The notes beneath the pieces are model-generated. The model was not told where the DNA came from, did not search any database, and saw nothing but the letters and a program-made list of their open reading frames with translations. The translations under genes and the position numbers were made by a program. From assembly GCA_950295325.1 (NCBI GenBank), contig OX485809.1:10664001-10728000 (forward strand): a stretch of 64,000 bases of DNA, given 5' to 3'. Origin of the DNA: Polytrichum commune (Eukaryota; Streptophyta; Polytrichopsida; Polytrichales; Polytrichaceae). Below are positions 1 through 64,000 of the stretch, in pieces (positions within the stretch are counted from its first letter, which is position 1; each line of letters begins with the position of its first letter).

Positions 1-60
1 CAAATTATTAGAAATTGGTTTTGTGGCACCAAACCAATTTGTCCCGCGGACGAAATGTTT

Positions 61-653
61 AAAGTTGGCTTTGCGGACCAAGCCAAGCCAAGTTGCCGAG
101 GACCAAATGTTGGACGATGGCTTTGTGGCCAAGGCTAGTAGCCTTAAGCCGAGGCCAAGTATTTTGTACCTTGAGGCTCAAATGAATGGGAGGCTTGTCT
201 CATGGGTTGACAAAGAGGCAAGGCATTCTTTCATGACCCCAAAGCTCATAAGGGAGCTGGGGTTTGCCGATTGGTAGAGTGGTGAAGCCCACCAAGGTGC
301 GGTTTGGAAAGGGCGAACCGCATGAGACAAAGGAGGCCGCGATGCATGTAACCTTTCAATGTGGGACATTGGAATTTTATCAAAATTTCACACCATGTGA
401 AATAGATGAAATGCATGTCATTGTGAAGGCCGCCTTCTTTGAAACTCACATGATAGATGTGAGGTGCAAGCCGGTGTGCTTGCCGTGCATTATGATGTGT
501 CATAATGGCAAAGAATTGAGGTTCAAATTGACAAGGACTCCTATGGTAGGAGGACCCAAGTTGAATTTGGTCTTAATGGACCAAATGAAATATGGTAAAT
601 ATAATGGTCGTGGTTCAATTGAAGCAACTCCAAGGAACTCATGGGGAGGCTAG
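61..653 (+). pseudogene. Dead gag end and protease of A1
   Basis: Fragments match family B polyprotein around its retropepsin: KPRPSILYLEAQMNG, then a site where family B reads [11 protein letters not shown] and this copy reads WVDKEARHSFM, then [17 protein letters not shown]. The catalytic D-T-G signature is lost, and a frameshift near 270 separates the two halves. No product with protease activity is expected. Confidence 0.88.
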
Positions 654-739
654 GAAAGATGGGCCTCCCCCAAACCATACTTGTGGGATGTTGGTGAGAT
701 ATAAGGATGTATTCACCAATGTGTTGCTCAAAATGTTAC

Positions 740-1620
740 CGCCAAGAAGTGAATTGCAACTTTGCTCAAGAAGAAATTGAGTTCTTGAGGCATGTGGTGA
801 CAAAGGAAGTTGGTGGACAAACATGAAGAATTTCAAGGCAATCCAAGAGGAGAATTGGTGCTTGACTCAAAAAAAAAAAAGCTTAGGTCATTGGTTGGCC
901 TAGCCGACTACTACCACCACTTCATTCTAGATTTGTTTTAAGGTTGCTAGGGCCTTACTCGACTTATTGAGGAAATGGCTATTCCAAGAGTGGGATGAGC
1001 CTTGTCACCAAGCCCTTGGAAAGCTCAAGAGCAAGTTCCCTTCACAAGATGTGGTTAAATTTCCGGGTTTTCATAAGCATTTTGAGGTGCACATGGAGAC
1101 GAAGGACTTTATCATTGGCGGATGTTGATCCAAGATGGATGACCATTGCTTATGAGAGCATTAAGCTCCATGGTTGTCGAACCTTGTCCGGCTTGTGCAA
1201 GAAATGGCTATCCCAAGAGTGGGATGAGCCGTGCCACCAAGCCATTGAGGAGCTTAAGACGAAGTTTTCTTCGCCGCCCGTGCTCAAGTTCGCGGAGTTT
1301 GACATACCTTTTGAGGTGCATACGGGGGCGAGAGACTTTATTTGGCGGATGTGGATGTAAAAAAAAAAAGATGGCCATTGCATATGAGAGCATGAAGCTC
1401 GATGGTTGTCCCACCTTGTGCGACTTGTGGAAGAAATGGCTATCCCAAGAGTGGGATGATGTTTGTCACGAGTCTTTGGGGAGTTTAACACCAAGTTCTA
1501 TTCGCCGCCCGTGCTCAAGTTCATGGAGTTTGACAAACCTTTTGAGGTGCATACGGGGGCGAGTAACTTTGCCAATGCCAATGATGGATTGTTAATGTAA
1601 GATAGATGGCCTTTGCATAT
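740..1620 (+). pseudogene. RT-deletion junction and triplicated RNase H segment of A1
   Basis: At about 750-765 the text jumps from the region just before the reverse transcriptase (equivalent to about 42720 in family B) to the region after its YIDD box (about 43330), so roughly 600 bp with the catalytic palm is gone. Downstream, a segment starting CCAAGAGTGGGATGA and running through the VHTDASDF-like RNase H start recurs at about 985, 1211 and 1442, a spacing of some 225-232 bp. These are three diverged tandem copies of one segment. Poly-A runs and stops break all frames. Confidence 0.85.
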
Positions 1621-2019
1621 GGGGGCTTGAGGCTCGATGGTTGTCAAAGAAGACAACCAACTCATGATAAAGAACTTCTTTGCCGTAGTGCATTGCTTGA
1701 AGATGTGGCGACATTATTTGGGGTCGCACAAAGCAAAGGTCTACATGGACAATGTGTCCTAAAAGTATTTTAACGTATACAAGCACAAGTGAGCGCCAAG
1801 TCATTGCGGTGGCATGATAGTCTGGCGCTTATGAAGGTGGATTTGGTCCACAAACCGGACCATGGAAATGTGGTGCCGGATGCGCTAAGTAGACCGGATG
1901 AGTTCCAAGCAATGAGAACCATCCAAACCTTGTGGCTAATGTGTGCCGGCGAAGAAAACTTGTGATGCAAGATACGGGAGGGGTAAATTAACTACCCCGA
2001 GGCACAAAAGCTTTTAGGT

Positions 2020-2995
2020 GAGCTTCGCAAGAGCAAGGTGCTCAAAGAGGTTAAGTTGGTGGACGGATTGTTCAAGTGTAAGCAAAGTCGGGTGTATGTG
2101 CCTCAAGGCAAGTTGAGGCTATCGGTTTTGAAGGAAAAATGTGATAGTCCTATTGCCGGCCATAGAGGAGAAAGAAAAAACCGCCATAGAATGGTGTCAA
2201 AGAGGTACCATTGGTGGTGCATAAAGGAGGATATAACCCACTTTGTGAAGGCGTGAATAAAGTGCCAAGTGAACCGAGCCTCTTACCAAAAGCAAGGCGG
2301 TTTCTTGCAACCGTTGCCTATCCCGTCGGCGCCATGGCATAGTATGTGCATGGACTTGATCACAAGTTTGCCGGAGTCACATGGGTATGATGCCATCTTG
2401 TTGATGGTAGAGCGGTTTGCCAAGTTGGCACACATGGTGCCGATTGTGGGAACCGCCACCGCGTTGGAGACCGCATAGCCTTTTCTCAAAGGATGGTTGA
2501 GGCACCACGGGTTGCCAAGAGTGATTGTGTGGGATCAAGATCCAAAGTTCACAAGTGCATTTTCAATGCATTTCTCTAAGGAGGTCGGAATGAAACTAAG
2601 GTTTAGCACGGCCTTGCATTCCCAAATGAATGGGAAAGCGGAGCATGTGAATGGAGTCTTGAAGCAATACTTGAGGAACTTGGTGGGGGCGGACCAAGGA
2701 GATTGGGCGGACTATGTGGGTCGAGCGGAGTGTAATTGCAATGTAGCCACGCACTTGGCTACCAAGGGGTGGTCTTTCGTGGTGGCTTATGGAGTGGATG
2801 CGCTCCAACCTATTAACCTAGCTCTCGAGGGGGCACATTCAACACTAGAGTTCAACCAAGATGGTGAGGACTTGGCCAAGGATGGTAAACAAGTCTTGGA
2901 GATGACCAAGTTGTTGGTGGAGAAAGCCCGAAGGTGCTACGGAGTGCAAATCAATGCCGGAAGACGCGAAGTGGAGTATGAGGTGGGCCAATAAG
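2020..2995 (+). pseudogene. Dead integrase of A1
   Basis: The stretch aligns by eye to the family B integrase. The zinc-binding part is broken: the final cysteine pair is lost to an in-frame TGA near 2255, and the first histidine context is changed. The core reads CMDLITSLPES, then WDQDPKFTSAF and MNGKAEHVNGV, so the D-D-E positions survive formally. Another stop falls at 2476-2478. A 165-codon open piece (2497-2994) is a remnant, not a gene. Confidence 0.85.
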
Positions 2996-3229
2996 GTGTT
3001 GTTGAATGTGGACAACTTCACCTTGCCCAAAGGCCTTACTTCAAAAGTTCATGTCCAAAATTGGAGCTTCGTTTTCCATTGTGGAACAAGTGTTCAAGGA
3101 CATGTATAAGTTGGAATTACCGCCGGAGATCAAAGTGCATCCGACATTTCATGTCTCAATACGAAAGTCATTTTAGGACGACACCTTGTGGCCCAATCAC
3201 AAGCAAGTGATTAGGCCACCTCCCGACCT

Positions 3230-3460
3230 TATGGAGGTCATTTGGAACATGAGGTAGGAGGGCACCCTCAAGTGTAGGAAGCCCAAGTGAAAATGAAAAA
3301 AAAATGTCCAAAATAGTACTTGGTGAAATGGTGAGGATACCATGAAAAAGAAACCGCTTGGGTGGCGGCAAGAGACATGGTGAACACCAATGAATAGGTG
3401 AAGCACTTTGAAGAAACTAAGGCTAAGGATTCCAATAAAATGAAGCGTAGGCATTGATGA
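3230..3460 (+). pseudogene. Chromodomain remnant of A1
   Basis: Recognisable pieces such as YLVKW followed by HEKETAWVAARDMVN match the chromodomain at the end of family B polyprotein (about 52420-52600). Indels and stops break the frame. A chromodomain tail is the mark of chromoviruses and is thought to steer integration to chromatin. Confidence 0.75.
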
Positions 3461-4258
3461 GGACATCAATCTCCTTTAGTGGGGGAGAGACGCTACTAGC
3501 ACACTTAGCTTCGAGGTTAATTACTCCACAACATGAACTTGTTCTTTGGCTTGAGGGAATAAAGTCCAAACTTTAGTGGTGCAAAGAGAAAAGTATGAGA
3601 TGAGGTCCTAGTCTTGTACTTGTGCTTGGTTAATGGAAGAGGGGGAATAGACATGCCAAACTAGGTTGGGTAAGCCGAGTAATTGGGGGCCATGGCTTGG
3701 AGGGGCCTTGGATAAAACCAAGAAACTTCTTAGTTGTGGGCTTGTCCGGGCGGGGGCAAGGTGATGGCGCGTGCTCATAAAAGTGCTACCCGCGAGCTAA
3801 CGAGAGTTGGCGCATGGGAGTCATGAACCCATGTCTCGAAAGAGCAAAGTGGGAACCGAGTCGGGCGGGACTTGGCATCACCCCCGTGCGATCGAGGCGT
3901 GGCTTAACAATGGAAAGCCATCTCGGAGTTGCAACCGAGACAACTTAGTGGAAGCGTTGAGGTCTCGCCTACATGTGTCACGTTAGGCTAGTGGAGCCTA
4001 ACGGGGGGGGAGGCCCCAAAAGAGGGGCAACCCATGTGAGTCCCGAAGTAGGTGGGTCTAGTATAGGTTAGGTCCTTGGAGGAGTTCCAAGGTCGCTAAC
4101 GGACCACCTAGTAACGACACCTTTGGGACTATGCCAAATTTGAAGATGCATTGTGGGGGTCGCACCCTAAGGTAAACACAATGCCGCACCATAGAGGATG
4201 GCAACTTGAGAATTGGTGTGCCGACTACGAGTATAGTCGATGAGGGCATCGACTCCGT
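3461..4258 (+). other. 3' untranslated internal region of A1
   Basis: Non-coding DNA between the polyprotein end and the polypurine tract. It aligns with 52613-53428 in family B and, inverted, with 44961-45760 in A4. I see no gene in it. Confidence 0.7.
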
Positions 4259-4272
4259 TTGGTGGGGGTGAG
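4259..4272 (+). other. Polypurine tract of A1
   Basis: A purine-rich run GGTGGGGGTGAG lies directly before the LTR start TGTCGC, where plus-strand synthesis is primed. The same run precedes the 3' LTR of family B (53429-53440) and of A4 (inverted at 44947-44960). Confidence 0.8.
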
Positions 4273-5245
4273 TGTCGCGCACCTCTCCATGAGGAGTGCC
4301 CGAAACACCATGGGCACAAGGGGGACCCCGGAGTGACACCCGGGACTTGTGGCGCCGTTGGTGAGAGGACCCAAGTGATCCTAGTGTGGGTGAGGGCCCC
4401 GGGCGTTGGGAACGCCTCCCACCCACGAAGACTAGGAGGCACAAGGGTAAGGCCATGAGCTATGCGTAGCTCATGGCGTGGTGATTCTAGAATGCTCAAG
4501 AACACCTCAATCGGAGGTGTGAGCTAGGAGTTATGGCCATTTGAGTGGGGCGCTGTCCCGGGACAGCGCCCTGGTACAGCAGTGCCTGGGAGGGATTCCC
4601 GGGACTGCCAAGGTTCAAACAGGCATAACTTCCCCAAGACTTGCTCGAATGGAGCAAGTGAGGAGTCCATCGGCATCTACGTGAAGCGTAGATGAGGATG
4701 GAGTGGTTGGTTGTTATGATCAGACATCATACAAGGAAGTTATGATGGTCTGAAGCTGCTGGGGGGTTCTAGGCCCAGCAGCTAAAGGAAATTGTCCACT
4801 TGGCCCCAACTCTTGGTAGGGAGACAAGAGGTTGGTTGACGGTGGGGTAGGGGCCCCCCGTAGAGTCCTAGAGGCTTATATGGGTGAGGTGGTGTGGCCT
4901 CACCCACCCGAGGCCAAACGGCAAGGCGTCCATGGGCATTGGCCCATTGTGAGGCCATAGTTGCCTAGTATGGTTCGGGTTGTTGTAGTGTTGCTCCGGC
5001 AATGCAATGATCAACATAGGATTGGGCTTCCATGGATGGAAGTCCACATCTAAGGAATGGTTACCAATTAAGGGGTGAGTCCCAAAAGCAAAGTAGGAGG
5101 GTTGGTTCCCTCCTATGAATTATAAGGTCCGGGGTAGGAGGAGCTATCCATTAGCATGGCGGAATGCGAATGGTTAGCGCTCGTAACCTTTGCTAGAATT
5201 GAAAATTGGCAAGATTGTCAAGGGGGCTTAGCAAGGGTTGCGACA
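4273..5245 (+). repeat. Family A LTR (3' LTR of A1)
   Basis: A 973-bp LTR with TGTCGC at the start and GCGACA at the end. At 4549-4570 it carries a 22-bp perfect palindrome with a CCCGGG centre, and near 5027-5050 an inverted repeat built on TGGACTTCCATGGA. The sequence after it (gacca) starts a foreign gag fragment; the matching left duplication would be outside the window. Confidence 0.95.
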
Positions 5246-6340
5246 GACCATCCCGAAGGCCACTTTAGAACATGGGACCAAATACAGAGGGATTTCTTAA
5301 ATGAATTTAGGCCGGAGGTAGGGCAGAGTACTGCCTTGAGAGCATTGGCCTCTTTGAAGCAAGGGAGGGAAGAAGAGATATCGGCTTATATTAGGAGATT
5401 TGATTTAGTGTGTACACGATTCGTGGGCACCATGCTCAACGATGACAAACTAAAACAATTCTTTATTCAAGGATTCTTTAAGTCAGGGACGATTAGGGGC
5501 GTTCTGGAGAGGAATCCCCATACCTTTGCTGATGCCAAGATGGCGGCAAGAGAGATGGAGAATTTGGATAGGGACCATGAGAGGTTATGGAGAAGGGAGG
5601 ATGAGTTAATCCCTCAATTCATTCCCATTCGACCGAGAGTGACAGAGAAAGAGTCAGGTAAGTATAGGAGTCAGTCCCCATATACTCTCATTGATTCGGG
5701 TCCACGTCCTCTAGCGGTTAGAGAACCGGAGCCACTTCTAGCATTACCGGCTCCTAGGGGGGACCCTCGTCTCGAGGAGGTAGAGAAGAGGTTAGAAGCT
5801 AGTCAGCAAGGATTCCAAGAAACCATGATGAAACAGATGCAAAGTTTAACAGACCAGATGTCCTTGATGATTAGGAGTCAGCAGCCTGGCCCCCCACGTC
5901 CGGTAGAATCGGGAAGGCACGCTTCGGGTCTATGGTGTATCCAATGCGGTCAATCCGGTCACTCCAAGCAGTTTTGTAGAGTGGGTCAAAATCGGGACCA
6001 AAGGATGGTGAGCGGTCCGCCTCCACAGTATCAAGGGGGACAAGGTCAGCCTCAGGTTGGGCAAGGTAATTTTAGGGGACCTCCTCGCGGGCAAAGTGTG
6101 CCGAGTGGAGTAAGGAGGGAGTTCCACCCTTTTTGCGGAAGATGGCATGCCCCGGGACAATGCTGGTCGGAGGGACAAGGCTACGGGTGTAGTAATTGTG
6201 GCGGCAATCATTCGGCCGATGAGTGTAGGCAACCGGATAAAATGATTAGATTACCCCATCCTGTAGCTAACCCATACCAACAAACCAGGGACAATGTGCG
6301 AGGTGCTAGACCACATGGCGGGCCTTCTAGTGACTTAAGG
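5246..6340 (+). pseudogene. Gag fragment of a different Ty3-type element
   Basis: The fragment is open throughout. It begins inside a Retrotrans_gag domain (FRTWDQIQRDFLNEFRP near its start), passes through a charged segment, and ends in a zinc-knuckle region. The motif CIQCGQSGHSKQFC fits CX2CX4HX4C, and CSNCGGNHSADEC fits a CX2CX3HX4C variant. It differs from the family A/B gag. Both ends are family A LTRs, and the reading frame runs on into them by chance, making a 456-codon chimeric frame (5156-6526). The N-terminus of gag and all of pol are missing. The best explanation is an older element invaded on each side by A1 and A2, though capture between LTRs is possible. Confidence 0.85.
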
Positions 6341-7332
6341 TGTCGCGCACCTCTCCATGAGGAGTGCCCGAAACACCATGGGCACAAGGGGGACCCCGGA
6401 GTGACACCCGGGACTTGTGGCGCCGTTGGTGAGAGGGCCCAAGTGATCCTAGTGTGGGTGAGGGCCCCGGGCGTTGGGAACGCCTCCCACCCACGAAGAC
6501 TAGGAGGCACAAGGGTAAGGCCATGAGCTATGCGTAGCTCATGGCGTGGTGATTCTAGAATGCTCAAGAACACCTCAATCGGAGGTGTGAGCTAGGAGTT
6601 ATGGCCATTTGAGTGGGGCGCTGTCCCGGGACAGCGCCCTGGTACAGCAGTGCCTGGGAGGGATTCCCGGGACTGCCAAGGTTCAAACAGGCATAACTTC
6701 CCCAAGACTTGCTCGAATGGAGCAAGTGAGGAGTCCATCGGCATCTACGTGAAGCGTAGATGAGGATGGAGCGGTTGATTGTTATGATCAGACATCATAC
6801 AAGGAAGTTATGATGGTCTGAAGCTGCTGGGGGGTTCTAGGCCCAGCAGCTAAAGGAAATTGTCCACTTGGCCCCAACTCTTGGTAGGGAGACAAGAGGT
6901 TGGTTGACGGTGGGGTAGGGGCCCCGCGTAGAGTCCTAGAGGCTTATATGGGTGAGGTGGTGTGGCCTCACCCACCCGAGGCCGAACGGCACGGCCTCCA
7001 TTGGCATTGGCCTAATGTGAGGCCATAGTTGCCTAGTATGGTTCGGGTTGTTGTAGTGTTGCTCCGGCAACGCGATGATCAACATAAGATTGGACTTCCA
7101 TGGATGGAAGTCCACATCTAAGGATTGGTTACCGATCAAAGGGGTTGGTTAGCGATTAAGGGGTGAGTCCCGAAAGCAAAGTAGGAGGGTTGGTTCCCTC
7201 CTATGAACTATTGGTCCGGGGTAAGAGGAGCTATCCATTAGCATGGCGGAATGCGAATGGTTAGCGCTCGTAACCTTTGGTAGAAATGAAAATTGGCAAG
7301 ATTGTCAAGGGGGGCTAGCAAGGGTTGCGACA
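6341..7332 (+). repeat. Family A LTR (5' LTR of A2)
   Basis: A 992-bp TGTCGC...GCGACA repeat, slightly longer than other copies because of a short duplication near 7120-7165. A primer-binding site follows immediately, which marks it as a 5' LTR. The five bases before it are taagg; the partner end is not visible because the element is broken at 10227. Confidence 0.94.
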
Positions 7333-10227
7333 CGTGGTATCAGAGCAGGGTTCCAAGTTTTGAGCTCGCACTTTGAGGGAAACATGGCTATCAAAAATGC
7401 GGGTTATGATGGTGAGCCCGGGGTTTCCAAAAGGTTGTGAGGCTCAAATTGGAACAAGGATCATGTGCAAGTGGAATTTGACCATACCATTGGTTCAAAT
7501 GACAATGGTGGGCATGAGGGTGGATTTGGTAAGGAAAATGGAGGAGTGCTTTGAAAAGGGCTCCCGCAAACCTCAAAAAACATTTGGGGCCTAGAATACC
7601 GAAAGCACCCAAAACCTTGGAGGGCATTAATGTTGGATTGGAATTCCAATTCGAAATGCTTGGAAGGTATTGATGTTGGAATGAATTTAGTGCTAATGAG
7701 GCACCCGGGGCCTCTTAAGGCCTATGTGCGCTATTCAAACGCACAAATGAAGGATACACCTAAAACGGACGAGCTTTCTAAGAAATGCATCCTTTTAGGT
7801 GGGGTTTTAAAAGCGGGTGGTGGATGCCTTGTTTAAGTCCCCAAGGCTTCTTGAGGACACGGTGGGGACCATCAAGTTTGCAAGAGCATTGAAGCCAATG
7901 GTCCCAAAGAGAAGTTCGGCGGCGCATCACCACAAGTGGCTTTAGCCAAAGTAGGTCCCAAAGAAATGAGTGCAAATTGTTTGGTCCATTTTACTTAGGC
8001 AAAACATGTTGGTGCCGCGGACGGAATGTTGAAAGGTGGATTTATGCTTCCAAAGCAAATCATACTTGTGCCGCGGACGGAATGTTGGGAGGTGGGTTTG
8101 TCCTACCAAGGCAATTCATGTTCGTGCCGCGGACGGAGTGTGGGAAGGTGGCTTTGTGCTACCAAGGCAAAACATGTTTGTTTTGCGGACAAATTATTAG
8201 AAATTTGTTTTGTGGCACCAAACCAATTTGTCCCGCGGACGAAATGTTTAAAGTTGGCTTTGCGGACCAAGCCAAGCCAAGTTGCCGAGGACCAAATGTT
8301 GGACGATGGCTTTGTGGCCAAGGCTAGTAGCCTTAAGCCGAGGCCAAGTATTTTGTACCTTGAGGCTCAAATGAATGGGAGGCTTGTCTCATGGGTTGAC
8401 AAAGAGGCAAGGCATTCTTTCATGACCCCAAAGCTCATAAGGGAGCTGGGGTTTGCCGATTGGTAGAGTGGTGAAGCCCACCAAGGTGCGGTTTGGAAAG
8501 GGCGAACCGCATGAGACAAAGGAGGCCGCGATGCATGTAACCTTTCAATGTGGGACATTGGAATTTTATCAAAATTTCACACCATGTGAAATAGATGAAA
8601 TGCATGTCATTGTGAAGGCCACCTTCTTTGAAACTCACATGATAGATGTGAGGTGCAAGCCGGTGTGCTTACCGTGCATTATGATGTGTCATAATGGCAA
8701 AGAATTGAGGTTCAAATTGACAAGGACTCCTATGGTAGGAGGACCCAAGTTGAATTTGGTCTTAATGAACCAAATGAAATATGGTAAATATAATGGTCGT
8801 GGTTCAATTGAAGCACCTCCAAGGAACTCATGGGGAGGCTAGGAAAGATGGGCCTCCCCCAAACCATACTTGTGGGATGTTGGTGAGATACAAGGATGTA
8901 TTCACCAATGTGTTGTTCAAAATGTTACCGCCAAGAAGTGAATTGCAACTTTGCTCAAGAAGAAATTGAGTTCTTGAGGCATGTGGTGACAAAGGAAGTT
9001 GGTGGACAAACATGAAGAATTTCAAGGCAATCCAAGAGGAGAATTGGTGCTTGACTCAAAAAAAAAGAGCTTAGGTCATTGGTTGGCCTAGCCGACTACT
9101 ACCACCATTTCATTCTAGATTTGTTTTAAGGTTGCTAGGGCCTTACTCGACTTATTGAGGAAATGGCTATTCCAAGAGTGGGATGAGCCTTGTCACCAAG
9201 CCCTTGGAAAGCTCAAGAGCAAGTTCCCTTCACAAGATGTGGTTAAATTTCCGGGTTTTCATAAGCATTTTGAGGTGCACATGGAGACGAAGGACTTTAT
9301 CATTGGCGGATGTTGATCCAAGATGGATGACCATTGCTTATGAGAGCATTAAGCTCCATGGTTGTCGAACCTTGTCCGGCTTGTGCAAGAAATGGCTATC
9401 CCAAGAGTGGGATGAGCCGTGCCACCAAGCCATTGAGGAGCTTAAGACGAAGTTCTCTTCGCCGCCCATGCTCAAGTTCGCGGAGTTTGACATACCTTTT
9501 GAGGTGCATACGGGGGCGAGAGACTTTATTTGGCGGATGTGGATGTAAAAAAAAAAAGATGGCCATTGCATATGAGAGCATGAAGCTCGATGGTTGTCCC
9601 ACCTTGTGCGACTTGTGGAAGAAATGGCTATCCCAAGAGTGGGATGATGTTTGTCACGAGTCTTTGGGGAGTTTAACACCAAGTTCTATTCGCCGCCCGT
9701 GCTCAAGTTCATGGAGTTTGACAAACCTTTTGAGGTGCATACGGGGGCGAGTAACTTTGCCAATGCCAATGATGGATTGTTAATGTAAGATGGATGGCCT
9801 TTGCATATGGGGGCTTGAGGCTCGATGGTTGTCAAAGAAGACAACCAACTCATGACAAAGAACTTCTTTGCCGTAGTGCATTGCTTGAAGATGTGGCGAC
9901 ATTATTTGGGGTCGCACAAAGCAAAGGTCTACATGGACAATGTGTCCTAAAAGTATTTTAACGTATACAAGCACAAGTGAACGCCAAGTCATTGCAGTGG
10001 CATGATAGTTTGGCGCTTATGAAGGTGGATTTGGTCCACAAACCGGACCATGGAAATGTGGTGCCGGATGCGCTAAGTAGACCGGATGAGTTCCAAGCAA
10101 TGAGAACCATCCAAACCTTGTGGCTAATGTGTGCCAGTGAAGGAAACTTGTGATGCAAGATACGGGAGGGGTAAATTAACTACCCCGAGGCACAAAAGCT
10201 TTTAGGTGAGCTTCGCAAGAGCAAGGT
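7333..10227 (+). mobile_element. Internal region of family A element A2, truncated
   Basis: Dead gag, protease, RT stub and triplicated RNase H, nearly the same as A1: bases 8190-10200 parallel 1-2010. The protease again reads VDKEARHSF (about 8400), the RT core is missing (about 8935-8955), and the RNase H repeats start near 9175, 9400 and 9630. Gag at 7373-7830 is broken into short pieces. The element stops at 10227, where a family B LTR begins; its integrase, chromodomain and 3' LTR are not found to the right. Confidence 0.9.
7335..7352 (+). other. Primer-binding site of A2
   Basis: TGGTATCAGAGCAGGG starts two bases after the LTR. TGGTATCAGAGC is the complement of the 3' end of plant initiator tRNA-Met. 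Confidence 0.9.
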
Positions 10228-11169
10228 TGTCGCGCACCTCTCCATGAGGAGTGCCCGCAACACCATGGGCACAAGGGGGACCCCGGAGTGACACCCGGGA
10301 CTTGTGACGCCATTGGTGAGAGGGACCAAGTGATCCTAAGGTGGGTGAGGGCCCCGGGCGTTTAGAACGCCTCCCACCCACAAAGACTAGGAGTCATGAG
10401 GGTAAAGCCATAAGCTATGAGTAGCTTATGGCGTCCCGATTCTAGAATGCTAAAGAACACCTCAATCTGAGGTGTGAGCTAGGAGATATGGCACTTTGAG
10501 TGGGATGCTGTCCCGGGACAGCGCCCTGGAACAGCAGGGGCCTGGGAGTGGCTCCTGGGACTGCAAAGGTTTAAACAGGCATAACTTCCTCAATACTTGC
10601 CCGAATAGGGCAAGTGAGGTGTCCATAGGGATCTACGTGAAATGGAGATGACGATAGAGTGGTTGGTTGTTAGATTCAGAGACCGCACGTGGAAGTTATG
10701 AAGGTCTGAAGCTGCAGGGAGGCTTCTAGACCCAGCGGCTAAGGGAAAATGTCTACTTGGCCCCAACTCTTGGTAGAGAGACAAAAGGGATGTTGACGGT
10801 GGGGGAGGGGCCCCGCCAAAAGTCCTAGAGGCTTATATGGGTGAGGCGGCTTTGCCGACCGACCCCCCCCCGGAGCATACTTGGCAATGTGCTCCGGGTG
10901 GTTGTAGTGTTGTCCTAGCAACACTATGACCAAGTAGGGAGTGGACTTCCATGGATGGAAGTCCACCTTAGCGATGGGTTACCTACTAAGGGGAAAGAGT
11001 CCCGAATGCATGTGTAGGAGGGTTTGGTGACCAAATATGGGATTGAAGGTCCGCGGTTTTGGGAGCTAACCATGCATGTGCGTGGGATGTGCAGGTTAGC
11101 GCTCGGGACACTTGCTAGAGTTGGAAAGCGATTGAGCTAAGTGGAGAAAAACTAGCAAGGGTCGCGACA
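10228..11169 (+). repeat. Family B LTR (5' LTR of truncated element B1)
   Basis: A 942-bp LTR starting TGTCGCGCAC and ending GTCGCGACA, almost the same as the LTR pair of the complete family B element (39911-40851 and 53441-54381). It sits inside A2 after the bases aaggt. A primer site follows it (11172-11188), then a minus-strand family A LTR interrupts. No B1 internal coding DNA or 3' LTR remains in the window. Confidence 0.93.
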
Positions 11170-11171
11170 CG

Positions 11172-11188
11172 TGGTATCAGAGCAGGGT
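11172..11188 (+). other. Primer-binding site of truncated B1
   Basis: TGGTATCAGAGCAGGGT follows the B1 LTR and is cut off directly by the next LTR at 11189. Confidence 0.88.
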
Positions 11189-12165
11189 TGTCGCAACCCT
11201 TGCTAGCCCCCCCCCTTGACCATCTTGCCAATTTTCAATTCTAGCAAAGGTTACGAGTGGCTAACCCTTCGCATACCGCCATGCTAATGGTTAGCTCCTC
11301 TAACCCCGGACCAATAGTTCATAGGAGGGAACCAACCCTCCTACTTTGCTTTCGGAACTCACCCCTTAATCGGTAACCCATTTCCCCAATGTGGACTTCC
11401 ATCCATGGAAGTCCACTCCTATGTTGATCATCGCGTTGCCGGAGCAACACTACAACAACCCGAACCATACTAGGCAACTATGGCCTCACAATAGGCCAAA
11501 GCCCATGGAGGCCTTGCCATTCGGCCTCGGGTGGGTGAGGCCACACCACCTCACCCATATAAGCCTCTAGGACTTCACGCGGGGCCCCTACCCCACCGTC
11601 AACCAACCTCTTGTCTCTCTACCAAGAGTTGGGGCCAAGTGGACATTTTCCTTTAGCTGCTGGGCCTAGAACCCCCCAGCAGCTTCAGACCATCATAACT
11701 TCCTGGTATGATGTCTGATCATAACAACCAACCACGCCATCCTCATCTACGCTTCACGTAGATGCCGATGGACTCCTCACTTGCTCCATTCGAGCAAGTC
11801 TTGAGGAAGTTATGCCTGTTTGAACCTTGGCAGTCCCGGGAATCCCTCCCAGGCACTGCTGTACCAGGGCGCTGTCCCGGGACAGCGCCCCACTCAAATG
11901 GCCATAACTCCTAGCTCACACCTCCGATTGAGGTGATCTTGAGCATTCTAGAATCACCACGCCATGAGCTACGCATAGCTCATGGCCTTACCCTCATGCC
12001 TCCTAGTCTCCGTGGGTGGGAGGCGTTCCCAACGCCCGGGGCCCTCACCCACACTAGGATCGCTTGGGCCCTCTCACCAATGGCGCCACAAGTCCCGGGT
12101 GTCACTCCGGGGTCCCCCTTGTGCCCATGGTGTTTCGGGCACTCCTCATGGAGAGGTGCGCGACA
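11189..12165 (-). repeat. Family A LTR without matching target duplication
   Basis: A 977-bp family A LTR in reverse orientation. Its flanks differ: agggt on the left and ttctt on the right. Left of it is the B1 primer site, right of it the protease part of A3. A single insertion would leave equal flanks, so this is most simply the product of recombination between LTRs of two different insertions with loss of the DNA between them. A misjoin at a repeat in the assembly is the alternative. Confidence 0.88.
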
Positions 12166-13202
12166 TTCTTTGTCTCATGCGGTTTGCCCTTTCCAAACCG
12201 CACCTTGGTGGGTTTGCCCGCTATACCAATCGGCAAGCCCCAACTCCCTTATGAGTTTTGGGCTCAAGAAGGCATGGCTTGCCTCTTTGTCAACCCATTA
12301 GACGTTTGTCCCATTCTTTTGAGCCTCAAGATATAAAATAGTTGGCCTTGGCTTAAAGCTACTAGCCTTGGCCACAAAACCATCGTCTAACATTTGGTCC
12401 TCGGCAACACCGTGAGTTTGGCTTGGTCCACAAGGCCAAGTTTTAACACTCCGTCCGTGGCACAAATATGATCTAGTTTGGTACCACCAAACCACCTTCT
12501 CACATTTTGTCCACGGCACGAGCTAGCATGATTTGCCTTGGTATAATGGGCCAAACTACTTGCGCTCATTTCCTTGGGACCTCTTTCGGCTAAACCCACT
12601 TTGTGGTGATGTGCCGCCCAACTTCTTCTTAGGACCATCGGCTTCAATGCTCTTCAAATCTTTATGATTCGCACTACGTCCTCAAGAAGCTTTGGGGTCC
12701 TGAACATGGTTTTCACTACCCGCTTTTGAAACCCACCTAAAACGATGCATTTTTTAGAAAGCTCGTCCATCCTAGATGTACCATTCATTTGGGTGTGAAA
12801 TTCGCACATATACACCTTAAGAGACCCCGCGTGCCTCATGTGCCCCAAGTTCATTTCAACATCACCACCTTCTAAGCATTTCGAATTGGAATTTCAATCC
12901 AACATTAATGCCCTCCAAGGTTTTGGGTGCATTCGGTATTCTAGGCCCCAAATGTTTTTTGAGGTTTGCGGGAGTCCTTTTCAAAACACTCCTCTATTTT
13001 CCTTACCAAATCCACCCTCATGCCCACCATTGTCATTAGAACCAATGGTATGGTCAAATTCCACTTGCACATGATCCTTGTTCCAATTTGAGCCTCACAA
13101 CCTTTTGGAAACCCCGGGCTCACCATCATAACCCGCATTTTTGATACCTATGTTTCCCTCAAAGTGTGAGCTCAAAACTTGGAACCCTGCTCTGATACCA
13201 AG
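12166..13202 (-). mobile_element. Internal fragment (protease to gag) of family A element A3
   Basis: Read on the minus strand this runs from the primer site (13183-13200) through broken gag (about 12650-13170) into the protease area (about 12180-12400). It then stops at the LTR boundary 12165/12166. RT, RNase H and integrase are absent. The pieces match the same parts of A2 and A4. Confidence 0.88.
13183..13200 (-). other. Primer-binding site of A3
   Basis: The minus strand reads TGGTATCAGAGCAGGGTT two bases from the LTR at 13203, so that LTR is the 5' LTR of A3. Confidence 0.88.
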
Positions 13203-14176
13203 TGTCGCAACCCTTGCTAGGTCCCTTAATAATCTTGCCAATTTTCAATTCTAGCAAAGGTTACGAGTCGCTAACCCTTCGCATTCCGCCATGCTAATGG
13301 ATAGCTCCTCTTACCCCGGACCAATAGTTCATAGGAGGGAACCAACCCTCCTACTTTGATTTCGGGACTCACCCCTTAATCGGTAACCCATTTCCCCAAT
13401 GTGGACTTCCATCCATGGAAGTCCAATCCTATGTTGATCATCGCGTTGCCGGAGCAACACTACAACAACCCGAACCATACTAGGCAACTATGTCCTCACA
13501 ATGGGCCAATGCCCATGGAGGCCGTGCCGTTCGGCCTCGGGTGGGTGAGGCCACACCACCTCACCCATATAAGCCTCTAGGACTCTACACGGAGCCCCTA
13601 CCCCACCGCCAACCAACCTCTTGTCTCTCTACCAAGAGTTGGGGCCAAGTGGACATTTTCCCTTAGGTGCTGGGCCTAGAACCCCCCCAGCAGCTTCAGA
13701 CCATCATAACTTCCTTGTATGATGTCTGATCATAACAACCAACCACTCCATCCTCATCTACGCTTCACGTAGATGCCGATGGACTCCTCACTTGCTCCAT
13801 TCGAGCAAGTATTGAGGAAGTTATGCCTGTTTGAACCTTGGCAGTCTCGGGAATCCCTCCCAGGCACTGCTGTACCAGGGCGCTGTCCCGGGACAGCGCC
13901 CCACTCAAATGGCCATAACTCCTAGCTCACACCTCCGATTGAGGTGATCTTGAGCATTCTAGAATCACCACGCCATGAGCTACGCATAGCTCATGGCCTC
14001 ACCCTCATGCCTCCTAGTCTTTGTGGGTGGGAGGCGTTCCCAACGCCCGGGGCCCTCACCCACACTAGGATCACTTGGGCCCTCTCACCAACGGCGCCAC
14101 AAGTCCCGGGTGTCACTCCGGGGTCCCCCTTGTGCCCATGGTGTTTCGGGCACTCCTCATGGAGAGGTGCGCGACA
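13203..14176 (-). repeat. Family A LTR (5' LTR of A3)
   Basis: A 974-bp reverse-oriented LTR. Its right edge cuts directly into coding DNA of gene X copy 1 (ctcca follows), so the outermost transposon of the nest at the window's left was inserted in that exon. The left duplication is not seen next to any LTR in the window. Confidence 0.93.
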
Positions 14177-14357
14177 CTCCAGCTCCTTCCCGCACTTGCC
14201 CCCCGGCTTCCCTGCGCAGAGCATCCCTCAGCAGCCTTTGCCGCAATCGTCTTTCAGCTTCCAGCACTTGATTCGGCCCCACCAAGTTCCGTACGCGCCG
14301 GTCCAACGAGTGGATGACCCCAACATCTGGCGCGTCTCTGGAGCCTCCTCCCCTTTG

Positions 14358-15334
14358 TGTCGCAACCCTTGCTAGCCCCCCCTTGACCATCTTGCCAATT
14401 TTCAATTCTAGCAAAGGTTACGAGTCGCTAACCCTTCGCATTCCGCCATGCTAATGGTTAGCTCTTCTTACCCCGGACCATATAGTTCATAGGAGGGGAA
14501 CCAACCCTCCTACTTTGATTTTGGGACTCACCCCTTCATCGGTAACCAATTCTTAGATGTGGACTTCCATCCATGGAAGTCCAATCTCATGTTGATCATC
14601 GCATTGCCGGAGCAACACTACAACAACCCGAACCATACTAGGCAACTATAGCCTCACAATGGGCCAATGCCCATGGAGGCCTTGCCGTTCGGCCTCGGGT
14701 GGGTGAGGCCACACCACCTCACCCATATAAGCCTCTAGGACTTCACGCGGGGCCCCTACCCCACCGTCAACCAACCTCTTGTCTCTCTACCAAGAGTTGG
14801 GGCCAAGTGGACATTTTCCTTTAGCTGCTGGGCCTAGAACCCCCCCAGCAGCTTCAGACCATCATAACTTCCTTGTATGATGTCAGATCATAACAACCAA
14901 CCACTTCATCTTCATCGACGCTTCACGTAGATGCCGATGGACTCCTCACTTGCCCCATTCGGGCAAGTCTTGAGGAAGTTATGCCTGTTTGAACCTTGGC
15001 AGTCCCGGGAATCACTCCCAGGCACTGCTATGCCAGGGCGCTGTCCCTGGACAGCGCCCCACTCAAATGGCCATAATTCCTAGCTCACACCTCCGCTTGA
15101 GGTGATCTTGAGCATTCTAGAATCACCACGCCATGAGCTACGCATAGCTTATGGCCTTACCCTCATGCCTCCTAGTCTTCGTGGGTGGGAGGCATTCCCA
15201 ACGCTCAGGGCCCTCACCCACACTAGGATCACTTGGGCCCTCTCACCAACAGCGCCACAAGTCCCGGGTGTCACTCCGGGGTCCCCCTTGTGCCCATGGT
15301 GTTTCAGGCACTCCTCATGGAGAGGTGCGCGACA
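14358..15334 (-). repeat. Solo family A LTR in an exon of gene X copy 1
   Basis: A complete 977-bp LTR, reverse orientation, flanked by ctttg on both sides (14353-14357 and 15335-15339). The duplication proves a normal insertion later reduced to one LTR by recombination between its own two LTRs. Confidence 0.96.
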
Positions 15335-15405
15335 CTTTGGGCCCTCCACCACTTCGGCCCCCCATAGTCATGGCGCCCCCCCACCAATCGGACGACCCCA
15401 GGATG

Positions 15406-15425
15406 TTTGGGTCGACCGACCCAAA
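15406..15425. repeat. 20-bp palindrome TTTGGGTCG-AC-CGACCCAAA, exonic
   Basis: Within the X copy 1 coding exon, read as FGSTDPN. The equivalent site in copy 2 is 55366-55385, with a different centre. Confidence 0.95.
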
Positions 15426-15474
15426 CCCACCATCCACTGTAGTGTCCGAAGGGCCCTCTCCAGATGCAGGACAG

Positions 15475-15494
15475 TTTGGGTCGGGCGACCCAAA
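15475..15494. repeat. 20-bp palindrome, centre GG, exonic
   Basis: Read as FGSGDPN in the X copy 1 exon. Equivalent site in copy 2: 55297-55316 (FGSADPN). Confidence 0.95.
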
Positions 15495-15773
15495 CCCCGT
15501 TGCAGCGCAGTCCTCCCTTGACCAACATGGGTGTCAACTAGACATGGCCATGCTAGATGTTGAAGGCCTGCAAGGGCATGGTGATACCTCTACTCCTAAC
15601 CAAATCGATGAACCCATGTATGATGCACTTGCGGAGATTGGTTTAGGACAAGGGCCTGATGCCGATCGTTTGCAGGAGAAGGTTCCGATGTCGTCGGAGA
15701 AGGCGGTGGCGAGAGAGGCGGGGCAGCGGGGACGGTGGAGGCTTCCACATCGTCGAGACATGACCAGGGCGAG

Positions 15774-16258
15774 GTAATACACTGAGCCCTCCCAGTTTGG
15801 GTCGACCGACCCAAACTTCCTGGGTCACTGTCTTGTTGGCGTGGTCGTGTCCCCCTTGCTAGGAGGAAATGCACACCCCCTACCCCCCGTGCTCTACACT
15901 TGCTCCCCCTCCCCCCAACGTGCCCCCCCGCGATCCCCTTCGTCTCGTCTGCATTCGACTACGCTCGACCTTGGCGGCGCGCAACCAATTTTGTGGATGT
16001 AGAATTAGGATAGTGTGAATGCCCTTGTTCACCGCGGTCCCCCCTCATCAAATTGTACATAGAGATTTGTAAAAATAAAATTATTATTTCTGGCGCCCAT
16101 ATGTTTGCATCCGTGTCCCAATGTATGTTGTTCCCCTTGTATGTTTTTGTTGCCACCAATGGTCCAATTCTTCTTGTGTTTGCACAAAATTTCCGTTCTG
16201 CTTGAGATGGACATAGCATAACATAGTCCTCGCCGCCTTTTCTCGCTCGTCGCCGCAG
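15774..16258 (+). other. Intron of gene X copy 1
   Basis: Bounded by GAG|gtaata and gccgcag|G. It contains one 20-bp palindrome and otherwise shows no gene. It is recognisably homologous to the copy 2 intron 54516-55034. Confidence 0.8.
15796..15815. repeat. 20-bp palindrome, centre AC, intronic
   Basis: Lies 23 bp into the intron after the donor at 15774. Equivalent to 54993-55012 in copy 2. Confidence 0.95.
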
Positions 16259-17071
16259 GGTTCGGAGCATAGCGTCGCAACTCCCCACCGATCCTCCCCG
16301 AGGAGTGTGGAGGACAGCGTGCTGGTCCCCCCGATTTTGCCCTCGCCACCTTTGCCTCCCAAGACCCGGTTCCTGGTGCTAGACCTCAACGGGGTCCTTG
16401 TCCAGTGCGTGCATTGTCCGAGGGTCCCAACGGTCCCTTTCTGCAAGCCCGAGGACGCCAACTACGATGGTCCCCCCGCGTACATCAAAAGCAAGCTAGT
16501 GTACCTCCGCCCGTGGCTTCAACGCTTCCTGCAGGTCGCCCTATCCAAATGGTGGGTGATCATTTGGAGCTCCATGAAGTCCGAGAATACCCAGGCCGTC
16601 GTGGAGTTCATCTTCAAGGGACTCCAACCCCCGTGCTTGGTCCTAGGACATGATTCTTGTAAAACATTGTATACCCCCGAGGGCAGGGTTGTGAAGAAGC
16701 CCAACAACCCCGCCGTAAACCAATTTCTTAAGGTCTTGAAGCCAGTCGTATGGGACCAGCGTCCGACCATGGTCGGCTGTCCCTACGACGTTTGTCCCAC
16801 CCGTGACAACACGTTGATGGTGGACGACAGCGCTTCCAAAAACATTTTGAACCCGACCTCAAACTTCATAGTTTGCCCCACGTGGACGGTCGAGAAGGTC
16901 CGAGACCGCTTTTTGTTAGACCTACTTAAGTACATTCAAACGCTCGTGGGGAGCGGACTACCCGTGCCCCGGTTCCTTAGTTGTAATCCGATAGGCGAAA
17001 GATACATGGATCCGAAGGACTATATGTACAGAGAGTTGTACGCTCACGCGAAATATAATAAATTCATTTGA
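16259..17071 (+). CDS. FCP1/NIF-like HAD phosphatase-domain exon, gene X copy 1
   Basis: A 270-residue open exon in phase with the predicted splice. The domain is the FCP1/Scp/NIF type of HAD phosphatase, whose members remove phosphates from proteins such as the RNA polymerase II tail. Motif I is LVLDLNGVLV: the nucleophile Asp is kept, but the usual second Asp (DxDGT) is Asn. WSSMK fits motif II, KKPNNP may supply the Lys, and NTLMVDDSASKN fits the acidic motif IV. It ends HAKYNKFI and a TGA, also conserved in copy 2. With the general acid/base Asp missing, weak or no hydrolysis is possible; a binding role is an alternative. Activity is not established from sequence. Confidence 0.85.
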   Translation, partial: GSEHSVATPHRSSPRSVEDSVLVPPILPSPPLPPKTRFLVLDLNGVLVQCVHCPRVPTVPFCKPEDANYDGPPAYIKSKLVYLRPWLQRFLQVALSKWWVIIWSSMKSENTQAVVEFIFKGLQPPCLVLGHDSCKTLYTPEGRVVKKPNNPAVNQFLKVLKPVVWDQRPTMVGCPYDVCPTRDNTLMVDDSASKNILNPTSNFIVCPTWTVEKVRDRFLLDLLKYIQTLVGSGLPVPRFLSCNPIGERYMDPKDYMYRELYAHAKYNKFI

Positions 17072-17182
17072 GATACTACATGGTGTGCCATTGTGTGTGA
17101 TATATTATGCCTCAATTGTATATCGATTTTCACATGCTCCCCCCTCCCCTTGGGTTTTGTTTTGTTTCCTTTTTTGCGCCAG

Positions 17183-17536
17183 CGTTTGGAGCCCTCGATT
17201 GAGATCGTCAGCGAATCAAACTTGGGGAGCTTCTTCTACGAGACCGTCTACGATGCCGCGTCCACCATCGACTACTCCAAGGAGCCTCTTGACGCCGGCG
17301 TCGTCGATAGCCCCCCACCCAAGCAAATCTTCCGGCATTCTCCGTCCCCGTCGCCACTCAAGGGCATAAATCGCAAATGCGTCCGGACGTCCCCCTCTCG
17401 GCCCGGCGGCAGTAGTACACCTCAACGGCGGCTACGGATGGACGCTCGGCCAACGAAGAGTGGAACCCTTGCTATTCCTTTGCGGGACGCCTTGCCCCTC
17501 CTCGCCAACTCCGACGCGAATGGCCCCGGTGACAAG
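17183..17536 (+). CDS. Conserved downstream exon of the gene X locus
   Basis: Acceptor gcgccag|CGT and donor AAG|gtgacc bound an open 118-codon exon rich in Ser, Pro and Arg. The counterpart in copy 2 (37742-37945 plus 38920-39077) keeps the frame, which supports real coding. How it joins the phosphatase exon, which ends in a stop 112 bp upstream, is unclear: a second transcript or alternative splicing. No domain recognised. Confidence 0.55.
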
Positions 17537-17671
17537 GTGACCCCCCCCCCCCCCACACACACATGGTTAACCGCGCATTACAATCATTTTGCTCTAAAAA
17601 AATGAACGTGTGACACGTTTGGGTCTTCCTCCCTAAACTAACACATGTGGTCTTGCATTGACACGTTGCAG

Positions 17672-17974
17672 GTTGCTCCCACCCGTAGACCTATGCGGGC
17701 TAGTGCGTCCGTCGAGTTGGAGCGTTTCTACTCCATGACCAGAAATGCAAGACAGTCCACTTCATCGTATTCGAATTCTTCGTCGTATAATTCAGGCGGC
17801 CGACGGAATCCAAAATGTGTTTTTGATGGCGGTCACCCCAAGAATGGCTATAGTCGCGGGGCGGAGATTTTCAAGAATGTTGAAGCAATGCGAGCAAAAG
17901 AAGCCGCAGCAAAAGAAAAAGAGGCAAAAGAAAAAAAAGAAAAAGAAAAAGAGGTAGTCTCCGAGGCTAGATAG
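17672..17974 (+). CDS. Conserved terminal exon of the gene X locus
   Basis: Begins after the acceptor cgttgcag|GTTGCT. It encodes a basic segment with a Ser/Asn-rich patch (SYSNSSSYNSGG), then a Lys/Glu/Ala-rich helix (MRAKEAAAKEKEAKEK) and a stop. Copy 2 has the same exon at 37309-37602 with a slightly different end. The function is unknown; the charged tail looks like a coiled or disordered C-terminus. Confidence 0.55.
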   Translation, partial: VAPTRRPMRASASVELERFYSMTRNARQSTSSYSNSSSYNSGGRRNPKCVFDGGHPKNGYSRGAEIFKNVEAMRAKEAAAKEKEAKEKKEKEKEVVSEAR

Positions 17975-18659
17975 GCCATAGTAGGCGTAGGGTTTTGGGC
18001 CATAGGCAAGAACATTTTGGGTCGCACTATCCAATGGATGTGTGGTGTTAGCATGCTATGCATTTTACATGCCACACTTTGTATGTTTTTTTTTGCAATA
18101 ATATAAGTGTCACATGATTTCCCCTTCCATATGGTCCAAGGTTTGGATTGCCCTACCTAAACCATCACAAATATGAGTTTGGAATATTTTGTATGTTATA
18201 TTATATTGGTTCACATATTTCCCCTTCAATATGATCTATGGTTTGGATTGCCCTACCTAAACCATATTCATACAAGTTTTTGTGCGATAATATGAATGTT
18301 TTAAGATTTCCCCTTCAACTTGGCCTAAGGTTTGGATTGCCCGCCCTAAACAATCCCAAACATGAGTTATTAATGGGGTTCTTGTTCTAAACACCCGCTT
18401 CAAAGTGTTCGCATCTTACAACTTTCTCCAATATGTGTTCCATTTATCCTTGTTCTTATTTCTGTGAATGTCTCAAAATGCCCAAAAAGTCTCAATTTAA
18501 CGAATATAGTGTTACTTTCAAAAGTCTCCGATTAACGAATATAGTGTTAGACCCTATAAGGTTATTTTCCAACCTTGAAGATGGTTCTTTATTCTGTACA
18601 TCTTTCAAATAAATGAGTAAAGGTGTACAACCTTTCTTTATTGCTCCCTTGAATTGCAA
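17975..18659. repeat. 3' flank of gene X copy 1 with short repeats
   Basis: AT-rich DNA with a repeated motif of the form TTTCCCCTTC, then GGTTTGGATTGCCC and CCTAAAC, about every 90-120 bp (near 18120, 18220, 18310). The inverted counterpart lies at 36570-37190, so the duplication of gene X includes this flank. Confidence 0.75.
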
Positions 18660-20580
18660 AGTTCATAACATATTGTCTTGAGGCATGGACTTCTTCTTGT
18701 TTGTTACCACACTTTTGAATTGTGACTTCTTATTGCCCTTATGCAATATACAAGCTTTGGAATCATAATCAATGTGGGCTTTATGCTTATTCAACCAATT
18801 ATCTCCCAAAATCAAGTCAAAGCCATCATTTAATTTGATAACCAAACAAGAGACTTGAGATTGGTATTGTTGAATTTTCACATGCACATTGACGGTCCCC
18901 TCCATGTCAACTTCCAATCCATTTCCCAATACCACTTTACCATTAATTTATTTCATATGCAAACCAATATGTTTGACATATGATGAACTCAAATAACAAT
19001 GACTAGCAGCGGTATCTACTAAAATATGCCCATCTATTCCAGAGACTTTCCCTAAAAATTACATAGTTAGACCATTTGTCGAGATAGAATTCAAGACTCC
19101 AGGTTAGGGTGGATCATAATACACTTGTAATATGATTATCTTTATCAATCCAAAAGCATCTACATAAGTGTCTTTACACTCATGTAGTAATTGAAATCTT
19201 GACAATAATCTATTGTGACCTTGACCCTTTCTCTTTTCCACTAATATGCAAGCACTAGTCTCAAAGGGTCTTTTGCTTTTACCTTTGACATAAGCATTTA
19301 TATACTTGGCTAGGTTTTCGGAATGTAAGTCAATAAGTAAACAATGACCAAAAACCTTGGAATCTTCACTAAAAAGTGTATCTAGTGGGCTTCGGCGATA
19401 AGAAAACTAGCTCATTTTATTCGTATCAAAGTTCAAAGAATCAAGTACAAAATCAAATGACTTGCCTATCTTAGCCTCTAAGATTTGAAGAAGATAATCC
19501 AAAAAATATAATATTGATCTCTGTTCTATCTCAACAGATTGCCCACAATCTTTTTGTTGAGGTTCTAAAAATCCTTTTCCCACTTTGTCACTAGTGGAAT
19601 TAGATTTCTTAGGGCAAGTATTAGCCCTATGGCTTTTTTTTTTCACAAAAGTAGCATTTACCTTCTTTCTTCAAAGCGCAACTCTTTTGTAATCATTCTC
19701 ATTAGTGAACTTCATGGTAGATTTCTTCTTATTCTTGATTGGACCACCTACTCCTATAGAAGGAGTTTTTTTCTCACCGTTCTTAGTAGTTGCAATCCCC
19801 AACCCTGCGTTAACTTGTTGGAGATTAGAATCTACAGAATCGGCATAAGTAACTAGCGTCTGAAAATCCTCCCAAGATTGGGCATCATTCAATGGATCCA
19901 TCGCTACCTTTAATCTTATTTATGGCTTTAATCCATCAATAGAACGGTGAATCTTATTACCAACACTCATGGGTAAAGTCACAATTTTTGCACATAAGTT
20001 TTGAAACTCATTGGCATAACTCTCAACCGATGAGTGTTGAGATAATTTACTAAGTTTGGTACGGGCTACCCGTTCGGGGTTCACATTCTCATAGGCCTTT
20101 GTAAGTGTCTCTTTGAATGGTACCCACTCTTTAGGATTTTTGTCCTCTCTTCTACGCAACTCTAACCTCAAGATAGGTTTGAGCAATATCTACCCAAAAG
20201 TCAAGAGAGGTGTTACCAGCATGTAGGTAGTTCTCCATCACACCTAACCAAGCCTAAATGCGCACTCGCCCTCCTTCTTTGAATTTCTCCGGATCTGTTG
20301 GCTTGCATTTCATTGGTTTCTTCACCATATTGGTTTCTAACATCGCCAACTTCTGAATCACCTCTGCATGCTCCTTGGCCCTCTTTAATTCCTCCATCTC
20401 TAGTATAAGATTTTGAATAGTGATACTATTCTCTAACGTGTTCTCCATCTCTGGAGATATTGAAACGTTTGTCTCAAGAGATGCCATCTTCCTCTTGAAA
20501 CTAAAAACCGGCTCTGGTACCAAAATGTAACGAAACTCTAATTCTTCGTTGGAAGTTACTTTGGCATGAACCACCCAACC
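18660..20580 (-). pseudogene. Dead gag-protease of another Ty3-type element
   Basis: Minus-strand pieces in order are: a coiled N-terminal gag part (20254-20574), a gag core with LGVMENYLHAG just past the first stop, then VESYANEFQNLCAKIV (19920-20186), a linker (19671-19901), a half zinc knuckle SHRANTCP near 19610, and a retropepsin-like end with FDLILGDNWLNKHKAHIDY (18663-18935). Stops separate the pieces and no RT is seen. This is a different lineage from families A and B. Confidence 0.8.
20508..20524 (-). other. Primer-binding site of the minus-strand gag element
   Basis: The minus strand reads TTGGTACCAGAGCC just inside a TGTAAC...-type edge at 20526, one base off the initiator tRNA-Met site TGGTATCAGAGCC. 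This places the 5' LTR to the right. Confidence 0.6.
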
Positions 20581-20861
20581 ACGAGATAGGATAAAACACC
20601 CTCACCCTTGCGCAAGAGCCTTTTATATACCTCCCCACCATGCCCAGTTGTCTTAAGTTTAAATAAAGTAAAAAAGCAAGTTAAACTATAATGAACTCTA
20701 TGCTTTTACTTTAAATTCATTCTAGACTACCGTTATCTTATTTCTAGTCAATGTGTACCAATAGTGGCCCATGTTACAACTTTTTAAGTTGTGAATGTTG
20801 ATATTTGTGATCAATATGGACCACAAATGCTTTCATATACCTCACAATCAGGGACACCTAA
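20526..20861 (-). repeat. Probable 5' LTR (at least part) of the minus-strand gag element
   Basis: The inner edge is inferred from the primer site. A TATA-like stretch GTATATAAAAGG lies on the minus strand at about 20618-20630, suiting an LTR promoter. The outer edge is unclear; the region runs up to the family D LTR at 20862. Confidence 0.45.
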
Positions 20862-21549
20862 TGTGAGCCCAAAATGGTGCCCACATGTGGTGATTAACTC
20901 TTCGAAACCAATTTTAGTTTGACTTTGATGTGTTATGATTATTCACAAAACATAAAAAGAGTGAAGTGTGGATTGGATTTAAGTTTAGGCTTTAGAATGT
21001 GTTGTGTGATTATTTCAAGGTTGAATTCAATAAGAGTATGCCTTGATAATGCGAGTAGGGGGTAAGGTGAAGCAAGGTGAGCTCCGCGGGTTAAATGCCC
21101 ACTTTTGGATCTACTTTGTTAGTTTAGGAAGAAGGAAGCTTGGTGGATGGGGGTTAGTCCCTACTTTGGAGGAGAGGGTTAAAGGATTGTGATTGGAGGT
21201 GCTAATCCTCTCACCCTATCCTCACCTCTCTCTCCCTCTCTCCCTCTTTGCTACTTAAGGTGTTTTTCTCTCATTTTCATCTCTCTCCATCAAGCGCTCT
21301 CAAGGGAGCAAGCTCTTGAGAGCTTGAGCCACGTGTGTGGGTTATTAGTTTTTAGTGAAGTTAATTAGTTAAGCTCTCTCTCTCAAGTTCTCCCACGGGA
21401 GTGAGCCCTTATAGCTTGGAAGCCACGTGTGTGGATTAGTTAGCCCTTAGTGATGTTAGAGAGTTAGTTTAGATTGATTAGTTTAAATCACGAAATCAAG
21501 TAGTCAAGTATCTAATTAGGGGCTTAGGGTCACCAAATTAGCTTGTAGT

Positions 21550-21875
21550 TGAGAAGGGTGACCAGCATACAAGGAGCTACAGCCTCGGCCGGCAGACTGA
21601 AGGGTGACCAACATACAAGGAGCTACGGCCTCGGCCAGCAGACTAAGGGTGACTAGCATACAAGGAGCTACGGCCTCGGCCCCGCAGACTGAAGGGTGAC
21701 CAGCATGCAAGGAGCTACGGCCTCGGCCCCGCAGACTGAAGGGTGACCAACATACAAGGAGCTACGGCCTTGGCCAGCAGACTGAAGGGCGACCAGCATA
21801 CAAGGAGCTACGGCCTCGGCCCAGCAGACTGAAGGGTGACCAACATACAAGGAGCTGCGGCCTCGGACCAGACGA
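21550..21875 (+). repeat. 45-47 bp minisatellite inside the left family D LTR
   Basis: Seven imperfect copies of a unit beginning AAGGGTGACCAGCATACAAG, near 21555, 21600, 21645, 21691, 21738, 21785 and 21832. It is absent from the other family D LTR, which has a different array in the same relative place. Confidence 0.9.
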
Positions 21876-22167
21876 TTAGGGAACAAGGGTAAACCAAGCC
21901 GAGCTGAGATGAGTAGACCCGATAATTAGCTAGAGACTAAGTCAGTGAAACCATCACCTAATGAGTGATATGGGTGACTTTAGAAGTAGGACTTAGGGAG
22001 ATGGCTTACTTAGATCAGGCAATGTGTGGGTTGTGTGATTAGATAGCTAGGAGGGTGTGTGGTTTTTATAAGCAATTGTGTTCGAGGTTAACCATTGAGG
22101 AAGTGTTTTTCAACACTTACACCTTTGTGGTAAAAATCAATCGCTTATAAAAATAAATAAAAATAAA

Positions 22168-22332
22168 ATGGAAGACTCTAGCAAAGGCAATGGGAAGGAG
22201 AGGATAATCAAGGGCCAAAGGGGAATATCTTTGAGCGCTTGTGTTGCCAAGGCCGCCGGTTGGACCCTTGAGAAAGCCAATTCGGCTACAAGTCAAGAGG
22301 CTACCATTAATAAACAAAGTGATTCAAAATAA
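22168..22332 (+). other. Short conserved open frame in the left family D LTR
   Basis: Encodes about 54 residues including AAGWTLEKANSATSQEA before a stop. The inverted family D LTR has the corresponding frame (about 24611-24775, minus) with AAGWTLEKANSSTSQEA. Conservation of frame in both LTRs suggests it was translated. No known domain. Confidence 0.5.
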
Positions 22333-22449
22333 CATGAATGCTTAATGATGTGAAGAGACCAAGTTTCACGTTACATACACTACATGTGATTCTCAAGACC
22401 ATCACCCGGACTAGGACGCTTAAGGGTGGTGGAATTGGCCTCACATAAA

Positions 22450-22466
22450 TGGTGCGTCCGCCGGGA
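22450..22466 (+). other. Probable primer-binding site of the family D element
   Basis: TGGTGCGTCCGCCGGGA lies four bases after the LTR end. It begins with TGG as primer sites do but is not the initiator tRNA-Met site; the tRNA is not identified. Confidence 0.5.
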
Positions 22467-22505
22467 GTGAAGCGGGAAGTAGATAGAAGACTTGGAGGCA
22501 ACTAG

Positions 22506-23478
22506 TGTCGCGCACCTCTCCATGAGGAGTGCCCGAAACACCATGGGCACAAGGGGGACCCCGGAGTGACACCCGGGACTTGTGGCGCCATTGGTGAGAG
22601 GGCCCAAGTGATCCTAGTGTGGGTGAGGGCCCCGGGCGTTGGGAACGCCTCCCACCCACGGAGACTAGGAGGCACAAGGGTAAGGCCATGAGATATGCGT
22701 AGCTCATGGCGTGGTGATTCTAGAATGCTCAAGAACACCTCAATCGGAGGTGTGAGCTAGGAGTTATGGCCATTTGAGTGGGGCGCTGTCCCGGGACAGC
22801 GCCCTGGTACAGCAGTGCCTGGGAGTGATTCCCGGGACTGCCAAGGTTCAAACAGGCATAACTTCCTCACCACTTGCCCGAATGGGGCAAGTGAGGAGTC
22901 CATCGGCATCTACGTGAAGCGTAGATGAGGATGGAGTGGTTGGTTGTTATGATCAGACATCATACAAGGAAGTTATGATGGTCTGAAGCTGTGGGGGCTT
23001 CTAGGCCCAGCGGCTAAGGGAAAATGTCCACTTGGCCCCAACTCTTGGTAGAGAGACAAGAGGTTGGTTGACGGTGGGGTAGGGGCCCCGCATAGAGTCC
23101 TAGAGGCTTATATGGGTGAGGTGGTGTGGCCTCACCCACCCGAGGCCGAACGGCACGGCCTCCATGGGCATTGGCCCATTGTGAGGCCATAGTTGCCTAG
23201 TATGGTTCGGGTTGTTGTAGTGTTGCTCCGGCAACACGATGATCAACATAGGATTGGACTTCCATGGATGGAAGTCCACATCAAAGAAATGGGTTACCGA
23301 TTAAGGGGTGAGTCCCGAAAGCAAAGTAGGAGGGTTGGTTCCCCTTCTATGAACTATGTGGTCCGGGGTAAGAGGAGCTAACCATTAGCATGGCGGTATG
23401 CGAAGGGTTAGCGCTCGTAACCTTTGCTAGAAAGGAAAATTGGCAAGATTATTAAGGGACCTAGCAAGGGTTGCGACA
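22506..23478 (+). repeat. Solo family A LTR in the family D leader
   Basis: 973 bp, TGTCGC to GCGACA, flanked by actag on both sides (22501-22505 and 23479-23483). Confidence 0.96.
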
Positions 23479-23483
23479 ACTAG

Positions 23484-24484
23484 GAAGACTTGGAGGCAAC
23501 TAGGAAAACTTGGAAGCACAAACTTGAGAGAGAGGAAGGAGCACTCGAGGTGCGGTAAGTTCGTTCTCTTGGGTTTTATATTTGAAATTATTAGATTAGT
23601 TGTATTTCAATTATTCCTTGGAATGAATTGCATTGTGATTTATGCAATTTCATTTTTGAGGAAGGAGCGCGGCAAAGGTACGTCCGCCACCTTCTTGGGG
23701 TTTTGATAAGAATATCAAAAGGAACCTAAGATCGGTAGCTCATTAAATTTTTAGATGGATAATTAATTTAGGAATTTCAACTTTGACACTCACCCCGGGG
23801 TGAGTCTCCAAGTTTTGGGCTTGAAATCTATAGGTTAGAATTATTAGTTAGATTTAGTGACTGTGATATCACGTTGAACCACGACCGAGGGGAGTGCTAA
23901 CTTGCAGGGGGAAGCGATAGCTTGAGGTATGTTATTTTCTTCCAAGTGAAACTTCTAAATAATTAAAGAACGATTTTAGTATTCGCTATTGTCGTTACCC
24001 GTTGTAGAGGGTAATACCCTAGCCATCACATTATGTTGGAAACTTGAGGGTGATGCCTTGATTTTTAATGTAATGTATGGCAACGGTCACCCCCTCACTA
24101 TCGGTATTGTGGTGAGTGCCTATTCGAAGAAAAGTGCGGAGGTGATGCTCCGACTTGACTAAGAATTGGCATGAACATGCCTATCCCTTGTTTGGGATTT
24201 TTCATTTAAATGGGCTTGCAGGTGCTCTTTCCTCACCTCCATAAGTTTTAATTTACACCAAGAAAAGTGATAATATTAAGAGGGGAAATGTGAGAATTGT
24301 ATTTTGGTCAAGTGAGGGTTGATCGATTCTTATGGAATGCAAGGTAAGACTCGTTCTCAAAAACCAAGCTTGATAGTAGGATTGGAAAAATCTACGCAAA
24401 AGAGGCGATCCTCTAGAAGTAGTAATAGAGTAGAACAATATGATGTTAGGATAGAAAGTTGCTTAAATGTTGAACCTAGGACTA
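23484..24484 (+). other. Leader or internal remnant of the family D element
   Basis: Non-coding DNA continuing the family D internal leader: the text around the solo LTR, ACTTGGAGGCAACTAGGAA, joins across it. No gag or pol is seen before the next LTR. Confidence 0.5.
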
Positions 24485-26175
24485 TGTGAGGCCAAATCCA
24501 CCACCCTTAAGCGTCCTAGTCCGGGTGATGACTTTGAGAATCACATTCATCTATTACAACATTGAACCATGTGCAAGGTGATTTTCATGTCCAAATGAAC
24601 ATGTATTGTTTCACTCATTTTTTTTATTAATGTTGGCCTCTTGGCTTGTGCTAGAGTTGGCTTTCTCAAGAGTCCAACCCGCGGCTTTAGCCGCACATGC
24701 CCTTACGGACATTCCCCTCACTCTTTTGAGCTTCGCCTCATTTTTCTTGCCATTGCAAGAGTCCTTCACATTCTCCATTAATAATGCAATTAAGTTATTT
24801 TTAACGATAGGTGCAAGTGTTGAAAAACACTTTATTCTATAGTCAATGTTACATTCAACCATATGAGGTTCCACACACCATGCCTATCCTATTAAGCTTA
24901 AAACTTGTCTAAGAACTATTTTAGTCTACTATTGTCTAACATCCTATTGGGTGGTTAGTGGTTCCCTCTACACAACATTAATATTAATTTGCTAAACCAC
25001 AGCTAATCTCAACCAGCCGCAGCTGCTGCCCGGCAGCTGATCTCATAGGTCGCAGCTGGGTCCAGCAGTAATCCCTCCAGTCGTAGATGGCTCCAGCAGC
25101 TAATCTAACCAGTTCAGCTGGGTTCAACAGTTGACCTCCAGTCGTAGATGGCTCCAGCAGCTAATCTAACCAGTTCAGCTGGGTTCAGCAGTAATCCCTC
25201 CAGTCGCAGATGGCTTCAGCAGCTAATCTAACAGTTCAGCTGGGTTCAGCAGTTGACCCCCAGTCGTAGATGGCTCCAGCAGCTAATCTAACCAGTTCAG
25301 CTGGGCTCAGCAGTAATCCCTCCAGTCGTAGATGGCTCCAGCAGCTAATCTAACAGTTCAGCTGGGTTCAGCAGTTGACCCCTCCAGTCGTAGATGGCTC
25401 CAACAGCTAATGTAACAGTTCTAGTAATTATGTACTAACTCCAACCACTAGCTATCCTTAATACAACTCCCCTAATCCTAATCAAAGATTTGTTTTAAAT
25501 TCTTTTTTTTTGTTGTCTTTCCTTCTTTCTTTTTTTTCTTTTCCTTCCTTGCTCCTAATTCATGAACTAATCTAACACACTACTTCCACTAACTACTACC
25601 TAATCACTACTTGCAATCTTAGCTCTAAGAGCTCACTCCCGTGGGAGAACTTGAGAGAGAGAGCTTAACTAATTAACTTCACTAAAAACTAATAACCCAC
25701 ACACGTGGCTCAAGCTCTCAAGAGCTTGCTCCCTTGAGAGCGCTTGATGGAGAGAGATGAAAATGAGAGAAAAACACCTTAAGTAGCAAAGAGGGAGAGA
25801 GGGAGAGAGAGGTGAGGATAGGGTGAGAGGATTAGCACCTCCAATCACAATCCTTTAACCCTCTCCTCCAAAGTAGGGACTAACCCCCATCCACCAAGCT
25901 TCCTTCTTCCTAAACTAACAAAGTAGATCCAAAAGTGGGCATTTAACCCGCGGAGCTCACCTTGCTTCACCTTACCCCCTACTCGCATTATCAAGGCATA
26001 CTCTTATTGAATTCAACCTTGAAATAATCACACAACACATTCTAAAGCCTAAACTTAAATCCAATCCACACTTCACTCTTTTTATGTTTTGTGAATAATC
26101 ATAACACATCAAAGTCAAACTAAAATTGGTTTCGAAGAGTTAATCACCACATGTGGGCACCATTTTGGGCTCACA
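24485..26175 (-). repeat. Solo family D LTR (minus orientation)
   Basis: Read on the minus strand it starts TGTGAGCCC (26175) and ends GGCCTCACA (24485), 1,691 bp. It is flanked by gacta on both sides (24480-24484 and 26176-26180), so it is an independent insertion facing the other D LTR, not half of a large inverted transposon. Confidence 0.93.
25000..25420 (-). repeat. About 60-bp minisatellite inside the right family D LTR
   Basis: About six copies of a unit containing AGTCGTAGATGGCTCCAGC, near 25079, 25139, 25201, 25260, 25321 and 25384, with partial copies before. It occupies the same relative position as the unrelated array at 21550-21875. Confidence 0.88.
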
Positions 26176-26218
26176 GACTAGATCATTTCTAGATACATTA
26201 GAATTAGGAGCTCAACTT

Positions 26219-26297
26219 GAAGAGGAGATCAGGAGAAGGAGAAGGAGAAGGAGAAGGAGAAGGTGAAGGTGAAGGTGAAGGTGAAGGTGAAGGTGCA
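26219..26297 (+). repeat. GAGAAG/GTGAAG microsatellite
   Basis: Tandem hexamers, first GAGAAG then GTGAAG, an abrupt change of unit halfway. Confidence 0.9.
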
Positions 26298-26717
26298 TCG
26301 ATATGATGTGAGGGCCTGAATGTGTAATATGTGGTTGATACCTCTATAGGTAGAGGGGGGCAAGGTTAGATTTTTGGATTTGAAAATCCATATGTGGATG
26401 CTTGCGAGGTCTGGTGGGGGGGCCCTAATGGTCTGTCGGATCCGACAAACCCTTTGGGTGCCTCCTTCAGAACCTCAGGTGGATGCTTGCGAGGTCTGGT
26501 GGGGGGGCCCTAATGGCCTCTGTCGGATCCGATAGCCCATTGGAAGCCATCTCGGGGACCTCTCAATTTATTTATTTTGTTTCAATTTGGTCTCAGGTGA
26601 GGGCTTGTATGGTTTTAATTTCTGAATTTTCTAGCTAAGGTGCTTGTGGGAGAGCTCCAAAGGGAGGGCCCTAGGCCTCTGTCGGATCCGACAGCCCATT
26701 GGAAGCCATCTTGGGGA

Positions 26718-26913
26718 CCCAGAAGCTTCAGACCATCATAACTTTCTTGTATGATGTCTGATTTGAACAACGAACCAGTCCATCTTTATCTACGCTTCAC
26801 GTAGATGCCCATGGACCCCTCACTTGACCCATTCAGGTAAGTATCGACGACGTTATGCCTGTTTGAACCTTGGCAGTCCTGGGAATCACTCCCAGGCACT
26901 GCTGGACCAGGGC
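26718..26913 (-). repeat. Piece of family A LTR embedded in the tandem array (1)
   Basis: About 195 bp matching the middle of a family A LTR in reverse orientation, from CAGCTTCAGACCATC to CACTGCTGGACCAGGG. It stops exactly where the LTR has its own palindrome, and the array palindrome follows instead. Confidence 0.85.
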
Positions 26914-28270
26914 TCTGTCGGATCCGACAGCCCATTGGAAGCCATCTTGGGGACCTCTCAAGATATTTTTTTTTGCTTCAATTTGGTATGGATGAGGGCT
27001 GAGGTGAGGACTTGTATGGTTTTAAATTCTGAATTTTTTAGCTAAGGTGCTTGTGGGAGAGCTCCAAAGGGAGGGCTCTAGACCTCTGTCGGATCCGACA
27101 GCCCATTGGAAGCTATCTCGGGGACCTCTCAATTTATTTATTTTGTTTCAATTTGGTCTCAAGTGAGGGCTTGTATGGTTTTAATTTCTGAATTTTCTAG
27201 CTAAGGTGCTTGTGGGAGAGCTCCAAAGGGAGGGCCCTAGGCCTCTGTCGGATCCGACAGCCCATTGGAAGCCATCTCGGGGACCTCTCAATTTATTTAT
27301 TTTGTTTCAATTTGGTCTCAGGTGAGGGCTAAGGTGAGGGCTAAGGTGAGGGCTTGTATGGTTTTTTATCCAAATTTTCTAGCTAAGGTGCTTGTGGGAG
27401 AGCTCCAAAGGGAGGGCCCTAGGCCTCTGTCGGATCCGACAGCCCATTGGAAGCCATCTTGGGGACCTCTCAATTTATTTATTTTGTTTCAATTTGGTCT
27501 CAGGTGAGGGCTTGTATGGTTTTAATTTCTGAATTTTCTAGCTAATGTGCTTGTGGGAGAGCTCCAAATGGAGGGCCCTAGACCTCTGTCGGATCCGACA
27601 GCCCATTGGAAGCCATCTCGGGGACCTCTCAATTTATTTATTTTGTTTCAATTTGGTCTCAGGTGAGGGCTTGTATGGTTTTAATTTCTGAATTTTCTAG
27701 CTAAGGTGCTTGTGGGAGAGCTCCAAATGGAGGGCCCTAGGCGTCTGTCGGATCCGACAGCCCATTGGAAGCCATCTTGGAGACCTCTCAATTTATTTAT
27801 TTTGTTTCAATTTGTTTTCAGGTGCGGGCTTGTATGGTTTTAATTTCTGAATTTTCTAGCTAAGGTGCTTGTGGGAGAGCTTCAAAGGGAGGGCCCTAGG
27901 CCTCTGTCGGATCCGACAGCCCATTGGAAGCCATCTCGGGGACCTCTCAATTTATTTATTTTGTTTCAATTTGGTCTCAGGTGAGGGCTAAGGTGAGGGC
28001 TTGTATGGTTTTTTATCCAAATTTTCTAGCTAAGGTGCTTGTGGGAGAGCTCCAAAGGGAGGGCCCTAGGCCTCTGTCGGATCCGACAGCCCATTGGAAG
28101 CCATCTTGGGGACCTCTCAATTTATTTATTTTGTTTCAATTTGGTCTCAGGTGAGGGCTTGTATGGTTTTAATTTCTGAATTTTCTAGCTAAGGTGCTTG
28201 TGGGAGAGCTCCAAATGGAGGGCCCTAGGCCTCTGTCGGATCCGACAGCCCATTGGAAGCCATATTGGGG

Positions 28271-28469
28271 ACCCAGCAGCTTCAGACCATCATAACTTTC
28301 TTGTATGATGTCTGATTTGAACAACCAACCAGTCCATCTTCATCTACGCTTGACGTTGATGCCGATGGACCGCTCACTTGACCCATTCAGGTAAGTATTG
28401 ACGACGTTATGCCTGTTTGAACCTTGGCAGTCCCGGGAATCACTCCCAGGCACTGCTGGGCCAGGGCTC
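28271..28469 (-). repeat. Piece of family A LTR embedded in the tandem array (2)
   Basis: A second copy of the same piece with the same edges, so it was amplified together with array units. Confidence 0.85.
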
Positions 28470-28790
28470 TGTCGGATCCGACAGCCCATTGGAAGCCATC
28501 TTGGGGACCTCTCAAGATATTTTTTTTTGCTTCAATTTGGTATGGATGAGGGCTGAGGTGAGGACTTGTATGGTTTTAAATTCTGAATTTTCTAGCTAAG
28601 GTGCTTGTGGGAGAGCTCCAAAGGGAGGGCTCTAGGCCTCTGTCAGATCCGACAGCCCATTGGAAGCCATCTCGGGGACCTCTCAATTTATTTATTTTGT
28701 TTCAATTTGGTCTCAGGTGAGGGCCGAGGTGAGGGCTTGTATGGTTTTTTTTCCAAATTTTCTAGGTAATGTGCTTGTGGGAGAGGGCTT

Positions 28791-29445
28791 AGGGGGCTTA
28801 GAGGTTTGTTGTTTGTTGAATTTAATTTGATTTTGCTTATGGTTGAGGGCTATTTTGAGGGCTTTTTGGGTTGTATTTTGTGAAATCTCGGGTTAGGGTG
28901 GTAATGAGAGAGGTTTGAAGGGGGCCTAAGAGGTTAGTTTTTAGTTGAAATTTATTTGATTTTGCTTTGAGAAAGGGCTTATGTGTGGGCTTGTTTTGTT
29001 TTATTTCGTGAATTTTCTGGTTAGGGGGCTAGTGGGAGAGGGCTTAGGGGGGCTTTGAGGTTTTCTTTTTGTTGAAATAGATTTGATTTAGCTTATGGGC
29101 TCGGGCAGATGTGAGGGCTTGGATGGTTTTTTTTCTGGAATTTCTGGTTAAGGTGCTAGTGGGAGAGCTTTGAAGGGGGGCTTAGAGGTTTGCTTTGGTT
29201 GAAATTGATTTGCCTTTGCTTATGGGTGAGGGCGGGTATGGTTTTTTTTAAATTTTCTAGCTAGTGTGCTAGTGGGAGCGGGCTAAAGTGATGGCTTGAG
29301 AGGTTTGTTTTAGTTGCAAATGATTTGATTTTGCTTTTGGGAGAGGTCAAATGGGTTCCCACTTCGGAACCTTTTAAAGTGGTCATTCTTATGCATATTT
29401 TGTTCATTTGGCTGGTCCTCACCTTTGTAACTAATTGCTTCTCAG
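28791..29445 (+). repeat. Degenerate array units upstream of the gene Y exon
   Basis: Diverged copies of the GAGGGCTT...TATGGTTTT and TTAGAGGTTTG...TTGAAAT motifs. A polypyrimidine stretch and ctcag at 29441-29445 form the splice acceptor of the first visible exon. Confidence 0.7.
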
Positions 29446-29658
29446 GAGATCATTGAGATGGTGGGGGATGGAGAGTCTTTGGATGTTGGGGTTCGCAATG
29501 GTGCTAAGTCATCCCTTAGTGTTGAGGAGCATAAGGAGCAAAGGTCTTTGTTGTCACTTGCTAAAAATATTGGGCTTACACCAGGTAGTAGTGAACCCCA
29601 TACACCCGGGATGTCACTCTGCGGCTGACCTGCAGAATCGGATGTCGGTGTTCGTGCA

Positions 29659-30185
29659 ATGGAGTATCGGATTCGCCACAATTTAAAGAAAGATAGCTTC
29701 TCAGTTGTTGAGGGCATGAAGATACAACCGGTAGAAAAGTCCTCTATGAGAATCCCCCTCTGCAGGTTGATTCACATGCCATTGGTTCGCCCAACCCTCC
29801 GCAACGACGTTACAAAGCTCATGGCGGCATTTCAATTTGGATACCGAGTTGGGTCTGCCACTTTGTACGTGTCTACTACAAATGAATCTGGAGATAATCC
29901 ATTCATTTCTGCGAAAGACAGGCGTGAATGGGGAGAGCTTTGGGTTGCAGAAAATGATAAGTTTGAGTCTTTTCTACGCGCGGATAAGGACTTGATGAGC
30001 CTCAGTGGATGTATGTTCTTCATGTATGATGGTAACCACCGCTTGCTTGCTTGGAAGGAGTGTATCGAATCAGATCACAAGGACGATGCACTCTAGTATG
30101 AGAAACATGGTTGCCCAGAATGTGTTGTCCTCGACACAACGGGTGGGCGTGGGGACGTCCTTAACGCAATGCACGACATTAACAA
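29659..30185 (+). pseudogene. DGNHR domain segment of gene Y
   Basis: From RIPLCRLIHMPLVRP to DGNHRLLAWKE, then CPECVVLDTTGG and a helix with NAMHDINKANQT across the splice. ParB-family and DGQHR-family proteins have an equivalent D-G-x-H-R turn, a following strand and an Asn-containing helix. A TAG at 30094-30096 interrupts between them; a one-base change from a sense codon such as TGG would explain it. Confidence 0.6.
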
Positions 30186-30736
30186 GTAAGTATGTTAGTT
30201 TTTCAAATCGTTTTTTCCTTCATTTTTTGATTGGCATCTAATGGCATTTGTCTCAACCGCTACAGGGCTAACCAGACCGCTCACGTTAAAACTAGCCTCG
30301 TACACACTCTACACCGCATTCAAAAATACGGTTCGTATGATCTTAGCTACTACAAGCCATTATTGACCGAGGAGCAATTCCAAGCGTGCAAGAGAAAAGG
30401 CCCCAAGAGCCCTTGGTACCCGCTGACCCAAGACCTTATGGTGTCCTTCATTTTCAATGTAAGTCACTCCAAATTCCTCAACCTTCTACTTCGCATTCAT
30501 TACTCTTAGTTATGATCTTACAATTTTGAATATATGTTCAGCAAGAGATAGCCGATGCGGTAGATGAGGCAGCCCAAATTTACAAGGAGGAAGTTCCTCC
30601 AGAGGAGCAATCTGGGAACCGATTGGGTGAGGTATTGGACGCTATGATTAAGAAGACGACTGAGGAACTTGGTCACAAGTTTAACAAACAACAATCAATC
30701 GCAAACCCCGCCCTTGGAAAACAGTTCCTAGAGGAG

Positions 30737-31580
30737 GTACGTTTTGGTTGAATTAAATTTGAATGTCCTTATGGGAAAGGTCCTTATTGTTGAGGGCTAT
30801 TGTGAGGGCTTGTATGGTTGTATTTTGTGGAATTTCAGGTTGGGGGGCTAATGAGAGAGCTTTGAAGGGGCGCTTAGAGGCTTCGAATTTGTTGAAATTG
30901 ATTTGATTTTGGTTATGGATGAGGGTTGAGGTAAGGGCTTGTATGGTTTTAATTTTTGAATTTCTGGTTAGGGGGCTAATGAGAGAGGTTTGAAGGGGGC
31001 TTAGAGGTTTGTTTTTTGTTAAATTTGATTTGATTTTGCTTTGCGAAAGGGCTAATGCGTGGGCTCGTATGGTTTTAATTTTTGAATTTCTGGTTAAGGT
31101 GCTAGTGGGAGAGCTCCAAAGGGAGGGCCATGGGCCTCTGTTGGATCCGACAGCCCCAGGGTAGCCACCTTGGGGACCTCTCATGTTATTTTTTTTTGCT
31201 TCAATTTGGTGTGAGGTGAGGGCTGACGTGAGGGCTGGGATGGTTTTTTTTTTGCATTTTCTAGCTAAGGTGCTTGTGGGGGAGGGCTTAGGGGGGCTTA
31301 GAGGTATTCATTTTGTTGAAATTGATTTGATTTAGCTTATTGTTGAGGGCTATTGTGAGGGCTTGTATGGTTGTATTTTGAGAAATTTATGGTTAGGGTG
31401 CTATTGAGAGAGGTTTGAAGGGGGCCTAAGAGGTTAGTTTTTAGTTGAAATAGATTTGATTTGAATGTGCTTATGGGAGAGGTCTCAAGTGAGGGCTTAC
31501 TGCTAGCATTCTTTGCAGCACTTTCTGAGAATATATTCTCAAATTTACTTCGCCTTCTTTTTTGATTGCAAGTGTTTCAG
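30737..31580 (+). repeat. Repeat-filled intron 3 of gene Y
   Basis: Bounded by GAG|gtacgt and gtttcag|ATT. Filled with diverged copies of the unit seen at 26390-29440, including one TGTTGGATCCGACA palindrome near 31138. No coding signal. Confidence 0.8.
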
Positions 31581-32799
31581 ATTACTAGGCATTATAGCGC
31601 CTACCATTCTCAAAAGATTGAGATGACATTGGAGAAATTGCAACTTATTGCCACAGCTGCAGTGGAGCCAGAGTATAAAGTCCGTTGGTTAAAGTGGTGG
31701 AACAGTGGAAGTTTCAATCGTGAAGCTATCCGGTTTCCCAAAAGTCCTGCAAGCAAGGATACCTTGAAACCTTGGCTCAATAAAACTGCGTTTTGGGCAG
31801 GGGTACGTCTATACTCCTTATCCATCCTTACCTTTCGACTCTTCCTTTTGTGCCAATTCTTATCTTGGCCTTGAATTTGTCCACAGCTAGAGGATGCCGC
31901 GGTCAAGGAGTTACCCGATATACTTAATGCCTTGGGTGGGCTTGACGGAGACGTGGAAGTTGATTCATTGCCGGATTACTTGGAGAAGTGGCGAATCTGT
32001 CTCTGGGATAAGGCGTTCATTGGTCACTTCTCAGGGTCAGATATATACGGAAAGGGGACGTGGTGGAAGGATGTCAAAGGCGCTGACAACATTGTCAAGC
32101 GCTTAATCTGTAGGTACGTTAGTTGGAAAATCTTGTGTTCACCTCATTTATTTCAAACCATTTGTTTTCTAAGTTGCTAATTGGCCTCACTCCTTCGTTG
32201 TCAAGGTACATCAAGCACGAGCTCTTCAAGAAGAAGGCTTTGAAGAAGCTCCCTCCGTTTCTTGATGCATGGTCTGATTCCTCTTCACCTACCTTCATAT
32301 TTTCCCCGGCTCAAAAGCGCAACTTCTCCCTCCCGCATCTCCGCGAGTGTTGTTGGTACTTGGAATGTAAGAGGACGTGGCAACCGGATGAGGAGGCGGA
32401 GTTGAAGGTTCGGCTCTCCGGTGGAGAGCCTTCCCTGCCTCATGCTCAAAGCGATGAGGTTGTTCTCCTTGACAGTCAACTTCCGGAGGCGGATGAGGTT
32501 GTTGCGACTGTCGATGAGGCCAACACACAAAACTCCAAGAGGAGGAACGTGCAACTCAAGACGAATCATCACTCAAGAAGCGCGCGAGGAAGCTCAAGAC
32601 TGTGGAGGATGATCACCCTCCCCCTGCTTCACCTGAGGCGGCAGTTGCATCTACTCCATCTCTTAGTGAAGTTCCTACTCTATCCAGGCCACCTCCTCCG
32701 CCCATTCTTTCATCTGCTAGGCGTCCTCCCGTTGTTTTAGAATGCATTTTGAATGCCTCTATCCTTCATCAACGTCGTCATTTTCAGGAGGTTTCCAAC

Positions 32800-33761
32800 T
32801 TCATTCTTTCTCTTCCACCCTCCTATCCGCGGAGAGCTCTAGGCGTTGCGAGGTCAGATGTGGGCATGGCTGATCTTGTCATTGCCGACATCCCGGAGAA
32901 CCTGCCTGTACCCAATGTCTCCGATCCTTCCTATAGTGTACCTTCCTGGAATGCATTGGATACCGATTTTCTAGGTGAGCTCTTCGATTTTGCGGATGAG
33001 ATCCTGCATGACAATGGAGCTCTCCTCCTCTTTCATGCAGATGACAATGGTGACTTCAAGGAGAGCATTCAAGACCACTTCGCTGCTTTTGGGTTCACGA
33101 TCTTTAAGGAGTGGCTGGGAGTCAACCGTCTTCGCCTTCATTCAGCTAAACATGTGGACAAGACCACCAACCTCTTCCAGGTTGTCTTACTTGTTCGTGC
33201 CACCAAAACAATTGGATCCGACCTTGATAAGCGGCCCCGACACTCGTCATTCCGCCTTCGCGATGCCAATGAGCTCAAGGCTCTTGGCATTGAGCTCGAT
33301 ATGGATGATGCGATTATGAATTATACCGTAACTCCTCTCATGGACGGCTCCAAAGCTTGGCGTGGTCCCCGGGAGAAAGATATTTCTTTCATGTCCTCCT
33401 TGATAATGGCCACTACGGACATTGGACAGGTTGTGGTGGACGTTAATGCGGGCGTTGGTATGTCCTACTTCACTTGCCATCATATCCAAGTTTTCAATTT
33501 CTAAGTTTTTTTTTTTTTTTTTTTTTCCTTTGCTAACATTTCCTCCGCAACAGGGACTTCTATCCATGCATGCAGGCAGCTTGGGCGCCATGTCGTTGCT
33601 CTTGAGGAGGACGAGGACACCTTCAACCGTGTCCTTAAGCCACTTAAGAGTGTTAAGCCTGCGGTGAAGGCTCCATCCATTGTTGTTGCTTCCACGCAGG
33701 CTTCACAAGGCACGCAGAAGAGGTTGCCGGCCTTGAAGCGATCGAGGCCAAAGTCCTCGCA
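32800..33761 (+). pseudogene. Methyltransferase-like domain of gene Y
   Basis: Motif IV region MADLVIADIPENLPV (about 32866-32912), then helices and strands including GALLLFHADDNG and TNLFQVVLLVRA. After the last splice comes motif I, DVNAGVGTS, with GRHVVALEEDEDTF beyond. This order is that of beta-class amino-methyltransferases. The catalytic D-P-P-Y is D-I-P-E and F-x-G-x-G is N-A-G-V-G, so SAM binding may remain but the aromatic residue that holds the target base is missing. Confidence 0.6.
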
Positions 33762-34309
33762 GTAAGTGAGTATGATGACCTTCTAAGTTGCTTCTTTTCC
33801 TTGTCCACTTAGCTTTTACATTTTCCATCCTTTTTCTTACAATTTTCATGCTTGTTTTCAGACTTGGCCTTGGAGCGGATGTGTTTGGTACGCCTACCAA
33901 GGGATTCTCTTTGCCAATCTATGCCCATGATATGGCGATGGTACTAGCGGCACAACCTTCTCCTAGCAAAGCTAGTACCCCGTCTCCACGTTATGACCCC
34001 CGTGCCTTAGACTTCTTCGATGTTCTTGCAGAGGTGGATAATGAATGCCATACCTTAGATTCCTCTTCAGATGAGGGCGGCCATGAGGGGAGTATCTTTG
34101 GAAGTAGGGAATCTAGTAGTGACAACGTCATTGTTGATTGATTTTTGGTTTGATTGATTGGTATTTGGATTTATAAAGTGTGGTGTGGTTTTCAATATTC
34201 CAATTATCTTGTTGAATGCATCTTGTCGTTGTTCTCAAATAACACTACACTTTTGTGGTCGTCAACTAGTATACAATCTAAAGACAAGTAGCCAAACCAA
34301 ATACACATA

Positions 34310-35050
34310 ACATTTTGATTTCTCAAGCATATCCTACCCACAAAAAAGAGGCCTCGGATCCGAGGCCTCTTTCCAACCTCCTCCTCATGCTAGAACATAC
34401 AAGAAATGGCCAAATGCAAAGACAAGTAGCCAACTCAAATATACATAACATTTTGATTTTCAAGCATAACCTACCCACAACTAAGAGGCCTCGGATCCGA
34501 GGCCTCTTCCTTTAGGTCCTCCTCATGCACTACACATACAAGAAATGGCCGAATGCAAAGACAAGTAGCCAACTCAAATATACATAACATTTTGATTTTC
34601 AAGCATAACCTACCCACAACTAAGAGGCCTCGGATCCGAGGCCTCTTCCTTTAGGTCCTCCTCATGCACTACACATACAAGAAATGGCCGAATGCAAAGA
34701 CAAGTAGCCAACTCAAATATACATAACATTTTGATTTTCAAGCATAACCTACCCACAACTAAGAGGCCTCGGATCCGAGGCCTCTTCCTTTAGGTCCTCC
34801 TCATGCACTACACATACAAGAAATGGCCGAATGCAAAGACAAGTAGCCAACTCAAATATACATAACATTTTGATTTTCAAGCATAACCTACCCACAACTA
34901 AGAGGCCTCGGATCCGAGGCCTCTTCCTTTAGGTCCTCCTCATGCACTACACATACAAGAAATGGCCGAATGCAAAGACAAGTAGCCAACTCAAATATAC
35001 ATAACATTTTGATTTTCAAGCATAACCTACCCACAACTAAGAGGCCTCTT
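34310..35050 (+). repeat. 139-bp tandem array with GAGGCCTCGGATCCGAGGCC palindromes
   Basis: Palindrome centres recur at 34354, 34491, 34630, 34769 and 34908, i.e. every 137-139 bp, with a last partial unit lacking the palindrome at 35040. Units 2-5 are nearly identical, so the expansion is recent. It starts about 170 bp after the gene Y stop. Confidence 0.95.
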
Positions 35051-36569
35051 CCCATAGGTCCACCATCTTGTCAACCACACTGAATTTTCCCACGGCCATA
35101 GGGCCTCGTTGGTAATTTTTAGAAACTTTTGGTCCTAAAAATTAGGCACTCCATAAATATCGGCCTCATAATTCCAAAATTAAACTTGAAATATGTGCAA
35201 AATCCACGGTCATAGGGGTCCTAACTTTTGTTAAATGGAGTTTTAAATTTTGATTTTCTGCTCACGAGATCTGCTCACCGCTCACCGCTCACATCGTAGC
35301 ATTCCTGGTTGTTGATTCACCTAACTTGTAAATGTAGGTATAAACGAGGTGAATCAACAACAAACCTAATTCACCTTATAGGTAAATTAACCCGATCTAC
35401 ATTTTTATATAGCGATTACTTAATCCCTTATATGTTTATTGTTGATTCAACTCATCTATAGGTTCATATCTACATCATTTGAACTAATTTGGGAAACAAA
35501 CTTAGATAATAAGGAGAAGTGATGTTGATATGAATAGCATGACTGTTTTGAATAGTTTTGCTATGCATATATTTTTCTAGTAAATAATGTCGGAATGAAC
35601 AATGCTTCCTAGATCTTATGGTGGCTCTAATTTCATAGCATGAAGAAATTTAATATAACTTTATCCCACACACACTATTATCCCACCCTCACTAAATGAG
35701 ATAATTAGTGTAGTCAAGTGTTTGAGTTTTATAGCAAGCCTATGTTTATTTTTTGACAATGAAAAATTGCAGAACCACCCTATCACATTAAATAATCTAA
35801 GTCAACATGTAATTATACCTTAATGACATTATTCTAAGTTTTTTTTAGTTTTTTTTCCCTTTATTGAGCAGCTCATGATTGACTTCGGCCTTAACTTCAC
35901 ACCCGCATATTCACGTTGCCTTCCACATGAACCGCCTCCCTTATGAGGGCCTCCTCCTCCCACCAACAGTGGGGCCTCGGCCCCGAGTGGCTCGTTTTCT
36001 ACATGTTTCCTAGGCAAGCATGACATGGCAACACCCCTACACTAAATAGGATATTTAGTGTTTGATACACTAAATACGAACGCATACACTAAATATCAAT
36101 TACCCTATGAAAGTAAGTAACATTAAATGTAAACTCAAACACTAAATATCGACTATTGTAATATATGGAAGTTACATGTTTGAATTTAGTGTGAGTAAGG
36201 ATTTGAATGAGGATAGAATGAGGAAGGTGGCAGTAGGGAAGGTAGCAGCACATTTGTGTCTAACACTAATTGTCAAGGAATTGAAAATTAGTGTTGAGTA
36301 GGTGTAAACTCAATTTTTGGGCCATCGCCTACCTGTCGAACTCAAAATCTCTAACTTAGTAAGAATTAACGGCGATAGGCAGTGAGAAGTCCCTTTACAG
36401 TGTGAACAGAGGGCTATAGTTGTTCCAAGGCGGTTGTAACCACCTTCTCCCTCCTCGGCTGATAAGAAGGAGACAGGCTATTGCCCTACCAGGCTATTTT
36501 CAACTGAGTAGAATCTTACATAGTCTCAGCCTCGGGGGGTGCACTGTACTAAACATGTACGAATATATG
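35051..36569. other. AT-rich intergenic DNA
   Basis: No gene seen. At 35270-35295 a short CGCTCACCGCTCAC repeat occurs. 36030-36300 resembles the foldback-type sequence at 62600-63130. Confidence 0.6.
36030..36300. repeat. Foldback/MITE-like sequence, single-arm copy
   Basis: Contains ACACTAAATA...ACGAACGCATACACTAAATATCAAT and a segment with TATGGAAGTTACATGTTTG, matching the right arm at 62890-63130 and, inverted, the left arm at 62600-62770. Confidence 0.55.
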
Positions 36570-37190
36570 TGAGTAACACTATATTCGTTAAATTGAGACT
36601 TTTTGGGCATTTTGAGACATTCACAGAAATAAGAACAAGGATAAATGGAACACATATTGGTGAAAGTTGTAAGATGCGAACACTTTGAAGCGGGTGTTTA
36701 GACCAAGAACCCCATTAATAACTCATATTTGTGATGGTATAGGGTGGGCAATCGAAACCTTAGACCAAATTGAAGGGGACATCTTAAAACATTCATATTA
36801 ATGCACACAAAATATGAGAGCTTGTATGAATATGGTTTAGGTAGGGCAATCCAAACCATAGATCTTATTGAAGGGAAATCTTAAAACATTCATATTAATG
36901 CACACAAAATATGAGAGCTTGTATGAATATGGTTTAGGTAGGGCACTCCAAACCATAGATCTTATTGAAGGGAAAATCTTAAAACATTCATATTAATGCA
37001 CACAAAATATGAGAGCTTGTATGAATATGGTTTAGGTAGGGCACTCCAAACCATAGATCTTATTGAAGGGGAAATCTTAAAACATTCATATTAATGCACA
37101 CAATAAGGCACTCCAAACCTTAGACCATATTGAAGGCAAAATCATGTGACACTTATATTATTGCAAAAAAAAAACATACAAAGTATGGCA
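36570..37190 (-). repeat. 3' flank repeats of gene X copy 2
   Basis: About four tandem units of some 115-120 bp containing GAATATGGTTTAGGTAGGGC and CATATTAATGCACAC. Inverted counterpart of 18060-18560; the array is larger here than in copy 1. Confidence 0.8.
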
Positions 37191-37308
37191 CGTAAAATGC
37201 ATAGCATGCTAACACCACACATCCATTGGATAGTGCGACCCAAAATCATATTGCCTATGGTCCAAAACCCTACGCCTACTATGGCCTATCTAGCCTCGGA
37301 GACTGCCT

Positions 37309-37602
37309 CTATCTCTTTGTTTTTTTTTCTTTTGCCTCTTTTGCTTTTGCCTCTTTTTCTTTTGCTGCGGCTTCTTTTGCTCGCATTGCTTCAACATTCC
37401 TGAAAATCTCCGCCCCGCGACTATAGCCATTCTTGGGGTGACCGCCATCAATAACACATTTTGGATTCCGTCGGCCGCCCGAATTATACGACGAAGAATT
37501 TGAATACGATGAAGTGGACTGTCTTGCATTTCTGGTCATGGAGTAGAAACACTCCAACTCGACGGACATACTAACCCGCATAGGTTTACGGGTGGGAGCA
37601 AC
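37309..37602 (-). pseudogene. Terminal exon of gene X copy 2
   Basis: Counterpart of 17672-17974: acceptor gttgcag|GTTGCT, a Ser/Asn patch SYSNSSSYNSGG, then a Lys/Glu/Ala helix. The end differs from copy 1 through changes in an A-rich run. Confidence 0.55.
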
Positions 37603-37741
37603 CTGCAACGCGTGAATGCAAGAACACACGTGTTAGTTTAGGGAGGAAGACCCAAACGTGTCACACGTTCATTTTTTAAGTGCGGGATGATTGTAATGCG
37701 CGGTTAACCATGTTTTTTTTTTTTGGGGGGGGGGGGGTTCA

Positions 37742-39077
37742 CCTTGTCACCAGGGGTGTTCCCGTCGGAGTTGGCGAGGAGGGGCAATGGGTCTCGCAAA
37801 GGAATAGGAAGGGTTCCACTCTTTGTTGGCTGAGCGTCCATCCGCAGCCGCCGTTGAGGTGTACTACTGCCGCCGGGCCGAGAGGGGGATGTCCGGACGC
37901 ATTTGCGATTTATGCCCTTGAGCGGCGACGGGGACGCAGATCGCCTGTCGCGCACCTCTCCATAAGGAGTGCCCGAAACACCATGGGCACAAGGGGGACC
38001 CCGGAGTGACACCCGGGACTTGTGGCGCCATTGGTGAGAGGGCCCAAGTGATCCTAGTGTGGGTGAGGGCCCCGGGCGTTGGGAACGCCTCCCACCCACA
38101 AAGACTAGGAGGCATGAGGGTGAGGCCATGAGCTATGCGTAGCTCATGGCGTGGTGATTCTAGAATGCTCAAGATCACCTCAATCGGAGGTGTGAGCTAG
38201 GAGTTATGGCCATTTGAGTGGGGTGCTGTCCCGGGACAGCGCCCTGGTACAGCAGTGCCTGGGAGTGATTCCCGGGACTGCCAAGGTTCAAACAGGCATA
38301 ACTTCCTCAAGCCTTGCCCGAATGGGGCAAGCAAGGAGTCCATCGGCATCTACGTGAAGCGTAGATGAGGATGGAGTGGTTGGTTGTTATGATCAGACAT
38401 CATACAAGGAAGTTATGATGGTCTGAAGCTGCTGGGGGGGTTCTAGGCCCAGCAGCTAAGGGAAAATGTCCACTTGGCCCCAACTCTTGGTAGAGAGACA
38501 AGAGGTTGGTTGGCGGTGGGGTAGGGGCTCCGTGTAGAGTCCTAGAGGCTTATATGGGTGAGGTGGTGTGGCCTCACCCACCCGAGGCCGAACGGCACGG
38601 CCTCCATGGGCATTGGCCCATTGTGAGGACATAGTTGCCTAGTATGGTTCGGGTTGTTGTAGTGTTGCTCCGGCAACGCGATGATCAACATAGGATTGGA
38701 CTTCCATGGATGGAAGTCCACATTGGGGAAATGGGTTACCGATTAAGGGGTGAGTCCCGAAAGCAAAGTAGGAGGGTTGGTTCCCTCCTATGAACTATTG
38801 GTCCGGGGTAAGAGGAGCTATCCATTAGCATGGCGGAATGCGAAGGGTTAGCAACTCGTAACCTTTGCTAGAATTGAAAATTGGCAAGATTATTAAGGGA
38901 CCTAGCAAGGGTTGCGACATCGCCGGAAGATTTGCTTGGGTGGGGGGCTATCGACGACGCCGGCGTCAAGAGGCTCCTTGGAGTAGTCAATGGTTGACGC
39001 GGCGTCGTAAACGGTCTCGTAGAAGAAGCTCCCCAAGTCTGACTCGCTGACGATGTCAATCGAGGGCTCCAAACGCT
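37742..39077 (-). pseudogene. Downstream exon of gene X copy 2, split by a solo LTR
   Basis: Coding parts are 38920-39077 and 37742-37945, joined at the tcgcc duplication. Matches 17183-17536 in frame up to the AAG|gtgaac donor. Confidence 0.6.
37946..38919 (+). repeat. Solo family A LTR in gene X copy 2
   Basis: 974 bp, flanked by tcgcc on both sides (37941-37945 and 38920-38924). Confidence 0.97.
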
Positions 39078-39226
39078 GGCGCAAAAAAGGAAACGAAACA
39101 AAACCCAAGGGAGGAGGGTTTGATAGAGTGCGTGAAAATCAAGATACATATGAAGCATATATTACACAAAATGAACGGGCGCGCGCGCACACATACATAC
39201 ATACACATACAAACACACGTGGTGTC

Positions 39227-39910
39227 TCAAATGAGCTTGTTAAATTTCGCGTGAGATAACAACTCTCTGTACAAATGGTCTCGTGGATCCAAGTATCGCT
39301 CGCCTATGGGATTATTCCTAACAAAATTGTTTATGGGCAGTCCGCTTCCGCAGAGCGCCTGGAGGTATTTACCAAGGTCTAACAAAAATCGGTCCCGGAC
39401 CTTCTCAACCGTCCACGTAGGGCAAACTATGAGGTTGGCCGTCGGGTTCAACATGTTCTTTGCGGCGCTGTCGTCCACCATGAGCGTGTTGTCGAGGGTG
39501 GGGCGGACGTCGTAGGAGACGCCTATCAAGGACGGACGCTGGTCCCAAAAAATGGGCTTCAAGACCTTGAGATATTGGGGGGAAGCGGGGTTGTTTGGTT
39601 TCTTGACGACTTTGCCGTCCTGTGTGTACAATATTCTACAGGCATCCTGTGCTAGGACCATGCAGGGGGGCTCAATGCCCTTGAAGATGAACTCCATGAT
39701 GGCATTGGTGTTCTCGGCCTTCATGGAGCTCCACACAACCACCCACCATCGTTGTTGGGTGATCTGGAGGAAGGTCCGAAGCCACGGGCGGAGGTGAACT
39801 AGCTTGCTCTTTATGAACGTGGGCGGCCTGTCGTAATTCGCGTCCTCGGGCTTGCAAAAGGGCACCGTGGGGGTCCTAGGGCAATGAACGCATTGGACGA
39901 GGACCCCGTT
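39227..39910 (-). pseudogene. FCP1-like domain of gene X copy 2 (part after the insertion)
   Basis: Read on the minus strand it starts NGVLVQCVHCPR directly at the retrotransposon edge and runs to HAKFNKLI and stop. It keeps VVVWSSMK, KKPNNPA and NTLMVDDSAAKN. The missing start, ending KKRFLVLDLN, is at 54382-54515. The frame is otherwise open and clearly diverged from copy 1, so the duplication is much older than the insertion. Confidence 0.9.
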
Positions 39911-40851
39911 TGTCGCGCACCTCTCCATGAGGAGTGCCCGCAACACCATGGGCACAAGGGGGACCCCGGAGTGACACCCGGGACTTGTGACGCCATTGGT
40001 GAGAGGGACCAAGTGATCCTAAGGTGGGTGAGGGCCCCGGGCGTTTAGAACGCCTCCCACCCACAAAGACTAGGAGTCATGAGGGTAAAGCCATAAGCTA
40101 TGAGTAGCTTATGGCGTCCCGATTCTAGAATGCTAAAGAACACCTCAATCTGAGGTGTGAGCTAGGAGATATGGCACTTTGAGTGGGATGCTGTCCCGGG
40201 ACAGCGCCCTGGAACAGCAGGGGCCTGGGAGTGGCTCCCGGGACTGCAAAGGTTTAAACAGGCATAACTTCCTCAATACTTGCCCAAATAGGGCAAGTGA
40301 GGTGTCCATAGGGATCTACGTGAAATGTAGATGACGATAGAGTGGTTGGTTGTTAGATTCAGAGACCGCACGTGGAAGTTATGAAGGTCTGAAGCTGCAG
40401 GGAGGCTTCTAGACCCAGCGGCTAAGGGAAAATGTCTACTTGGCCCCAACTCTTGGTAGAGAGACAAAAGGGATGTTGACGGTGGGGGAGGGGCCCCGCC
40501 AAAAGTCCTAGAGGCTTATATGGGTGAGGCGGCTTTGCCGACCGACCCCCCCCGGAGCATACTTGGCAATGTGCTCCGGGTGGTTGTAGTGTTGTCCTAG
40601 CAACACTATGACCAAGTAGGGAGTGGACTTCCATGGATGGAAGTCCACCTTAGCGATGGGTTACCTACTAAGGGGAAAGAGTCCCGAATGCATGTGTAGG
40701 AGGGTTTGGTGACCAAATATGGGATTGAAGGTCCGCGGTTTTGGGAGCTAACCATGCATGTGCGTGGGATGTGCAGGTTAGCGCTCGGGACACTTGCTAG
40801 AGTTGGAAAGCGATTGAGCTAAGTGGAGAAAAACTAGCAAGGGTCGCGACA
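39911..40851 (+). repeat. 5' LTR of family B element
   Basis: 941 bp, TGTCGCGCAC to GTCGCGACA. Shares with family A the ends, the CCCGGG-centred palindrome region and most of its plan, but differs in many positions and in the segment GCGGCTTTGCCGACCGAC. Confidence 0.97.
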
Positions 40852-40853
40852 CG

Positions 40854-40869
40854 TGGTATCAGAGCAGGG
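40854..40869 (+). other. Primer-binding site of family B element
   Basis: TGGTATCAGAGCAGGG two bases after the LTR; initiator tRNA-Met type. Confidence 0.93.
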
Positions 40870-40901
40870 TTTCGTCTTTGAGCTAGCACTTTGAAGGAGA
40901 G

Positions 40902-43900
40902 ATGGCTACCAAACGTGCGGGTAACGATGGTGAGGCGGGGACTTCTAAAAAGTTGCGACGCTCAAAACGGAACAAAGATCATGTTGAAGAGGATGTTGAC
41001 CCCGCCATTGAGTCTATTAACAATGGTGGGGATGATGGTGCAACCGGTGAGGAAGTGGAGGAGTCCCTAGAAAGGGGTCCCGAAAACCTCGAAGAAAATT
41101 CGGGGGCTAGACTTCCAAATGCGCCCGAAAGCTTGGAAGGTGGTGATGTTGGATTAAAATTCCAACTCAAAATGCTTGAGTTCATGGACTCCGTGAATCA
41201 AGAGCTCAAGCGTGTCAAGGACGAGAGAGCTCGCCAAGACAAAATGATCGAGCTCCTTATGATGCAAGGGGCTAGGCCTTCTTCTTCAACAAAGAAGTTG
41301 GCCAAGGTAAATATGCCAAGTACCTTTTCGGGGCTTGGTAAGGCAAGAAAGGTCAAAGAATTTTTATTGGAAATGGACAACTACTACGATGTCCAAAGGC
41401 CCGATGAAGACGACAAGGTCTCCATAGCGGTGACCTTTTTGAAAGACCATGCGCTCCAATGGTGGACGAGCAAAAAAGAACAAGAGCCCGAGTTGGTGGC
41501 AAACTTGACTTGGGTCGGCTTCAAGGAATTGCTTGTTGATAGGTTCACGCCGGAGTACCAAGAATTGCGGGAGGGAATGAACTTGGTGCAAATGAGGCAC
41601 ACGGGGTCCCTTAAGGCCTATGTGCGCGATTTTAACGCCCAAATGAATGCTACACCTAAGATGGATGAATTTGCCAAGAGATGCATTTTCTTAGGTGGCT
41701 TACAAAAGTGGGTGGTAGACGCCTTGTTCAAGTTTCCAAAGCTTCCCGAGGACGTGGCGGGGATCATTAAGATTGCGGAGAGAATTGAAGCCGACGGCCC
41801 CGAAAGAAAGTCAAGCGGCCCCGCACAACAAAGCGGCTCGAGTCGAAATATGTCTCGAGGCAAAGAGCGCAAGAAATTTGGGCCATCCAACCATTTCAAA
41901 GGACAACCCGACGGGACAAATTCCACCAAGGGTGGCTACCAAGGAGGAAAACCACCCAATGTAGGAATTAAAGGAGGCGACATGAAGGACAAGCGGTGCC
42001 ACAAATGTGGCAAACTTGGTCATTTTCAAGCGGCGTGCCCCGACAACAAGGTGAGTGTCAAGACAAATCGTGGTTGTACCGCCGACCAAATGCTAGAAGG
42101 TGGCTTTGTGGCCAAGGCTAGTAGCCTTAAGCCAAGGCCAAGTCTTTTGTTCCTTGAAGCCGAAATCAATGGTCGGAATGTCTCATGCTTGGTTGATACA
42201 GGGGCAACGCACTCCTTCATGAGCCCGAAACTTGCGAAGGAATTGGGCTTGCCAACGGGTAGAGCGGGCAAGCCCATTAACGTGCGGTTCGCAAAGGGCG
42301 AGCCGCATGAGACGAAGGAGGTAGCGTTGAACGTGAACTTAAAGTGTGGGACGTTGGAGTTTAAGGAGAATTTCACACTTTGTGAAATGGATGAGGTGGA
42401 CCTCATTTTGGGGGACACCTTCTTCGAGACTCACACGGTGGATGTGAGGCGCAAGCCGGTGCGGCTTGTAGTTTGTCGTAATGGCAAGGAAATGACTTTA
42501 AAGTTGACGAGGACTCCTATGGCGGGAGGAGGCAAGTTGAATTTGGTCTCGATAGACCGAATGTCCAAAGTACAAATGGTTGTGGTGGTCCGAATGGAGC
42601 AACACCAAAGAACTCACGAGGAGGCTAAAACCGATGGGCCTCCTCCAAAGCACATTCGCGATGTATTAGGGAGGTACAAGGATGTACTCACCGACGAGTT
42701 GCCCCAAGAGTTACCGCCAACGAGAGAAGTCGATCACAAGATCGAGGTGATCCCGGGGTCCGAGCCACCGTCCAAGGCACCTTATCGATTGAACCAAAAA
42801 GAGTTGCTAGAATTGAAGAAACAACTCAATGACTTGCTATCAAGAGGTTACATTAGGCCGAGTAAATCACCATATGGGGCCCCGGTGCTCTTTGTGGATA
42901 AAAAAGATGGCAAGCTACGCATGTGCATCGATTATAGGGCCTTGAATAAGGTGACTATCAAAAACAACTACCCGCTACCTCGGATTGATGATCTTTTCGA
43001 CCGATTGGCGGGAGCTAAGTATTTTAGTCGTATTGACTTAAAATCCGGGTATTATCAAATTCGAATCGCGAATGAAGATGTTGAAAAGACGGCGTGCCGC
43101 ACAAGGTATGGGTCTTACGAGTTTTTGGTGATGCCTTTCGGGTTGTGTAATGCGCCCTCGACATTCACAACCCTTATGAATACCATCTTTCGAGAGGAAA
43201 CCGACGATTTCGTAATAATCTATATCGACGACATCTTGGTGTATTCCAAGACGGCGGAGGAGCATGCACGGCACCTTGAGGTGGTGCTTCGAAAACTAAG
43301 GGACAACAAGTTGTATGCTAACGGGGAGAAGAGCGATTTTGCTCAAAATGAAATTGAGTTCTTAGGCCATGTGGTGACCAAGGATGGAATTAAGCCGGAC
43401 ATGAAAAAGGTAAAGGCGATTCAAGAATGGAAGCGGCCATCGACTCAAAAAGGGCTTAGGTCGTTCCTTGGCCTAGCCAATTACTACCGCCGCTTCATTC
43501 GAGATTTTTCTAAGGTTGCTAGGCCTTTGTCCGACTTGTTGAAGAAAGGGGTATCCCAAGAATGGGACGAACCTTGTCACCAAGCTTTTTGGGAGCTCAA
43601 GAGCAAATTGTCTTCGCCGCCCGTACTAAAGTTCCCGGAGTTTGACAAGCCTTTTGAGGTGCATACGGATGCGAGCGATTTTGCAATTGGCGGAGTGTTG
43701 ATGCAAGATGGACGGCCCATTGCTTATGAGAGCAAGAAACTCGATGGTTGTCAAAGACGATGGCCAACTCATGAAAAGGAGCTCTTCGCCGTAGTACATT
43801 GCTTGAAGACGTGGCAACATTATTTGGGGTTGCACAAGACCAAGGTGTACACGGACAACGTGTCGTTGAAGTATTTCGAGACACAAACGCAAGTGAGCGC

Positions 43901-43972
43901 CAAGCAATTGCGGTGGCACGATACCTTGGCGCTTATGAACGTGGAGTTGATCCACAAACCGGGCCGTGATAA
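40902..43972 (+). CDS. Family B gag-pol, first part: gag, protease, reverse transcriptase, RNase H
   Basis: Starts at ATG 40902, 33 bp after the primer site. Gag core lies near residues 140-240 ([12 protein letters not shown]), and the zinc knuckle [14 protein letters not shown] (CX2CX4HX4C) near residue 366. Retropepsin [11 protein letters not shown] has its catalytic Asp at 432. RT carries YIDD at 774-777 with [11 protein letters not shown] before it, and RNase H begins [14 protein letters not shown] near 920. Gag and pol are in one frame with no shift, as in many plant chromoviruses. The frame is cut after HKPGRDN by element A4 and resumes at 51043 in phase. Products would form the particle and copy element RNA. 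Confidence 0.96.
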
Positions 43973-44946
43973 TGTCGCAACCCTTGCTAGGTCCCTTAAT
44001 AATCTTGCCAATTTTCAATTCTAGCAAAGGTTACGAGTTGCTAACCCTTCGCATTCCGCCATGCTAATGGATAGCTCCTCTTACCCCGGACCAATAGTTC
44101 ATAGGAGGGAACCAACCCTCCTACTTTGCTTTCGGGACTCACCCCTTAATCGGTAACCCATTTCCCCAATGTGGACTTCCATCCATGGAAGTCCAATCCT
44201 ATGTTGATCATCGCGTTGCCGGAGCAACACTACAACAACCCGAACCATACTAGGCAACTATGGCCTCACAATAGGCCAAAGCCCATGGAGGCCTTGCCGT
44301 TCGGCCTCAGGTGGGTGAGGCCACACCACCTCACCCATATAAGCCTCTAGGACTCTACACGGAGCCCCTACCCCACCGCCAACCAACCTCTTGTCTCTCT
44401 ACCAAGAGTTGGGGCCAAGTGGACATTTTCCCTTAGCTGCTGGGCCTAGAACCCCCCCAGCAGCTTCAGACCATCATAACTTCCTTGTATGATGTCTGAT
44501 CATAACAACCAACCACTCCATCCTCATCTACGCTTCACGTAGATGCCGATGGACTCCTTGCTTGCCCCATTCGGGCAAGGCTTGAGGAAGTTATGCCTGT
44601 TTGAACCTTGGCAGTCCCGGGAATCACTCCCAGGCACTGCTGTACCAGGGCGCTGTCCCGGGACAGCACCCCACTCAAATGGCCATAACTCCTAGCTCAC
44701 ACCTCCGATTGAGGTGATCTTGAGCATTCTAGAATCACCACGCCATGAGCTACGCATAGCTCATGGCCTCACCCTCATGCCTCCTAGTCTTTGTGGGTGG
44801 GAGGCGTTCCCAACGCCCGGGGCCCTCACCCACACTAGGATCACTTGGGCCCTCTCACCAACGGCGCCACAAGTCCCGGGTGTCACTCCGGGGTCCCCCT
44901 TGTGCCCATGGTGTTTCGGGCACTCCTTATGGAGAGGTGCGCGACA
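43973..44946 (-). repeat. 3' LTR of A4
   Basis: 974-bp family A LTR, next to the polypurine tract (44947-44960 read on minus). Confidence 0.96.
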
Positions 44947-44960
44947 CTCACCCCCACCAA

Positions 44961-45760
44961 ACGGAGTCGATGCCCTCATCGACTATACTCGTAGTCGGCA
45001 CACCAATTCTCAAGTTGCCATCCTCTATGGTGCGGCATTGTGTTTACCTTAGGGCGCGACCCCCACAATGCATCTTCAAATTTGGCATGGTCCCAAAGGT
45101 GTCGTTCCTAGGTGGTCCGTTAGCGACCTTGGATCTCTCATCCAAGGACCTAACCTATACTAGACCCACCTACTTTGGGACTCACTTGGGTTGCCCCTCC
45201 TTTGGGGCCTCCCCCGTTAGGCTCCACTAGCCTAACATGACACATCTAGGCAAGACCTCAACGCTTCCACTAAGTTGTCTCGGTTGCAACTCCGAGATGG
45301 CTTTCCATTGTTAAGCCACGCCTCGATCGCACGGGGGTGATGCCAAGTCCCGCCCGACTCGGTTCCCACTTTGCTCTTTCGAGACATGGGTTCATGACTC
45401 CCATGCGCCAACTCTCGTTAGCTCGCGGGTAGCACTTTTATGAGCACGCGCCATCACCTTGTCCCCGCCCGGACAAGCCCACAACTAAGAAGTTTCTTGG
45501 TTTTATCCAAGGCCCCTCCAAGCCATGGCCCCCAATTACTCGGCTTACCCAACCTAGTTTGGCATGTCTATTCCCCCTCTTCCATTAACCAAACACAAGT
45601 ACAAGACTAGGACCTCATCTCATACTTTTCTCTTTGCACCACTAAAGTTTGGACTTTATTCCCTCAAGCCAAAGAACAAGTTCATGTTGTGGAGCAATTA
45701 ACCTCGAAGCTAAGTGTGCTAGTAGCGTCTCTCCCCCACTAAAGGAGATTGATGTCCTCA
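44961..45760 (-). other. 3' untranslated internal region of A4
   Basis: Non-coding, inverted counterpart of 3461-4258. No gene seen. Confidence 0.65.
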
Positions 45761-47260
45761 TCAATGCCTACGCTTCATTTTATTGGAATGTCTAGCCTTA
45801 GTTTCTTCAAAGTGCTTCACCAATTCATTGGTGTTGACCATGTCTCTTGCCGCCACCCAAGCGGTTTCTTTCTCATGGTATCCTCACCATTTCACCAAGT
45901 ATTCCTTTGTACTTTTTCTTTCCTTTTCACTTGGGCTTCCTACACTTGAGGATGCCCTCTTACCTCATGTTCCAAATGATGTCCACAAGGTCGGGAGGTG
46001 GCCTAATCACTTGCTTGTGATCGGGCCACAAGGTGTCGTCCTAAAATGACTTTCGTAATGAGACATGAAATGTCGGATGCACTTTGATCTCCGGCGGTAA
46101 TTCCAACTTATACATGTCCTTGAACACTTGTTCCACAATGGAAAACGAAGCTCCAATTTTGGACATGAACTTTTGAAGTAAGGCCTTTGGGCAAGGTGAA
46201 GTTGTCCACATTCAACAACACCTTATTGGCCCACCTCATACTCCACTTCGCGTCTTCCGGCATTGATTTGCACTCCGTAGCACCTTCGGGCTTTCTCCAC
46301 CAACAACTTGGTCATCTCCAAGACTTGTTTACCATCCTTGGCCAAGTCCTCACCATCTTGGTTGAACTCTAGTGTTGAATGTGCCCCCTCGAGAGCTAGG
46401 TTAATAGGTTGGAGCGCATCCACTCCATAAGCCACCACGAAAGACCACCCCTTGGTAGCCAAGTGCGTGGCTACATTGCAATTACACTCCGCTCGACCCA
46501 CATAGTCCGCCCAATCTCCTTGGTCCGCCCCCACCAAGTTCCTCAAGTATTGCTTCAAGACTCCATTCACATGCTCCGCTTTCCCATTCATTTGGGAATG
46601 CAAGGCCGTGCTAAACCTTAGTTTCATTCCGACCTCCTTAGAGAAATGCATTGAAAATGCACTTGTGAACTTTGGATCTTGATCCCACACAATCACTCTT
46701 GGCAACCCGTGGTGCCTCAACCATCCTTTGAGAAAAGGCTATGCGGTTTGCAACGCGGTGGCGGTTCCCACAATCGGCACCATGTGTGCCAACTTGGCAA
46801 ACCGCTCTACCATCAACAAGATGGCATCATACCCATGTGACTCCGGCAAACTTGTGATCAAGTCCATGCACATACTATGCCATGGCGCCGACGGGATAGG
46901 CAACGGTTGCAAGAAACCGCCTTGCTTTTGGTAAGAGGCTCGGTTCTCTTGGCACTTTATTCACGCCTTCACAAAGTGGGCTATATCCTCCTTTATGCAC
47001 CGCCAATGGTACCTCCATGACACCATTCTATGGCGGTTTTTTCTTTCTCCTCTATGGCCGGCAATAGGACTATCACATTTTTCCTTCAAAACCGATAGCC
47101 TCAACTTGCCTTGAGGCACATACACCCGACTTTGCTTGCATTTGAACAATCCGTCCACCAACTTAACCTCTTTGAGCACCTTGCTCTTGCGAAGCTCACC
47201 TAAAAGCTTTTGTGCCTCGGGGTAGTTAATTTACCCCTCCCGTATCTTGCATCACAAGTT
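45761..47260 (-). pseudogene. Dead chromodomain and integrase of A4
   Basis: The same broken integrase as in A1. The open piece 46223-46720 contains WDQDPKFTSAF and MNGKAEHVNGV; the stop before it and the lost zinc-finger cysteine near 46965 are shared with A1. Chromodomain remnants lie near 45780-46000. Confidence 0.85.
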
Positions 47261-48480
47261 TCCTTCGCCGGCACACATTAGCCACAAGGTTTGGATGGTT
47301 CTCATTGCTTGGAACTCATCCGGTCTACTTCGCGCATCCGGCACCACATTTCCATGGTCCGGTTTGTGGACCAAATCCACCTTCATAAGCGCCAAACTAT
47401 CATGCCACCGCAATAACTTGGCGCTCACTTGTGCTTGTATACGTTAAAATACTTTTAGGACACATTGTCCATGTAGACCTTTGCTTTGTGCGACCCCAAA
47501 TAATGTCGCCACATCTTCAAGCAATGCACTACGGCAAAGAAGTTCTTTGTCATGAGTTGGTTGTCTTCTTTGACAACCATCGAGCCTCAAGCCCCCATAT
47601 GCAAAGGCCATCCATCTTACATTAACAATCCATCATTGGCAAAGTTACTCGCCCCCGTATGCACCTCAAAAGGTTTGTCAAACTTCATGAACTTGAGCAC
47701 AGGCGGTGAAGAGAACTTGCTCTTAAGCTCCCCAAAGACTTGGTGACAAGGCTAGTCCCACTCTTGGGATAGCCATTTCTTTCACAAGTCGGACAAGGTC
47801 TTACAACCATCGAGCTTCATGCTCCCATATGCAATGGCCATTTTTTTTTTACATCCACATCCGCCAAATAAAGTCTCTCGCCCCTGTATGCACCTCAAAA
47901 GGTATGTCAAACTCCGCGAACTTGAGCACGGGCGGCGAAGAGAACTTCGTCTTAAGCTCCTCAATGGCTTGGTGGCACGGCTCATCCCACTCTTGGGATA
48001 GCCATTTCTTGCACAAGCCGGACAAGGTTCGACAACCATGGAGCTTAATGCTCTCATAAGCAATGGTCATCCATCTTGGATCAACATCCGCCAATGATAA
48101 AGTCCTTCGTCTCCATGTGCACCTCAAAATGCTTATGAAAACCCGGAAACTTAACCACATCTTGTGAAGGGAACTTGCTCTTGAGCTTCCCAAGGGCTTG
48201 GTGACAAGGCTCATCCCACTCTTGGAATACCCATTTCCTCAATAAGTCGAGTAAGGCCCTAGCAACCTTAAAACAAATCTAGAATGAAGTGGTGGTAGTA
48301 GTTGGCTAGGCCAACCAATGACCTAAGCTTTTTTTTTTGAGTCAAGGACCAATTCTCCTCTTGGATTGCCTTGAAATTCTTCATGTTTGTCCACCAACTT
48401 CCTTTGTCACCACATGCCTCAAGAACTCAATTTCTTCTTGAGCAAAGTTGCAATTCACTTCTTGGCGGTAACATTTTGAG
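47260..48480 (-). pseudogene. Triplicated RNase H segment and RT deletion of A4
   Basis: On the minus strand the CCAAGAGTGGGAT motif recurs near 48215, 47990 and 47760, the same triplication as in A1 and A2. The RT-deletion junction is at about 48440-48470 with the same flanking text as at 750-765. Confidence 0.83.
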
Positions 48481-48553
48481 CAACACATTGGTGAATACAT
48501 CCTCGTATCTCACCAACATCCCACAAGTATGGTTTGGGGGAGGCCCATCTTTC

Positions 48554-50030
48554 CTAGCCTCCCCATGAGTTCCTTGGAGTTGCTTCAATTGAACCACGAC
48601 CATTATGTTTACCATATTTCATTTGGTCCATTAAGACCAAATTCAACTTAGGTCCTCCTACCATAGGAGTCCTTGTCAATTTGAACCTCAATTCTTTGCC
48701 ATTATGACACATCATAATGCACCGCAAGCACACCGGCTTGCACCTCACATCTATCATGTGAGTTTCAAAGAAGGCGGCCTTCACAATGACATGCATTTCA
48801 TCTATTTCACATGGTGTGAAATTTTGACAAAATTCCAATGTCCCACATTGAAAGGTTACATGCATCGCGGCCTCCTTTGTCTCATGCGGTTCGCCCTTTC
48901 CAAACCGCACCTTGGTGGGCTTCACCACTCTACCAATCGGCAAACCCCAACTCCCTTGTGAGCTTTGGGGTCATGAAAGAATGCCTTAACTCTTTGTCAA
49001 CCCATGAGACAAGCCTCCCATTCATTTGAGCCTCAAGGTACAAAATACTTGGCCTCGGCTTAAGGCTACTAGCCTTGGCCATAAAGCCATCGTCCAACAT
49101 TTGGTCCTCGGCAACTTGGCTTGGCTTGGTCCGCAAAGCCAACTTTAAACATTTCGTCCGCGGGACAAATTGGTTTGGTGCCACAAAACCAATTTCTAAT
49201 AATTTGTCCGGAAAACAAACATGTTTTGCCTTGGTAGCACAAAGCCACCTTCCCACACTCCGTCCGCGGCACGAACATGAATTGCCTTGGTAGGACAAAC
49301 CCACCTCCCAACATTCCATCCGCGGCACGAGTATGATTTGCTTTGGAAGCATAAAGCCACCTTTCAACATTCCGTCCGCGGCACCAACATGTTTTGCCTA
49401 AGTAAAATGGACCAAACAATTTGCACTCATTTCTTTGGGACCTACTTTGGCTAAAGCCACTTGTGGTGATGCGCCGCCGAACTTCTCTTTGGGACCATTG
49501 GCTTCAATGCTCTTGCAAACTTGATGGTCCCCACCGTGTCCTCAAGAAGCCTTGGGGACTTAAACAAGGCATCCACCACCCGCTTTTAAAACCCCACCTA
49601 AAAGGATGCATTTCTTAGAAAGCTCGTCCGTTTTAGGTGTATCCTTCATTTGTGCGTTTGAATAGCGCACATAGGCCTTAAGAGGCCCCGGGTGCCTCAT
49701 TAGCACCAAATTCATTCCAACATCAATACCTTCCAAGCATTTCGAATTGGAATTTCAATCCAACATTAATGCCCTCCAAGGTTTTGGGTGCTTTCGGTAT
49801 TCTAGGCCCCAAATGTTTTTTGAGGTTTGCGGGAGCCCTTTTCAAAGCACTCCTCCATTTTCCTTACCAAATCCTCCCTCATGCCCACCATTGTCATTTG
49901 AACCAATGGTATGGTCAAATTCCACTTGCACATGATCCTTGTTCCAATTTGAGCCTCACAACCTTTTGGAAACCCCGGGCTCACCATCATAACCCGCATT
50001 TTTGATACCCATGTTTCCCTCAAAGTGCGA
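48554..50030 (-). pseudogene. Dead protease and gag of A4
   Basis: Protease region with VDKELRHSFMTPK instead of the D-T-G signature (about 48985). Upstream, several short direct copies of a GTGCCGCGGACGGAATGTTG-type segment lie at 49130-49420, then broken gag to 50023. The segment repeats are also present in A2 (8000-8200). Confidence 0.83.
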
Positions 50031-50043
50031 GCTCAAAACTTGG

Positions 50044-50061
50044 AACCCTGCTCTGATACCA
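50044..50061 (-). other. Primer-binding site of A4
   Basis: Minus strand TGGTATCAGAGCAGGGTT, two bases from the 5' LTR. Confidence 0.92.
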
Positions 50062-50063
50062 AG

Positions 50064-51037
50064 TGTCGCAACCCTTGCTAGGTCCCTTAATAATCTTGCC
50101 AATTTTCAATTCTAGCAAAGGTTACGAGTTGCTAACCCTTCGCATTCCGCCATGCTAATGGATAGCTCCTCTTACCCCGGACCAATAGTTCATAGGAGGG
50201 AACCAACCCTCCTACTTTGCTTTCGGGACTCACCCCTTAATCGGTAACCCATTTCCCCAATGTGGACTTCCATCCATGGAAGTCCAATCCTATGTTGATC
50301 ATCGCGTTGCCGGAGCAACACTACAACAACCCGAACCATACTAGGCAACTATGGCCTCACAATAGGCCAAAGCCCATGGAGGCCTTGCCGTTCGGCCTCA
50401 GGTGGGTGAGGCCACACCACCTCACCCATATAAGCCTCTAGGACTCTACACGGAGCCCCTACCCCACCGCCAACCAACCTCTTGTCTCTCTACCAAGAGT
50501 TGGGGCCAAGTGGACATTTTCCCTTAGCTGCTGGGCCTAGAACCCCCCCAGCAGCTTCAGACCATCATAACTTCCTTGTATGATGTCTGATCATAACAAC
50601 CAACCACTCCATCCTCATCTACGCTTCACGTAGATGCCGATGGACTCCTTGCTTGCCCCATTCGGGCAAGGCTTGAGGAAGTTATGCCTGTTTGAACCTT
50701 GGCAGTCCCGGGAATCACTCCCAGGCACTGCTGTACCAGGGCGCTGTCCCGGGACAGCACCCCACTCAAATGGCCATAACTCCTAGCTCACACCTCCGAT
50801 TGAGGTGATCTTGAGCATTCTAGAATCACCACGCCATGAGCTACGCATAGCTCATGGCCTCACCCTCATGCCTCCTAGTCTTTGTGGGTGGGAGGCGTTC
50901 CCAACGCCCGGGGCCCTCACCCACACTAGGATCACTTGGGCCCTCTCACCAACGGCGCCACAAGTCCCGGGTGTCACTCCGGGGTCCCCCTTGTGCCCAT
51001 GGTGTTTCGGGCACTCCTTATGGAGAGGTGCGCGACA
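50064..51037 (-). repeat. 5' LTR of A4
   Basis: 974-bp family A LTR, followed by the gataa duplication. Confidence 0.96.
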
Positions 51038-51042
51038 GATAA

Positions 51043-52612
51043 TGTGGTGCCGGACGCGTTAAGTAGACGTGAAGAGTTCCAAGAAATGGGCACAAGTCAA
51101 AGCTTGTGGCTAATGTACAAAGGTGAATGTGACTTGCATCGTAAGTTAAGGGAGGGGTACGTCAACGATCCCGAAGCACAAGTGTTTCTAGGCGAGCTTC
51201 GCAAAGGCAAGGCGCTTAAGGAGATCAAGTTGGTGGACGGATTGCTCAAGTATAAGCAAAGTCGGGTGTATGTGCCACAAGGCAAGTTGAGGCTATTGGT
51301 TTTGGAGGAGGAACATGATAGTCCCATCGCCGGCCATAGAGGAGAAAAAGCCACCATAGCGGCGGTGTCAAGGAGGTATTATTGGCCATGCATGAAAGAA
51401 GAAATCGCCCACTTTGTGAAGACTTGTGTCAAATGCCAATTAAACCGAGCCTCTTATCAAAAGCAAGCCGGCTTATTGCAACCGTTGCCTATCCCGCCGG
51501 GGCCATGGCATAGTGTGTCCATGGACTTCATCACGAGTTTGCCGGAGTCACGAGGCTACGATGCCATCTTGGTGATGGTGGACCGGTTTAGTAAGTTGGC
51601 GCATATGGTGCCAACCGTGGGAACGGCAACCGCTTTGGAGACCGCAAAGCTCTTTCTCAATGCATGGTGGAGGCATCACGGGTTGCCGAGAGTGATTGTA
51701 TCCGATCGAGATCCGAAGTTCACAAGCGCATTTTGGAGGCATTTCTTTAGGAAGGTTGGAACAAAACTAACCTTTAGCACGGCCTTCCATCCCCAAACGG
51801 ATGGCCAAACCGAGCGTGTGAATGGAGTCTTGAACCAATACTTGAGGAACTTTGTGAGTGCGGACCAACGAGATTGGGCGGACTATGTGGGTTTAGCGGA
51901 GTTTAGTTATAATGCGGCCACGCACTCGGCGACCAAGCAATCGCCATTCAAGGTGGCTTATGGAGTGGATCCGCTCCAACCCGCCGACCTAGCTCTCGAG
52001 GGGGCACATTCAACACTAGAGTTCAACCAAGATGGTGAGGACTTAGCCAAAAAACGTGAACAAGTTTTGGAGAAGACCAAGTTGTTGTTGGAGAAAGCCC
52101 AAAAACGCTATGAAAAACAAGTCAATGCCGGAAGACGCGAAGTGGAGTATGAGGTGGGCCAAAAGGTGTTGTTGAATGTGAAAAACTTCACAATGCCCGA
52201 AGGCCTCACTCCAAAGTTCATGTCAAAATTTGCGGGTCCGTTTCCGATTGTTGAACGAGTTTTCAAAGATGTTTATAAGTTGGAGTTGCCGCCCGAGATC
52301 AAAGTGCATCCGACATTCCATGTCTCACTATTAAAGCCGTTCAAGGAAGACACCTTATGGCCTAATCGTAAGCAAGTGATTAGGCCACCTCCCGACCTTG
52401 TAGGAGATCATTTGGAGTACGAGGTAGAAGGCATCCTCAAGTGTAGGAACCACAAGCGAAAAGGAAAGGAGTATTTGGTGAAGTGGCGGGGGTTTCATGA
52501 GAAAGAAGCCACTTGGGTAGCGGCAAGGGACATGGTGAATGCCAAGGAGATAGTGAAGCGCTTTGAAGAAACTAGGGCTAGAGGGTCCAACAAAAGGAAA
52601 CGTAGGCATTGA
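51043..52612 (+). CDS. Family B gag-pol, second part: integrase and chromodomain
   Basis: Continues VVPDALSRR after the nested element. Integrase zinc finger H-H-C-C spans AGHRGEKAT to CVKCQ. The catalytic core has MDFITSLPES, SDRDPKFTSAF and TDGQTERVNGV (D-D-E). A chromodomain near the end reads EYLVKWRGFHEKEATWV. The frame closes with TGA at 52610-52612; together the two parts are 1,547 codons including the stop. The integrase would insert element DNA, with the chromodomain guiding it to chromatin. A frame running from the LTR at 50936 into this part is accidental. Confidence 0.95.
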
Positions 52613-53428
52613 TGAGGACATCAATCTCCTTTAGTGGGGGAGAGATGTTAGTAGCACCCTTAACTTGGAGGCAATGTCCCCCACATTATGTACTTGTTCA
52701 TTTTCGCTTAAGGCAATAAAGTTCAACTTTAGTGGTGCAAAGAGAAAAGTATAAGATGAGGTCCTAGTCTTGTACTTGTGCTTGGTTAGTGGAAGAGGGA
52801 GGAATATATATGCTAAACTAGGTTGGGTAGGCCGAGTAATGGGGACCATGGCTTAGAGGGGTCTTGGATAAAACCAAAAACCTCTTAGCCATGGTCTTGT
52901 CCGGGCGGGGGCAAGGTGATGGCGCGTGCTTATAAAAGTGCAACCCACGAGCCAATGCGAGTTGGCGCATGGGCGTCATGAACCCATGTCTCGAAAGAGC
53001 AAAGTGGGAGCCAAGTCGGGCGGGACTTGGCATCACCCCCGTGCGATCGAGACGTGGCTTAACAAAGGAAAGCCATCTCGGAGTGGCAACCGAGGCAACT
53101 TAGTAGAAGCGTTGAGGTCCAACCTAGTTGTGTCAAAATGATAGAGTTAGGCTAGTGGAGCCTAACTTGGGTGGCCCCAAAGGAAGGGTCACCCAAGTAA
53201 GTCTCAAAGTAGGTGAGTCTAGTGTAGTTTAGGTCCTCGGACAAGATGTCCGGGGTTTTCCTAAACGGACCACCTAGGATCGACACCTTTGAGACTTTGC
53301 CAAATTTGAAGATGCATTGTGGGGGTAGCGCCCTAAAGAAAACACAATGCCACACCAAGAGAGGATGGCAACTTGAGAATTGGTGTGCCCGACTATAAGT
53401 ATAGTCGATGAGGGCATCGACTCCATTT
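52613..53428 (+). other. 3' untranslated internal region of family B
   Basis: Between the polyprotein stop and the polypurine tract; aligns to the same part of A1. No gene seen. Confidence 0.75.
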
Positions 53429-53440
53429 GGTGGGGGTGAG
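53429..53440 (+). other. Polypurine tract of family B element
   Basis: GGTGGGGGTGAG directly before the 3' LTR. Confidence 0.88.
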
Positions 53441-54381
53441 TGTCGCGCACCTCTCCATGAGGAGTGCCCGCAACACCATGGGCACAAGGGGGACCCCGGA
53501 GTGACACCCGGGACTTGTGACGCCATTGGTGAGAGGGACCAAGTGATCCTAAGGTGGGTGAGGGCCCCGGGCGTTTAGAACGCCTCCCACCCACAAAGAC
53601 TAGGAGTCATGAGGGTAAAGCCATAAGCTATGAGTAGCTTATGGCGTCCCGATTCTAGAATGCTAAAGAACACCTCAATCTGAGGTGTGAGCTAGGAGAT
53701 ATGGCACTTTGAGTGGGATGCTGTCCCGGGACAGCGCCCTGGAACAGCAGGGGCCTGGGAGTGGCTCCCGGGACTGCAAAGGTTTAAACAGGCATAACTT
53801 CCTCAATACTTGCCCAAATAGGGCAAGTGAGGTGTCCATAGGGATCTACGTGAAATGTAGATGACGATAGAGTGGTTGGTTGTTAGATTCAGAGACCGCA
53901 CGTGGAAGTTATGAAGGTCTGAAGCTGCAGGGAGGCTTCTAGACCCAGCGGCTAAGGGAAAATGTCTACTTGGCCCCAACTCTTGGTAGAGAGACAAAAG
54001 GGATGTTGACGGTGGGGGAGGGGCCCCGCCAAAAGTCCTAGAGGCTTATATGGGTGAGGCGGCTTTGCCGACCGACCCCCCCCGGAGCATACTTGGCAAT
54101 GTGCTCCGGGTGGTTGTAGTGTTGTCCTAGCAACACTATGACCAAGTAGGGAGTGGACTTCCATGGATGGAAGTCCACCTTAGCGATGGGTTACCTACTA
54201 AGGGGAAAGAGTCCCGAATGCATGTGTAGGAGGGTTTGGTGACCAAATATGGGATTGAAGGTCCGCGGTTTTGGGAGCTAACCATGCATGTGCGTGGGAT
54301 GTGCAGGTTAGCGCTCGGGACACTTGCTAGAGTTGGAAAGCGATTGAGCTAAGTGGAGAAAAACTAGCAAGGGTCGCGACA
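53441..54381 (+). repeat. 3' LTR of family B element
   Basis: 941 bp, indistinguishable by eye from 39911-40851, followed by ccgtt. Confidence 0.97.
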
Positions 54382-54515
54382 CCGTTCAGGTCTAACACCA
54401 GGAATCGTTTCTTCGGCCGCGGGGGCGGGGCGGGTAAAATCGGGGGCGCCGCCGCGCTACCCTCTCCGCTCCTTGGAGAAGAGCGTCGGGGAGCCGCTAC
54501 ACTATGCTCCGAGCC
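54382..54515 (-). pseudogene. Start of the FCP1-like exon of gene X copy 2
   Basis: After acceptor tatccgcag|GGC it reads GSEHSV... to KKRFLVLDLN and is then cut by the retrotransposon. It aligns with 16259-16390 of copy 1. Confidence 0.9.
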
Positions 54516-55034
54516 CTGCGGATACGAGCGAGAGAAAACGGTGGGCGACTTATGTCATGCTATGTCCAAACGAAGCATTAAGGAAACGAGTGTTCTCGGT
54601 GCAAACACAAAACCATTTGATTCATTTTGGAGGGGGTGCAACAAGGGATACAAGAGAGGCAAGAGCATACAACATACATTCAAACACAGGATACAAGTAT
54701 ATAGGAGTAAAAAATGGCGATTATATTGTATACAATGCTCTATGTACATCTTGATTGGGGGGAGCCGCGTTGAATGATGCATTCAAACTAGCCTACTTCT
54801 ACATCTAGCAAAAATTGAAGAGACGGGCCGCCGTGATGAAGACTTCGTCGCAAGCCGGGGGGTATGTGGACGAACGAATGGTCGGGGGGATGTGGCGAAG
54901 GGCGCGAGTGCCGGGGGGGGGGGGGCGACGTGTGCGTGAGTTTAGGGTAGCTAGGGGACACGACCAAGGCAAGAAGACAAAGACCCATGGAGTTTGGGTC
55001 GACCGACCCAAACTGAGTGGGGTCAGTGCATTAC
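54516..55034 (-). other. Intron 3 of gene X copy 2
   Basis: Homologous to 15774-16258. Contains a palindrome at 54993-55012 and a run of 13 G at about 54913. Confidence 0.75.
54993..55012. repeat. 20-bp palindrome, intronic
   Basis: TTTGGGTCG-AC-CGACCCAAA on plus, i.e. centre GT in gene orientation. The same intron site in copy 1 has AC. Confidence 0.95.
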
Positions 55035-55296
55035 CTCGCCTTGGTCACGCCTTGACGACGTGGATGCCATCACCGCGTGCGCTGCCCCACCTCTGTCACC
55101 GCCGCCTCCGACGATGACGTCAGCCGCAACCTGCTCCTGCAAAGGCTGACTGTCAGGCCTTTGTCCCAACCCAACCTCCGCATGCGCATTATGCATTGGT
55201 TCATCGACTGGGTTAGGAGTAGAGGTATCACCAGGCCCTTACGGGCCTTCAACATCTAACATGGGCTCGTCCACCGGGGTCTGGTCGGGGACGGGG

Positions 55297-55316
55297 TTTG
55301 GGTCGGCCGACCCAAA
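55297..55316. repeat. 20-bp palindrome, centre GC, exonic
   Basis: Minus strand reads FGSADPN. Equivalent of 15475-15494. Confidence 0.95.
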
Positions 55317-55365
55317 CCCTGCTGCTTGGCGAGCGTCACTCTGGGACGCTGCAACGTCGGCACTG

Positions 55366-55385
55366 TTTGGGTCGGACGACCCAAA
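55366..55385. repeat. 20-bp palindrome, centre GA on plus, exonic
   Basis: Minus strand reads FGSSDPN. Equivalent of 15406-15425. Confidence 0.95.
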
Positions 55386-56567
55386 CATGTGGGGGTCGTC
55401 CCGCTGGTGGTGTGGGGGCGAGAGGATGGGAGGCCGGAGCGGTGGGGGCGCCAACGAGTTGGACGCTCTAGGGACGCGCCAAAGGTTGGGGTCGTCCACC
55501 TGCTGGACGGGCGTGCGGCTGCAGCAACTGCGCGAAGCTGAAGGAATGCTGCAGCGTGGGCCGCGGGGCGATATCCTGTGGCGGGAAGCCTGCGGGCAAG
55601 TGCGGGAATGAACTCGGGGGAGCCATCACCAATCCCTGCGCCAGCATGCCCTGGATCACTTGCGTTATGAGCTCCGCTTGGGACGGAGGTTGGGCCATCG
55701 CCCTTTGCCGCTCCTGCTCCAACAGGAGAGCCCTCAACTCTGCGACTTCATTGCGGACCGAGGGCTCCTCGGCGGCAGCCTTCTCCAATCGGACGCGCTG
55801 CTCCTCGTCCCGGAGCATTTTGGCGTTGGCCTCTTCCACGGTGAGGACCTCCGGTTTCACCCTCACCATCCCCGCGAACGCTGTGGGGGAGGCAGGATCC
55901 GACCTCAGCCTCTTCGCGAGCTCCATGTCGTCCTCGTCTTCGGAGCTTATGGCGATCGTCTCCTCCACCGCATAGTCCCCGTACAGCTTCTTGCCCTTCA
56001 GCATTCGCCGCTCCCTGAAGGTGGACGTCGCGTCCCTCGAATACATGTCCTTCGCGTCGGCCACCGTGAGGACGGGCACTAGCTTGCTCTGCGGTGTGGC
56101 AGCCCGCATGGCCTTCTTCCGCTGAGGGGCCTCGGATTCTTGAGTGAATCATGTTGCCCCTTCCTCCACCTCTCCTTCCACTTTCTTCTCCTCCTCCTCT
56201 TCCTCTTCCTCCTCCGCAACCTCGCCACCTGCCTCCACGGACGGATTGCCCGGATGCAATCCGATGAGGGGTTCTGGCAATTGAACGGGGGCCCGCATGG
56301 CGAATTCGCCTGGGTTGATTCGCCTGGCCATATCCAATGGGTTCTTGCCCCCGTCAACGATCTCTTCGACGTAGGATCCGGGTATCCAGTCGAGGATGTC
56401 CATTTTCTTCGCCAGTGCTTTTTGGGTCCTGTAGAATTGAACATCGGTATCCTCCACATAGGAGTAGATGTTCAACCCAGACATCTGCACAATCCAAATC
56501 AATAGTATTAGTATCACAAATGAAGAATAAGCAAAAATAACACCCAAAACAAAACAAGAATACTTAG

Positions 56568-56587
56568 TTTGGGTCGGTCGACCCAAA
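56568..56587. repeat. 20-bp palindrome, centre GT, intron 2
   Basis: First of three closely spaced copies in the intron between exons 3 and 2. Confidence 0.95.
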
Positions 56588-56602
56588 CCAAGCATGCCCT
56601 AG

Positions 56603-56622
56603 TTTGGGTCGCTCGACCCAAA
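56603..56622. repeat. 20-bp palindrome, centre CT, intron 2
   Basis: Part of a 35-bp direct duplication with the next copy (shared flank CAAGCATGCCCTAG). Confidence 0.95.
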
Positions 56623-56637
56623 CCAAGCATGCCCTAG

Positions 56638-56657
56638 TTTGGGTCGCTCGACCCAAA
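56638..56657. repeat. 20-bp palindrome, centre CT, intron 2
   Basis: Third copy in the cluster, same centre as its duplicate at 56603. Confidence 0.95.
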
Positions 56658-56691
56658 CCACGCATATAGATCCACGACGTTAGTTTCTTAC

Positions 56692-58027
56692 CATTGTTGC
56701 AAAAATGGGTTTGGAGCCCCCGAAGACGTTGAAGATGAAGTCCCCCCTCTTCGTGAGGGTCCTCATCATCCGTAGGTAAAAATCCATCCGCAGCTCATCC
56801 GCGGGGTAGTTGGCGTACTTCGCCTCGTCGTACAAACTCCTGCTGGTGCCCAACCCTTCTGGGACTTGGAAAAGCTTTTCCATCCGGGCTATAGGATGGT
56901 TTGGCACCTTCTGCAGCTCAGCTTTGTACACAAAGTACAAACACAACACACAGACTATCTTCGTCTTCTTGTCTTTCAATGAGCTGTACGCCCCCTCCGC
57001 CGATGCAGCAACGTAATGAGATTTTGAGACGGCGTACTCTGGTTGCAATTTACGCACGATCTCGTACACCTGCTCCGCCCTCCTGTCCTCGACAATCCAC
57101 AACCAGACGTCGACCTCCCTGAATTTGGGGCCGGCGTAGTCCATGAACTTGGTGAAGAACGGCTCGTAAAACGGGGTGCTCATTGTCCCCTCGAATGAGG
57201 CTCCAGGAATGTTCCTGAAGTTTATCATTCCGAAGGGGAAGCGGTCCCCGGCTGCAGTCCTGATCGCCTTCCTGGACTCAGAGCCCGGCCAACCTTGGAT
57301 CTTTAGAGGCTCGAGGGAGACCAAGTTGAAGTGAGCTTCGCCCTCGAACCTGACGATCTTCTTCTCCTTTATAAAGTTGGAGAAGGCACGCGCGGAGTGT
57401 TCGGGAAACGCCCGGTTCCTCCCCCCCCCCCTTCACGAGCTTGGACTTGAGGAAGTCGTCTCCCGCCTCCCTCATGAGTGCCGCCATGGACGCACTGGTG
57501 AACTTGTACTCGGCTTTGAATGCCCTCCAGTGCGCCTCGTCAACCTCTCCGTCCATGATGAGCTTCTTCTCGGGCACCAGCTTGTGCAGCTCTTGGACGA
57601 TGGTCGTCTTCTTCTTCCTGTTCTCCGTCCATTCCTTCAAGGTGTAGCATGAAGGGACGAAGATCTTTGGCTTCGTGAAGACGATCTTCGGGTGAACCCA
57701 ACATCTCTTCGCCGTCGGCTCCACGTGGAGGATGTGGGACGCCGCCTTTCCCACCTCTGTCTCCGAGAGACCTTGAAGAGCTCTGAAGAACTCCCTCATC
57801 AATGGCTTCATTTGCTTGAAGCGCGCAGTCTGGTTGTACAGAATGCCGGTGTCGGGATCGATGAGGTCTCCTATCTCGTGTTTTTCGAAGACAGTCTTCA
57901 ATTTTGTCCACATGGAGTCGGACGCTGTGATCAAGTAGATTTCTCCTCTTAGCTCGTTATATTTTTTTTGCTTGTGGCTAGCGTTGTCAATAGAAGAGAA
58001 TTTATTGATCATCTGGTATTTGAAGTC
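56692..58027 (-). pseudogene. Exon 2 of gene X copy 2
   Basis: Acceptor gtacag|GAC and donor ATG|gtaaga. About 445 codons with no domain I recognise; motifs include PSCYTLKEWTENRKKKT, EAHWRAFKAEYKFT and VWLWIVEDRRAEQVYEIV. The length is one base over a multiple of three, and the frame changes at a run of 11 C (57420-57430); a ten-base run would restore it. This may be a real frameshift or a sequencing error. Confidence 0.7.
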
Positions 58028-58087
58028 CTGTACATGAAGTCAAGAACATATGTTAGAGAACACATCATGAAAAAAATGGAACAGCAG

Positions 58088-58107
58088 TTTGGGTCGATCG
58101 ACCCAAA
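58088..58107. repeat. 20-bp palindrome, centre AT, intron 1
   Basis: Perfect arms. Confidence 0.95.
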
Positions 58108-58144
58108 CTTTAAATCTGATGAAGACTATAAGACAATCCAAGAG

Positions 58145-58164
58145 TTTGGGTCGATCGACCCAAT
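58145..58164. repeat. 20-bp palindrome, centre AT, one mismatch, intron 1
   Basis: The right arm ends CCAAT instead of CCAAA. Confidence 0.9.
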
Positions 58165-58201
58165 CTACAAAACTTGCGAAGAAAATAAAACAATACAAGA
58201 G

Positions 58202-58221
58202 TTTGGGTCAATCGACCCAAA
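58202..58221. repeat. 20-bp palindrome, one mismatch, intron 1
   Basis: Left arm TTTGGGTCA; lies 5 bp from the splice donor of exon 1. Confidence 0.9.
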
Positions 58222-58230
58222 CTTACTCAC

Positions 58231-59556
58231 CTCCCATTTTGGGTTTTTGTCTTTTGCATTCTCCATTTCCTTGGGAGGCCTGCCATAGAACTCCCACACA
58301 TCCCTCGAGGCCATTATATTCCTAATCCAGGATGCCTGATACGCCTTCTTTTTATTCCCCATGTTGAAAAACCTGGAGATGTCACTGAGGACGGTCTCGT
58401 TGTCCGACCAAACCACCAGTGCCTTCCATACCTTCAGCTTCTCCTTCTGGTTGTTGGGGTCGTCCCATTCACTCATCAGCTGGATTTTTTTGGAGGCCTC
58501 GACACTGTGCTGGCCGTCAATCAGCCAGAAATCTCCTTTAGAAATCGCCGGCCACATATCAGCCGTAGGCATTCTTTTTAGCCCCTGGGGCATCACGACA
58601 ATTGTCTGCCCGTCGTCCTTGAACTGCCTGCCCAAGATTTGAGCGACCATCCAGTCGACATAGACATTCTCCTTGGCTCGGACACATTTTTCAGGTGGCG
58701 CAAGGTGGCATTGTGCAATGTTCACCTCGAACTGGAAGTCCCTGCTCATGAAGAAGCAATGGAGGCATTTCGTCTCAAAATTGTCGTTGATTTTTTGAAT
58801 TTCCCCAGCATCAACCTCTTGGCCAGGCTTGGGCATCCGCAACTCTGGCGAAACTGGCTCGGTGGTCATGACTGATGACTCTCTTGCCCTTTTCGACGGG
58901 GTCGTCTGCCGGCTTCCTGAAGGCGTTGGCGTCTCGCTGTCAGCCGGAGTCGAGGTAGTGCTCGTTCTTCTAGAATCTGCCGGGACCGCCCGCGGAATCC
59001 TCACAGATTGGGGTCTGGAGGAACCTGCTCCTTCTTCTGTCTTGGCCTTCCGCCTGACAGGTTGTTGCGTTTTTGGTTTGCTTTGCAACGCCTTATTCAA
59101 AACCGTGATCGTTTGTTTCAGTTTTGTGAACCTGCTAGCGACCTTGGTGTTCGATACAGTGCCATCTATGAAGATGGTCTCCGGTTTTATGGTCTCCGGG
59201 TCAACGCACATCTCCTTGGCGTATAGGGGGTCGAAAGCCTCGGAGAATTGGTGCATGAACATATGCACGTTCTGCACGGCGGAGTTCTCTAGAATAACGT
59301 CCACGTGCTCCCCGAGAGCTTGGACGGAAGCAACCTCCCATCCCGTCAGCGTTGCCCAGGTGTGTTGCTCGTGGGTCCCCACTTTCACCACGAACAAGAG
59401 CTTGTACTGGGAGGCTTTCACAACCTGAACGGACCACGCAAGAACGATTCCATCCTTTGGGACGTATGAGTTGTCCTGTGGAGTTTCGTACTCCTCCCAA
59501 AGGTGGTCTGGGGCGAGCATGAACCACCTCTCTCCAGGTCTCTTTTTAGTGGCCAT
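58231..59556 (-). CDS. Exon 1 of gene X copy 2 with a DGQHS (ParB/DGQHR-like) domain
   Basis: 442 codons, fully open, from ATG 59556 to the donor GAG|gtgagt. The first 150 residues show no known domain, and a Ser/Thr/Pro-rich linker follows. Then VYVDWMVAQILGRQF, IVVMPQGLKRM, FWLIDGQHSVEASKKIQ, LKVWKALVVWSDNE and ISRFFNMGNKKKAYQ follow in order. The D-G-x-H turn, next strand and Asn helix resemble DGQHR/ParB-type proteins, here with Ser for the usual Arg. ATG 59556 is preceded by ttacag, so it may also be the first codon after a 5' UTR intron; a frame extends upstream to 59661 through a palindrome. Confidence 0.72.
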
Positions 59557-59583
59557 CTGTAAGTCCAGAAACAAAATTGTTAG

Positions 59584-59603
59584 TTTAGGTCGATCGACCC
59601 AAA
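59584..59603. repeat. 20-bp palindrome, centre AT, one mismatch, 5' of exon 1
   Basis: TTTAGGTCG left arm; 28 bp upstream of the ATG in gene orientation. Confidence 0.9.
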
Positions 59604-59668
59604 GTTTTTCAACTTGGATGTAACATAAGTGCGAATTGAAGGGTGCTCTACTGGCCATCATGAATAGG

Positions 59669-59688
59669 TTTGGGTCGACCGACCCAAA
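59669..59688. repeat. 20-bp palindrome, centre AC, 5' of exon 1
   Basis: Perfect arms. Confidence 0.95.
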
Positions 59689-59939
59689 CCCAAGCCTCGA
59701 ATAGCCTAATCGTATAAGAATTATTGGTAGAGTTAGGGTCTTAAGAATATGAATATTGTGTAGTGGTCAAATTATCCAACAGGAGAGCAATTTGTGGTGA
59801 CCTTCTAGAGCCGCGCTGGACGTATGTGGACATGCCAACAAATATCAAACGATTTCAAATTATAGCCATTTGAATATAATTTCTTGTTGATGGTGGGAAG
59901 GATGTTTATTTTGGGATATTGGATTTGTAGGTTGCAGAG

Positions 59940-59959
59940 TTTGGGTCGAGCGACCCAAA
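59940..59959. repeat. 20-bp palindrome, centre AG, promoter-proximal
   Basis: Flanked, with the next copy, by CAGCTGCAGAG repeats. Confidence 0.95.
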
Positions 59960-59971
59960 CCAGCTGCAGAG

Positions 59972-59991
59972 TTTGGGTCGGTCGACCCAAA
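59972..59991. repeat. 20-bp palindrome, centre GT, promoter-proximal
   Basis: 32 bp from the previous copy, start to start, and 35-55 bp downstream of the TATA-like box. Confidence 0.95.
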
Positions 59992-60025
59992 CTAGCTGCC
60001 CAGTTAATTCTTTATGGGTTTGGGG

Positions 60026-60034
60026 TTTTATATA
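60026..60034 (-). promoter_or_regulatory. TATA-like box of gene X copy 2
   Basis: The minus strand reads TATATAAAA, about 470 bp upstream of ATG 59556, which would place a start of transcription near 60000. Confidence 0.5.
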
Positions 60035-60369
60035 GAGGTTTCGGGCGTCTACCGAAACCATACTGTTTCAATATTCACCCATAATGTTTTACGCTGCATA
60101 TACAATGCTTATGCATTGTATATGCATGAAGACCCTAAAGGGTAAGAAGCAAGTTATGTTGAGTGAGATAAGTTACCTTGATGCAAGCTCTGCCAATCTG
60201 ATGTTGTTTTGCGAATAGGTTTTGCGAATCTGATTCTTAGAATCAGATTACACCTGAACACTCAGATATCACTAACACTCACTAAAATTCCACTCACTGG
60301 ATTTCACAAACAACTCACACACACTTCAAAACAACAAAAGCACTCTGAAATCACTACAAGGGCGCACTT

Positions 60370-60925
60370 TAAAACAAAAACACACTCCTAACCAACAAAC
60401 ACACTCTGAAATCACTCAATGCTCGTATTTTTAAACAAAACAACACTCCTAAACAACAAACACACTATGAAATCACTCAATGCGGATACTTTTACACAAA
60501 AACACTACCCTACTACAATCACTCCTAAACCCTTACAAGAAGAAGAGAGAATGAGAGACGGCGAGAAGAATGAGAGAAGAGAGAAGGAGAGTATGAGAGA
60601 ATGAGAGAATGAGTGTAAGTCGAAAGGTGCCGCTAGGCGGATGCGCCGCTTCCAGTCCTAACCAACAAACACACTCTGAAATCACTCAATGCTTGTATTT
60701 TTAAACAAAACAACACTCCTAAACAACATACACACCTTGAAATCACTCAATGCGCATATTTTTACACAAAAACACTACCCTAACCCCTAAACACACTCTA
60801 CAATCACTCCTAAACCCTTACAAGAAGAAGAGAGAATGAGAGAAGAGGGTTACAAGAATCAGAGAGGTGGAAAGGAATGAGAGAGAGAATGTGGGAAGCG
60901 GCGTTAGGCGGAGGCGCCGCTTCAC
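60370..60925. repeat. About 270-bp imperfect tandem duplication upstream of gene X
   Basis: Two copies (about 60385-60655 and 60658-60925) each contain AACAAACACACTCTGAAATC, AACACTACCC, a GAAGAAGAGAGAATGAGAG run and a GGCG...GCGCCGCTTC end. No coding signal. Confidence 0.75.
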
Positions 60926-61250
60926 GACAAGGTGAGAAATGAGGGAGAGAAAGGAGGGAGCTTGGCGCGGAGGGAGTTAAATAGACAAAGCGAAGGGTCG
61001 CCATGGGACCCAATCTGGGCCATGGGAGCGCCCCGAGCCCATCTACGGCTCACAAGCCTCGCGGGCAGCCACCCTGCCATGTGTCAACACCTTATTGGTG
61101 ATGGTGGCTACCCGAGGCTTCTGGGGTGCACACCTGGCGCCTAGCGGCCACCCGGCCTCCTGCCCGCCGAAGCCCGGCCCCGGCCTTCTAAGCCGCTATC
61201 TATAGCGGCTTAGCCCAAAAATCGAAAAGCAACATAGCCTAAGGTATTGC
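60926..61250. other. GC-rich non-coding stretch
   Basis: Contrasts with the AT-rich flanks; no protein or RNA recognised. It contains the palindrome at 61188-61213. Confidence 0.5.
61188..61213. repeat. 26-bp palindrome CTAAGCCGCTAT-CT-ATAGCGGCTTAG
   Basis: Twelve-base perfect arms around two bases, the same plan as the 20-bp gene X palindrome but with different arms. Single copy here. Confidence 0.85.
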
Positions 61251-61736
61251 ACAAAATTAACACCATCACCAACTCTGATTTTAATGGTGTTCAATTCAAT
61301 GGTCCCGCGTTGGAATTGTTTACATCATAGAATGAATCCATTATTTGTTTTAGTATTTGAATATTGTAGTCATATGGAGTAAGATGAGAGCGATACAAAG
61401 TCTAAGAGGAGTATTTCATAAGTATATTGCAATCCTCAAATGCAATTGCACGGTGCAACAATTAAAATATGGTGACAATTTACATGGTCAAGGGTTTAGT
61501 GCTCTCTATTGTAATTTCTATAACCCAAGTTCGTAGAAGATAAGGCTCTAGCCTACAATGGATATTACCCACCCAAGTAGCATTAAATTCAACATTTATA
61601 TCAGTACATAGAATTTGACATTTGAAGTACATGGGAGATACACAAAGATTACAAATTTATCTACTGCAACCCCATGGAGTTCAACATCATATGAAGCCAT
61701 TTAAGCATTAAGCTTGATGTTCGATGATCCCTCCAA

Positions 61737-61764
61737 CCTAAACCCTAAACCCTAAACCCTAAAC
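61737..61764 (-). repeat. Interstitial telomere-like repeat (CCCTAAA)
   Basis: Four consecutive CCTAAAC-phase units of the Arabidopsis-type plant telomere repeat. Confidence 0.9.
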
Positions 61765-62599
61765 ACCGCAAGCCTTAAATGAATGACACATAGGTTAAAT
61801 GACAGGGCCTTAGTGCTTGTAGTTTCCAATACAAATGTATATTGTCTTGACAACATCCTAATCATATGTGCTCACGATCATGTCAACCAATATTAAGTTA
61901 TAACAATGTCTGTCTAAAAAGAAGAGTATAATAACTTGATTATAGTATATATGATCTTCATACTAGATTTCAAATGGACTTCATGATAGTTTCAAACATC
62001 CTTGAAAGAGTGAACTAAAAAGTCCTATTCGTGATGGAATTCCCATTAATGCCTTTCACATAGGTTATCCATTGCCACACTTGTATGTTGGACAATGGAT
62101 CAACGTTGTGTGCACACATTACAAATGTCACATGTTCTTTTAAAGCTTTTCTCATTTTATTGTTGCAAATTGAAAGTTGGCCAATTTATTCAAATTTGTC
62201 ATGAGATCAATTCCTTGTTTTCAATGTATAACTTCTCATGTGAAAGTCTTCATAACGACATAAACTGTAATTGTATTTGGTGGCTTCGGCTATTGAAGTT
62301 TCATAATGTTGCCACATATATTGTCAAGATATTATTTGAAATAAACCATAATATTTGAGTCCAAGTAGAGTAATATCCTGGAAGTACATAATTTAATTTG
62401 TATGCAATGCATCAATGTGAAGTTGTGGAGGATGGGTTCTCAAAATCATTCATCAAATATCATTTTCTTCCCAATGGTGCATGTCATAGGCACATAAAAT
62501 GAGACAGTCTACCCCCATCAACAATAATTTTAATTTTTTTGACAAATATTGTTATAGGATATTGGAAGATATATTGGAGATCTTTCTTTATCATTTTTT

Positions 62600-63060
62600 T
62601 TTCATATCCTTACTAACACTATATTCAAACATGTAACTTCAACATATTACCATAGATAATATTGAGTGTTTGAGTTTACATTTGATGTTACTTACTTTCA
62701 TAGTGGTATTAGTATTGAGTAGATGCGTTCGTATTTAGTGTATCAAACTCTAAATATGTTATTTATTGTAGGGACACTACAACACTACATTTTTCGTCAA
62801 ACATTTTTTAAAACAAATAAAGTTAACTACATTTTTTTGACAGGTCAAATCACAAATAACTTAAGTTACAAAACCCAACTACACAAAATATGATATCTAG
62901 TGTTTGATACCCTATATACAAGCGCATGCACTAAATATCAATAACCATATGAAAGTCAGTGACATAAAATGTAAACTCTCACAATAAGTATTATCTATGG
63001 TAATATGTGGAATTTACATGTTTGCAATTAGTGTTAGTAAGGATGTGAAAAGAAAAAATA
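62600..63060. repeat. Foldback/MITE-like inverted repeat
   Basis: Left arm about 62600-62770, right arm about 62890-63060, imperfect: TTCAAACATGTAA on the left faces TTACATGTTTGCAA on the right, and GTTCGTATTTAGTGTATCAAAC faces GTTTGATACCCTATATACAAGC. Short AT-rich spacer, no coding. A related single-arm copy lies at 36030-36300. Confidence 0.7.
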
Positions 63061-63410
63061 TACGTGAAAGTAGAAGGTAAGCGACACATTTATGTGTAAC
63101 AGTAATTGTCAAAGATTTAAAAATTAATGTTGAGCATAGTAGGGTGGTAACAACACTAAATATAATGAAACACACACCCCATATTTTGTGTAGTTATTTC
63201 ATCACGGAATTAGCAATGTCATTTGATGGTTGGCGCCACGAAGAGCCACGAAGGCCACACATTAGTAAACTTGAAGTGAACTTCAAGATAGATTCAAATA
63301 TCATTAACAAATTGAACTAAAAAGCGACATTGGTAGTTAGTATCCCTTTAACAACGTCCACATACGTTCCTCATTGCCACACTTGCATGCGAGATAATAG
63401 AGCAATGTTC

Positions 63411-63430
63411 TAGGGTTTAGGGTTTAGGGG
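63411..63430 (+). repeat. Interstitial telomere-like repeat (TTTAGGG)
   Basis: TAGGGTTTAGGGTTTAGGGG, opposite orientation to the tract at 61737. Confidence 0.85.
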
Positions 63431-63842
63431 AGACAAATAAATAATTTTATTCATCACGACAATGGCCTCAAGCCTTGGAAACCCTTTCATAATTGCAGCC
63501 TCCAAATGGCCCAAACCCCACCTAAATAGGTTTACAATTGAAAGCATTGAATGGAGTTAAAATATTGGTTAAAATATACCGTCATGACACTTGAAAAAAT
63601 TAATGTGGCCGCCACCCTTCCTCCCAACGGCGTATGTCATATCCACACAAGACAAAAAAAAATAGATTAAATATCATAGACTAAGTCATATGACGGCTGG
63701 GGTATCAGAGGGGCATTGATAGATGTGCATTTTCTACTATAAACAGAAAACGGGGAATTATGTCAGGAGGTTTGAAATAACCTCTGCAGGAGAACAAGGC
63801 GGGAAAGACATCCAATGAGGAAGTCGGAGAAACGGAGCTGGA

Positions 63843-63852
63843 TAGTATAAAG
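63843..63852 (+). promoter_or_regulatory. TATA-like box near the right end
   Basis: AGTATAAAGGGACGC is followed by 150 bp of moderately GC-rich DNA resembling a transcribed leader. Could be a gene promoter or an LTR; the window ends before it can be decided. Confidence 0.3.
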
Positions 63853-64000
63853 GGACGCACCCCCCAAAAGTCTATCATTTTTTGCTCTTATCCCACTCTT
63901 GAATTCGTAGAGAGAACTCTTAGTCGGAGCTATACTTCAAGGTTCGTGCATGCTGCCGTTCATTAGCACTTATCCACAGCATGCAAGTTCATGAGCACCT

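Follow-up and report, generated by a model that had tools for sequence, protein, structure and literature searches.

Palindromic sites characterize the ParB/parS, Noc/NBS and KorB systems of bacteria, and palindromes within reading frames are known from the Rickettsia palindromic elements, which are inserts of about 100–150 bp. CACTA/En-Spm elements carry subterminal repeats and have 2–3-bp target duplications, and TIR transposons can hold numerous short transposase sites. Anti-silencing activity is ascribed to VirB, a ParB relative (PMC10653881), and to the VANC proteins of the Arabidopsis VANDAL transposons (PMC5735166, PMC10398659). The short motifs bound by VANC lie in introns and in tandem repeats between genes, and related VANCs use other motifs; the VANC21 motif is YAGTATTAY, and that article does not contain the word palindrome (PMC5735166). 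Detailed knowledge of how transposons mark themselves and escape silencing exists for few families; VANC is one of these cases.

Here, we followed up a family of short palindromes in a window of Polytrichum commune DNA, that is, the whole stretch of 64,000 nucleotides analysed. A sequence-only reading had reported 16 of them, 13 perfect and three with one mismatch, and a rescan recovered 16/16 with the same split (Table 1). At up to three mismatches the window held 18 matches, compared to a mean of 0.03 in 100 dinucleotide shuffles, which bears out the initial count; the two additional 3-mismatch matches (18016 and 37225) have a single good arm each and both lie behind gene Y. The proposed form was right as to the two free central bases but not as to arms of nine bases, since the arms of exact copies span 10–12 bp (GTTTGGGTCG-NN-CGACCCAAAC). 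The sites measure 20–24 bp, lie inside transposons and are found both in introns (predicted from sequence alone) and in intergenic tandem repeats, with array periods of about 32, 35, 57, 64 and 78 bp that combine one palindrome with differing linkers.

Table 1. Coordinates of palindromes, transposon parts and open reading frames in the window
Feature	Position	Strand	Remark
Element 1 copy I, right-hand part (gene X end, gene Y, right TIR)	15335..18513	+	~95% identical to right parts of L016, L017 copies
Palindrome 1, exact	15406..15425	+	element 1 copy I
Palindrome 2, exact	15475..15494	+	element 1 copy I
Palindrome 3, exact	15796..15815	+	element 1 copy I
Gene Y ORF, copy I, NIF/CTD-phosphatase-like	16217..17071	+	PF03031 E=9e-14
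Right TIR, copy I	18489..18513	-	
Element 3, element 2 relative with own palindromes	26200..35100	+	limits approximate
11 copies of CTGTCGGATCCGACAG	26679..28484	.	upstream of element 3 gene
Element 3 ParB/Srx-like exon	29746..30186	+	DGNHR motif, one internal stop
Element 3, second stretch resembling element 2 gene	31620..31985	+	
Element 3, later stretches resembling element 2	32198..33645	+	methyltransferase-like by eye only
AAGAGGCCTCGGATCCGAGGCCTCTT, 5 copies, unit length 139 bp	34345..34925	.	downstream of element 3 gene
Right TIR, copy II	36575..36599	+	element on minus strand
Element 1 copy II, right part including gene Y	36575..39911	-	broken near 39911; similarity again from near 54378
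Element 1 copy II, part containing gene X	54378..64000	-	runs beyond window to left TIR near C7:10734140
Palindrome 4, exact	54993..55012	+	
Palindrome 5, exact	55297..55316	+	
Palindrome 6, exact	55366..55385	+	
Further ORF of gene X, forming part of its last exon	55468..56148	-	
Palindrome 7, exact	56568..56587	+	in 35-bp array separating gene X ORFs; probable intron
Palindrome 8, exact	56603..56622	+	35-bp array of palindromes 7–9
Palindrome 9, exact	56638..56657	+	35-bp array of palindromes 7–9
Gene X further ORF	56680..57432	-	
Gene X further ORF	57278..58039	-	
Palindrome 10, exact	58088..58107	+	57-bp array, probable intron 58037–58230
Palindrome 11, one mismatch	58145..58164	+	probable intron 58037–58230
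Palindrome 12, one mismatch	58202..58221	+	immediately behind likely 5' splice site, probable intron 58037–58230
First coding exon of gene X (442 aa, containing FWLIDGQHSVEASKK)	58231..59556	-	ParB-like by motif only
Palindrome 13, one mismatch	59584..59603	+	leader; 27 bases from likely 3' splice site before ATG
Palindrome 14, exact	59669..59688	+	gene X leader
Palindrome 15, exact	59940..59959	+	downstream of TATATAAA sequence
Palindrome 16, exact	59972..59991	+	downstream of TATATAAA sequence

What carries these sites? Genes X and Y, previously taken for separate loci, are parts of one transposon. This element 1 is a DNA transposon of ~17 kb with inverted ends, a DUF7869 gene (PF25273, E=2e-41) encoding a putative transposase, gene X and gene Y, and both window loci of the palindrome family are broken copies of it: copy I is without its left part, an LTR-like repeat standing there instead, and in copy II one end does not match the other. 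The TIRs occur 395 times in forward and 407 times in reverse orientation at ≤1 mismatch (control, 0), and 21 of the 35 convergent pairs lying <50 kb apart on C1 span 14.4–18.5 kb. Target duplications of 4 bp flank all 13 other copies in which both ends were read, including one with a mutated right TIR (copy B). Five other copies contain 18 to 38 sites each, all interior, and long arrays lie between genes, one adjoining a 522-aa ORF. The ORFs of gene X matched no Pfam family (E up to 1); its structural model had a pLDDT of 32, and its sequence could be aligned with ParB at the level of a motif only.

A genome search, which could have returned the motif at chance frequency, gave 9,731 exact copies and none of the reversed pattern. 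As to the families hit, at least 100 sites can be assigned: among those listed (C1 below 2.16 Mb), 81 fall in element 1 and 19 in element 2, a second multicopy family with the same palindrome, also designated the TTTGGGTCG palindrome. Sites with a CA/TG centre number 38; seven on C1 and one on C2 were checked for TIR pairs: six of the seven lie inside such pairs, which make up 0.99% of C1, the seventh has an unpaired TIR at a distance of 15 kb, and the C2 site (758067) falls within a listed pair. In the parts examined, the palindromes belong to large multicopy families, and free-moving hairpins are not supported. Motif scans found no exact match in viral contigs and one prokaryotic contig with an exact match. 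Neither the six palindrome strings nor DUF7869 were found in the literature searched, nor was a link of ParB to eukaryotic transposons (titles and abstract openings), and PMC6446971 does not mention ParB.

The window's palindrome family is not the only one there: element 3, missed by the sequence-only reading as a second palindrome system, carries CTGTCGGATCCGACAG (11 copies) and AAGAGGCCTCGGATCCGAGGCCTCTT (5 copies, each arm of the first being one base longer). Element 3 is related to element 2, its exon being 40–43% identical to the element 2 counterpart, and their multicopy nature suggests that both are transposons. Upstream of its gene, a further element 2 copy (L078, on C5) has nine sites. 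Among the CTGTCGGATCCGACAG sites listed, 46/50 are less than 10 kb away from a gene of the element 3 subfamily, and no listed CTGTCGGATCCGACAG site lies within 360 kb of the eight loci taken from subfamily 2b of element 2 (23 rows, 44–48% identity) on C1 below 37.7 Mb. A related gene subfamily goes with a different palindrome, as seen in one subfamily pair, element 2 versus element 3.

Sulfiredoxin has its catalytic cysteine in a GCHR motif. This position reads GNHR in 11 and GDHR in one of the 12 element 2/3 members, so that the cysteine is absent. Structural comparison weakly suggests that the element 2 protein may adopt a ParB/sulfiredoxin fold: among the best 28 Foldseek matches of the modelled element 2/3 domain, 25 were ParB, Noc, KorB, sulfiredoxin or SbnI and the other three Atu1540. 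Searches of the 12 members against Pfam/NCBIfam at E up to 10 listed no ParB model, in a procedure where weak matches are lost to the HMMER filters.

When diverged copies of element 1 are compared, arms are 88–99% identical and flanks about 59%, in a comparison that was seeded with the exact palindromes of one copy and in which the MAFFT alignment may be drawn to palindromes. Arm identity reached 125/126 for both W/C and W/B, 177/180 for A/C and 141/144 for E/C, against 58–62% in flanks and 30–50% in centres, with lower arm values for A/B (0.924) and D/B (0.881). Single dispersed sites keep their arms too, and it is the arm sequence itself that is conserved, beyond mere pairing. Since both half-sites are fixed, the 2-bp centre is free and the sequence is conserved, a dimer-binding site would be the best fit among the three guesses of the sequence-only reading; the recombinase-type site is not supported, as no recombinase domain was reported in the ORFs scanned and the sites are interior.

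What might such sites do? We propose, at roughly an even chance of being right, that through them the transposon families control their own expression, by way of a transposon-encoded protein. The palindromes would act in cis as control sites within large DNA transposons, where a symmetric protein dimer would occupy two half-sites flanking the free 2-bp centre. Located downstream of the promoter, within introns and in the DNA between genes, and in many cases apparently multiplied by tandem duplication into arrays, they would allow the protein to mark its own family, so that transcription is kept (anti-silencing) or tuned. Candidate binders are, in element 1, the product of gene X and, in elements 2 and 3, that of the ParB/sulfiredoxin-like gene. 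It is protein binding, the identity of the binder and anti-silencing that we infer here. A bolder and rather unlikely proposal is ParB-parS-like self-recognition in eukaryotic DNA transposons, in which ParB/Srx-fold proteins would load at family-specific palindromes in their own promoters and introns, spread and keep the element open, two unrelated lineages sharing a site and a related lineage having switched both protein and site.

The strongest alternative, unlikely yet still to be reckoned with, is that the palindrome is a strong site for a host factor, of transcription or of chromatin, carried independently by elements 1 and 2, while element 3 uses a different one. A host factor has to be considered because elements 1 and 2 share the palindrome without detectable similarity between their proteins, and the location of sites behind the TATATAAA sequence, in the leader and in introns would suit it. 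However, every site among the 100 listed lies inside one of these two elements, and the related elements 2 and 3 differ in their site. Distinctly less probable are transposase-binding sites required in cis for mobility, akin to CACTA subterminal repeats. The many short sites of other TIR transposons and the long array adjoining the 522-aa ORF speak for them; against them are the interior position and the two different sets of transposase-like ORFs that accompany the sites. Two short copies (L060 and L071) have exact TIRs and 4-bp duplications but no exact site, which is not decisive, because the junction of L060 is unique and its deletion may postdate insertion; we dropped these copies as proof of site-free mobility.

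Improbable, too, is a target for a modification enzyme, whereby a DNA methyltransferase-like part of the element 2/3 gene would recognize the palindromes. Both palindromes contain CpG, the element 3 core contains GGATCC, and later exons look methyltransferase-like by eye, yet three such ORFs matched no Pfam family (E up to 10), and none was recognized in element 1, which shares the site of element 2. Even more doubtful are hairpins formed in RNA and affecting the splicing or stability of transcripts, as numerous copies in probable introns and the leader might suggest: the arms hardly vary in their actual sequence, long arrays occupy intergenic positions, and a 2-nt loop is too tight for an RNA hairpin. 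Least credible is a mobile palindromic mini-element, as in the hairpin of the sequence-only reading, or a neutral by-product of tandem repetition, since, although copy number varies between arrays, six aligned copies differ by tandem units including linkers with no solo 20-bp insertion seen in their alignment blocks, arrays with differing linkers have the palindrome in common, single dispersed sites are conserved as well, and the motif rides a large transposon.

Should the palindromes be self-control sites of transposons, the hundreds of copies of three kinds of elements that carry them, their near-invariance and the natural difference in site between related proteins would offer a ready system for testing the co-evolution of a transposon-encoded DNA recognizer with its sites, and the recruitment of a bacterial-type ParB fold. 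As in Rickettsia palindromic elements, palindromes lie within genes, but here as short sites inside transposons. With CACTA/En-Spm, element 1 has in common CACTA within its inverted ends and multiple internal short repeats, and it differs in its 4-bp duplications, its DUF7869 gene and the interior sites. A palindromic site is shared with ParB/parS, Noc/NBS, KorB and VirB, whose fold the element 2/3 domain may share, judging by a weak match; unlike these bacterial systems, the elements are eukaryotic, have no sequence-level match to them and, in the five element 1 copies counted, hold 18 to 38 sites each. Compared to VANDAL/VANC, element 1 differs in being a TIR element that has a DUF7869 gene and duplicates 4 bp of its target; the likeness lies in a short family-specific motif that is found in introns and intergenic regions, is multiplied in tandem, differs between related families and comes with an extra gene.

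What carries the palindrome, the 20-bp site made of two arms around two free bases? The sequence-only reading had located 16 copies in the window, and all 16 are present where it had placed them, with arms of 10-12 bp in the 13 exact ones. The genome-wide motif search that it had proposed (408 Mb, 64 contigs) returned 9,731 exact copies, as opposed to none for a reversed control. Among the matches listed, comprising 100 sites that all lie on contig C1 below 2.16 Mb, 81 are found within three copies of a TIR unit, here termed element 1, and 19 within loci of another multicopy family, element 2.

Comparison of six element 1 copies identifies genes X and Y as parts of one unit, whose ends are formed by AACACTATATTCGTTAAATTGAGAC in inverted orientation. 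This end sequence occurs 395 + 407 times in the genome (control: 0), and probing the genome with gene X gave 942 candidate copies, 150 of which were scored, on contigs C1 to C7. On C1, convergent ends less than 50 kb apart make up 35 pairs, falling into size classes of 3.6-4.8 kb (two pairs), 14.4-18.5 kb (21 pairs) and 22-44 kb (12 pairs). Palindromes with a CA/TG centre number 38 genome-wide and seven on C1, where six of the seven lie inside TIR pairs that together account for 0.99% of the contig; the remaining one is 15 kb away from an unpaired TIR. Identical four bases flank both sides of all 13 copies for which both flanks were read, including copy B, whose right end is mutated; the ends of copy II in the window mismatch each other. 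Element 1 contains a DUF7869 gene (E=2e-41) and also encodes a 522-aa ORF and gene X, and its gene Y is NIF phosphatase-like. Two short copies of 3.6 and 4.8 kb (L060 and L071) have exact ends and 4-bp duplications, and the exact palindrome is absent from both.

Positions in the window of the element 1 copies, of element 3 with its palindrome arrays, and of a telomere-type repeat
Feature	Window position	Remark
Element 1, copy I	15335-18513	
Element 3	26.2-35.1 kb	relative of element 2
CTGTCGGATCCGACAG array	26679-28484	11 copies, upstream in element 3
AAGAGGCCTCGGATCCGAGGCCTCTT array	34345-34925	5 copies, downstream in element 3
Element 1, copy II	36575 to beyond 64000	interrupted ~39911 to 54378
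Plant-telomere-type repeat	61737-61764	CCTAAAC x4, inside element 1

At homologous positions in eight pairs of element 1 copies, the palindrome arms are 88-100% identical (at least 97% in six pairs), the flanks 58-62%, save for 87% in the close pair W/A, and the 2-bp centre 30-79%, all of these values deriving from copy pairs that are non-independent and from an alignment that may favour palindromes. In arrays with differing period, the linkers differ and the palindrome is the same. The conserved feature is the sequence of the arms, not their mere ability to pair, and on this ground recognition of the DNA by a protein is favoured over an RNA hairpin. As to placement, some sites follow a TATATAAA sequence or are located in the leader, and others immediately follow a likely 5' splice site or occupy probable introns further along; in copy C, two palindromes lie within an open frame.

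Element 2 is a second carrier of the same site. Three of its loci (L010, L011+L012 and L019) contain palindromes identical to those of element 1, and no similarity to gene X or gene Y was found in them. They harbour other ORFs, which are MULE-like by eye (a SWIM match at E=0.076 falls short of the SWIM cut-off), and encode a gene bearing a DGNHR motif. L078, the fourth locus (contig C5), has nine palindrome sites upstream of its gene. When the genome was probed with an element 2 exon, 1,189 candidates emerged; among the 150 scored, 97 approach full probe length at 81-100% identity and 23 show 44-48% identity, with the others partial or intermediate. We consider element 2 a putative transposon. 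A half-changed site, GTTTGGGTCGCTCGATCGAAAC, recurs in its arrays (L012:6700-7060 and L019:7560-7960), and near one element 2 copy, L076:1550-2653 matches PF05699, the hAT C-terminal dimerisation region, at E=1.1e-6.

Within the same window, element 3, whose first exon is 40-43% identical to that of element 2, carries a ParB/Srx-like gene beside two different palindrome families, CTGTCGGATCCGACAG and AAGAGGCCTCGGATCCGAGGCCTCTT, which have the core TCGGATCCGA in common. Genome-wide, CTGTCGGATCCGACAG occurs 374 times (control: 0). The 50 sites among the matches listed, all on C1, form six clusters; 46 of them lie within 10 kb of an element 3 gene, and none is more than 50 kb away from one. Among the loci listed for the same stretch of C1, a CTGTCGGATCCGACAG site is found within 10 kb of one of 13 gene X loci and of none of 10 element 2 loci. 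Behind ParB/Srx-like genes of this kind, stretches at window 32198-33645, L075:918-1831 and L012:1474-1848 resemble, by eye, a permuted DNA methyltransferase; three ORFs tested from such stretches gave no Pfam match.

Which protein, then, might read the palindrome? On the present analysis we favour one encoded by the element itself, which would provide self-recognition coupled to anti-silencing or transcriptional control. The main problem for such self-recognition is that the site is common to elements 1 and 2, whose proteins have no detectable similarity. The same site beside dissimilar proteins would also be explained by a putative host factor acting on both families, or else by one of the two families using the protein of the other. 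Self-recognition by an element-encoded protein is nevertheless favoured, because the sites described here match the pattern reported for the VANC proteins of Arabidopsis VANDAL elements (PMC5735166, PMC10398659), and because VirB, a relative of ParB, is reported to counteract silencing in bacteria (PMC10653881).
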